Assembly: GCA_903891415.1 (NCBI GenBank)
Contig: CAITEH010000024.1
Coordinates: forward strand, 1-36,562
DNA from: Candidatus Firestoneibacteriota bacterium
GTDB taxonomy: Bacteria; Oederibacteriota; D2-FULL-39-29
Direction: 5' to 3'
Length of the DNA stretch: 36,562 nucleotides
Within the stretch, counting starts at the first letter, position 1; every line of letters starts with the position of its first letter. Position numbers and translations under genes: made by a program. Below the pieces are notes generated by a model that was not told the origin of the DNA, searched no databases, and saw only the letters and a list, made by a program, of their open reading frames with translations. This document shows, piece by piece, positions 1-36,562 of the stretch.

Positions 1-798
1 ACCCGCGCCGCACTTTATAATATCGTCGTAGAACATGTCATATTTTCCGTCTGAAGTAAACATCAGCTTCTTGCCGGCGGATAAAAGCGGCTGCCAGAGT
101 TTTTTGTAATAAGGAAATATCGTTTTCCTGTACCAAGCCGGGGAAGCCACAGGGCCGCTGCTCCAGCAGATATCATCATGGCTCATAAATACTTTTATGT
201 CGGTTTTTGCCCAGGCCTCAAAGAACTGCTTTGACCAGTTGAAATAACTTTCCACAACCTTCTCAAATTTCCCTGCATCGGTACCCAGGGCAAGCAAAAG
301 CATCTCCCAGCCAAAGATCTCTATAAGCCCGGAAAACAGAGTGTGATATGTGCCTCCCATGGTTACAGTGACATCCCCCAGGTATTCCTTGTTTTTCAGA
401 TACAGCGCATTCATTTCTTTTACAAGTTTTGTTTGGTCAAAATTCCCGTAGGTTTTACAGGGGTCAAAGGCAAAAGCTTCTTCAACGGTTTTAAAAGGGC
501 AATTAAGCTCGTTGTTATAATCCGCCCCGCCTTCCGCGAAAACCGCGTGGCCCATGCTCGTTCCAAAACCGCTCTTCTGTATATGCTCCCCGAGCATATA
601 CGGGGTAGCCCACATAAAGGCGTAATCCCATTTTTTAATAAATTCTTTGGAGGCCCGCTTCCTGCCGGCCTCTACTGCCGTATCAATACCTGTAACGGCC
701 TTTACCAGCGGCCAGTGCAAGTCAGCAGAATATTCTGTGCGCGGAACCCTGTCAGTCATCTTTAAATTCAGCGCTGCCATTCCGCTTTCATAAGACAT
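1..798 (-). CDS. UROD-fold (uroporphyrinogen decarboxylase-like) protein, 3' part cut by window edge
   Basis: The frame is open from the ATG at 796-798 to the left edge (266 codons seen), so the C-terminus is missing. A good ribosome site (AGAGGAG, about 6 nt before the ATG) supports the start. The protein resembles the UROD/MtaA/CmuA superfamily of cytosolic TIM-barrel proteins, with features such as MSHDDICW and a SPAWYRKTIFPYYKKL stretch that matches the family helix before the active-site strand. Where the methyltransferase branch has His-x-Cys, this protein has Thr-Ser-Asp-Gly (about residue 250). The zinc pair is therefore absent, and a methyl-transfer role cannot be assumed. It is the last visible gene of the run with the ManD-like and SDR genes (46 bp gap). 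The family assignment is firm; the substrate is unknown. Confidence 0.8.
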   Translation of the reverse strand, partial: MSYESGMAALNLKMTDRVPRTEYSADLHWPLVKAVTGIDTAVEAGRKRASKEFIKKWDYAFMWATPYMLGEHIQKSGFGTSMGHAVFAEGGADYNNELNCPFKTVEEAFAFDPCKTYGNFDQTKLVKEMNALYLKNKEYLGDVTVTMGGTYHTLFSGLIEIFGWEMLLLALGTDAGKFEKVVESYFNWSKQFFEAWAKTDIKVFMSHDDICWSSGPVASPAWYRKTIFPYYKKLWQPLLSAGKKLMFTSDGKYDMFYDDIIKCGAG

Positions 799-844
799 AT
801 ATGGCTCCTCTTATTTTGAAAGGAAATTAACTTTTTTCCGGTCT

Positions 845-2038
845 TTAGGGCCGCACGCTTGTTCCGTCAGGTAACCTGGTCTGCGTCCAGGCAGGCACCT
901 CATGAATACCCGGATATTTGGCGGCCTCCTGCTCGTTCAGCTCTATACCCCAGCCCGGCCGGCCGTTCAAATAAACATACGCGCCTTTTTGTTTCGGACA
1001 ACCCGGAAAAACTTTTTCAAGTTCCGGGCTGAAGCCGCCCCATTCCTGGATGCCGAAATTCGGTACCGCCAGGTCCAGATGAATGTTAGCCGCGTGCCCC
1101 ACCGGCGAGACATCGCCCGGCCCGTGCCAGGCGGTACGCACGCCGAACTGCTCGCAGAACCGCGCCAGTTTAAGCGCCGGAGTAACCCCGCCGATCTGGC
1201 TGACATGCACGCGGATAAAATCTATCAGGCGTTCTTTGATGAGTGTTTCCCATTCAAGAGGGTGATTGAAAAGTTCGCCCATGGCGAGCGGCAGGGCACA
1301 CTGCCCGCGGAGCGTGCGGAACCATTCCCCCTGTTCGGGAGCCAGGGCGTCTTCCAGAAAAAATAGCCGGTACGGTTCAAGCTGTTTAGCCAGGCGTACC
1401 GCGTCGATGGGAGCGAGCCGTTCATGCACGTCGTGCAGCAATTCCACTTCAGGCCCAAGTTTTTTCCGCAAATACGCAAAGAGTTCTACTGTCGTTCGGG
1501 CGTAGGCCGCGGGATCAAAATACTGGCCCGGCAAGGCGCCTTCCGGCGAGGCCAAGGGCGACTTTCCCCCGCCATACCCGCCTATCTGGCAGCGGAGGTG
1601 CATCACTCCCTGTTCCATATATTTTCTGACCTGGCCCTCCACTTCCTCCGGCGTGCTGCCTCCGGTATGCCTGTAAACTAATGCACCTTCACGGCATTTA
1701 CCGCCCCAGAGCTGGTAGACCGGAAGCCCCGCAAGCTTGCCTTTAATGTCCCATAAAGCCATATCTATGCCTGAAAGGGCGTTGTTGAGTTCCGGGCCGT
1801 TGCGCCAGTAACCGCTTGCTGCGCATTGCTGCCAGATGTCTTCGATACGCTGCGGATCTTTGCCGGTCAGGAACGGCTTTAAGTAGTTATCCAGTACCGC
1901 CTGCACCGCCAGCGACCGCCAGGCAAACGTAGCGCAGCCCAGTCCGTAGAGCCCCGGCTCCGAAGTTTCTATTTTTACTATCACCAGATTCAGTTTGGCC
2001 GGCGCGGTAATTATAGTTTTAATATTGGTGATCTTCAT
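845..2038 (-). CDS. Mannonate dehydratase-like enolase-superfamily enzyme (ManD/RspA group)
   Basis: 397 residues, the normal length for the ManD/RspA subgroup of the mandelate racemase family, which dehydrates sugar acids such as D-mannonate with a bound Mg2+. The metal ligands are visible as Asp203 (in DVHER), Glu229 (in FFLED) and Glu255 (in MGELF). Catalytic candidates are Arg149 and Tyr155 in the flexible loop, His205 after the first ligand, and His305 in WHGPGD. The C-terminal part (VPNFGIQEWGGFSPELEKVF and the PGWGIEL stretch) is characteristic of ManD rather than of other family members. The start has a GGGAGAGG ribosome site. It sits 92 bp after an SDR gene and before a UROD-like gene, which suggests a sugar-acid or uronate pathway. 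Substrate specificity within ManD is variable, so D-mannonate itself is an inference. Confidence 0.85.
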   Translation of the reverse strand: MKITNIKTIITAPAKLNLVIVKIETSEPGLYGLGCATFAWRSLAVQAVLDNYLKPFLTGKDPQRIEDIWQQCAASGYWRNGPELNNALSGIDMALWDIKGKLAGLPVYQLWGGKCREGALVYRHTGGSTPEEVEGQVRKYMEQGVMHLRCQIGGYGGGKSPLASPEGALPGQYFDPAAYARTTVELFAYLRKKLGPEVELLHDVHERLAPIDAVRLAKQLEPYRLFFLEDALAPEQGEWFRTLRGQCALPLAMGELFNHPLEWETLIKERLIDFIRVHVSQIGGVTPALKLARFCEQFGVRTAWHGPGDVSPVGHAANIHLDLAVPNFGIQEWGGFSPELEKVFPGCPKQKGAYVYLNGRPGWGIELNEQEAAKYPGIHEVPAWTQTRLPDGTSVRP

Positions 2039-2130
2039 TGGCCTCTCCCTGTTTGCTTATATAATATATTTACGCCATTCTTTTATGATTTTGTTAATAT
2101 TTTTGCCGTTGTTCTTTTCGCGCGGCCCCA

Positions 2131-2937
2131 TCATGCCCATGTTTTCGGCCCGGCACCCCGGTCAATTTCCGGCATTCCGGGCAGGATGAGCCCTCCGTCT
2201 ACATTTATAGTCTGGCCGGTAATATACGAGGCCTGAGCGGAAACCAGCCAGGCTACTGCCTGTCCGATGTCTTCACCGGTGCCAAAACGTTTTAGCGGTA
2301 TGCGCTGCTGAAAATCCGTGTAAGCGTCCTTATGTGCCTCATTTGCTTTCCAATTCCCGTGCGGAATTGAGCCCGGAGCAATACAATTCACCCGGATCCC
2401 GTAGGGAGCCAGATCCAGGGCAAACGATTCGGTGGCGCGCGAAAGCCCGGCTTTCAAACCTCCGTATACGCCGTCGTTTGGATAAGCCCGCTGCCCGCGG
2501 GTCGAGGTAATATTGACAATGTTCCCCCGGATCCCGGCTTTCACCATATACTGGGCGGCAGCCTGCAGCATTAATACGCAGCCTTTAAAATTAAGGTCTA
2601 TAAGATGATCTATGGTCGCCAGCTCTATTTTTAGAATATTTCCGAACATAGTGCGTCCCGCATTATTGGCCAATACATCTATCCGCCCCATTTCCTGCAC
2701 GCAGGTATCTACGATCTGCCGGGGTATTTTTTCGTCGGTTAACTCCCCTTGAATTACCGCGGCCCGGCGCCCCTTTTGCCGTATTTGTTCCGCCACTTCA
2801 ACAGCCAACTCCTGTTTACTGGTGTAGGTAATGGCTATATCATAGCCCGCATCGGCCAGCACCAGCGCTATCCCCTTCCCGATACCCCGGCTGCCGCCGG
2901 TCACCAGCGCTACCCGGCCTTTTTCCAGTTCATTCAT
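2131..2937 (-). CDS. Short-chain dehydrogenase/reductase (SDR)
   Basis: A classical SDR of about 268 residues, a cytosolic NAD(P)-dependent oxidoreductase. It shows the Rossmann TGGSRGIG motif near the N-terminus, NNAG near residue 92, the catalytic Ser in NITSTRG, the YxxxK pair in VYGGLKAG, and the family C-terminal ITGQTINVDGG. Three consecutive ATGs occur at 2935-2943. The AGGAG ribosome site lies 1 nt from the first and 7 nt from the third, so I chose the third (2937). It is the first gene behind its own promoter (3043-3071) and precedes the ManD-like gene. This fits oxidation or reduction of a sugar acid or polyol. The exact substrate cannot be read from the sequence. About 20 C-terminal residues after the glycine pair form a short extension. 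Confidence 0.85.
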   Translation of the reverse strand: MNELEKGRVALVTGGSRGIGKGIALVLADAGYDIAITYTSKQELAVEVAEQIRQKGRRAAVIQGELTDEKIPRQIVDTCVQEMGRIDVLANNAGRTMFGNILKIELATIDHLIDLNFKGCVLMLQAAAQYMVKAGIRGNIVNITSTRGQRAYPNDGVYGGLKAGLSRATESFALDLAPYGIRVNCIAPGSIPHGNWKANEAHKDAYTDFQQRIPLKRFGTGEDIGQAVAWLVSAQASYITGQTINVDGGLILPGMPEIDRGAGPKTWA

Positions 2938-3042
2938 CATCATGCTCCTTTCAGTGAAAAAGTAAAAAACTTTTTATGACCTATAAACACCTTACTGCCT
3001 TTTTCCGGATTCACCGTTATTTTACGGCTTTCGACAGGTAAT

Positions 3043-3071
3043 AGTATATAACATGCCTTTCTTAATAACAA
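3043..3071 (-). promoter_or_regulatory. Sigma70-type promoter for the SDR-ManD-UROD unit
   Basis: On the minus strand, TTGTTA (3066-3071), a 17-nt spacer and TATACT (3043-3048) lie just after the stop of the UROD-like gene ending at 3086. Transcription would start about 95 nt before the SDR start. That gives a leader with a small hairpin (CCGT/ACGG arms) and an AT-rich segment. It suggests the SDR, ManD and UROD genes can be expressed separately from the upstream genes. Confidence 0.5.
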
Positions 3072-3085
3072 GCAGCGGGCCGGAT

Positions 3086-4090
3086 TTATTTACAGAACTC
3101 TAAAAAAGTTTCATAGGCCCATCTGTCGGATTCTACCGTGGCCCCGATACCGTGCAAGTCGGGATAATCCTTTGCCATAAAACCGCCGTTTTTTCCGTGA
3201 AAATACTTTACCAGGTCCCTTGCGGTCTGCCGGATAAGTTCCTTATTCCCCGTCGGCAGGACCTTTTGAGCGTCCACCGGGGAGAACAAACAGACCTTTC
3301 TTTCCTGAAGATAAGCGCCCAATTTTTCCAGGCCGTAGATGGTAGGCTGGTCGAACTGAAAACAACTTACACCGGTATCAATAATATCGGGCAATAGCGC
3401 CCAGTTATAACCGCAGGAATGCATTTCAACAAGGAGATTTTTCTGGCGCGCAACTTTCAGAAGCCGTTTATAGTAGGGTTTAAAAAGTTTTTTGAACATA
3501 TCCGGGGAGATAAGGGTCCGGTCCTGGGTTCCCCAGTCCTCACAGTAGACAATTCCGTCCGCTCCGGCGTCCGCGGCTTTATTTATTACAATTTCAAGCA
3601 CCTCGGCTACCAGGGTATGCAGTTTGTGGATATTCTCCTGCTCTAAGGCCAGGTCTTCGAAATAGATCTCCATCTTTCGTAAATACCGGCTGGCAGAAAA
3701 AATAAAACCCGGGAGCCCGAACATCTTAAACCGTTCGTTTTTTTCTTCCAGCCACTCTTTTTTAACCCGGGCCAGATCAGGAGAGTTTTCAAAATCCGGC
3801 GGCTTGTAGGCCTTAAGGTCTTCCCAGTTCTTTATCGCCGGAGTTAAGATCTCGCCGCCGGCTGAAAAACCTTTTATCCTGTACCAGACATTGCCCCAGA
3901 CATCGTCATAATATTCGAACTTCTCATCCTCCCATCTTTTTTGCGTGTAACCTTTCGGGTCCACGCTTTTAAAGGAAAAATCATTCATTCTGGGCTTCTT
4001 ATCCGCATCCGGGCTAAAAACCATACCGATACGGGAAGGCCCGGTCAAGGACATACATTTTATTGCAATTTCCCGTGAGGTTTGAGGCAT
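3086..4090 (-). CDS. UROD-fold protein, MtaA/CmuA-like corrinoid methyltransferase candidate
   Basis: 334 residues, the usual length for the UROD superfamily. The family core is clear: VYCEDWGTQDRTLISPDMF followed by FKPYYKRL, then a strand ending in His224-Ser-Cys226-Gly. In MtaA/MtbA/CmuA-type enzymes a His-x-Cys pair in this place binds the zinc that activates a thiol acceptor for methyl transfer from a corrinoid protein. True HemE is unlikely because the N-terminus lacks its RQAGR-type substrate site and no other heme genes are present. The start ATG has AAGGAG 5 nt upstream. It lies 58 bp after a second UROD-like gene. A methyltransferase role is inferred from the motif plus the corrinoid genes nearby; the substrate is unknown. 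Confidence 0.8.
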   Translation of the reverse strand: MPQTSREIAIKCMSLTGPSRIGMVFSPDADKKPRMNDFSFKSVDPKGYTQKRWEDEKFEYYDDVWGNVWYRIKGFSAGGEILTPAIKNWEDLKAYKPPDFENSPDLARVKKEWLEEKNERFKMFGLPGFIFSASRYLRKMEIYFEDLALEQENIHKLHTLVAEVLEIVINKAADAGADGIVYCEDWGTQDRTLISPDMFKKLFKPYYKRLLKVARQKNLLVEMHSCGYNWALLPDIIDTGVSCFQFDQPTIYGLEKLGAYLQERKVCLFSPVDAQKVLPTGNKELIRQTARDLVKYFHGKNGGFMAKDYPDLHGIGATVESDRWAYETFLEFCK

Positions 4091-4148
4091 ACCGGCTCCT
4101 TAAGCTGACAGTTTGAATTTTTGTAAAACCTTCTCTTAACCCGCGTTA

Positions 4149-5414
4149 TTATTTTGCCGTTTCCTGCACGGCTTCCTGGGCCGCTTCAGCCCACATTTTA
4201 AGAAGCAGGGGTTCCTTATTTACGCTATGGATATCACTGAGATTCAGGTCAAACACAGAACCCCCGGCGTCTTCAACCAGGGTTAATAAAGCTTTCTTCA
4301 TATCTTCTTTTTTCATGCCAAAAAAAACTTTTCCGGGATGGTCGTGGACTTCGTAAACAAAAGCGTCTTTTGTTTCTTCACGGACGGACTTAATGGAAGA
4401 CCAGGGAGAAATATGCAGCCTTCTCAGATTGGGAAGTTCTTTTATAATTTTGACTTTTCTGTCAAGTGTTTCACAGCCGTGATAATATACGGTCTTGCCG
4501 GTAAAAAGTTCTGCAAGCTGCGCGTTATACGGCTGGACAAACTCTTCATACATGCCGGGGCTCAGGCCGCTGCTTGTCTGCGCCGATATATAGCTCCATT
4601 CATCGCTGAGTCTTAACTTTCTCTGGTCAAAATCTTTCTTCAGGTAGGCCGCGTGCACCCGCATGGGAAACGCCAGGTATTTATTATCTATGGTCGGAGC
4701 ATTGAGCCAGCCTTTTTCCGCACGGTTCAAATGATGCCGGAGCAGGGAAGCGGTGATCACCCGCATAAGTTCTTTTACTTTTTCCGGCGCTTCCATAACA
4801 TCGAACAGCAGGTTTTCAAGCCCCCTGAATTCCACGGCCCGGTCAAAAGGCATAAAACCAAGATTGCTGTAATACGCAAATACTGAAAGTTTTCCGTCCA
4901 CCAGTTCTATGGCCCTGTTTATTATTTTTACCGTTTCCCGGTTGGCGATATCCATATCCGAGAAAATTATCTTCGACACATCTATACCGCTCTTAAACGC
5001 CGGGTCTATCCTTTTCGCGTGTTCGGGGTTAGTGTCCTGTTCATCCGTCCCGGCCCATTTTACCTTTATGCCCCAGTCATGGGGTTTTGAAATAATGGCA
5101 TTTATGTTTATAATAGGCCAGAGGATATGGTCATCGGGAATATTTTTTGCCGCCCAGAGCCTTTTTCTCAGATCAAACTCGAGCTGCCGGGCCAGCGCGG
5201 ATTCCGTTTTCATAGAACCTTTGCCAAGTATCAGTTCCCACTGCGTTACCGGGATCCCCTCAAAATAAACCGAAACAGGTATCTTTTCTGTTTTTTCAAG
5301 CGCCTGGTGCCGGGCCCACATCTCTTTCTTTTTTTCCTGCACGGGCAGGAAGGAAAATTTAAGTAATTCCTCCACCAGCGGTTTTAATATTTCTTTTTCC
5401 TGTTTCAGCTCCAC
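4149..5414 (-). CDS. Long UROD-fold protein with His-x-Cys motif
   Basis: 421 residues, longer than typical UROD proteins because of an N-terminal helical extension of roughly 90 residues. The C-terminal half has the family architecture (SDEWSYISAQTSSGLSPGMY, then FVQPYNAQL) and a His312-Gly-Cys314 pair at the position of the zinc-binding His-x-Cys of corrinoid methyltransferases. A downstream FVYEVHDHPGKVFFGM stretch supplies further conserved His residues. The start is GTG (5412-5414) with GAGGTG upstream. It lies 50 bp after btuF and 58 bp before a shorter UROD-like gene, so the three are probably co-transcribed. Similar long UROD-like proteins occur in multiple copies in many uncultivated bacteria with no assigned substrate. 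Function beyond the fold is not established. Confidence 0.75.
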   Translation of the reverse strand: MELKQEKEILKPLVEELLKFSFLPVQEKKKEMWARHQALEKTEKIPVSVYFEGIPVTQWELILGKGSMKTESALARQLEFDLRKRLWAAKNIPDDHILWPIININAIISKPHDWGIKVKWAGTDEQDTNPEHAKRIDPAFKSGIDVSKIIFSDMDIANRETVKIINRAIELVDGKLSVFAYYSNLGFMPFDRAVEFRGLENLLFDVMEAPEKVKELMRVITASLLRHHLNRAEKGWLNAPTIDNKYLAFPMRVHAAYLKKDFDQRKLRLSDEWSYISAQTSSGLSPGMYEEFVQPYNAQLAELFTGKTVYYHGCETLDRKVKIIKELPNLRRLHISPWSSIKSVREETKDAFVYEVHDHPGKVFFGMKKEDMKKALLTLVEDAGGSVFDLNLSDIHSVNKEPLLLKMWAEAAQEAVQETAK

Positions 5415-5464
5415 CTGGCACCTCGTGTCTGCGGTTGAAAGCTCCCGCCCGGTTACGCGCTTTA

Positions 5465-6343
5465 TTATTTTTCCTGAAGCAGCTTTTTGGAAAGAGCTTC
5501 AAGGCCGTCAATCAGGCGCGGGCCGGCCCGCAGCAGTATATCCGGATCAAGATCATCATAGATCCGGCCTTCCTTAACGGCAGAAATACTTCCCCAGCCG
5601 GACCGCCCGGCGATCTCCTGCTTCATCTTGCCTTTTTTTTCCATATAAGCGGTAATTATTATATCGGGGTCTCTTTTAATTATCTCCTCTCCGCTGATCT
5701 CCGGAAAGGTCTTATCGGTTTCGGAAAAAATATTGATACCGCCGGCAAGCGTAATAAGCTCCTGGACAAAAGACCCTTTTCCGGCCGTAGTAAACGGCTG
5801 GTTCCATATTTCAAAATATACTTTCGGTTTTTTATTGCTCCGGGCTGCCGCGGTTTTTACCTTTTCTATTCTTGCCTTTAGTTTCTCTATATATAAAAGC
5901 GCAACGGTTTCTTTTCCTGTGGCCCGGCCTATCTGCGTAATGTCTTTAAGCAGCTCATTAATATTTTTGGGATAAAACGTAAGCGTTGGAATGTTCAGCG
6001 CGGAAAGTTTTAGGGCCAGGTCTTTTTGCACCCCTCCGCCGGCAAGTACCAGATCCGGCTTTAAAAAAAGTATTTTTTCAAGATTAGGCGCCATAAAATC
6101 CCCGATTTTTTCTTTTTTCTTTGCGGCGGCCGGAAAATCACAGAAGCTGGAAACTCCGGCAACTTTTCCTTCCAGCCCCAGCGCGAAAAGTATTTCCGTA
6201 TTGCTTGGCGCCATAGAAATTATTCTTCCGGGTACGGCAGGGATCACGGCGGCAAGGCCGGCATCATCGGTCAGTGTTACCGGAAAATCGGCGCAAAAAA
6301 CTAAAGAAACCGGTAAAAGAACGGCAAGTATTTTATTACGCAT
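5465..6343 (-). CDS. btuF: BtuF-like periplasmic corrinoid-binding protein of an ABC importer
   Basis: 292 residues with an N-terminal signal peptide (MRNKILAVLLPVSLVFCA), so it should be periplasmic. It belongs to the helical-backbone metal-receptor family (BtuF/FepB/FhuD). The stretch SMAPSNTEILFALGLEGKVAGVSSFCDFP matches the BtuF signature more closely than siderophore binders, and the KPDLVLAGGG strand and the C-terminal lobe (IIKRDPDIIITA, WGSISAVKEGRIY) follow. BtuF hands cobalamin to BtuCD. BtuD is at the right edge of this window, about 30 kb away, so the importer genes are split. There is no Shine-Dalgarno before the ATG; the -10 element ends 6 nt upstream, which predicts a leaderless transcript. 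A heme or siderophore ligand cannot be excluded. Confidence 0.8.
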   Translation of the reverse strand: MRNKILAVLLPVSLVFCADFPVTLTDDAGLAAVIPAVPGRIISMAPSNTEILFALGLEGKVAGVSSFCDFPAAAKKKEKIGDFMAPNLEKILFLKPDLVLAGGGVQKDLALKLSALNIPTLTFYPKNINELLKDITQIGRATGKETVALLYIEKLKARIEKVKTAAARSNKKPKVYFEIWNQPFTTAGKGSFVQELITLAGGINIFSETDKTFPEISGEEIIKRDPDIIITAYMEKKGKMKQEIAGRSGWGSISAVKEGRIYDDLDPDILLRAGPRLIDGLEALSKKLLQEK

Positions 6344-6349
6344 ATAAGT

Positions 6350-6377
6350 ATTTTACTCTTCGCAAGGAGTTTTTCAA
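6350..6377 (-). promoter_or_regulatory. Predicted leaderless promoter of btuF
   Basis: Minus strand: TTGAAA (6372-6377), 16-nt spacer, TAAAAT (6350-6355), then 6 nt to the ATG at 6341-6343. No ribosome site fits between the -10 and the ATG. Confidence 0.55.
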
Positions 6378-6447
6378 GGGTAATTTGGAGCTGCTCATGT
6401 TACGGTTATCCTTGTGTTTCGCGGCGCTCGGGAATCCCAAGCTGTTG

Positions 6448-6480
6448 AAAAAGAAAAACCCCGCGTCTTGCGACACGGGG
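6448..6480 (-). terminator. Rho-independent terminator after rplU-rpmA
   Basis: On the minus strand a 9-bp stem (CCCCGTGTC with GACGCGGGG, one G-U pair) closes a GCAA tetraloop and is followed by TTTTTCTTTTT. The wobble pairs only on the minus strand, which fixes the direction. It begins about 20 nt after the rpmA stop. Confidence 0.85.
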
Positions 6481-6500
6481 TAGGTTTTTCATTACGGATA

Positions 6501-6749
6501 TTACTGTTGTGCCTGCGGGATAATATTAATTTTATTCCTGGTAAATTTCACGATACCGGAAACCTTGGCAAAGATCGTATGATCCGACCCTTCGCCGGCA
6601 TTGATACCGGCAACAAAAGTTGAACCGCGCTGTCTTACTATAACACTGCCTCCGGAGACAAGCTCGCCGCCAAACGCTTTAACGCCCATGCGCTGGCCCC
6701 GGCTGTCCCTGCCGTTTCTGGATGTACCACCCGCTTTTTTACTTGCCAT
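6501..6749 (-). CDS. rpmA: 50S ribosomal protein L27
   Basis: 82 residues. The N-terminus [16 protein letters not shown] is the L27 hallmark and reaches the peptidyl transferase centre of the large subunit. [17 protein letters not shown] and the [12 protein letters not shown] stretch complete the family pattern. There is no cleavable N-terminal extension of the Firmicutes type, so the protein begins at the mature end, and no Prp protease gene sits between L21 and L27. It lies 16 bp after rplU with GGAGACAGGAG upstream and ends at a terminator, so the two genes form a bicistronic unit. Confidence 0.97.
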
Positions 6750-6765
6750 ACTGTTCTCCTGTCTC

Positions 6766-7077
6766 CTAAACTTCTATTTTAGTTATTTTTAATCTTGTAT
6801 ACTGCTGCCGGTGCCCGATGGTCTTTCTGTACTGTTCCGTTTTTCTGTATTTGAAAACACGGAGTTTTTCGCCTTTTACTTCTCCGATCACTTCCGCAAA
6901 TACCTTAACATCCTTAAGGACCGGCTTGCCGACTTTTACTTTATCGCCGTCAACAGCCATAAGCACCTTATCCATCGTGCATTCTTTGCCTTTGGTTTCT
7001 ACCTTTTCAACATTAAAAATATCGCCTTCTTTGACCTTGTACTGTTTGGCTCCTGATTCAATTATCACATACTTCAT
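6766..7077 (-). CDS. rplU: 50S ribosomal protein L21
   Basis: 103 residues from the ATG at 7075-7077, the standard L21 length. [19 protein letters not shown] matches the usual L21 start, and the C-terminal [19 protein letters not shown] is the conserved 23S rRNA-binding segment. An in-frame ATG 45 nt upstream would add 15 residues not found in L21, and the strong GGGGAGGAG ribosome site sits just before 7077, so the shorter start is preferred. First gene of the rplU-rpmA unit. Confidence 0.96.
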
Positions 7078-7112
7078 GTTGGAACTCCTCCCCGATAAAA
7101 AACGTAAGTATA

Positions 7113-7142
7113 ATACTACCAAAAAGAGGGCCTATTTGTCAA
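7113..7142 (-). promoter_or_regulatory. Promoter of rplU-rpmA
   Basis: Minus strand: TTGACA (7137-7142), 18-nt spacer, TAGTAT (7113-7118). The transcript would start near 7105, leaving a leader of about 28 nt that carries the Shine-Dalgarno. That is too short for a ribosomal-protein leader element. Confidence 0.65.
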
Positions 7143-7253
7143 CCTGAAAGCGCCGGGAATAAAAAGAATATCCTGAAAAATGCCAAACCCTGTTTTTATA
7201 AGGATAATCCCGGATATGTTTGCAGTTAAGCCCCTTTTGGACAAAAAGGAACC

Positions 7254-7283
7254 TTGCAAAAACCATCTCTCTTGTTTTAAAAT
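7254..7283 (+). promoter_or_regulatory. Predicted leaderless promoter of the methyltransferase gene
   Basis: TTGCAA (7254-7259), 18-nt spacer, TAAAAT (7278-7283), then exactly 6 nt to the ATG at 7290. No Shine-Dalgarno is present. It is divergent from the rplU promoter. Confidence 0.5.
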
Positions 7284-7289
7284 AGAACT

Positions 7290-8207
7290 ATGGAATGTTT
7301 GATCTGTAAAAATAAGGCGGAAAAAAGCTTTCTCTGCGAAGTGCGGCTTCTGGAAAAGCCGGTGCACAGGCTGGTTTCCTGCACGGAATGCGGGGCCGCT
7401 TTTTTTGAACCGCCGCCTTCACTCTTCGAGCTTGAAGAGTTTTATGGGAACACCTACTATGACTTTGATAAATACCGTGATGAATACTCGGGCGGGCTTC
7501 TGGCGGCAAAACTAAAGAGAATTTCACAAAAAGGCCGGTTTCTTGATATTGGCTGTTCCACGGGACATTTTCTGAAAGGCGTTCAAACTAAAAGCGGGTG
7601 GGAGGTTTCCGGCACGGAATTTTCCAAAAACGCAGTTGCCTACGCAAAAGAAAAACTCGGGCTTGAAGTAAAACACGGGGATCTGATTAAGGCGGGCTTT
7701 CAGGAAAACTATTTTGATTATATAAGAATGAATCATGTTCTGGAGCATGTAACAGGCCCTGTTTCCTTTTTAAAAGAGATCTACAGGATCTTAAAACCCG
7801 CCGGCACTTTTCAGTTGATGCTGCCGAACGGCAAGCTGGACCTGGCCCTGCTAACCCGCTTTTACAGGGAAGAAAAGACGGCGCCTAAGAGCAAGGACGG
7901 GCATATCTTTTTTTTCCCGGACAGGACCCTGCTCCTGCTGCTTGAAAAGGCGGGATTTAAAATTCAAAGCACAAAAACCTGCAGCGTTTCCCGGGGTCTA
8001 AAAATTTCCGGTTTTCTTCCTTTAAATAAAGATTGGAAGGACGCCTACTGTCTGACAAAAAAAGAAGCACAAAAAGAATTTAACAGCGGAGCAGGAAAGA
8101 TTCATTCAGGGTTTTATTATCGTTACAGGCATTTTATGAATAATTCCAAAAATATTCCCGGGCTTCACGCCTTTGGCCTGGATTATCTGGTCCTAGCCGG
8201 GAAATAG
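7290..8207 (+). CDS. Class I SAM-dependent methyltransferase with N-terminal zinc-ribbon-like motif
   Basis: 305 residues, cytosolic. The N-terminus has two CxxC pairs (Cys3/Cys6 and Cys31/Cys34) likely to hold zinc. The SAM-binding core follows: motif I FLDIGCSTGHFL (about 83-94), the acidic residue after the next strand (SGTEFS), and MNHVLEHVTGPVSFLKEIYRILKPAG, typical of Methyltransf_11/23-type enzymes with sugar, lipid or quinone substrates. A C-terminal domain of about 100 residues follows. The layout resembles zinc-ribbon methyltransferases of cell-surface polysaccharide loci, but no such locus surrounds it. It is a single-gene unit that converges on the secreted-protein gene (5 bp between stop codons). 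Substrate unknown. Confidence 0.85.
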   Translation: MECLICKNKAEKSFLCEVRLLEKPVHRLVSCTECGAAFFEPPPSLFELEEFYGNTYYDFDKYRDEYSGGLLAAKLKRISQKGRFLDIGCSTGHFLKGVQTKSGWEVSGTEFSKNAVAYAKEKLGLEVKHGDLIKAGFQENYFDYIRMNHVLEHVTGPVSFLKEIYRILKPAGTFQLMLPNGKLDLALLTRFYREEKTAPKSKDGHIFFFPDRTLLLLLEKAGFKIQSTKTCSVSRGLKISGFLPLNKDWKDAYCLTKKEAQKEFNSGAGKIHSGFYYRYRHFMNNSKNIPGLHAFGLDYLVLAGK

Positions 8208-8212
8208 AGCCG

Positions 8213-10138
8213 TTAATAACCTTTCTCTTTGAACTCCAGCTTGATCCCGCCGTATTTTGATATATCCTGCCGGTTGACCGTGACTTTTTTTATCGCCCGG
8301 GTGTTTTTTGTTATGCTTATTACCGCCTTGAATTTATCCGGCGGCGGGGTTTCCATATCAATATTAAAGACGGCGTTTTTCTCGTCGTAAGCACATTTAA
8401 AAACTTTGAACCAGGAGTTTGTTTTGATGGAATTCAACACCGGGTTTGAAGGCCAGTTGGAAAGCTGTATCTCTATCTTCCGCTGGGGGTTGGAGGATAA
8501 AGTCGCATTCGGACCGGAAGAAGCGGCAGTTCCCGCTAAATTCAGGGGCGGAACATCGGCTTCAGGTATATAGAGCAGCCTGGAGTTGACCGGCTGGCCG
8601 TCCAGAAGTATCCTGTCTATATATTTACCTTCATTTGAATAAAAAATATCAAGAGTATTGCCTTTATGCCTGAAATTAAAAATATTCCTGAATTTATAAA
8701 AGTCAAAAGGCTGAATATAAAGGTTACCCCTGGTAAAATCCAGCCCGCTGCTTTTAAAATACATATCCATATAGGCCATAACTTCAAAAAGCGTCCGTTC
8801 TTTAGGATTAGAAGTAAAAGGAAGCTCTTTTTCAAAGAAAGCCGGAATAAGCCCTTTAATATCGAATTTTGCAAGCAGGTCGAGAATAAAGAAAATTTCC
8901 GGATATTTAAGCTCTTTATGATTAAGCAGTTTCTTTGCTTCCGTCTCAATACTCTTCGGACTCTCTCCGTTCACAAGCATATAGAGGACCTTTTGTTCAT
9001 CCTTAATTTCAGCGCTTTCTTTGAGTTTTACCGGTATATAATCAGGTTTTTTTCCTATTAAGGACCCTGCCCATTCCAACACCAGCTGGTTGTACAGCTC
9101 CAAAACCTTGTTTTCCGGCTTTGAATAGCTCTCACCGTTTGAGACAGCTGTTTCCAGATATTTAATATTCCCCGTAAATTCATAGGCTTTCCAGTAGAGC
9201 CAGGGGGCGGCTTTTTCTACGGTAAGTTTTTTTAATTTTTCTTCAAAAATATATTTGGCAGCAAACTCAGAAAATTCTTCCCGGCGGTAACTGTTAAAAA
9301 GCATATAAGCCGTCTGGTAATATTTTCTTGTTGAAACATCGGTATTATAGATACGCGGGATATTTGAGAGTAATTTATTATAAAATACTTCCTTTTCCGC
9401 GGCCTGTTCGTAAATATTTTTTCCGGCGGCAATACCCGCCGCGGTTACCGCCGACCGGGCATCAGCAGCGCAGGCCGCCCCGAAATTTACAACGGCGGCG
9501 GAGCCCGCGGGGATATTTAATCCCGCTATTATCCTGTACCTGTCATTCTCCTGCACAAAGGATATTTCGCTTAAAATTGTTCTGTCAAAAACCACGGCGA
9601 GCGCGGAAAACCCCGCAGTCTGCGGGCAGGTCACCGTTACGCTTTTTTTCGAAATTGAATCCTCCGGAATAATAGCGGTTCCTTTCGCGTAAAATATTAT
9701 TTCCTGTTTCCACGGGGAAGTTCCGGAATTAGACAGCACCGCCGTGCTGCCCGCCGTTTCATTATTGATAAAGGCCGTGAGCATTTTTATTTTCTTATCT
9801 TCTTTGAACTGGCATTCGCTTTCAAGTTCATTGGGACGCCAGAGAATTTCCTTAAAAGGATTGAGCTCTTCAAAACCTTCGGTGCGGAGCCGGATAGAAC
9901 AGAAGGGATCGGTCTCGGTTTCGTTTAAAAAAACTGCCAGCGGGGAAAAACCAAACGCCGGGGAGTAGCCCTTTAAAAAAAATTTTGAGTCAGGAAGCCC
10001 CACAGGGCAGGCCGTATCAGGCAGGTCCCTGTAGGTAAGCCATAAATGATAAGTTACCAGCGCCCGGTCGCGTTCCTCGCAGTTCCCGGGCAGCAGCAGC
10101 CCCGCGCATAAACTAAGGATTATAAGGCAACGACGCAT
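8213..10138 (-). CDS. Large exported protein of unknown function, end of alr-lpx operon
   Basis: 641 residues with an N-terminal signal peptide (MRRCLIILSLCAGLLLPG), so it is exported to the periplasm or beyond. I do not recognise the family. The first third looks beta-rich (ILWRPNELESECQFKED, MLTAFINNET), the middle (about 230-450) is helical with repeated Trp/Tyr helices (APWLYWKAYEFTGNIKYLETA, LYNQLVLEWAGS), and the end is beta-rich again. This order resembles secreted glycosidase-type proteins with an alpha/alpha barrel, but no catalytic motif can be named. The start overlaps lpxI by 19 bp, so it is translated with the lipid A and alanine racemase genes, which hints at an envelope role. 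Function is not assigned. Confidence 0.6.
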   Translation of the reverse strand: MRRCLIILSLCAGLLLPGNCEERDRALVTYHLWLTYRDLPDTACPVGLPDSKFFLKGYSPAFGFSPLAVFLNETETDPFCSIRLRTEGFEELNPFKEILWRPNELESECQFKEDKKIKMLTAFINNETAGSTAVLSNSGTSPWKQEIIFYAKGTAIIPEDSISKKSVTVTCPQTAGFSALAVVFDRTILSEISFVQENDRYRIIAGLNIPAGSAAVVNFGAACAADARSAVTAAGIAAGKNIYEQAAEKEVFYNKLLSNIPRIYNTDVSTRKYYQTAYMLFNSYRREEFSEFAAKYIFEEKLKKLTVEKAAPWLYWKAYEFTGNIKYLETAVSNGESYSKPENKVLELYNQLVLEWAGSLIGKKPDYIPVKLKESAEIKDEQKVLYMLVNGESPKSIETEAKKLLNHKELKYPEIFFILDLLAKFDIKGLIPAFFEKELPFTSNPKERTLFEVMAYMDMYFKSSGLDFTRGNLYIQPFDFYKFRNIFNFRHKGNTLDIFYSNEGKYIDRILLDGQPVNSRLLYIPEADVPPLNLAGTAASSGPNATLSSNPQRKIEIQLSNWPSNPVLNSIKTNSWFKVFKCAYDEKNAVFNIDMETPPPDKFKAVISITKNTRAIKKVTVNRQDISKYGGIKLEFKEKGY

Positions 10139-10914
10139 ATACCGTTTTTTTCCGCTTCCTTTATTATTTTTTCTTTCTCTATTAATAACACCTTGCCGGC
10201 CTCAAGCGCCAGGCAGGAGATCTTTGCTTTTTTTAACATTAAAATTGTTTTTACTCCTATTCCGGGAATATCTATCCGCATATCCTGCCTGGTGCGCGCC
10301 ACCTTTACGCAAACCGCCCGGGGAAATCCCGCTTTTCCGCTTTGCTTGATCATTTCATCGGTGCCTTCCGCGCCCTCACTGGCCAGAAGAACCCTGTTTT
10401 TTATGACTACGGCCTGCCCTATGTCCCGGTCCGCCAGTTTTTTTGCAAGCGGGTAACCATATCTAATATCCGCACGTTCTTTTTCGTCGGGTTTTCTTCC
10501 GGTAAGCACGCCTTTTTGGGCCAGCAGGTCTTTCAGATAAACGGTCATGGGCAGCACCTTAATGCCTTCTTTTTCTATTTCTTTTATTACGGCTCCTATC
10601 AGCGTCGCGTCTTTGTTATTTGCCAGCTTCATAAAGATCTTAAAGAGCTTAATATCCGGGGTAAGCAGTGATAAAAAACGGAGCTTTCTTACTTTCCCGA
10701 CTATACTTATCTTTTTGACACCCTGTTTTTTAAAGGCTTTTATGGCTTTTCCCAGCTCGTTAATATTATACCAGTAGATCTTGTCAGAACATTTATTGAG
10801 CGCGTTTTTTGCCTCGCCCTTTATCGCAACGGTAATCAGCCTTTCGCCGGCTATTCCCGCGTTTTTGGCAAATATCAACGGTAAGTCACCGCCCCCGGCG
10901 AGAAGGCCTATCAT
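10120..10914 (-). CDS. lpxI: UDP-2,3-diacylglucosamine pyrophosphatase LpxI
   Basis: 264 residues, the normal LpxI (formerly DUF1009) length. LpxI hydrolyses UDP-2,3-diacylglucosamine to lipid X in lipid A synthesis and replaces LpxH in many bacteria. The N-terminus MIGLLAGGGDLPLIFA is typical. The C-terminal domain carries EGTDEMI and QDMRIDIPGIGVKTI, the conserved acidic segment that includes the catalytic Asp of the family. The start overlaps the lpxA stop (ATGA type) and its end overlaps the exported-protein gene. The lpxA-lpxI pair in one operon supports the call. Confidence 0.92.
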   Translation of the reverse strand: MIGLLAGGGDLPLIFAKNAGIAGERLITVAIKGEAKNALNKCSDKIYWYNINELGKAIKAFKKQGVKKISIVGKVRKLRFLSLLTPDIKLFKIFMKLANNKDATLIGAVIKEIEKEGIKVLPMTVYLKDLLAQKGVLTGRKPDEKERADIRYGYPLAKKLADRDIGQAVVIKNRVLLASEGAEGTDEMIKQSGKAGFPRAVCVKVARTRQDMRIDIPGIGVKTILMLKKAKISCLALEAGKVLLIEKEKIIKEAEKNGICVVAL

Positions 10915-11684
10915 TTATAGATCCCTCTCTTGGACTTTCTGACAAAGTCTATGAAGTGTTTTACATAAGGATCATTTCCGATCTCGTCTTTAAGCCGGGT
11001 CAAGGCCTGGGAAGTATTAAAGCCGGACCTGAAAACCAGTCTATACATTTTTTTAAGTTCAATTTTTGAGGCCTCCGGAACACCGTTCCTCTGCAGGCCG
11101 ACCTTATTAAGGCCAAAGATAGTAAAAGGATTACCCGCTCCAAGAATATACGGCGGGACATCTTTTTCGATAGGAGAACACAGGCCGACCATGGCAAGAG
11201 ACCCGATCTTGCAGAATTGATGCACCGGCGAGTAAGCACCCATAAAAGCCATGTCTTCGACCTGCACGTAGCCGCCCAGCCCCACGCCGTTTACCAGCGT
11301 TACTTTATTGCCTACTTTAGAATTATGCCCGACATGAGCCGTCGCCATTAAAAAACAATCATTTCCGATAATTGTTTTTTCTCCTTCTCCCGTCGCAAAA
11401 TTAATAGTGACCGATTCGCGGATTATGTTGCCGTCGCCTATTTCGATAAAACTTTTTTCATTTTTGTAATGTTTGTCCTGTCCGGGATTCCCTATCGCGG
11501 TAAAACTGTAGATGCGGTTATTTTTACCTAGCCGGGTATGCCCGCCGATAACCACATGCGGTTGAAGTTTTGTCCCCTCCCCGAGCGTAACATGTTCTCC
11601 AATGATACAATAGGGGCCGATCTCAACATCCCTGCCCAGTTTTGCGTTTTTATGAACTATGGCCGTGTCATGAATATTTGTCAT
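10911..11684 (-). CDS. lpxA: UDP-N-acetylglucosamine O-acyltransferase LpxA
   Basis: 257 residues, close to the E. coli length. The first lipid A enzyme: a cytosolic left-handed beta-helix trimer that moves a hydroxyacyl chain from acyl-ACP to UDP-GlcNAc. Hexapeptide repeats fill residues 1-180 (for example AKLGRDVEIGPYCIIGEHV). The catalytic histidine is His120 in ATAHVGHNSKVGN, and the family segments IGNPGQDKHY, IRESVTIN and VHQFCKIG are present. The helical C-terminal domain ends KSKRGIYK. The genes flanking it overlap by 4 bp on both sides, giving tight coupling alr-lpxA-lpxI. Acyl-chain length cannot be read directly. Confidence 0.95.
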   Translation of the reverse strand: MTNIHDTAIVHKNAKLGRDVEIGPYCIIGEHVTLGEGTKLQPHVVIGGHTRLGKNNRIYSFTAIGNPGQDKHYKNEKSFIEIGDGNIIRESVTINFATGEGEKTIIGNDCFLMATAHVGHNSKVGNKVTLVNGVGLGGYVQVEDMAFMGAYSPVHQFCKIGSLAMVGLCSPIEKDVPPYILGAGNPFTIFGLNKVGLQRNGVPEASKIELKKMYRLVFRSGFNTSQALTRLKDEIGNDPYVKHFIDFVRKSKRGIYK

Positions 11685-12775
11685 AAATAGATCCTTTTAA
11701 CATCTTTATGTATGCCGCATACGACAGAATAGGGTATAGTCCTGCATTTCCAGGCCATATCCCCGGCCGTCAGTGTTTCTTTTCCGCTCTTACCTATAAG
11801 GACCGCGGTATCCCCGGCTTTCACTTTTGCGTTATTTCCAAGATCCACCATGGTCAGATCCATGCAGACCCTTCCTGCAATACGGTATTTTTTCCCATTG
11901 ATAAGAACTTCTCCCCGGTTTGAAAGCAGGCGGTTGTAACCGGCGGCATAACCAATTGCCAGAACGGCGATCCGTGTATTTTTCCGGGTATAATAGGTGT
12001 TCCCGTAACTTATACTGCTCCCTTTTTTTACATTCTTTACTTCAAGAACTCTTGTTTTCCAGGCAAGCGCAGGTTTAAGGCGTATTTTTTTTCTCTCTTC
12101 CTTGTTATTGTAAAGGCCGTAGAGCAAAAGGCCGGGCCTTACCATATCAAAGGCCGCGCCGGAAAAATTTATCACTCCGGAACTGTTTAAGATGTGTTTA
12201 ACCGCCCCCTCGGGCGCGCAATAGGCAGTAAACTCAAAATCGCTTATCTGCCTTAGCGTATAGCCCATATTATTATCGGAAGAGGCCAGGTGCGAAAAAA
12301 TCCCCTCTATCTTGATATTTTTAAACCCGGCTGTCCTGTTAAGAAATTTTTCAAAATCACAGGAATTGACCCCTAAACGGCCCATCCCGGTATCAATTTC
12401 AATATGTAGCTTCGCTGTCTTGCCCTGTTTTTTTGCTTCTTTGTCCAGGGCTGCAATAATACTTATATTCGAAACACTCTGACTTATATTGTATTTTACT
12501 ATGTCTTTTGCCTGAAACGGCAGAGCCGAAACGACATTAAGTATGGGTATCTTAATGCCCTGCTTCCTCAGGGATACGGCCTCTGAGATATCGCTTACCC
12601 CAAGAGAGTAAACTCCGTATGTCTGTAAAGCTTTTGCAACAGGAAAAAGCCCGTGCCCGTAAGCGTTATCTTTGATAATGGCGCAAATTTTCACACCTTT
12701 ATCAAGTTTTTTTTCAGCTTCCCCTATATTGTGCAAAATAGCTTTTATGTCAACTTCAACCCAGGCCTGGTCCAT
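11681..12775 (-). CDS. alr: Alanine racemase
   Basis: 364 residues, typical Alr length. It is a PLP enzyme that converts L- to D-alanine for peptidoglycan. The PLP lysine is Lys35 in IIKDNAYGHG (usually KANAYGHG). The second catalytic Tyr is in SYGNTYYTRK near residue 255, and GRVCMDLTMVDLG is the conserved C-terminal motif. First gene of the alr-lpxA-lpxI-exported-protein operon, so peptidoglycan and lipid A precursors are co-expressed. The -10 hexamer ends 6 nt before the ATG, so the operon mRNA is predicted to be leaderless. The restriction-modification island lies immediately upstream. Confidence 0.95.
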   Translation of the reverse strand: MDQAWVEVDIKAILHNIGEAEKKLDKGVKICAIIKDNAYGHGLFPVAKALQTYGVYSLGVSDISEAVSLRKQGIKIPILNVVSALPFQAKDIVKYNISQSVSNISIIAALDKEAKKQGKTAKLHIEIDTGMGRLGVNSCDFEKFLNRTAGFKNIKIEGIFSHLASSDNNMGYTLRQISDFEFTAYCAPEGAVKHILNSSGVINFSGAAFDMVRPGLLLYGLYNNKEERKKIRLKPALAWKTRVLEVKNVKKGSSISYGNTYYTRKNTRIAVLAIGYAAGYNRLLSNRGEVLINGKKYRIAGRVCMDLTMVDLGNNAKVKAGDTAVLIGKSGKETLTAGDMAWKCRTIPYSVVCGIHKDVKRIYL

Positions 12776-12781
12776 AGTCCT

Positions 12782-12809
12782 ATTATAACAAATAAAAGAA
12801 GTTTGTAAA
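12782..12809 (-). promoter_or_regulatory. Predicted leaderless promoter of the alr-lpxA operon
   Basis: Minus strand: TTTACA (12804-12809), 16-nt spacer, TATAAT (12782-12787), 6 nt, ATG at 12773-12775. The 6-nt gap is AGGACT. An AGGA 2 nt from the ATG is too close for a normal ribosome site. Confidence 0.6.
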
Positions 12810-12928
12810 GTTTTAAAGCGGGATTGTCAAGCCAAAGTAAGAATGGCCTGTTTTTATATTAGATAGTATAAACTGCTTTTTTTGCTTTTCAATAGACTAC
12901 GGATTAATTTTTTTATTATTTTTATAAT

Positions 12929-14020
12929 TTACTTTGCTATTATCAGGACTTCTTTCGAGCTTCCAGTACTCAAAACATATTTATAATCAAGTTTTTTTAC
13001 TTCGATGTTGTTTTTATATATTTTCAACATTTCTATCAATTCATTAATTGTTGGAGTACCATCGTCCCGGTAAGAAACAACCAAAATTGAATCCTGGAAT
13101 TTCTTAAATAGTTTTTTAAAGGCCTGATGTATTTCTCCTTTATTGCACCATTCATTTTTTCCATTTTTAATTTTTTTATGTTTAGAATTTTTATCAATTA
13201 AATTTGGCCATTGCTCATAAAATACAATACCTTCAAGAAAATGATAAAAATCAAAATAATTCACTCCTGAGCCCACTGTGGAAATATAGGGGGTATCAAT
13301 ATAAATTAAGTCTGCTTTAACACCTACTTCAAATATATCAGAATGGAAACTTCTATTTTTCTTTCCATTGTTAAAAACAGCATTATTTGCCTCTTCAACA
13401 AATCTTCTAAAATGATTATCAAATGGAGTATCCCAAGTTTTTTTATTACCAAAACTTCTTTTAACTTTCGCTGTCCGTATATACAAATTTTTTCTGTGAA
13501 ACAGGTTATACGGCCGTTTTATTATACACGCCTGAAATAAAGCATAATAAGCTAATGCTTGTTTGTATTTGTCTTGCACAAGCCTTATATTCGTTATTAT
13601 GACATCAAGCCATTTATTTTCTTCATCAGTAAAATATATATCGTGAAAAGTATCAAAAATAAATGTTGGATATTTAATATTTAAATGTTTTTTCAAGATA
13701 AAATTAACATCATTTTCATTCAGGATAATCTTAGAATTTTCAATTATGGCTAGTCCAATATAGTAATTAAATTTCAAAGAATCATTATAGAATACTTGTT
13801 TACGGTTTATTTTAAACATATAACTAACGCAGCCTGTGCCGCCAAACGCATCAAGAACAGAATTAAAACTCAAGTCCTTTGTATAATAATTAATCCAATC
13901 TATTATTTTATATTTACTTCCTTGGTAGCGCGTTGACGGTAAGACTCCAGTTTTGGCAGAGGGCAAATCGTTAAAAAGCTCTGATTGTTTTATTTTTGTT
14001 TTCATTGTGGCATTAAACAT
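12929..14020 (-). CDS. N6-adenine DNA methyltransferase (D12 class) of the EcoRV-like system
   Basis: 363 residues. The D12-class motif order is visible: YQGSK (32-36), the SAM-binding DAFGGTG (57-63), and the catalytic IDTPY (241-245, a variant of DPPY). Such enzymes methylate adenine N6 and protect host DNA. The start overlaps the end of the nuclease gene by 8 bp, so the two are translated together, nuclease first. The gene is visibly richer in A+T than its neighbours, with many AAA, AAT and ATA codons, which suggests recent transfer. Specificity is inferred from the nuclease. No Shine-Dalgarno is obvious, so an internal ATG at 14005 is a possible alternative start. Confidence 0.88.
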   Translation of the reverse strand: MFNATMKTKIKQSELFNDLPSAKTGVLPSTRYQGSKYKIIDWINYYTKDLSFNSVLDAFGGTGCVSYMFKINRKQVFYNDSLKFNYYIGLAIIENSKIILNENDVNFILKKHLNIKYPTFIFDTFHDIYFTDEENKWLDVIITNIRLVQDKYKQALAYYALFQACIIKRPYNLFHRKNLYIRTAKVKRSFGNKKTWDTPFDNHFRRFVEEANNAVFNNGKKNRSFHSDIFEVGVKADLIYIDTPYISTVGSGVNYFDFYHFLEGIVFYEQWPNLIDKNSKHKKIKNGKNEWCNKGEIHQAFKKLFKKFQDSILVVSYRDDGTPTINELIEMLKIYKNNIEVKKLDYKYVLSTGSSKEVLIIAK

Positions 14021-14798
14021 TTTCAGTATTTCTATATTTTAGATATTCTTTTAAGTTTCTATACGGCGGTTTTCGTAATTTTGCACTTCGGGACATTTCC
14101 GCAGTCATATAATTTATCCAAAAATCATCAAATATTTTTACACCTAATTCAGAGAATGGTCCCGTCCCTTCTTTTAATTCGGAAATTTTAACACAAGATC
14201 CAATATTTTTTGTGTTTCCGCTACCGGGGCGGTCTTTGGCAATTTTGTATTTTTCTTGAACAATAAAATCAAAATCTTTCACTACCGATAAGATTTCCTC
14301 CAGGTCATCTATTGAATAAACCTTATTTTCATCAATACGGTCTTCTTGTTGAGTATATATAACACCTAAAATGTAATGCTTGCTGTATTCTTTATAAGGG
14401 AAAGTGATATTTTTCTTTGAATCTCTGTAACGAAAATAACCAGTAAATGCGCCAAGTGTAAAACCGGAAACAATATCATTATTTTTTCGATAAGTGCTTT
14501 TTAAATCAAGAGCTATCTTCTTTTTATCTTTTGTTATGAAAGTAACATCGGGATAATGATATTGTTCTTTACAAAAATCCATTTTAAAGTTGTTCTCTTT
14601 TGCAAATTTCTGCAAAACAGGAAACATCATCAATTCGATTATTTTTGAAACAACTTTTGTATCAATGGAAATTGTATAAATATTTTTTGCAACATCAATA
14701 AAACCTTTAACTGACCAATCACCTGATGGCATTGCTAAAATTTTACGAAAGTCTTCTGTGTGTTTCAATAAATTATTTTGAAAATCATCTGATTTCAT
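14013..14798 (-). CDS. Type II restriction endonuclease, EcoRV-like (predicted GATATC)
   Basis: 261 residues against about 245 in EcoRV. Similarity to EcoRV is recognisable along most of the length. SIDTKVVSKIIELM contains the equivalent of Glu45 (here Glu55). HYPDVTF holds the first catalytic Asp (Asp84), and IALDLKSTY holds Asp98-x-Lys100; these match EcoRV Asp74, Asp90 and Lys92. The recognition loop GSGNTKNIGS (192-201) is nearly identical to the EcoRV loop that reads GATATC, so the same site is predicted. A ribosome site (AAGGA) precedes the ATG. It overlaps the methyltransferase gene downstream, and the locus is AT-rich. The nuclease appears intact, with no stop or frameshift. Confidence 0.9.
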   Translation of the reverse strand: MKSDDFQNNLLKHTEDFRKILAMPSGDWSVKGFIDVAKNIYTISIDTKVVSKIIELMMFPVLQKFAKENNFKMDFCKEQYHYPDVTFITKDKKKIALDLKSTYRKNNDIVSGFTLGAFTGYFRYRDSKKNITFPYKEYSKHYILGVIYTQQEDRIDENKVYSIDDLEEILSVVKDFDFIVQEKYKIAKDRPGSGNTKNIGSCVKISELKEGTGPFSELGVKIFDDFWINYMTAEMSRSAKLRKPPYRNLKEYLKYRNTENV

Positions 14799-14864
14799 AG
14801 TTTCCTTATTAAATCCTTTGCTGCTTTAGATAGGTCCGTTTTGGCTTAATTCTGATATAATTGG

Positions 14865-14877
14865 TTAACAATGTTAA
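14865..14877. promoter_or_regulatory. Dyad upstream of the restriction genes
   Basis: TTAAC-AAT-GTTAA, a perfect 5-3-5 inverted repeat about 65 bp before the nuclease start, in the intergenic region. It could be an operator of the restriction operon. No controller-protein gene is visible, so this is only a candidate. Confidence 0.3.
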
Positions 14878-14980
14878 TAAATTGCATCTTTATTTTTTAA
14901 GGTATTTGCCTCCCGCAACTTAATACTACCAAAATATTTAGGAATGGTAAAGGGAAAAGAAAATGCTCTTTTTTACAGCT

Positions 14981-16162
14981 TCAGAGTTTTTTTCCAGCCG
15001 CTAATTCATAGATATTAATGAAATCTTTCCGGTACATTTTTTCCCCGCTGGGAAGCTCTATCGCTCCGGCCCCTCCGGAATACATTTCCATTAAGGTGTC
15101 CGCCATCTTTCCGATAAGGTCGTCAGTTATATTTTTAAGACGGGTATTTACTCCGAGACTCTGGAGCCAGCTTTCTATATGCATTGCGGCTTCCTTATCG
15201 GAAAAAACCTTTTCACCAAAGAGGATGCTTCTTTTTGCGAAGAATTCATATTTTTTCATATATTTCATCCAGGCCACAAGCAGGCAGGCCAGGCCTTCAC
15301 TGTGTTGAATATCCGTCCACGCCGAAAGGCAGTGCTCTATCCAGTGCAGATACCCTTTTCCGTTCCAGCCGGAAAACCTTATGGGAGAACAGGCGATAGT
15401 GCCGGCAAAGCTCATCAGGCTTCTATACTCCGTGTTCAACGGATCCAACATGGCGGGAGGAGTATTTTCAATGGCCTGCAACATAATATCCTCGGCCAGG
15501 CGGTCTTTTACCGGAACATCCCCGAAGTTTGTCAAATACGGTTCCAGTAGATGACAGACAATATCAACCCCCGCGTAGGCAGTTTGTTCTTTGCTCAAAG
15601 AGCAGGTAAGTTCGGGATCAATTATTGAAACCGCGGGAAAAAGCAGCGGATGCGTGATGTGGATCTTTTGTTTTAATTCCCAGTTGGTAATTACCGCTAT
15701 AGAGTTACTTTCTGAACCGGTTGCCGGCAGGGTAGGGAGCATCAATACAGGCAAAGGTTTAAAATCTATTGCCGGTGCATTCTTTGCATTAAATACATAG
15801 TCCCAGACGGAGACTTTTTTTGGAGCTCCGGCAACCAGGGCTATGCCTTTAGCCGCGTCCATAGCGCTCCCGCCGCCCAAAGCAATAATAAGATCGCAGC
15901 CTGAAGATTTTGCAAGTTTACCGCCTTCATCCACAGTCGTTGACCTGGGATTGGGTTCAATCTTTTCAAAGGTTTTTACTTCCAGGCCTTCTTTTGTTAA
16001 CTGGCCAACCAGCCTGTCTAAAAGCCCCATTTTCTGAACCGCAGACTTTCCGGTAACAATGAACGCTTTTTTTCCGAGCAGCTTTGCTTCCTTTCCCGCT
16101 CTTTTGAATTCCCCCGGCCCAAAAACAAGCTTTACCGGCCAATACAATTCGAACTTAAACAT
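14981..16162 (-). CDS. Iron-containing alcohol dehydrogenase (group III)
   Basis: 393 residues, the normal length for iron-dependent alcohol dehydrogenases of the BdhA/YqhD type. The NAD(P) domain has LGGGSAMDAAKG (about 94-105) and PTLPATGSESN. The metal site uses the Asp and His of AGVDIVCHLLEPY and the His residues of HWIEHCLSAW and IQHSEGLA. These enzymes interconvert aldehydes and alcohols in the cytosol. The start has AGGAGG 5 nt upstream. It lies downstream of cstA on the same strand (98 bp gap that contains a hairpin), possibly in the same regulon as the GntR-type regulator. The precise substrate is unknown. Confidence 0.92.
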   Translation of the reverse strand: MFKFELYWPVKLVFGPGEFKRAGKEAKLLGKKAFIVTGKSAVQKMGLLDRLVGQLTKEGLEVKTFEKIEPNPRSTTVDEGGKLAKSSGCDLIIALGGGSAMDAAKGIALVAGAPKKVSVWDYVFNAKNAPAIDFKPLPVLMLPTLPATGSESNSIAVITNWELKQKIHITHPLLFPAVSIIDPELTCSLSKEQTAYAGVDIVCHLLEPYLTNFGDVPVKDRLAEDIMLQAIENTPPAMLDPLNTEYRSLMSFAGTIACSPIRFSGWNGKGYLHWIEHCLSAWTDIQHSEGLACLLVAWMKYMKKYEFFAKRSILFGEKVFSDKEAAMHIESWLQSLGVNTRLKNITDDLIGKMADTLMEMYSGGAGAIELPSGEKMYRKDFINIYELAAGKKL

Positions 16163-16203
16163 TTTCCCTCCTAAAAAGAAAATGACAAAGTACGATATAT
16201 TGA

Positions 16204-16225
16204 AGGCGAAAAACGGGCTTCGCCT
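16204..16225 (-). terminator. Hairpin between cstA and the alcohol dehydrogenase gene
   Basis: A perfect 7-bp stem (AGGCGAA with TTCGCCT) and an 8-nt loop, about 35 nt after the cstA stop. There is no clear U-tract behind it, so it may be a processing or attenuation hairpin rather than a full terminator. Confidence 0.3.
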
Positions 16226-16259
16226 ATATTTATTTTCGTTTGGCTTTTAGCGGAGGTTT

Positions 16260-18050
16260 TTATCCGCTTACCTTATCCTGTCCCTTGTCATTTGTAATTC
16301 GTAATTGTTTTAAGATTTTTCTCATTGCTTCAAAAAATATTATGAGCACCAGCACCAGCATGACAATGGACAGGCCCGCGTTGAGCCAATTTTTTTTTGG
16401 CAGGTAATTAATAAAAATATTCATAAGCGCGGCTGTTACGGTGGTTACAAACATAAAAAGCGCGGGCAGAAAGGTTATGAGCGCGTACTTCCAGTTACCG
16501 GTATTATGAAATATATATACGGTCCCGAACGCCAGCGCCACGGTCGCGAGAAGTTGATTGGCCACTCCAAACATCGGCCAGATGGTGCTGATATCCCCCA
16601 TATAAACCAGATACCCCCAGGAAAGACTGATCACGCCGCCGGTAATAAATATTCCCGGCAGCCAAGAACCTGTTCCAAGTTTTTTATTAAAGGGCTTTAT
16701 GAGCTCCTGTAAGATATACCTGGCAACCCGGGTACCCGTGTCAACCGTGGTCAGGATGAAAAGCGCCTCAAACATGATCGCAAAATGATACCAGTAACCC
16801 ATCATAGCTTTCATACCGGGGATCGAAGAAAGTATCACCGACATGCCGGCCGCCAAAGATACGGCTCCTCCGGTCCGGCCGGCCAGGGTCTCCCCGACCA
16901 TTTTTTCTATTTCCGCCAGATACTGCGGGGTATAGCCAAGCGTAACAAAAACTTTTTCAGGAATGTTTATGGCAAAGTAATCCGCAGGTATAAGTACAGT
17001 TGCGGCAATGAGCGCCAGTATTGAAACTATCCCCTCCACCAGCATCGACCCGTAACCGATCAGGCGGATATCGGCTTCATTATTGATCATTTTGGGTGTA
17101 GTTCCCGAGGCCACCAGGCTGTGAAAGCCCGAGATCGCGCCGCAGGCTATCGTAATACAGACAAAGGGCCAGGCCTTGCCCGGAATTATCGGGCCTCCTC
17201 CGTTCATAAAATTTGTGAAGGCCGGCATGTGTATCACGGGATTGACCCAGAGAATGCCGAAACCCAGCATTACTATGGTGCCGATCTTCATATAAGAAGA
17301 AAGGTAATCTCTGGGGCAAAGCAAAAGCCAAACCGGAAGCACCGAGGCAATAAAGCCATACACGGGCAGAATTATTGAAAGCGCGGGTTTGGAAAGCAGG
17401 AACCATTTTCCAAATTCTGATTTTGAGACAGGCTCGCCCAGTATTACACCCAGCAGGACAAGAATAAAACCGATAATGGAGGCTTCCACAATTTTTCCGG
17501 GGCGTATCTTATACATCCAGAGAGACACAACAAGCGCCGCGGGGATCGTGACCGTAAGAGTAAAGGTTGCCCAGGAACTTTCATTAAGAGCGTTAACCAC
17601 CGCCAGAGCCAGACCGGCCAGAGCGGTTATTATAATAAATAGAACGGCAAAACCTGCCGCGACTCCGGCAGGTTTACTGACATATTTTGTAACCAGATTG
17701 GAAAGAGAAAGGCCGCTGTTCCTTACCGAGGCAAAAAGCACTACAACATCATGAACGGCTCCGGCCAGGACCGCGCCGATAAGGATCCAGAGATATCCCG
17801 GCAGGTAGCCGAACTGGGCGGCCAGTACCGGGCCGATAAGCGGACCCGCGCCCGAAATCGCGGCAAAATGATGGCCGAACAGGACCCATTTGTTGGTGGG
17901 ATGATAATCCCTGCCGTCCTTCAGATCATGCGCCGGAGTGGAATTCTTCTCATTAAATACAAGAACTTTGGTCATTATGAACTTGGCATAAAATCTGTAG
18001 GCCAGGGCGAAAACAAGCAAGGCAGTTATTAATAACGTAAGGGCATGCAT
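16260..18050 (-). CDS. cstA: Carbon starvation protein CstA-type transporter
   Basis: 596 residues with many transmembrane helices across the whole length, so an inner-membrane protein. The family pattern is clear: GRDYHPTNKWVLFGHHFAAISGAGPLIGPVLAAQFG near the N-terminus, FHSLVASGTTPKMI in the middle and TVDTGTRVARY later. CstA/BtsT proteins import peptides or pyruvate, often when carbon is scarce. The gene is shorter than E. coli CstA (about 700) but in the range of the BtsT/Gram-positive forms. It sits 55 bp after the GntR-type regulator. Its own -10 ends 6 nt before the ATG, which implies a leaderless message. Substrate is not predictable. Confidence 0.93.
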   Translation of the reverse strand: MHALTLLITALLVFALAYRFYAKFIMTKVLVFNEKNSTPAHDLKDGRDYHPTNKWVLFGHHFAAISGAGPLIGPVLAAQFGYLPGYLWILIGAVLAGAVHDVVVLFASVRNSGLSLSNLVTKYVSKPAGVAAGFAVLFIIITALAGLALAVVNALNESSWATFTLTVTIPAALVVSLWMYKIRPGKIVEASIIGFILVLLGVILGEPVSKSEFGKWFLLSKPALSIILPVYGFIASVLPVWLLLCPRDYLSSYMKIGTIVMLGFGILWVNPVIHMPAFTNFMNGGGPIIPGKAWPFVCITIACGAISGFHSLVASGTTPKMINNEADIRLIGYGSMLVEGIVSILALIAATVLIPADYFAINIPEKVFVTLGYTPQYLAEIEKMVGETLAGRTGGAVSLAAGMSVILSSIPGMKAMMGYWYHFAIMFEALFILTTVDTGTRVARYILQELIKPFNKKLGTGSWLPGIFITGGVISLSWGYLVYMGDISTIWPMFGVANQLLATVALAFGTVYIFHNTGNWKYALITFLPALFMFVTTVTAALMNIFINYLPKKNWLNAGLSIVMLVLVLIIFFEAMRKILKQLRITNDKGQDKVSG

Positions 18051-18056
18051 ATTTTT

Positions 18057-18085
18057 ATAATATCAAAAGCCGGCCGAATATTCAA
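18057..18085 (-). promoter_or_regulatory. Predicted leaderless promoter of cstA
   Basis: Minus strand: TTGAAT (18080-18085), 17-nt spacer, TATTAT (18057-18062), then AAAAAT and the ATG at 18048-18050. No Shine-Dalgarno is present. Confidence 0.6.
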
Positions 18086-18105
18086 GTGACGATAACAACC
18101 GTTTT

Positions 18106-19158
18106 TTAGCCCGCTTTGATCTCGGGTTTTATGGAGATAGCCTGATCCGGCAGTTTTCTGTTGGTTACAAGTGAATGGAGAAGATTTACGCTGACTTCGG
18201 CCATTTCTGTCTGTTGATAGACCAGGACGGGGAACGGATAGTAGGCCTCGCGCGGGCTGGAGCCTATTATCGCGAAATTTTCCGGAAATTTTTTTCGGTT
18301 CTCATAATAATAAGACAGGAAAAGTTTGAAAACTGCTTCATCGGTGCAAAAAATTCCGTCAATTTTTGAACTCAAGAGTTCTTTTATGTCCCGGGTCACG
18401 GAATCTCTTTCAAAACTGCTGTCTTTAACCAGAGATGCGTCAAAACCCAGGCCCCAATTCTTATAGATCTTTTTAAGGCCTTCTATTATGACCGGGGCTT
18501 GCGGGAGCTCTCCATACTCGCTTTTAAGCGGCCCGGTCAGAAGCCCCGGGGTCTTGCTTCCCATCCTTACCAGCTGTTCTCCCAGTATCTCTCCTGCGTA
18601 TTCGTAGTCGAACCCCACAGAGCTCGCCAGCTGCTCTTTATAAAGAAAATTCAAAAGAACAACTTTGATCCCTTTTTCTTTTAAGCCTGCCAGCGCTTTT
18701 AAGGGTATAGGCGAAGTAAGAATAACTGCTTTAAGCCCTTCCCGGAGGGCCATAGCAAGAAAGCCCTCTCCCGGAAGAAATTTTTCGCCGGAAGAAAGCG
18801 GGCAGTATTTTACGGTATATTTCAATTTTTCCGCGGAATCCCGGAGGACATTCAGGACATTAGAATAGTAGTATCTGCCGGCTATCTTTGCTTCCGGATA
18901 TACGATACCGAGTTCCCTTATCTTTCTCTCCGGAGAAAAAGGATTATCATTATCATAGATGAATATACCCCTGCCGCGGATCCTGAAAAGGTTGTTTTCC
19001 TGTTCAAGCTCTTTTAAGGCCGCGCGGATGGTTATCCTGGAAACCTTGTACTGTTCGGAAAGTTCCCTCTCGGTAGGTAAACGCCCTTCTTTATATTGCT
19101 TTTCAGCTATCTTTTGCTCAATATCCTGCTTAACTTTTTTGTATAGGAGATCTTTCAT
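18106..19158 (-). CDS. GntR/LacI-hybrid transcriptional regulator (AraR-like)
   Basis: 350 residues from the ATG at 19156-19158. The N-terminal 70 residues form a GntR winged helix (KKVKQDIEQKIAEKQYKEGRLPTERELSEQYKVSRITIRAALKELEQENNLFRIRGRGIFI). The rest looks like a LacI/periplasmic-binding effector domain (LGIVYPEAKIAGRYYY, LREGLKAVILTSPIP, IDGIFCTDEAVFKLFL). Proteins of this build usually sense sugars or sugar acids. An upstream in-frame start would add 14 residues outside the family and overlap the promoter, so the shorter start is used. Regulation of the adjacent cstA gene (55 bp downstream) is likely but unproven. Confidence 0.88.
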   Translation of the reverse strand: MKDLLYKKVKQDIEQKIAEKQYKEGRLPTERELSEQYKVSRITIRAALKELEQENNLFRIRGRGIFIYDNDNPFSPERKIRELGIVYPEAKIAGRYYYSNVLNVLRDSAEKLKYTVKYCPLSSGEKFLPGEGFLAMALREGLKAVILTSPIPLKALAGLKEKGIKVVLLNFLYKEQLASSVGFDYEYAGEILGEQLVRMGSKTPGLLTGPLKSEYGELPQAPVIIEGLKKIYKNWGLGFDASLVKDSSFERDSVTRDIKELLSSKIDGIFCTDEAVFKLFLSYYYENRKKFPENFAIIGSSPREAYYPFPVLVYQQTEMAEVSVNLLHSLVTNRKLPDQAISIKPEIKAG

Positions 19159-19164
19159 GCTATT

Positions 19165-19193
19165 ATAATACCGAATTAATTTTATAAAGTCCA
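19165..19193 (-). promoter_or_regulatory. Predicted leaderless promoter of the GntR-type regulator
   Basis: Minus strand: TGGACT (19188-19193, weak), 17-nt spacer, TATTAT (19165-19170), 6 nt, ATG at 19156-19158. Confidence 0.4.
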
Positions 19194-19251
19194 GAAGCAA
19201 AGCTTTTTAAGAAAGGAGCCAGTATACCGGGGCGCCGATTATCATTATTAA

Positions 19252-19338
19252 GACGCTATTGATCAGCTGAATTACGTAATTCCAGAGGATGAGTCATTTA
19301 TAAAAGAAGATCTTACAAAGCTTGTACTGATTATATAA
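19252..19338 (+). pseudogene. Possible coding remnant, 28 codons without a start
   Basis: Between the regulator and the first PilZ gene a plus-strand frame bounded by stops reads DAIDQLNYVIPEDESF and then IKEDLTKLVLII. It has protein-like composition but no start codon or ribosome site. It may be the tail of a decayed gene. The rest of 19201-19417 shows no gene. Confidence 0.2.
19269..19282. promoter_or_regulatory. Perfect 14-bp palindrome, candidate operator
   Basis: GAATTACGTAATTC, about 110 bp upstream of the GntR-type regulator gene. The length and symmetry fit a dimeric repressor site, but no second copy was found near cstA, so the link to the regulator is weak. Confidence 0.25.
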
Positions 19339-19417
19339 ACGAGCGGAAATCAAACTGCAGGTTTTATTTGTAATATCTTATTTTTAGGGGCTTCCGGAGC
19401 CCGGTATTGTTTCTATC

Positions 19418-19445
19418 TTGACAAACCGGAAAATATCGGTATAAT
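19418..19445 (+). promoter_or_regulatory. Predicted leaderless promoter of the first PilZ gene
   Basis: TTGACA (19418-19423), 16-nt spacer, TATAAT (19440-19445), AAAAGA, ATG at 19452. Both hexamers are perfect matches to the sigma70 consensus and no Shine-Dalgarno is present. Confidence 0.75.
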
Positions 19446-19451
19446 AAAAGA

Positions 19452-19829
19452 ATGCCGATGGAAAATAGAAGAAAACAAATGCGGGTCAGAGTTATGCTGC
19501 CGGTGGAAATTTATGATATTTTGAATAATAAAAGTTTTGTCGGCAAAATAGTGGATATTTCTTCCGGCGGCGTTTCTATTGTAACCCCGGAAGAGCTTAC
19601 CATTCAAACGCCCGTTTCTTTAACTTTCACCTTTGAGGATACTATCTATAAAAAGGTCCCTGCTGATATTGTCCGTGAAGAAAAAAAGCAAAAAGAGAAA
19701 TACCTGGGCAGCGCCTTTTTTGATCTGGACCCGCAAGCGCGGTCGCAGCTTGAAAATACCATTAAAAAGGTCCATTTAAAAAATTTAAAGGGCCTGCGAA
19801 AAGAAACTATCTATAACATTTACCGTTAA
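19452..19829 (+). CDS. Single-domain PilZ protein (copy 1)
   Basis: 125 residues, one PilZ domain and nothing else. Both cyclic-di-GMP contact motifs are present: RxxxR as Arg7-Lys-Gln-Met-Arg11 and DxSxxG as Asp35-Ile-Ser-Ser-Gly-Gly40. A YxxLNNK segment lies between them. PilZ proteins act as cytosolic cyclic-di-GMP effectors, usually for motility, adhesion or exopolysaccharide. It aligns without gaps for its first 115 residues with two paralogs at 21815 and 22261, which supports the chosen start. It is on the plus strand and converges on the TonB-dependent receptor gene. No motility genes are visible, so the target is unknown. Confidence 0.9.
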   Translation: MPMENRRKQMRVRVMLPVEIYDILNNKSFVGKIVDISSGGVSIVTPEELTIQTPVSLTFTFEDTIYKKVPADIVREEKKQKEKYLGSAFFDLDPQARSQLENTIKKVHLKNLKGLRKETIYNIYR

Positions 19830-19878
19830 CTGTTTGCTCCGGAAAGCCCTTCCCTCCTGCCTGCCAAATAATAGTTTT

Positions 19879-21603
19879 TTACAGCCTGAGTTTTATTCCC
19901 GAGGAAAAGGTGAGGCCCGGCTGGGGAATACCTTTTATTTCTTCATAAGCCGCATTCAACAGGTTTTGTCCTTCTATATATATGGTAACACCGCCTGCCT
20001 CTCTTAACAGCTTTAAGTTAAGCAGTGTATAGTCATTAACGCCTGCTTTTCTTTTATACAATATTTCCAGTTCCGGGGTAATTTCCAGTAACTCCGGGCC
20101 TTTAAATGAACATGAGGCCTGCGCGGCCGGATAAAGGAGGGCGTATTTTGAGTAATAATCAAGTTCCTTTTTCGCATAAATGAAGGAAGCGCCTGCAGTA
20201 AGCTCAACAAACACAAGGTTTGCCTTGAGCCCCCCTTCAATACCATACACACTTGCTTTTCCTATATTTTGCGCGTACCACTTTCCCGCGGGAGTGGCCC
20301 CCACCCAATCTATCAGGTTTGTTTCATCCCTTGCGTAGAGCGAGAGCTTTGCTGAAAGTTCATTGCAGCAAAAGTAATTTATTCCCAGGTCGTAAGAAAT
20401 TGCGGTTTCCGGTTTAAGCGCCGGATCCCCGAAACTCACCCCGTCGGAATAATAGAGTTCGGTAAAAGAGGGGCTTCTGAACGAGTACCCTGCTGAAGCC
20501 GCTAAAATAAGTTCTCTGCATAAAACATAGCGGAAAGCCAGTGCCGGCGCCAGGACCGGGCCCCAAGCCGAATTTTCAAACCTGAGTCCTGTATCTATTT
20601 TTATTTCTTTTGAGACCTCCCCGCTCAATTCCGTGAACAAAGCCTGCCGGGGCCGGTGGTGGATGCCAAGGCTGGAGCTATATATTTCCTCCTGCTCCAG
20701 TGAACCGCCGAAGATCAGCAAGTTGTTTTTATCGAACTTATAGGTTCCCTGAGCTTCCAGGCCGTAGTTATAAGAAATGTGCTCGTTGACAAAAAGCGAG
20801 GGCCTGGTCAGATCCAGCATAAAATTGTCATCATGCCGGCGGTAATGCGCGTTGAGCCCCAGGGTCATCTGCGTATTGAGTTCATTCTTGCTTCCGGTTT
20901 CGATAAAACAGGTTCTTGTAGATTCTTTTGAGGGAAAATTAAGCCCGGGAGTGTAAAAATCATAGGCGCCAAAGGTCTTGTCCATATAACCAAGTTTAAT
21001 AAAGGTTTGCCCGCCCGCGTATTTATATACGGTATTATTCAGAAACGAATAATTGGAAAAACCGGTATCATATCTATAGCCGTCTGAAACGGTACGCTGA
21101 AAGGACAGCTGTTCGCTTAGCCCGCCCCAGGCCTTTTCATAACCCAGTTCATAATTCTGAGTATTAAAGGACCCGTACCCGAACCCGAGAAGAATGTTTT
21201 CTTTCTGCGCTTTTCTGGTAATAATATTTATCACTCCGCCAAAAGCATCGGAGCCGTAAATAGAAGAGGCCTGTCCTTTTAAAACTTCTATTTTTTCTAT
21301 AGCCAGGACAGGTACAGGCAGATCCATATTGTGATGCGCCGTTTGAGGATCATTTACTCTCGTACCGTCAATTAGTATCAATATTTGCTGATAGGTCGAA
21401 CCACGAATGCTGATATCTGCCTGAGCGCCAAGAGGGCCCCGGGTTTGCAGATCAAGGCCCGGCAATTCTTTTAGCGCTTCCGGCACGGCTATCTCAGTTT
21501 TTGGATATACCTGTTCAAGTTCCCTGATGGCTGCTCCTGACCTTGTGCCGGTCACTATGACCGGGGCAACAGTATAAAGCTCTTCTTCTGCCGCGCCCGG
21601 CAA
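19879..21603 (-). CDS. TonB-dependent outer-membrane receptor (BtuB-like), unusual start
   Basis: 574 residues from a TTG at 21601-21603, plus a likely extension. The plug domain is clear: PVIVTGTRSG (TonB box region), ALKELPGLDLQTRGPLGAQ, ISIRGSTYQQILILIDGTRV and IEVLKGQASSIYGSDAFGGVINII. A 22-strand barrel follows, ending in an aromatic-poor KLRL. The frame continues upstream of the TTG and encodes a good signal sequence (KLFLAILYLTCLPGAA), but no in-frame ATG, GTG or TTG precedes it; an ATT at 21637-21639 would be needed. The protein resembles small BtuB/cobalamin or metal-chelate receptors. Its own promoter and a dyad lie upstream. It is flanked on both sides by PilZ genes. Confidence 0.88.
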   Translation of the reverse strand: MPGAAEEELYTVAPVIVTGTRSGAAIRELEQVYPKTEIAVPEALKELPGLDLQTRGPLGAQADISIRGSTYQQILILIDGTRVNDPQTAHHNMDLPVPVLAIEKIEVLKGQASSIYGSDAFGGVINIITRKAQKENILLGFGYGSFNTQNYELGYEKAWGGLSEQLSFQRTVSDGYRYDTGFSNYSFLNNTVYKYAGGQTFIKLGYMDKTFGAYDFYTPGLNFPSKESTRTCFIETGSKNELNTQMTLGLNAHYRRHDDNFMLDLTRPSLFVNEHISYNYGLEAQGTYKFDKNNLLIFGGSLEQEEIYSSSLGIHHRPRQALFTELSGEVSKEIKIDTGLRFENSAWGPVLAPALAFRYVLCRELILAASAGYSFRSPSFTELYYSDGVSFGDPALKPETAISYDLGINYFCCNELSAKLSLYARDETNLIDWVGATPAGKWYAQNIGKASVYGIEGGLKANLVFVELTAGASFIYAKKELDYYSKYALLYPAAQASCSFKGPELLEITPELEILYKRKAGVNDYTLLNLKLLREAGGVTIYIEGQNLLNAAYEEIKGIPQPGLTFSSGIKLRL

Positions 21604-21660
21604 GCAGGTAAGATATAGTATCGCCAGGAATAGTTTAATATTTCCCCCGTTCTTATTGTC

Positions 21661-21682
21661 AACCTATAATATAATTATAGTT
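21661..21682. promoter_or_regulatory. AT-rich dyad in the leader of the TonB-dependent receptor gene
   Basis: Arms AACTATAAT and ATTATAGTT (one extra C in one arm, 3-nt centre) lie between the predicted transcription start and the coding region. The position fits a repressor site for a metal- or corrinoid-responsive regulator, but it does not match a Fur box. Confidence 0.35.
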
Positions 21683-21691
21683 TACATATAA

Positions 21692-21720
21692 ATTATACCC
21701 CTTATTATTCTGTATTTCAA
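21692..21720 (-). promoter_or_regulatory. Promoter of the TonB-dependent receptor gene
   Basis: Minus strand: TTGAAA (21715-21720), 17-nt spacer, TATAAT (21692-21697). It gives a leader of about 45 nt with the dyad at 21661-21682. A second TTGACA (21657-21662) further in could drive a shorter message. Confidence 0.55.
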
Positions 21721-21814
21721 TTATTTTTGTTTTAATCAAAGCAGGTGGATTCTTTACCAGGAACTCTTTAAGAAAGGGGAAGTTGCAGGCCGGGAAAAAC
21801 ATCTAAAAATATAA

Positions 21815-22192
21815 TTAACTGTAAATATTATATATGGTCTCTTTCTGTAATCCCTTTATCTTTTTTGAATGTACTTTTTTTATTGCGTCTTCCAGCTGCC
21901 GTTTTGCTTGCGGGCTTAGATCGAAAAATGCGCTGCCAAAATATTTCTCTTTCTTTTTTTTCACTTCACGCACAATATCAGCGGAAATTCTCTTATAAAC
22001 GATATTTTCAAAGGTAAAAGTTAACGAAACAGGCGTATTTACCGGGAGCTCCTCCTCGGCAACTATGGAAACTCCGCCCATGGAAATATCCACCACTTTG
22101 CCGGTGTAATTTTTATTGTTTAAAATATCATAGATATACACGGGCAAATTGACCCGTACACGTTTTTGGTTTCTTTTATTTGTTATATCCAC
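21815..22192 (-). CDS. Single-domain PilZ protein (copy 2), GTG start
   Basis: 125 residues, paralog of the copy at 19452, with the same C-terminal ending ETIYNIY. Arg7-Asn-Gln-Lys-Arg11 and Asp35-Ile-Ser-Met-Gly-Gly40 preserve both cyclic-di-GMP motifs. The start is GTG (22190-22192). The DNA just upstream can be aligned base by base with the promoter-to-start region of copy 3 (shared ATATAAG, then -10, 6 nt, start codon, G), which fixes the start even though it is not ATG. No Shine-Dalgarno is present. It lies 68 bp after copy 3 on the same strand. Confidence 0.9.
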   Translation of the reverse strand: MDITNKRNQKRVRVNLPVYIYDILNNKNYTGKVVDISMGGVSIVAEEELPVNTPVSLTFTFENIVYKRISADIVREVKKKKEKYFGSAFFDLSPQAKRQLEDAIKKVHSKKIKGLQKETIYNIYS

Positions 22193-22198
22193 GGATTG

Positions 22199-22226
22199 AT
22201 CATGCTTATATAATTTTTGCTTTCAA
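22199..22226 (-). promoter_or_regulatory. Predicted leaderless promoter of PilZ copy 2
   Basis: Minus strand: TTGAAA (22221-22226), 16-nt spacer, CATGAT (22199-22204), 6 nt, GTG. The -10 is weaker than in copies 1 and 3 and looks like a degraded duplicate of the copy 3 promoter. Confidence 0.45.
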
Positions 22227-22260
22227 GTTAAGCGCCTTTTTCCCGAAATTTTTCCGGTAG

Positions 22261-22623
22261 TTATGTATTTTCGTTATGGAGGCCCCTCTTGATCTTTGAA
22301 TGGATCTTTCTTATCGTAAGATCAAGTTTATTCTGTGCCTGCGCATCCAGGTCAAAAAAAGCGATACCAAGAAACTGTTCATTTTGCTTTTTTTCCTCAC
22401 GGACCACATCGGCAGGGAGCCTTTTATAAACATTCTCTTCTATAGAAAAAGTCAAAGAAACAGGCGTATTAACGGGGAGTTCTTCAACGGTAACCATCGA
22501 AACTCCGCCCACAGAAATATCAATTATCCTGCCGGTAAAATTCTTATTATTTAAAACATCATAGATCTGAACCGGAATGTTAACCTTGACGCGCATTTGT
22601 TTTCTTTTGTCTTTCATCGCCAT
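22261..22623 (-). CDS. Single-domain PilZ protein (copy 3)
   Basis: 120 residues. Motifs Arg7-Lys-Gln-Met-Arg11 and Asp35-Ile-Ser-Val-Gly-Gly40 are intact. It is shorter than its paralogs because the ETIYNIY tail is missing and it ends KRGLHNENT. The ATG at 22621-22623 follows a near-perfect promoter by 6 nt with no Shine-Dalgarno. It is divergent from the HAD phosphatase gene (105 bp between start codons). The three copies probably arose by local duplication. Confidence 0.9.
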   Translation of the reverse strand: MAMKDKRKQMRVKVNIPVQIYDVLNNKNFTGRIIDISVGGVSMVTVEELPVNTPVSLTFSIEENVYKRLPADVVREEKKQNEQFLGIAFFDLDAQAQNKLDLTIRKIHSKIKRGLHNENT

Positions 22624-22629
22624 GGGATT

Positions 22630-22658
22630 ATTATACTTATATTTTCCGATACTGTCAA
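22630..22658 (-). promoter_or_regulatory. Predicted leaderless promoter of PilZ copy 3
   Basis: Minus strand: TTGACA (22653-22658), 17-nt spacer, TATAAT (22630-22635), AATCCC, ATG. Both hexamers are consensus. Confidence 0.75.
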
Positions 22659-22692
22659 GGGAGCCGCCTTACTTTGTGGCCTTACTTTGCTC

Positions 22693-22721
22693 TTGGAAAA
22701 CGGCCGCATTCGTGCTATTCT
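22693..22721 (+). promoter_or_regulatory. Predicted leaderless promoter of the HAD phosphatase gene
   Basis: TTGGAA (22693-22698), 17-nt spacer, TATTCT (22716-22721), 7 nt, ATG at 22729. Confidence 0.45.
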
Positions 22722-22728
22722 AACCGGC

Positions 22729-23343
22729 ATGAAAAACACTCTGCCTGTTAAAGCGGTTATTTCCGATCTCGGCCGCGTATTTATTGATTTTGACCACTCC
22801 ATTTCCTGCGGTAAAATTGCAAAACTTGCAGGCTGCGATATTGAAGAGGTGTATGATTTTATCTACCGGAATAAAATGGATATCAAGTTTGACCGGGGAG
22901 AAATAAGTCCTTATGCCTTTTTCAATAAAATAAAAGCGCGTTTTAAGCTGAGGATCTCTTATGGGGAATTTAAGAACATTTTTTCGCAGATATTCACACT
23001 AATTAAGCCGGTATATAACATTTACCGCAAGCTCAAAAAGAGATATAAACTCGTTTTTCTTTCAAATACCAATGTTATTCATTATGAGATCTGTCTAAAA
23101 ACAATGCCCCTTAAAGATATATTTGAAGGGGGCATTCTTTCCTACAAAGAAGGTATTATGAAGCCCCACCCGAGGCTCTATATGAAAGCCGTGAGTTTAG
23201 CCGGTTGCAAACCCGAAGAATGTGTTTACATTGATGACATTTTTGAATTCGTTGACGCGGCAAGGGCCTTGGGGTTAAAAGGTATAAGGTTCAAGTCAGG
23301 AAAACAACTTGAGCGCGAGTTAAAAATACTGGGAGTTAAATAA
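22729..23343 (+). CDS. HAD-superfamily hydrolase (subfamily IA, YihX-like)
   Basis: 204 residues, cytosolic. Motif I is SDLGRV (nucleophile Asp, with Gly instead of the second Asp, as is common in the DLGGV branch), motif II FLSNTN, motif III Lys in KPHPRLY, and motif IV YIDDI. A helical cap of about 70 residues lies between motifs I and II. Members dephosphorylate small phosphorylated metabolites. The frame is open back to 22597, but that segment crosses the divergent PilZ promoter, and the ATG at 22729 is placed 7 nt after a -10 element, so the shorter protein is chosen. Substrate unknown. Confidence 0.85.
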   Translation: MKNTLPVKAVISDLGRVFIDFDHSISCGKIAKLAGCDIEEVYDFIYRNKMDIKFDRGEISPYAFFNKIKARFKLRISYGEFKNIFSQIFTLIKPVYNIYRKLKKRYKLVFLSNTNVIHYEICLKTMPLKDIFEGGILSYKEGIMKPHPRLYMKAVSLAGCKPEECVYIDDIFEFVDAARALGLKGIRFKSGKQLERELKILGVK

Positions 23344-23362
23344 GAAACTCTGCCGCCGCCCA

Positions 23363-23713
23363 TTACTCTTTTATTATATCGCCTTTCTCGGTATCATAAA
23401 TTAGAGGGGCAATGCTTATCTCAAACCATTTCTTGAAAATTTCGTAGGTACGGGTTTTAGGCCAATCCTCTTCTTTTGTCCACCAGGCATTCAACTCATC
23501 TTCAAATATTTCCGGAAAAATAGTTTCAATATGAACCTGTACCAGGGAAGGGTCAAGATCGGGAATAAGATAAACGGTTGTATCCATTTCTGTCTGCTCA
23601 TAACTTTTCATCCCCGGGGGGATGCCGTCTTTTATATTATTTGCCCAATCCCAGTAGGGTTTCAGGGGCCGTACCACCAGCGCGGTACGGTTAAGCGAAG
23701 GATATTCCGGCAT
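23363..23713 (-). CDS. Conserved hypothetical protein, 116 residues
   Basis: A small acidic, tryptophan-rich cytosolic protein with no signal peptide. It begins with NRTALVVRPLKPYWDWANN and ends with a helical part, FEDELNAWWTKEEDWPKTRTYEIFKKWFEI. I recall similar short proteins with a VVRPKxPFxDW start and a WPxNRT segment as conserved unknowns in many bacteria, but cannot name a family or function. It has an AGGAG ribosome site 5 nt before the ATG. It lies 45 bp after coaE on the same strand and may be the end of the dksA-polA-coaE run; it converges on the HAD gene. Confidence 0.75.
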   Translation of the reverse strand: MPEYPSLNRTALVVRPLKPYWDWANNIKDGIPPGMKSYEQTEMDTTVYLIPDLDPSLVQVHIETIFPEIFEDELNAWWTKEEDWPKTRTYEIFKKWFEISIAPLIYDTEKGDIIKE

Positions 23714-23757
23714 TTTAACTCCTGTTCAAATTTTGTTTTTTCCGGTTAAGTACCCGG

Positions 23758-24363
23758 TCAAGGCAATTCTCTCAGCAGTGCTACAAGGTTCTTTACATTT
23801 TTTTTCAGTTCTTGCAGGCTGCCATTATTATAAATAACTATATCCGCTTTTTTTATTTTTTGTTCCAGCGGCAGCTGGGCTTTTATCCGTAACAGCGCGT
23901 CTTTTTTAGAGTACCCTTTTTCCGTAAACCGTTCAATTTGTTTTTTTTGAGAGGAAGCGACAACCAGGATAATGTCCGCCATCTTTTCCATTTTTGCCTC
24001 GAAAAGTAAAGGCGCTTCGAAAATTATTATTTTATTTTTTCTTTTTAAGCCTGCGATAGTATTTTTCATGATCGAGATTATCAGCGGATGGGTTATTTTT
24101 TCCAGCAGTTTTTTCTTTTTTTTATTTTTAAAAACGCTTCCGGCCAGTTTTTTTCTGTCCAGTGAGCCGTCTTTTGCGAGCAGGGACGGGCCAAAAGCTT
24201 TAATTATCTTTTTATAGGCCGGTTTTCCTTTTTCAACGATACGGCGGGCCACTTCATCGGCATCAATAACATATTTAAAGTATTTTTTCAGCATTGCGGC
24301 GACGGCACTCTTGCCCGTGGCCACTCCTCCTGTGATACCTATGACCGGCCTATTTGCACTCAA
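23758..24363 (-). CDS. coaE: Dephospho-CoA kinase
   Basis: 201 residues, the normal CoaE length. It performs the last step of coenzyme A synthesis, phosphorylating the ribose 3'-hydroxyl. The P-loop GITGGVATGKS is at 9-19, DADEVAR near 35, and the family segments HPLII and EAPLLFEAKMEKMADIILVV follow. The start is TTG (24361-24363) and overlaps the end of polA by 14 bp, implying translational coupling. PolA-CoaE neighbours are common in bacteria. No other CoA genes are in the window. Confidence 0.95.
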   Translation of the reverse strand: MSANRPVIGITGGVATGKSAVAAMLKKYFKYVIDADEVARRIVEKGKPAYKKIIKAFGPSLLAKDGSLDRKKLAGSVFKNKKKKKLLEKITHPLIISIMKNTIAGLKRKNKIIIFEAPLLFEAKMEKMADIILVVASSQKKQIERFTEKGYSKKDALLRIKAQLPLEQKIKKADIVIYNNGSLQELKKNVKNLVALLRELP

Positions 24364-26911
24364 ACCAGTTAGCCCCCGATTTTATATCAACTTTCAGCGG
24401 AACTTTAAGTTTCGCAACATTTTCCATGGTTTCTTTAACGGTTTTTTTCAGTTTTTCCGCCTCTTTTTCAGGGCATTCCAGTACCAGCTCATCATGCACC
24501 TGAAGCAGAAGTTTGCCTTCTCCGTCTTCTTTTTTCATTATACTATACAAATTGACCATTGCAAGCTTGATAATATCGGAAGCGGAGCCCTGGATCGGGG
24601 CATTTATGGCCATTCTTTCTGCGGCCTCCCTGACGTTTTTATTGCTGCTTTTAATATCGGGAATATATCTTTTCCTGCCGAAAAGAGTCTCAACAAACCC
24701 CTCGCTGCGGGCCTTTTCCTTGATACTTTTCATGAATTTATCCACTCCGGGGTACCTGTTAAAATAGCTGTCAATGTACTTTTGCGCTTCGGTCCTGCTG
24801 ATTTTCAATTGTTTTGCCAGGCCAAAAGCGGAAATACCGTAGATTATTCCAAAGTTAACTGTTTTTGCCTCGCTCCGCTTTTCGCCGGTAACCAGGCTTT
24901 TTTCCATATTAAAAATTTCCGCGGCCGTGCGGAGGTGAATATCCTCATCTTTCGAAAAAGCGTCCAGGAGGTTTGAGTCCCCCGAAAAATGTGCAAGTAT
25001 CCTGAGCTCTATCTGTGAGTAATCCGCGGAAATTATCTTCCAGCCCGCTTTTGAAGCAATAAAACTCCTTCTGATCTCTTTTCCGATATCATTTCTTACC
25101 GGGATATTCTGAATGTTGGGATTAAAACTGGAAAGCCGGCCCGTCGAGGTACCGGCCTGATCAAAAGAGGTATGGATCCTGTCTTTATTGTCCGCAAGAA
25201 GAGGCAGAGCGTCAATATAGGTATTTTTAAGTTTTGTCAGCTGCCGGTACTCAAGCAAAATTTTTGGCAGCGGCGACTTTAAAGAGAGCTCTTCCAGCAC
25301 TTCCACATCGGTAGAGAACCCGGTTTTGGTTTTTTTACCCGCAGGCAGTTTTAGTTTTTCAAATAAGATCTTGCCCAGCTGCCGGGAAGAATTAATATTA
25401 AACTCTTCTCCCGCCAGCCCGTAGATCTGTTTAACAAGTTCTTCAAGTGTTTTTGCAACACTTTCAGAAAGGATCTTTAAATATTTAATATCGAGTTTTA
25501 TCCCCTCCTTTTCCATCGCGGCAAGTACGGGGACTAACGGCATCTCCACTTTTTCAAAGAGCGGGAGAAGTTTCTGCCCGGAAAGTTCTTTTACAAGCGT
25601 TTTCTTTAACCTTAAAAGAAAGCAGACTTCCCCGTCTTCCGCAGGATTTTCCGTCAGGTATCTGAAGACGGCCTCGGCAGGGGAAGAACTTCCGCGGTCA
25701 GGATCTAAGATATACACCGCCAGCATGCAGTCGAATACCCGCGCTTTCGGTGTTACTCCGCCGTAGAGTCTTAAAAATTTTTTATAATCAAAAAAAGAAA
25801 AATTGTATGTTTTTTCCGCCAGCAGTTCTTCCGGCGCAAATTTATCAGGCTCCAGGCTGTAAACCCTGCCTTCTTCCAGGCTCAAAAGCAGCTTTCCGCC
25901 GCTCAAAGCCAGGCCGGCCTCTTTTAGTTCTTTAAGTTTCTCTTTAAGCTCCTCAAACTCTTTTTCATTGTTTACGGGAAGGAAGCTGCATTCTGTCTTT
26001 TTTTCCCCCGTAAAAAGATCTTCTTCTTTATCCGCAAAAAAGACAGGATCGAGTTTCTTGAAATCTTCCCGCAGGCTTGTAAATTCCAACTCAGAAAGCT
26101 TTTCCATTACCTCCTGCGCATGCGGTTCCTTCAGGATAAGCTCCTCTATTTTAATATTCAGCGGGGGCTCTATCAATACCGCGAGCGTTTTGCTGAAATA
26201 CGCCATTTCCCGCCCTTTTTGAAGTTTTTCTCTCAGTTTCTCATTTTTTATTTCAGACAAATTACCATATACCTCATCAAGATCCTTGAATTCCTTCAGC
26301 AATTCTGAGGCGGTTTTTTCTCCTATGCCATCCACCCCCGGGATATTATCGCTGGCGTCTCCCAGTAGAGCGAGAAAATCTACCATTTGTCCGGGCGCTA
26401 TTCCGTACTTTTCCTTTACTTTATCAGCGTCATATATATAATCATCCTTATGAACACTCATTATTTTTACGTGCTCATTTACAAGCTGCAAAAGATCTTT
26501 GTCTCCCGTAAGAATAAGTACATCCAGCCCGGCTTTTTCACCCTTTTTTGCAAGATAAGCGATTATATCATCGGCTTCGTAACCTGAAAGTTCAAAAGAA
26601 GGGATATTAAACGCTTTTATCAGGTCTTTTGTGACCGGCATCTGGGCGATAAGATCTTCGGGCGCGGGCTCACGCTGTATCTTGTAACCGGCAAAGGCTT
26701 TATGCCGCAAGGTAGGCCCTTTGGTATCAAAGGTAAAGGCAATATAGTCCGGCTTATAATTTCTAAATATTTTAATTAAAAGGCGCGCCATTCCGAAGAC
26801 CGCATTGGTTGGCGCGCCTTTTTTCGTCTTTAAATTTTTTATCGCATAATAACTGCGGTAGAGATATGAATTGCCGTCCACCAGAAAAAGCTTTTTCCTT
26901 TTCTCTACCAT
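24350..26911 (-). CDS. polA: DNA polymerase I
   Basis: 853 residues. The 5'-3' nuclease domain fills about residues 1-280 (LFLVDGNSYLYRSYYA, YEADDIIAYLAK, ALLGDASDNIPGVDGIGEKTA). The polymerase domain begins near 480 and has motif A (ISADYSQIELRILAHFSGD), motif B (KTVNFGIIYGISAFGLA) and motif C (QVHDELVLECP). The middle domain is short and lacks the DxE proofreading motif (LALSGGKLLL occupies its place), as in Taq and Bst enzymes, so 3'-5' proofreading is likely absent. The ATG lies 15 bp after the dksA stop with AGGAA upstream. It acts in replication primer removal and repair. Confidence 0.96.
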   Translation of the reverse strand: MVEKRKKLFLVDGNSYLYRSYYAIKNLKTKKGAPTNAVFGMARLLIKIFRNYKPDYIAFTFDTKGPTLRHKAFAGYKIQREPAPEDLIAQMPVTKDLIKAFNIPSFELSGYEADDIIAYLAKKGEKAGLDVLILTGDKDLLQLVNEHVKIMSVHKDDYIYDADKVKEKYGIAPGQMVDFLALLGDASDNIPGVDGIGEKTASELLKEFKDLDEVYGNLSEIKNEKLREKLQKGREMAYFSKTLAVLIEPPLNIKIEELILKEPHAQEVMEKLSELEFTSLREDFKKLDPVFFADKEEDLFTGEKKTECSFLPVNNEKEFEELKEKLKELKEAGLALSGGKLLLSLEEGRVYSLEPDKFAPEELLAEKTYNFSFFDYKKFLRLYGGVTPKARVFDCMLAVYILDPDRGSSSPAEAVFRYLTENPAEDGEVCFLLRLKKTLVKELSGQKLLPLFEKVEMPLVPVLAAMEKEGIKLDIKYLKILSESVAKTLEELVKQIYGLAGEEFNINSSRQLGKILFEKLKLPAGKKTKTGFSTDVEVLEELSLKSPLPKILLEYRQLTKLKNTYIDALPLLADNKDRIHTSFDQAGTSTGRLSSFNPNIQNIPVRNDIGKEIRRSFIASKAGWKIISADYSQIELRILAHFSGDSNLLDAFSKDEDIHLRTAAEIFNMEKSLVTGEKRSEAKTVNFGIIYGISAFGLAKQLKISRTEAQKYIDSYFNRYPGVDKFMKSIKEKARSEGFVETLFGRKRYIPDIKSSNKNVREAAERMAINAPIQGSASDIIKLAMVNLYSIMKKEDGEGKLLLQVHDELVLECPEKEAEKLKKTVKETMENVAKLKVPLKVDIKSGANWFECK

Positions 26912-26926
26912 TTCATTCCTGTTTTA

Positions 26927-27391
26927 TCAACCCCCGGTTTTTGTCTGGCACTCAATGCAATACTTTGCGTGCGGGAGCGCTTCAAGGCGTACTTTGTTTA
27001 TTTTTTTGCTGCAGAGTTCACAGGTGCCGAAGGAGCCATTTTCGATCTTCTCCAGAGAAGATTCAATGCTTTCTATCTGCAGCTTTTCAGAATCACTCAA
27101 GTTGTGGAGAAACTCCGTGTCATAAGTATCACTCGCCAGATCTACCGAATCTTTCACCTCATTAAAGTCTATTTTTTTACTGTCATCAAGATTTTTATTA
27201 AGTTCTTCGATAATGTTCTTTTTAAGCAAGATCAGCTTTTCTTTATATTTTTTACGGTCTTTCGGCGGGAGTTTCTCCGCTTTTACGGGTTTAGAAGGCT
27301 TTATCCGTAAGCTCCCGGCAAGTTTTACCCGGACTGTTTTTGCTTTGCCCGTTTTTACTTTTTTGTTAACTTTATTCCTGATCTTCTTCAT
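26927..27391 (-). CDS. DksA/TraR-family zinc-finger protein
   Basis: 154 residues from the ATG at 27389-27391. A lysine-rich tail of about 45 residues comes first. A coiled coil follows with the DksA tip motif DxxDxA (Asp81, Asp84, Ala86), then a C4 zinc finger Cys124-x2-Cys127-x17-Cys145-x2-Cys148. DksA binds in the RNA polymerase secondary channel and tunes transcription with ppGpp; the tip motif supports such activity. The ORF extends further upstream, but the GAGGAG ribosome site lies 7 nt before this ATG and the extra residues overlap the micro-ORF at 27372-27512 in another frame. First large gene of the polA-coaE run. Confidence 0.88.
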   Translation of the reverse strand: MKKIRNKVNKKVKTGKAKTVRVKLAGSLRIKPSKPVKAEKLPPKDRKKYKEKLILLKKNIIEELNKNLDDSKKIDFNEVKDSVDLASDTYDTEFLHNLSDSEKLQIESIESSLEKIENGSFGTCELCSKKINKVRLEALPHAKYCIECQTKTGG

Positions 27392-27512
27392 CGTGGGTCT
27401 CCTCGACATGGCAATCTTTATAGTATATACATTTCTTACAGCAGCCCTCAAGCAAAGTCCCGGACTCGCTGCAAGTTTCATAGTAGGGGCATTCATCACA
27501 ACAATACAGCAC
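27372..27512 (-). CDS. 46-residue cysteine-rich micro-protein with duplicated CC-x2-C-x5-C motif
   Basis: A short ORF with GTG start (27510-27512) and TAA (27372-27374). AAGGAG lies 9 nt upstream. It overlaps the dksA start by 20 bp, and the dksA ribosome site is inside it. Two copies of the same motif are present: CCDECPYYETC (4-14) and CCKKCIYYKDC (24-34), exactly 20 residues apart. Both have the form CC-x2-C-x-YY-x2-C. An acidic tail (VEETHDEEDQE) follows. Eight cysteines in two equal sets suggest two zinc or iron-sulfur sites. The internal repeat is strong evidence for a real coding frame. I do not know a named family. Translational coupling to dksA is likely. Confidence 0.72.
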   Translation of the reverse strand: MLYCCDECPYYETCSESGTLLEGCCKKCIYYKDCHVEETHDEEDQE

Positions 27513-27574
27513 CTTCTTACTCTCCTTCTGGTAGCTTGAAAATATTTCCGTGTTTATCTGGTAATGTATCCTTA

Positions 27575-27806
27575 TTGGATTATTATTTTTTTCCTGCCAA
27601 ACCGGTTCTTACGAACCCTTTGGTATACCAGAATACGGCTTTCAGGCCGTGATCTGATAGGAAATTATTATCTTGATCATGCCAAATTAGGTTCTTACGA
27701 ACCCTTTGGCATACCAGAATACGGCTTCAGGCCGTGATCTGATAAGAAATTATTATTTTGATCATGCCAAATTAGGTTCTCACGAACCCTTTGGCATACC
27801 AGAATA
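27575..27806 (-). repeat. 85-bp palindromic tandem repeat, about 2.7 copies
   Basis: Units at 27722-27806, 27636-27721 and a diverged partial one at 27575-27635, nearly identical in the first two. On the minus strand each unit has two hairpins: ACGGC-CTGAA-GCCGT (extended by CAGA/TCTG), and TGCCAAA..GGTTC-GTRA-GAACC..TTTGGCA with a GNRA loop. The first unit supplies the last nine codons, stop included, of the decarboxylase gene. This explains the 27513-27779 gap, which holds no other gene. Confidence 0.85.
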
Positions 27807-29330
27807 GCCGATTATCTTGCTAACTTCAAGTATATTGTTTGTATTATCTGCTTCGTGCCTGGATTCCTGAACGACCTTAATAAAATTAAGGTTTTTATCA
27901 TCCTGACCGTTTATTATGGTGCCCATATCCTTAAGGAACAGGAGATAATCATAAACTTCTTTTGTTATTCTTTCTCCCGGGGCAAGTAAAGGTATTCCCG
28001 GAGGATAAGGACAGATAATTTCAGCGCTGATCATGCCGATAGCATCTTTAAAATGCACTTTTTTCGTAACGGAGAAGGCGGCTTCTCTTGGTGTTAAAAC
28101 AACCTCCGAGACGATACTTGGAAAACCCACGCTCCTGATTGCATTTACCACCTGTTCATTTTTTTTATAGCCTATTTTAATATTTTTCAGGGCGTAAATC
28201 AGCTTTTCTATGTCATTTTTTGTGTTGCCAAGACTGATAATGGCCAGGAGGCTTGTCGGGGTGGCAAATTCCACCTGAATATTATACTTCTTGTTCAGCA
28301 GTTTGTGCACCGCATACCCGGTATCGCCGATCCCGGTCGCGTCAATATTTAATTTGGTAACATCCAGGCTGAAGATCCCCTCTCGGCCTATGGCTTCACG
28401 GCCAAAGCAGCCGAGGCCCTGCCCCTTTATCCCCTTCCTTGCTTCCTCCGCCAGATTTATCACCCTGGAAAGAATTTCTCTGCCCTGTGTAGCCATCTGC
28501 ATTCTGGCAACATCCAAAGAGGCCATTAATATATAGGAAGGTGAAGTAGTATGCAGTAATTGCAGGATCCGTTTTAATTTCATAAGATCAATGCTCTTTC
28601 TTGCCAGAAGCATTGAGGCCTGGGTCATCCCCGAGATTATTTTGTGGGTGCTTTGCACGCAAACATCCGCGCCGGCTTCCATCGCAGAGGTCGGCAGGTC
28701 GGGATGGAATTTAAGATGGGGCCCGTGAGCTTCATCCACCATTATTATTTTTTTGTGGTTGTGGGCTATCCGGACAAGCTCCCTGATATCCGTTGTTATC
28801 CCGTTGTAGGTGGGATTGGTAACAAGTATGGCTTTCGCATCCGGATGCTGGTTAAGCTTTTCCTCCACCTGCTGCGGTGTAATGTTCGTGATGATACCAA
28901 GTTCTTTGTCAAATTTGGGATAGATATAAACAGGGATGGCGCCGCTTAAAATTACCCCGGCTATTACCGATTTATGGGCATTCCGGGGAATTATTATCTT
29001 GTCCCCGGGCATACAGGCGGCAAGTATCATCGCCTGATTCCCGATGGTGGTGCCATTTACAAGAAAGAAGGCAAAATCCGCGCCATAAGCTTCGGCCGCC
29101 AGGTTTTGCGCCTCTTTGATAACTGTCTTGGGATCCTGGAGCGAGTCAACTTCTTCCAGGAGCGTAAGGTCAATATCAAATATTTTGGCGCCGACAAATT
29201 CTCTGAATTTTTTGGGAATACCGTCGCCATGTTTATGCCCGGGTGTATGAAAAGAGATCTTTTTCTTCCTGGCGTAATTAACGACCGCGTCAAATAGCGG
29301 TGTCTTTAATTGTCTTTCATAAAAATCCAT
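27780..29330 (-). CDS. Orn/Lys/Arg decarboxylase (fold-type I PLP enzyme)
   Basis: 516 residues, the length of the Gram-positive SpeA/Cad type rather than the large inducible enterobacterial form. HTPGHKHGDG (28-37) is the family N-terminal signature. Asp199 in MVDEAHG binds the PLP ring and Lys230 in STHKIISGMTQASM forms the Schiff base. The C-terminal domain has CPYPPGIPLLAPGE. It makes agmatine, cadaverine or putrescine in the cytosol; which one is uncertain. The last eight residues (YSGMPKGS) are encoded by the first unit of the 85-bp repeat, so the native C-terminus may have been altered. It has its own promoter and an AGGGAG ribosome site. Confidence 0.92.
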   Translation of the reverse strand: MDFYERQLKTPLFDAVVNYARKKKISFHTPGHKHGDGIPKKFREFVGAKIFDIDLTLLEEVDSLQDPKTVIKEAQNLAAEAYGADFAFFLVNGTTIGNQAMILAACMPGDKIIIPRNAHKSVIAGVILSGAIPVYIYPKFDKELGIITNITPQQVEEKLNQHPDAKAILVTNPTYNGITTDIRELVRIAHNHKKIIMVDEAHGPHLKFHPDLPTSAMEAGADVCVQSTHKIISGMTQASMLLARKSIDLMKLKRILQLLHTTSPSYILMASLDVARMQMATQGREILSRVINLAEEARKGIKGQGLGCFGREAIGREGIFSLDVTKLNIDATGIGDTGYAVHKLLNKKYNIQVEFATPTSLLAIISLGNTKNDIEKLIYALKNIKIGYKKNEQVVNAIRSVGFPSIVSEVVLTPREAAFSVTKKVHFKDAIGMISAEIICPYPPGIPLLAPGERITKEVYDYLLFLKDMGTIINGQDDKNLNFIKVVQESRHEADNTNNILEVSKIIGYSGMPKGS

Positions 29331-29376
29331 TCCGGTTTTCTCCCTGTCTTGTCAAAAAATACATTACTTTTGAGCA

Positions 29377-29404
29377 AGTATATCATTTCCCGTAGAATAG
29401 TCAA
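29377..29404 (-). promoter_or_regulatory. Promoter of the decarboxylase gene
   Basis: Minus strand: TTGACT (29399-29404), 16-nt spacer, TATACT (29377-29382). The leader is about 40 nt and carries a Shine-Dalgarno, unlike the leaderless units in this window. Confidence 0.6.
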
Positions 29405-29414
29405 CAATTATTAC

Positions 29415-29474
29415 ACCCCCGTACCCTTCCCCGGTAATTGAGAAGATTTAAATAATAAGGGCAGGTACAGGGGT
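29415..29474 (-). terminator. Long inverted repeat after tonB, possible end of the cobalamin operon
   Basis: Arms ACCCCCGTACCCTT (29415-29428) and the imperfect complement at 29457-29474 enclose a 28-nt loop, directly after the tonB stop and before the decarboxylase promoter. No U-run follows on the minus strand, so termination is plausible but not shown. Confidence 0.35.
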
Positions 29475-29476
29475 AT

Positions 29477-30124
29477 TTAATGGGGTTTGGTCACTTCAAA
29501 TTTTATTGGCATACGAAAGGTTACTGACTTTCCCATCTTGGAAGGACAGGGTTTGAAGGGAGAAGCTCTTTTCACAAGGCGAAGAGCTTCTTCATCCAAA
29601 ACCTGGCTGCCTGATGAATTAAGAATGGTTACTTGCTCCAAAATTCCGTTACTTTCTACGGTTATTCTAAGTATAACTTTACCTTCTCTCTCTTCTTCTA
29701 AAGCTCTTTTAGGATAACTCCTTTTATAGCTTTCAACTCTTTCTCTAAAGGAAGAGAACCAGGCCGTTGTTTCAGGGTCAGAATTGGATGGCCCGTGCCC
29801 GTATCCGGCTTCCACCTCGCTGGAGCCCTGAACCGGGCCGGAGGCTTCTTTTCTGTTCAAAGCAGAAGGCCCGGGGATACTTTCAGGTTCCTTAAGCTTT
29901 TCAACTGTTTTTTTCTCGAAAGTTTCCGGTTTTATTATGGAGGAAATTTCGGTCTTTTTTATCACGGGTATCTGCTTTTTTTCGGGCCGGTAACCTTTGC
30001 CTTCAAAAAAAGAAATATCAATGACCTTTGCATTTTTATTTCCTCCGGAACGTACCGGAAAAAGCGAGAAAGCCGCAAAAAATACTGTATGGAAAACCAT
30101 GGATATTATAAGAAAATATTTCAT
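29477..30124 (-). CDS. tonB: TonB-family energy transducer
   Basis: 215 residues. A single N-terminal transmembrane anchor (FLIISMVFHTVFFAAFSLF) is followed by a charged, Lys/Glu-rich periplasmic linker (about 30-115). The TonB C-terminal domain comes last: KVILRITVESNGILEQVTILNSSGSQVLDEEALRLVKRA. TonB spans the periplasm and drives outer-membrane receptors using ExbB-ExbD, which are not in the window. It lies 79 bp after btuB, the last gene of the cobalamin cluster, and would serve that receptor and probably the one at 19879. The ribosome site is weak. Confidence 0.9.
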   Translation of the reverse strand: MKYFLIISMVFHTVFFAAFSLFPVRSGGNKNAKVIDISFFEGKGYRPEKKQIPVIKKTEISSIIKPETFEKKTVEKLKEPESIPGPSALNRKEASGPVQGSSEVEAGYGHGPSNSDPETTAWFSSFRERVESYKRSYPKRALEEEREGKVILRITVESNGILEQVTILNSSGSQVLDEEALRLVKRASPFKPCPSKMGKSVTFRMPIKFEVTKPH

Positions 30125-30203
30125 TTTTGCCGCTCTCTTTTGCCTTGAGCTGCGTACCGGGGTTATTCAAAAACAATGCCGGGCCGCTGTATCCTTTTAA
30201 TAT

Positions 30204-32060
30204 TTAAAAACTTAGTTTCATACCTGCGTTAAAGTTTCTTCCGGGCATAGGATAGTCTTCGCGAAGCTCATACATAGTATCCATAATATTTTTTACACTG
30301 AAGATCAGCTCTACTTGCTTTGTTATTCTGGCATTGAAGTTTGCATTTAAGGTGAAAAAGCTGGGCAGCATTGCACCCGATCCTGCAAGCCGCAAATCGT
30401 AATATTCCGCTTCTACTCCAAGCAGCTGGCCTAATAATTCATACGTAATACCAATATTGGCCTTGTTTTTAGGCCTGTATAAAAGATCCTGAGCTGTTAT
30501 ATTGTTCTTTGCCGTTAACCAGGTGTACCCGGCTTTTAATTTCAGATTATCCGCAAATTTAATTTTAAGTTCGGATTCAATACCATAGGTCTCCACCTCG
30601 CCTAAATTTGAAGGCGTCCAGTCAAAGGTAGTAAGATAGGTTGGATCTACGGGAGCCCAGTTGATATAATCTTTTATCAAATTACTAAAATATGTCGTAC
30701 GAAGTACGGCAGCGGCCCCGAATTCCAGATTGAGCCCTGCTTCCCAGGAATAAGACCTTTCCGGTAATAAACCGGGATTTCCCGGGCCGCCCATAGCTGA
30801 AGTCGAATAAAGATCCAGAAAAGTCGGAGCTCTGAAAGCAGTTCCGTAAGACGCTTTTACCTGCACTCCGTCATCTATATTATATACAAGCGCGAACATA
30901 GGATTAAAGGTGTCCCCGTACGCGGAATGGCTGTCATATCTTGCCGAGACGGTAAATATCCAGGAACCCAAAAGGTCAAAAATATCCTGGGCAAAGAGAG
31001 ATTTTGAGTTGGCGTTATGGCTTCCCATTATGTTTTGTTCCACTGCTCCGTAGTTATCGCTTACCCCTACAGTGATTATATTTATTCCGCCAAAGTCATA
31101 AGTATAACTGGCTTCGGTAAAGAAGCTTCTCTCCTCTCTTAAACTTTCGCTTGCCGGCTGATGTATATTCAAAATATTTTTGCTTCCGTTCAGCTTAACT
31201 TTAATATCAGAATCCTCGGAAAGAGGCAGGCGGTAATCCAGCCCGAAATTCGTTCGTTCAAGCTGTTGCCGGTCAAAAGGGGAAAGCCAGGTTAGCGAAC
31301 CCGGGATACCGCTATCGCTCTTATAAGCGGAAAAAAGTGCTTTTAAGGTATGGTTCTTTGCAAAATCATAACCCAATGTAACATTTATATTATCACTAAG
31401 TATATCGCTGTTGTTCCTTTCTCCGTCGGATGCAAGATGAGAACCGGCTACATTCAGAGAAAGCCCGTTTAGATTTCCGGAGTAAGCAAGCCTGAGGTCC
31501 TTGGTATTAAAAGATCCGTAAAGCGCCGTAAGATCCAGAGTAGGAACTAAAACCTTATCCTTTGTGATAATATTGATAACACCGCCGACTGCATCCGCGC
31601 CATAAAGCGAAGAAGCCGGTCCTTTTAAAACTTCAACTCTTTCCACATTGTCAAGCGGCAGAGAGGAAAAATCAACATAACCCTGATATGCAGAGTTTGC
31701 TCTGATCCCGTTAATAAGCACCAGCACCCCTTCGCTCTCAACGCCCCGGATCATAACGCTTTGCTCCTGGCCTATAGTACCGCGCTTTCCGGAATCCACC
31801 CCGGGTATTTCCGAGATAGCGATACCCGCGTTCTTATCCCCGCCATTTTTCACTTTTTCTTCGGGAACGATCGCAAGGGAGCCCGGGGATTCCCGGAGCA
31901 TTTTTTCCACCCTGGAACCGGTGACCACTATCTCGTCAAGCTGGAAAAAATCTTTTTCCGCTCCGGCCTGTTCCGGCGTGACTTCCTTCACAATGACCGG
32001 GTTATCCTCCGCAAAAACAAACGCTGACATAAGTGCAACGCAGATCAATTTCTTTAGCAT
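30204..32060 (-). CDS. btuB: TonB-dependent cobalamin receptor, BtuB-like
   Basis: 618 residues, the same size as E. coli BtuB. A signal peptide (MLKKLICVALMSAFVFA) is followed by a TonB box (DEIVVTGSR). The plug domain has VMIRGVESEGVLVLINGIR and VERVEVLKGPASSLYGADAVGGVINII, and the barrel ends in the outer-membrane signature NFNAGMKLSF with terminal Phe. It is placed between cobS (27 bp away) and tonB, so cobalamin or cobinamide is the likely ligand. GGAGG lies 4 nt before the ATG. No cobalamin riboswitch fits in the 27-bp gap, so any control acts at the operon start outside or elsewhere. Confidence 0.92.
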   Translation of the reverse strand: MLKKLICVALMSAFVFAEDNPVIVKEVTPEQAGAEKDFFQLDEIVVTGSRVEKMLRESPGSLAIVPEEKVKNGGDKNAGIAISEIPGVDSGKRGTIGQEQSVMIRGVESEGVLVLINGIRANSAYQGYVDFSSLPLDNVERVEVLKGPASSLYGADAVGGVINIITKDKVLVPTLDLTALYGSFNTKDLRLAYSGNLNGLSLNVAGSHLASDGERNNSDILSDNINVTLGYDFAKNHTLKALFSAYKSDSGIPGSLTWLSPFDRQQLERTNFGLDYRLPLSEDSDIKVKLNGSKNILNIHQPASESLREERSFFTEASYTYDFGGINIITVGVSDNYGAVEQNIMGSHNANSKSLFAQDIFDLLGSWIFTVSARYDSHSAYGDTFNPMFALVYNIDDGVQVKASYGTAFRAPTFLDLYSTSAMGGPGNPGLLPERSYSWEAGLNLEFGAAAVLRTTYFSNLIKDYINWAPVDPTYLTTFDWTPSNLGEVETYGIESELKIKFADNLKLKAGYTWLTAKNNITAQDLLYRPKNKANIGITYELLGQLLGVEAEYYDLRLAGSGAMLPSFFTLNANFNARITKQVELIFSVKNIMDTMYELREDYPMPGRNFNAGMKLSF

Positions 32061-32087
32061 ATTTCCTCCAAAAAGTGTCCGGCCATT

Positions 32088-32816
32088 TCAGTATCCGGCA
32101 GCAAACAGCAGCAAAACAGCAGTTTCCGCTGTTTCTACCGCAAAGCCAAAAACATCTCCGGTTACCCCGCCTATTTTTTTACTAAAATAATTCTTTACAA
32201 ATATTGCAATAAGTATAACGGCCAGGAAAGCTGCGAAACCTTTCAAACCGAAACCCAGAACTAACGCGAATGTAAAAAGATTCAGGAGGACAAAACCGGT
32301 ATTGGTGATTTTTCCGCAAAAGGCCCTGCCAAGGCCGTTTTTTTTCGCGTAAACAGAATATTTCATAAGTATGGTAATAACGTAACGCCCGAGTACCGGA
32401 AAAAGAATAATCCCCGGGTAGGCGCCTCTTATTAAAAGGACCGTCAACAAAGCTGTTTTTACGGCTAAAAGTATGACCAGCCAGGCCGCTCCCTTGGCCC
32501 CTATAGTGCTTTCCGCCATAATACGGAAGATCTCTTCTTTTTTGCTTCCCCCGTAGAGCCCGTCAATTGTATCTATAAAACCGTCAAGATGCAAAGCTCC
32601 TGTTAAGAGCAGATACAATCCTATAAGCAGCACCGCTGAAACCGCTGCCGGGAAAATATTATTAAAAAGCAGGCCTGTTCCGGCAAGCAGCAGCCCGATA
32701 CCCAGGCCTACAAGCGGATAATAATTCACCGAACCGGGAAGTTCTTTTTCCTTTATGTCCTCAAGTTTTACCGGAAATATTGTCAGAAACTGGAGCGCAA
32801 TCAGGAATTTTTTCAT
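32088..32816 (-). CDS. cobS: Adenosylcobinamide-GDP ribazoletransferase (cobalamin-5'-phosphate synthase)
   Basis: 242 residues, a polytopic inner-membrane protein that joins adenosylcobinamide-GDP and alpha-ribazole. The N-terminal ALQFLTIFPVKL and the metal-binding LHLDGFIDTIDGLYGG motif (DGxxDTxDG) are diagnostic, and at least five hydrophobic segments follow. The start overlaps the cobU stop by 4 bp, with GAGGTG 5 nt upstream. It works with the CobU and CobT genes directly upstream. Confidence 0.95.
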   Translation of the reverse strand: MKKFLIALQFLTIFPVKLEDIKEKELPGSVNYYPLVGLGIGLLLAGTGLLFNNIFPAAVSAVLLIGLYLLLTGALHLDGFIDTIDGLYGGSKKEEIFRIMAESTIGAKGAAWLVILLAVKTALLTVLLIRGAYPGIILFPVLGRYVITILMKYSVYAKKNGLGRAFCGKITNTGFVLLNLFTFALVLGFGLKGFAAFLAVILIAIFVKNYFSKKIGGVTGDVFGFAVETAETAVLLLFAAGY

Positions 32817-33352
32817 TTTTTCACCTCAAGAGGAAGGCCGGCCACCATAAAATAAACTTTTCCCGCGCGCGCCGCGAACAGTTGATTGACCCGGCCCTGG
32901 ATATCCCGGAACTCTCTTCCAAGTTTGTTGTCCGGAACTATCCCCATTCCGACCTCGTTGGAAACGGCTATAACTCGCGCTGCTTTGCTTTGGGCGTGAG
33001 CGGCCAGGATCTCCGCGGCTAAAAGAATATCTTTTTCTTTGTATTTTTTCATCATCATATTTGTAACCCAGAGCGTGAGGCAGTCTATAAGGATAACGCG
33101 TTTTTTTCTGTCTTCTTTTTTAAGAACGTTCAGCAGCTCAAGCGGTTCCTCTACCGTGTACCAGCCCTTTTCTTTCCGGCCGGCTCTATGCCGGGCGATC
33201 CTTTCTGTCATTTCAGCATCAAAAGCCTGCAGGGTCGCCACGTAAAGCCGGTCTTTCCCGTATTTCTGCGCAAGCTTTTCCGCAAAGCCCGATTTTCCAC
33301 TCCGGGCACCGCCGGTTACAAAAACCAATCTGTTTTTTTTCATTATAGCCAT
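32813..33352 (-). CDS. cobU: Adenosylcobinamide kinase / adenosylcobinamide-phosphate guanylyltransferase
   Basis: 179 residues, normal CobU length. The P-loop is GGARSGKS (14-21). The guanylylation region is RIARHRAGRKEKGWYTVEEP, containing the conserved His, and LIDCLTLWVTNM and AVSNEVGMGIVPDN are family motifs. The enzyme phosphorylates cobinamide and then transfers GMP, which activates it for CobS. An AGGAG ribosome site precedes the first ATG by 8 nt. It lies 51 bp after cobT. Confidence 0.96.
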   Translation of the reverse strand: MAIMKKNRLVFVTGGARSGKSGFAEKLAQKYGKDRLYVATLQAFDAEMTERIARHRAGRKEKGWYTVEEPLELLNVLKKEDRKKRVILIDCLTLWVTNMMMKKYKEKDILLAAEILAAHAQSKAARVIAVSNEVGMGIVPDNKLGREFRDIQGRVNQLFAARAGKVYFMVAGLPLEVKK

Positions 33353-33403
33353 AATTAGCTCTCCTATACTGTTACGAACCTTATGAACTTTATGGACCTT
33401 TGA

Positions 33404-34450
33404 CTATTTCTTGTCCGTTACTCCTGCTGATTCAAAAGTCGCCATTTCGTTCAATATTTTTACCGCCGCCTCAATAATATTCATGGCCAGAGCAGCACCG
33501 GTACCTTCCCCGAGACGGAGTTCAAGCTCAAGCAGCGGTTTAAGTTTCAAATATTCAAGCGCGTGCCGGTGTCCGTTTTCAACCGAGTTATGCGAGGCAA
33601 GGAGATATTCTCCCGCTTTTGGTTCCAGATTGACGGCAATTAGCGCGGCAGCAGTGGAAATAAAACCGTCAATAACTACGGGGATCTTTCGCATTGCGCC
33701 GCCAAGGATCACTCCGGCCAGCCCTCCTATCTCAAAGCCCCCCACCTTGGAAAGCACATCAAGCGCGTCCTCCCGCTCCGGCTTATTTAAGGCAAGGCCT
33801 TTTTCAATGAGTTCTATCTTGTTTTTTAAGCCCTTATCATCTATCCCTGTCCCCCTGCCGGTAACTTCCGCCACGGTCTTTCCCGTATATATAGAAGTAA
33901 TGGCCGCGCTCGGACTGGTATTTCCTATACCCATATCCCCGGTCCCGACCATATCAAGCTCTTTTTCGGCCAGCACGATTTCTATTCCCGCTTCAATGCA
34001 TTTAACCGCCTCAAGCCGGGTCATGGCAGGGCCTTTTGTAAAACTTTTTGTGCCCATGCCTATTTTTTTATCCACAAGCCCGGGAACTCCTTTAAAATCA
34101 AAGTTAACCCCCATATCCACTACTATTACTCTGGCCCCGGCGTGCCGGGCCAAGACATTTATGCCCGCGCCGCCATTCAGGAAATTAAGGACCATTTGCG
34201 GGGTAACCTCCATGGGATACGCGGAAACCCCCTCTCTGGCGATCCCGTGATCTCCGGCCATGGTCACTATGACCTTATTTTTTAATGAAATTTTTTTCTT
34301 TTCCGTTATGGCCGCTACGGTCTTTGCAATTTCCTCCAGCCGCCCTAAACTCCCCAGAGGCTTTGTAAGCATATCCAATCTTTTTTGCGTAGCAGCAAGA
34401 AGTGTCTTATCAATTCCCGATATTTTTATATCGTGCCTGCCTATTTGCAT
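33404..34450 (-). CDS. cobT: Nicotinate-nucleotide-dimethylbenzimidazole phosphoribosyltransferase
   Basis: 348 residues from the ATG at 34448-34450, the family length. LDMLTKPLGSLGRLEEIA is the N-terminal signature. Other family segments are MAGDHGIAREGVSAYP, GDMGIGNTSPSAA and the catalytic Glu in LGEGTGAALAM near the C-terminus. It activates the lower-ligand base as alpha-ribazole phosphate. The reading frame extends 16 codons further, but AAAGGAG lies 6 nt before this ATG. No base-synthesis (bluB or bza) gene is visible, so the base is probably scavenged or made elsewhere. Confidence 0.96.
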   Translation of the reverse strand: MQIGRHDIKISGIDKTLLAATQKRLDMLTKPLGSLGRLEEIAKTVAAITEKKKISLKNKVIVTMAGDHGIAREGVSAYPMEVTPQMVLNFLNGGAGINVLARHAGARVIVVDMGVNFDFKGVPGLVDKKIGMGTKSFTKGPAMTRLEAVKCIEAGIEIVLAEKELDMVGTGDMGIGNTSPSAAITSIYTGKTVAEVTGRGTGIDDKGLKNKIELIEKGLALNKPEREDALDVLSKVGGFEIGGLAGVILGGAMRKIPVVIDGFISTAAALIAVNLEPKAGEYLLASHNSVENGHRHALEYLKLKPLLELELRLGEGTGAALAMNIIEAAVKILNEMATFESAGVTDKK

Positions 34451-34498
34451 AAATTCTCCTTTCGAAATAGTTTCCACTGAAACAGCGACAAGCAACAA

Positions 34499-34635
34499 GA
34501 AAAATACTTAAAGCTTTAACTTTGTACCTTGTCCTCCTTCAGCGAGATCTCGCCTAATGGCGGATACTTCGTACTTTGTACTTTCTAACCATCCAAGCAT
34601 CCAACCATCTAAACCTCAAAAAGTACTTTGTACTT
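34499..34635. repeat. Degenerate heptamer/octamer repeats between cobT and the DUF71 gene
   Basis: Plus strand: ACTTTGT/ACCTTGT and TTCGTAC/TTTGTAC units, then AACCATCC, AAGCATCC, AACCATCT. A 12-bp palindrome GCGAGATCTCGC and a CGCC/GGCG hairpin are embedded near 34540. The stretch has no ORF. Confidence 0.55.
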
Positions 34636-34637
34636 TT
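34619..34637 (-). terminator. Perfect 8-3-8 hairpin at the end of the DUF71 gene
   Basis: AAAAGTAC-TTT-GTACTTTT spans the DUF71 stop codon. Its minus-strand 3' arm ends in TTTTT, so it could act as a weak terminator or attenuator inside the cobalamin operon. Confidence 0.35.
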
Positions 34638-35316
34638 ATTCGTATTCCTGTATCTCGTAGCTCCAGTGCTCCCAGAAACCTTTATTAAAAAGAGTCTCTG
34701 CTTTTTTAATTTTTATAGGCCGCTTAAAGAGCGGGCCGTCTATTACGAGAGTGTGGAACTCGCCGTTCTCCCCGCAGGGACAAACGCCCAATTTTTTAAA
34801 TTCCTCTATCATCTTTTTGTCAAATTCTCTTCCGACAAATTCCTTTCCTATTTTTCCGGCCTGTGCAGAAATAATAATTGTTTTAAAACCAAGCTCAACA
34901 AATTCTTTGGCAATAGTTTCTGCTTCCAAACCCCAAAGAGGCTCCACCGGGGAGATATTCATATCTTTGCAAACCCGAACTATCCAATCCAGATGTTCCT
35001 GCAGGTAGATATCTCCAAAGATCATGCTGTCAATTCCTTTTACCGCTTTTGCACCTTCTTTGAATTCTCTTTCATAATTTTCCATATCGTCGGTGACCTT
35101 AGGCTGCAGAACCGGGATACCTATCAACTCCCCCTGAAGTTTTATGATATCAGGAGTAACTCCATGAAAGCAGCAGCGGTTCAAGTCCCGTGAAATAAAA
35201 TTTATAAGCTTTTTTACTTCATACCCGTCCTTAAGCGCCTTGTAAAGCGCCAAACAACTGTCCTTTCCCCCCGACCAAGAAGCCACCGATGTTCTTCCAA
35301 CATTTTGTTTGATCAC
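34636..35316 (-). CDS. DUF71/COG2102 ATP-pyrophosphatase, B12-associated subfamily
   Basis: 226 residues, GTG start with AAGGAAG upstream. The N-terminal PP-loop motif SGGKDS (15-20) and the C-terminal GENGEFHT motif place it in DUF71/COG2102, the family of the eukaryotic and archaeal diphthine-ammonia ligase Dph6. Bacteria lack diphthamide, and comparative genomics has predicted a subgroup acting in B12 salvage. Its position between btuR and cobT in a cobalamin operon fits that subgroup. The reaction (perhaps amide bond formation or hydrolysis on a corrinoid side chain) is unproven. It is flanked on both sides by heptamer repeats. Confidence 0.82.
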   Translation of the reverse strand: MIKQNVGRTSVASWSGGKDSCLALYKALKDGYEVKKLINFISRDLNRCCFHGVTPDIIKLQGELIGIPVLQPKVTDDMENYEREFKEGAKAVKGIDSMIFGDIYLQEHLDWIVRVCKDMNISPVEPLWGLEAETIAKEFVELGFKTIIISAQAGKIGKEFVGREFDKKMIEEFKKLGVCPCGENGEFHTLVIDGPLFKRPIKIKKAETLFNKGFWEHWSYEIQEYE

Positions 35317-35363
35317 TAAAACTTCCTTTTTGTAATATTTTGCTACACCACACGAAAAGTATT

Positions 35364-35496
35364 AAGTACAAGGTACAAAGTACAAACTATTGTAGGCGGC
35401 TAAAAAACTTCGCCAATATCTAATTATTTTTTACGGACACTCTTGTCCGCTTTCCGTATATTCTACTTCGTACTTTGTACTTTGTGCCTTGTACTT
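35364..35496. repeat. Heptamer-built inverted repeat between btuR and the DUF71 gene
   Basis: Left arm AAGTACAAGGTACAAAGTAC (35364-35383) and right arm GTACTTTGTGCCTTGTACTT (35477-35496) are complementary at 19 of 20 positions and enclose 93 bp. Each arm consists of AGTACAA/TTGTACT-type heptamers. The inner part has a CGGACA/TGTCCG hairpin. The right arm ends 1 bp before the btuR stop. Confidence 0.7.
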
Positions 35497-35497
35497 G

Positions 35498-36031
35498 TTA
35501 ATACTCTATTCCTTTCCTTGCGCTTATGCCCTTCTCATACGGATGTTTAATCATCTTCATTTCCGTCACCAGGTCTGCCGCCTTAACTATTTCCTCGGGA
35601 ACGCTCCTGCCGGTCAAAACCAGTTCTACATGCATTAGTTTTTGCTTTATAATTGAAAGTACTTCCTCTACCTCTATAAGCCTGCCGCACATACAGTTAT
35701 TTATCTCATCCATTACGACCATGTCGTATTTTCCAGACAATACCGCTGTTTTCGCTTCTGCGCAAAGCATTTCCGCGTTATGCCGTAAATCATCCATTTT
35801 GATACTCTTTTTGAAGATAGGATGCGTCTGATCGTTCCTGAATATTTTTACATTTTTAAATTTTTTTGCCAGCGCAAGTTCACCGGTCTTATTGCCTTTT
35901 GCCTTTAAAAACTGAAAAATCGCCACCTTAAAACCGTTTCCAGCCGCGCGTAGAGCCAGACCAAAGGCTGCTGTGGTTTTGCCTTTGCCTTCCCCTGTAT
36001 ATATCTGTATTAACCCTTTCTTCAGCATCAT
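35498..36031 (-). CDS. btuR: Cob(I)yrinic acid a,c-diamide adenosyltransferase (BtuR/CobA/CobO)
   Basis: 177 residues. The P-loop GEGKGKTT (13-20) follows the N-terminal GLIQIYTG. VVMDEINNCM is the Walker-B-like motif, and LVLTGRSVPEEIVKAADLVTEM and the ending GISARKGIEY are typical. It attaches the adenosyl group to cob(I)alamin or cobinamide, which CobU then uses. The ATG overlaps the stop of the upstream ABC ATPase gene (ATGA), so import and adenosylation are translationally coupled. Confidence 0.95.
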   Translation of the reverse strand: MMLKKGLIQIYTGEGKGKTTAAFGLALRAAGNGFKVAIFQFLKAKGNKTGELALAKKFKNVKIFRNDQTHPIFKKSIKMDDLRHNAEMLCAEAKTAVLSGKYDMVVMDEINNCMCGRLIEVEEVLSIIKQKLMHVELVLTGRSVPEEIVKAADLVTEMKMIKHPYEKGISARKGIEY

Positions 36032-36562
36032 AAGAGAACATTTCCCTTTACGAGTTCTACCTTCACCCCGTAAACATCCTTGATAACCTTTTTGGTAATT
36101 ACTTTCTTCGGGCTGCCTTCGGTATATATTTTTCCGCTTTTTAAAAGAACCAGCTGTTTACAGTACTTTGACGCCAGGTTAATATCATGCGAAATCATTA
36201 TTACGGTAATTTTGACATTCTCATTGAGTTTTTTTATTAGTTCCAGCACATCTCTTTGATGATTAATGTCAAGATGGCTGGTCGGTTCGTCCAGTAAAAG
36301 CACCTTAGGCATCTGCGCCAGGGCCCGGGCGATAAATACCCGCTGCCTCTCCCCGCTGGATAATTCATCTATATTTCTGTCCCTGAGCCGTAAAACATCC
36401 GCCAGTTTCATGGCCGAGTGAACTATGTTAACATCCTCTTTCTTTTCCCAGGAAAACCGGTTGATGTAGGGAGAGCGCCCCATCATAACGATTTCAAAAA
36501 CAGTGAACGGGAAAATAATATTTTCGTCCTGCGGAACCATCGCAATATTTTTTGCGACGAAT
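36028..36562 (-). CDS. btuD: ABC transporter ATPase, BtuD/FecE-like, 5' part cut by window edge
   Basis: The frame is open to the right edge; the visible part begins FVAKNIAMVPQDENIIFPFTV, so the Q-loop is present but Walker A lies outside. LSSGERQR is the ABC signature, VLLLDEPTSHLD is Walker B and D-loop, and ISHD is the H-loop. This is the ATPase type of B12 and siderophore importers. An internal ATG at 36540 is not the real start. Overlap with btuR (4 bp) and the neighbouring cob genes argue for cobalamin as cargo. The matching permease is presumably just outside; the likely binding protein is at 5465-6343. Confidence 0.88.
   Translation of the reverse strand, partial: FVAKNIAMVPQDENIIFPFTVFEIVMMGRSPYINRFSWEKKEDVNIVHSAMKLADVLRLRDRNIDELSSGERQRVFIARALAQMPKVLLLDEPTSHLDINHQRDVLELIKKLNENVKITVIMISHDINLASKYCKQLVLLKSGKIYTEGSPKKVITKKVIKDVYGVKVELVKGNVLL

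Follow-up and report, generated by a model that had tools for sequence, protein, structure and literature searches.

Putative leaderless genes with a conserved -10-to-ATG spacing as a minority initiation mode in a Candidatus Firestoneibacteriota genome

A survey of 953 bacterial genomes detected leaderless genes of the TA-led type in 207 of them, spread over many phyla (Zheng et al. 2011, PMC3160421), and leaderless transcription is predicted for 21.6% of bacterial species according to the passage in which the StartLink paper cites Lomsadze 2018 (PMC9581028). In Deinococcus radiodurans, -10 motifs are located 6-7 bp before the open reading frames (Zhong et al. 2025, PMC12340547). The sequence-only reading of the DNA considered here had named Deinococcus and Actinobacteria as precedents; the pattern is known in both, but the 2011 survey makes this precedent too narrow.

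The genes described below share with those of Deinococcus-Thermus (PMC12340547) a TANNNT -10 element about 6-7 bp before the open reading frame, no Shine-Dalgarno (SD) site, a leaderless mRNA (predicted here) and misannotated starts; in Deinococcus about one third of the genes are of this kind and the -10 element alone can suffice, whereas here they make up about 5% of transcription-unit heads and mostly have a clear -35 element. The likeness to TA-led genes (PMC3160421) comprises a TAtaaT-type signal about 10 bp before the start, a medium GC content (45% in this genome), and a widespread, non-dominant occurrence; that survey covered genomes complete by 2011, whereas the lineage studied here is uncultivated. 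The leaderless transcriptome of Mycobacterium tuberculosis (Cortes et al. 2013, PMC3898074) offers a further parallel, i.e. a -10 promoter with transcription from the start codon, the latter again predicted here. What the present analysis adds to an already known class is a quantified minority mode and a spacing that is conserved at single loci.

The window, i.e. the whole stretch of DNA that was analysed, is the entire contig 24 (36,562 bp) of an assembly of 86 contigs (2.5 Mb, 86.7% complete). The 60 bases 5' of 33 gene starts in the window were printed and inspected. Pfam families matched the gene names (Peripla_BP_2, methyltransferase, alanine racemase, CstA, GntR, three PilZ, HAD); Rfam and tRNA scans gave no matches in the window, and a 16S gene was looked for in the assembly and not found. 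For the genome-wide test, genes were called with a simple hexamer-based script in 1.2 of the 2.5 Mb, sampled as the window and 60 other stretches. The relatives to which this test was extended include G001 (same genus), G005 (another family of the same order) and G018 (a distant member of the phylum). Start regions of the window genes were also set beside those of orthologues from as many as seven relatives.

Nine genes had been listed as leaderless-type in the sequence-only reading, and eight of them were confirmed by direct inspection, with a sigma-70-type -35 element, a spacer of 16-18 nt, and a TANNNT -10 element that ends 6 nt (HAD, 7 nt) before ATG (Table 1). The remaining gene, pilZ-2, starts with GTG and carries CATGAT where the -10 element would be; it was rejected because neither GTG nor TTG starts are enriched at this distance across the genome. 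The least certain of the accepted genes is gntR, for its poor -35 element and for an in-frame ATG 36 nt upstream in the congener G001. The leaderless-type promoters of pilZ-3 and HAD are divergent within 105 bp (22624-22728), and G001 has retained this arrangement together with the two spacings.

Table 1. Promoter-to-start regions of nine genes in the window (positions of the window; architecture as -35 element, spacer length, -10 element, linker length, start codon)
Gene	Extent	Strand	Architecture	-35	-10	Start codon
btuF	6341..6377	-	TTGAAA-16-TAAAAT-6-ATG	6372-6377	6350-6355	6341-6343
methyltransferase	7254..7292	+	TTGCAA-18-TAAAAT-6-ATG	7254-7259	7278-7283	7290-7292
alr	12773..12809	-	TTTACA-16-TATAAT-6-ATG	12804-12809	12782-12787	12773-12775
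cstA	18048..18085	-	TTGAAT-17-TATTAT-6-ATG	18080-18085	18057-18062	18048-18050
gntR	19156..19193	-	TGGACT (weak)-17-TATTAT-6-ATG	19188-19193	19165-19170	19156-19158
pilZ-1	19418..19454	+	TTGACA-16-TATAAT-6-ATG	19418-19423	19440-19445	19452-19454
pilZ-2 (not accepted as leaderless)	22190..22226	-	TTGAAA-16-CATGAT-6-GTG			
pilZ-3	22621..22658	-	TTGACA-17-TATAAT-6-ATG	22653-22658	22630-22635	22621-22623
HAD	22693..22731	+	TTGGAA-17-TATTCT-7-ATG	22693-22698	22716-22721	22729-22731

For the spacing test, a generic sigma-70 promoter was scored at each distance k that separates the -10 element from any in-frame ATG close to the predicted start, with the mean over k=12-60 as background. At k=6 and a score of at least 8, 26 genes were found in the 1.2 Mb of the genome itself against 4.82 expected (Poisson P 1.4e-11), and at a score of at least 10 there were 20 against 2.16; without the window, 19 genes remained against 4.59 (Poisson P 4e-7), and the claim of a genome-wide enrichment at this distance was thereby upheld. 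When the -10 element alone was scored, the count was 35 at k=6, and the remaining distances between 0 and 12 gave 6-18. The spike was also obtained in the congener G001 (12 vs 1.10) and, at k=5-8, in G005 of the other family (22 vs 7.6). There was no excess at out-of-frame ATGs at k=5-8 (16 in all vs 4.89 per distance), and no spike in E. coli K-12 under identical treatment (0 vs 0.67 at k=6). Plasmid 1 of D. deserti, used as positive control, gave 6 against 0.9 when scored by the -10 element alone, and no signal with the full -35/-10 score.

The signal is restricted to ATG: at this distance, 44 ATG starts were counted against 7.8 expected (three genomes pooled), compared with 1 against 2.2 for GTG and 3 against 2.8 for TTG. 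Mycobacteria have leaderless GTG as well as ATG genes, and differ in this respect from the genome described here. Across 45 genomes of the phylum (summed by hand), there are 215 instances of the exact pattern TTGACA-N16-18-TANNNT-N6-ATG and 102 of the version with N12; these counts divide into 45 vs 22 inside the order and 170 vs 80 outside it. They suggest that the leaderless-type mode is phylum-wide, although the distant G018 gave no significant result by itself in a 260-kb sample.

Once background is subtracted, the signal amounts to about 2-3% of genes and, among first genes (transcription-unit heads), to about 5%; a proportion of about 20% or more, as in a genome of the Deinococcus or Actinobacteria type, was not found. 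The proposal of two initiation modes holds in that both are present; with a leaderless share of only about 5% of heads, the window gives an inflated impression. First genes that match the automatic criterion are 9 of 24 in the window and 24 of 510 elsewhere (Fisher P 3e-6, for a window chosen post hoc), and one of the nine, inside a restriction-type gene near 14730, is probably spurious. A foreign origin of the contig was considered as cause of this richness and rejected, since the window has a tetranucleotide profile typical for its bin (r 0.990) and a single G001 contig holds counterparts of much of the locus. Leaderless candidates outside the window, as read from their translations, include rsmA, a yvcK-like gene, an ECF sigma factor, a nitroreductase, a ThiF-like enzyme and a transporter.

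Among single-copy orthologues of the accepted genes, all 20 cases have TANNNT 5-8 nt ahead of the corresponding ATG, compared with 1 of 36 for the other window genes (Fisher P 3e-14, with orthologues that are related and hence non-independent, and a gene set picked because the signal was present). The leaderless interpretation was supported by this comparison as well. For cstA, the distance is exactly 6 nt in six of six orthologues from two families; for alr, TATAAT is found at 5-8 nt in seven orthologues, down to 49% protein identity, and this linker varies in length, yet apparently within the range that would leave a leader of about 0-2 nt. The methyltransferase orthologues in G001, G002 and G004 have the -10 element at 6, 6 and 5 nt, respectively, the HAD orthologues in G001 and G004 at 7 nt, and the btuF orthologue in G003 has TATAAT 5 nt before ATG. 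The gntR orthologue in G001 has it at 6 nt, where the stretch upstream is also an open frame. For pilZ-3, a G001 relative (C107:31500) has TATAAT at 6 nt; for pilZ-1, contig C76 holds two paralogues with this promoter type, again at 6 nt, so that the presence of PilZ genes in the accepted set is partly a family effect.

Two further conserved promoters were observed. A TTGACA-TATAAT/TATACT promoter 6 nt before ATG is conserved in four genomes of the order's other family (G005:C60:30690-30727, G006:C277, G007:C196, G008:C195), in what looks like one orthologous gene. The leaderless-type promoter of an AAA-ATPase-like gene is identical letter for letter at G000:C71:14024-14061 and G002:C21:24222-24259; other orthologues between these two genera have 60-85% protein identity, and the identical promoter probably reflects recent transfer.

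Of the other explanations, the one that retains most weight, though very improbable, is that the true starts are elsewhere, either downstream in frame with an SD site or upstream, such that the genes have ordinary leaders. A second ATG is indeed nearby in some genes (pilZ-1, ATGCCGATG; pilZ-3, ATGGCGATG), and the upstream ATG of the gntR congener points the same way; however, the second pilZ ATG would give a 6-nt leader without SD, alignments with orthologues start at the proposed methionine for alr, cstA, the methyltransferase, gntR and HAD, and the distance spike refers to the proposed ATG.

Slightly less probable still is that transcription starts further upstream and the AT-rich hexamer acts in the mRNA as a non-SD ribosome site of the kind known from Bacteroidetes-type genomes; about 10% of bacterial species have AT-rich non-SD sites (PMC9581028). 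This was examined with TANNNT-6-ATG sites picked irrespective of a -35 element (n=48; own genome and G001). At least four of six matches to TTGACA were found at spacers 16, 17 and 18 in 17%, 42% and 15% of these sites, against 0-6% at most other spacers and 2-7% at spacers 16-18 for sites at k=0-3. Such coupling to a -35 element is needed by promoters only, and its presence in sites picked without it argues that the upstream hexamer is a promoter element and not a ribosome site. In addition, the other genes are dominated by SD motifs: an SD of at least 4 nt in range is present in none of 23 sites compared with 66% of other genes, with the limit that the -10 element itself fills part of the SD zone. 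A pyrimidine directly precedes ATG in 22 of 26 sites, compared with 44% for ATG starts overall; this is expected of a pyrimidine-purine initiator with A as +1. An extended -10 element (TGn) is frequent in the alr, cstA and HAD orthologues (e.g. TGCTATAAT).

Chance is the least probable explanation: AT-rich intergenic DNA often yields TANNNT near ATG, the window was singled out for having many and is an outlier in density, and the bare genome count of TATAAT-N5-7-ATG is barely above its control (134 vs 113, noisy), but the specificity of the spacing, with an excess that stays without the window, recurs in the congener and the other family, and is seen neither at out-of-frame ATGs nor in E. coli, already refutes it together with the retention of the -10 element in all 20 orthologues.

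We therefore consider it very probable that the mRNAs of these genes are leaderless and start at or within about 2 nt of AUG, as a minority mode beside the dominant SD mode. The promoter pattern, its narrow spacing, the restriction to ATG, the missing SD sites, the pyrimidine before ATG and the conservation within the order are computational results; the actual transcription start sites and the mechanism of translation are inferred. Ordinary housekeeping-sigma promoters would place the start of RNA polymerase on the A of ATG or no more than about two bases away: a 6-nt linker would make this A the +1 position, and linkers of 7-8 nt, as in some alr orthologues, would leave a leader of 1-2 nt. 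If the mRNAs are leaderless, translation must proceed without SD pairing, and the 5'-terminal AUG would presumably be recognised by 70S ribosomes or by IF2-loaded subunits, as is general knowledge for leaderless mRNAs. A more far-reaching reading, which we regard as unlikely but worth stating, joins two proposals: that a fixed gene set (cstA, alr, PilZ paralogues, gntR, methyltransferase, HAD and others) has long been kept leaderless in the order, and perhaps in the phylum, despite the dominant SD mode; and that this set would be a selected regulatory class, e.g. one favoured during starvation, and not a drifting property of promoters.

The leaderless reading would extend this type of initiation quantitatively to a bacterial lineage with a dominant SD mode, and a -10-to-ATG spacing conserved among orthologues may provide an RNA-independent route to spotting leaderless genes. 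In such genomes, automated annotation would place the starts of some genes wrongly. The long conservation at cstA and alr makes selection for leaderless expression of particular genes testable.

Two other features of the window concern a gene start and a gene pair. At the start of the first TonB-receptor gene (21588-21663, minus strand; open reading frame listed from TTG at 21603), no in-frame ATG, GTG or TTG was found before a signal-peptide-like stretch (IKLFLAILYLTCLPGAA); an ATT codon follows GGGGGAAAT, ATT-AAA with AGGGGAAAT is also kept in G001, and ATT is a possible start codon of this gene. Between alr and an iron-type alcohol dehydrogenase, DNA adenine methyltransferase-like and restriction-enzyme-like genes are located at 12929-14798 (minus strand); since alr and the dehydrogenase lie within one 4-kb locus in G001 and G004, the two genes look like an inserted restriction-modification pair.

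Follow-up and report, generated by a model that had tools for sequence, protein, structure and literature searches.

Does the short, GTG-started reading frame that runs into the start of dksA in a member of the order Candidatus Firestonebacteria encode a protein, and is that protein's role tied to DksA? The frame lies in a 36,562-nt stretch of DNA, the whole of which we call the window. A first-pass annotation had described it as a hidden 46-residue protein with two cysteine repeats 20 residues apart, and had suggested a tiny metal or redox sensor that supplies or checks zinc for DksA, or a redox switch for the dksA-polA-coaE run. The frame is real at the position and on the strand given for it, with the following features:

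27520..27527, minus strand: Shine-Dalgarno sequence of the small gene, AAGGAGAG, about 9 nt before the GTG
27372..27512, minus strand: small gene encoding 46 aa, from a GTG start to a TAA stop, and conserved in each of the order's 9 genomes
27471..27503, minus strand: repeat 1, CCDECPYYETC, found as a pattern match, its Cys and Tyr invariant across lineages
27411..27443, minus strand: repeat 2, CCKKCIYYKDC, found as a pattern match and in the cross-lineage alignment
27375..27410, minus strand: acidic tail, HVEETHDEEDQE, net charge -7

The product, MLYCCDECPYYETCSESGTLLEGCCKKCIYYKDCHVEETHDEEDQE (window 27512..27372, minus strand), consists of two CC-x2-C-x5-C repeats and an acidic C-terminal tail. 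The corresponding nucleotide pattern, TGYTGYN6TGYN15TGY, matches twice in the 36.6-kb window, both times within the small ORF and 60 nt apart, against a chance expectation of 0.01; no shuffle contained two matches. As for the duplication, which the initial view found hard to explain by chance, the two repeats share 6 of 11 residues, a level reached by 43 of 3000 composition-preserving shuffles. Internal duplication of the window protein alone is thus only moderately unusual, and the case for a gene rests on comparison. Scans for Rfam families, promoters and terminators around the small gene gave nothing above chance.

All nine sampled genomes of the order carry the small gene (E 1e-16 or better), each with an AGGAG or GGAGG-type Shine-Dalgarno sequence and with GTG or TTG as the only start codons, while a profile search of 36 other genomes of the same phylum found it in none. 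Among the genomes of the order, substitutions at the first, second and third codon positions numbered 226, 145 and 568. The selection check across homologs that had been proposed at the outset gave a dN/dS of about 0.05; by NG86, the Cys frame had a mean dN of 0.094 and a mean dS of 1.53, these means being taken over the 12 pairs with usable dS, since most remaining pairs were saturated. With the Cys codons removed, three pairs with 12, 10 and 14 nucleotide changes showed 1, 0 and 3 amino-acid changes, respectively, and so few occurred in none of 5000 neutral simulations for each of the three; a fourth, very close pair (2 changes) was uninformative for this test. The 27 non-Cys codons are under purifying selection. 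A longer, 190-aa version of dksA, starting upstream in the same frame at a GTG at 27499, was rejected as the true gene, since dN exceeds dS (0.34 vs 0.19) where its frame overlaps the small gene. In an alignment of 11 sequences drawn from several lineages, neither Tyr11 nor any of the eight Cys varies, and it is this cross-lineage conservation that settles the reality of the gene. The first-pass annotation had staked its case beforehand on the cysteine spacing and an intact frame in related genomes, and both favour the gene. The small ORF is confirmed as a real and strongly conserved gene.

The small gene sits among the following neighbours:

27780..29330, minus strand: Orn/Lys/Arg decarboxylase gene (OKR_DC_1), the upstream neighbour throughout the order
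27399..27404, minus strand: dksA Shine-Dalgarno sequence GAGGAG, within the small gene, 7 nt before the dksA ATG
26927..27391, minus strand: dksA, 154 aa, with a C4 zinc finger and DSVDLA at the coiled-coil tip
24350..26911, minus strand: polA, downstream neighbour
23758..24363, minus strand: coaE-like gene, downstream neighbour, assigned from position and sequence only

The window dksA matches PF01258 at 8.9e-11, and its DSVDLA is the DxxDxA motif of the coiled-coil tip. Its ATG at 27391 lies 20 nt inside the small ORF, so the overlap with the dksA start noticed earlier is real, and within the order the two genes are physically coupled: the overlap is 20 nt in eight of the nine genomes and 17 nt in the ninth, and the dksA ATG follows the small-gene start by exactly 121 nt in every one. 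The dksA Shine-Dalgarno sequence coincides with codons 37-38 of the small gene (Glu37-Glu38) in all nine, reading GAGGAG, or GGGGAG in two. In 9/9 genomes the small gene lies between the Orn/Lys/Arg decarboxylase gene and dksA, and the order-wide arrangement, to the extent that contigs reach, is OKR decarboxylase, small gene, dksA, polA, coaE. Because of the overlap and the position of the dksA Shine-Dalgarno sequence inside the small gene, translational coupling of the small gene to dksA is likely. From this geometry we infer that a ribosome ending the small gene would free or reuse the embedded Shine-Dalgarno sequence and re-initiate, and such coupling would tie DksA output to the small protein.

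Between the decarboxylase gene and the small gene, outside the latter, lies a separate element:

27579..27806, no strand assigned: palindrome-rich tandem repeat of 85 nt, 2.7 copies

It folds far better than shuffled sequences (z -4.7 and -4.0). A sister genome, G001, carries one copy or more at the corresponding site, and in both genomes the end of the decarboxylase frame seems to lie within the repeat (...YSGMPKGS).

Relatives were sought by iterated profile searches, with the profile rebuilt in each round, and the distribution beyond the phylum is based on about 340 sampled genomes. The family is present in 7/7 genomes of a phylum that we take, from indirect identification, to be Dictyoglomota; two of these are presumably D. 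thermophilum H-6-12 and D. turgidum. The Dictyoglomus member has 41 residues, MFCCEDCPYYNECLNHKVGCCSKCPHYNECYDVKEGYNSEG. Elsewhere, the family occurs in G266 (one of six genomes of its phylum) and in G344 and G207 (both genomes of a small phylum), whose members (L212, L213) follow the Cys core with strongly Asp/Glu-rich tails of 54-62 residues. G342 carries a weaker member (E 7e-4 for one genome), and its assignment leans on the visible two-repeat motif. The distribution is patchy.

Both CC-x2-C-x5-C repeats are found in every relative, separated by linkers of 9, 6 or 14 residues, and an acidic tail usually follows them. The double Tyr of the motif as first written is not conserved: the shared form is CC-x2-C-x2-Y-x2-C, in which the repeat-2 aromatic may be Phe or, once, Met. 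Likewise, the 20-residue spacing holds for all nine genomes of the order and for G266, G344 and G207, but Dictyoglomota have a spacing of 17 and G342 one of 25.

Weak profile hits in ten further genomes (G136, G148, G308, G336, G349, G027, G075, G152, G168 and G360) lacked a two-repeat ORF and were set aside as chance matches. An exact scan of viral contigs for the Cys pattern gave more than 120 matches; of these, 80 loci were read, and they proved to be low-complexity or repetitive frames rich in Cys, or frames interrupted by stops, none encoding a similar protein. Profile scans of viral contigs likewise recovered no family member, nor did protein searches against plasmids and phages.

Genomic contexts differ among lineages and do not converge on one function. 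In Dictyoglomota the order is speD-speE, family gene, aroK-aroQ. The G266 gene lies near an ArsR-type regulator and an unmatched, glycosyltransferase-like gene; that of G207 near a response regulator with GAF and GGDEF domains (Pfam), with G344 likely similar; and that of G342 beside radical-SAM-like and Lrp-like neighbours recognized by eye.

These contexts bear on whether the peptide or only its translation matters. A short ORF that contains paired Cys codons and finishes across the dksA start could be a leader peptide, in which those codons would stall ribosomes when cysteine is scarce and so change dksA expression. Precedent exists in the polycysteine upstream ORFs of mycobacteria, where cysteine-rich regulatory sORFs are known (Canestrari 2020, cited in PMC9094748). 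Like the small gene, these are short Cys-rich ORFs upstream of, and close to, an operon gene; the peptide here differs in that its own sequence is kept in different phyla and contexts, that it has a Shine-Dalgarno sequence, and that its non-Cys residues are under selection. The strong constraint on those residues, together with the conservation of relatives between speE and aroK in Dictyoglomota and in other unrelated contexts, makes a leader peptide highly improbable; such a peptide should not hold on to its sequence in phyla where its neighbours differ.

Comparison of the family with Pfam, NCBIfam, PHROGs and PDB sequences gave no significant match to a known protein. The weak hits, all short of significance, included WhiB models (E 0.26 for Pfam PF02467, 0.27 in PHROGs), PF02467 touching 3 of the 11 members and not the window protein; the WhiB hits arise from the C-x2-C-x5-C spacing in common. 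WhiB-like (Wbl) proteins (PF02467) are also small and often have Pro after CxxC, as is common in the new family. In WhiB1, the final three ligands of the cluster (C37, C40 and C46) are spaced in this same way, and a G[V/I]WGG motif is defined for Wbl proteins (PMC6282962). In contrast to Wbl proteins, no aligned family sequence has G[V/I]WGG after its last Cys, the distant N-terminal Cys is lacking, and two full Cys repeats occupy about 31-39 residues in organisms outside Actinobacteria. NCBIfam NF040902, a CCxxC NuoF prefix domain, shares the CCxxC core but matched one member only, non-significantly (E 1.2), and the family has no NuoF fusion. The DksA/TraR C4 zinc finger (PF01258), encoded next door in the order, is likewise a four-Cys unit, but the small protein has no match to its profile, a different Cys spacing and no coiled coil.

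What, then, might the protein do? Eight invariant Cys within 46 residues suggest metal or redox chemistry, and to that extent the idea of a tiny metal or redox protein holds. The sequence has no visible signal peptide or membrane segment, which makes reduced cytosolic thiols, and hence metal ligands, likelier than disulfides. The most likely reading is an undescribed family of cytosolic, eight-thiolate, putative metal-binding microproteins. Each CC-x2-C-x2-Y-x2-C repeat would supply four thiolates to one metal site, with Zn(II) favoured and [4Fe-4S] as the main rival, and the protein would fold around its metals, probably acting as an adaptor or a metal- or redox-responsive binder and not as an enzyme. 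An AlphaFold model built from eight close sequences had a mean pLDDT of 54 and a pTM of 0.25, values too low to show two discrete sites or to favour either metal. Adjacent Cys-Cys ligands within a single metal site are unusual, which counts against metal sites of this kind. Overall, we consider rather probable the full reading, in which this undescribed two-repeat family binds metal, acts as a small adaptor or responsive binder and, in the order, is translationally coupled to dksA.

An iron-sulfur microprotein is possible, though on balance unlikely: each C-x2-C-x5-C triad, with a Cys from the neighbouring position or the other repeat, would bind a [4Fe-4S] cluster, and the protein would sense redox state or NO/O2. 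The WhiB1-like spacing, the weak WhiB matches, the Pro after CxxC and the anaerobic life of Dictyoglomus all point this way, but the matches are non-significant, the Wbl hallmarks are missing, and the symmetric duplicate Cys set fits two four-thiolate zinc sites equally well. We regard as quite doubtful the broader proposal of a new, widely scattered family with two metal sites of an iron-sulfur or redox-labile kind which, within the order, would relay metal or redox state to transcription: translational coupling would set the output of DksA, and the protein might also contact DksA or RNA polymerase directly.

The link to DksA itself can be judged from genomes that have one gene and not the other. 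Of the phylum's 36 other genomes, all of which lack the small gene, 31 have a dksA-like gene, and no comparable ORF precedes dksA at the 21 of these loci that were read. Conversely, a search for PF01258 that covered the window's genome and 11 others bearing the family found no recognisable DksA in any of the seven Dictyoglomota, each of which carries the family. Three Dictyoglomota genomes that are 99% complete had no PF01258 match; the matches in G403, G404 and, weakly, G401 lie in long frames, and the one examined, in G403 (which we take to be a D. thermophilum-like genome), is a TrmO-FmdE fusion. Four genomes (G266, G344, G207 and G342) have both DksA and the family gene, on different contigs. 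No publication on the family, or on DksA in Dictyoglomus, turned up in literature searches.

Since Dictyoglomota carry the family without recognisable DksA, the DksA link is a feature of one order, and the family is independent of DksA. The neighbour order with dksA holds in 9/9 genomes of the order, but not at the 21 other dksA loci of the phylum or in Dictyoglomota. The zinc finger of Salmonella DksA is a thiol switch and can lose Zn (PMC4815678), and with the fixed coupling in 9/9 genomes this could suggest that the small protein serves DksA specifically, by donating zinc or as a redox partner. As a general role, the zinc supply or checking first proposed fails on the Dictyoglomota without a recognisable DksA and on the other dksA loci of the phylum without the ORF; the separate contigs in the four genomes also argue against it, and we hold such a partner to be improbable. 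A partner role could be local to the Firestonebacteria order.

A separate observation concerns DksA searches: the TrmO-FmdE protein of G403 (L238, 1495-2457) has a C-terminal DksA-type zinc finger and can mislead them.

Together, these results describe a family of small proteins that is absent from the libraries searched, under strong selection in uncultured Firestonebacteria and present in culturable Dictyoglomus. The 41-residue Dictyoglomus form, encoded beside speE, makes metal content and partners directly testable. Firestonebacteria would offer a clean case of a regulator, DksA, translationally locked to a possible metal-binding partner.

Polyamine genes precede the small gene in two phyla: it follows speD-speE in Dictyoglomota and the Orn/Lys/Arg decarboxylase gene in Firestonebacteria. 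In one Firestonebacteria family (L023-L026, 3.7-6.0 kb), speD (TIGR03330) lies directly upstream of the decarboxylase gene; in the window's own family it does not. A polyamine-linked regulator or a metallothionein-like metal buffer would be a further reading, and an unlikely one: the polyamine association was spotted post hoc and does not extend to the surroundings of the gene in G266, G344, G207 and G342, and metallothionein models gave no match to the family. The association is a post hoc lead.

Elsewhere in the window, positions 21905-22204 and 22336-22635 form neighbouring 300-nt direct repeats, 69% identical, in a region encoding several similar small proteins (RKQMRVRV...IYDILNNK) that look PilZ-like by eye.
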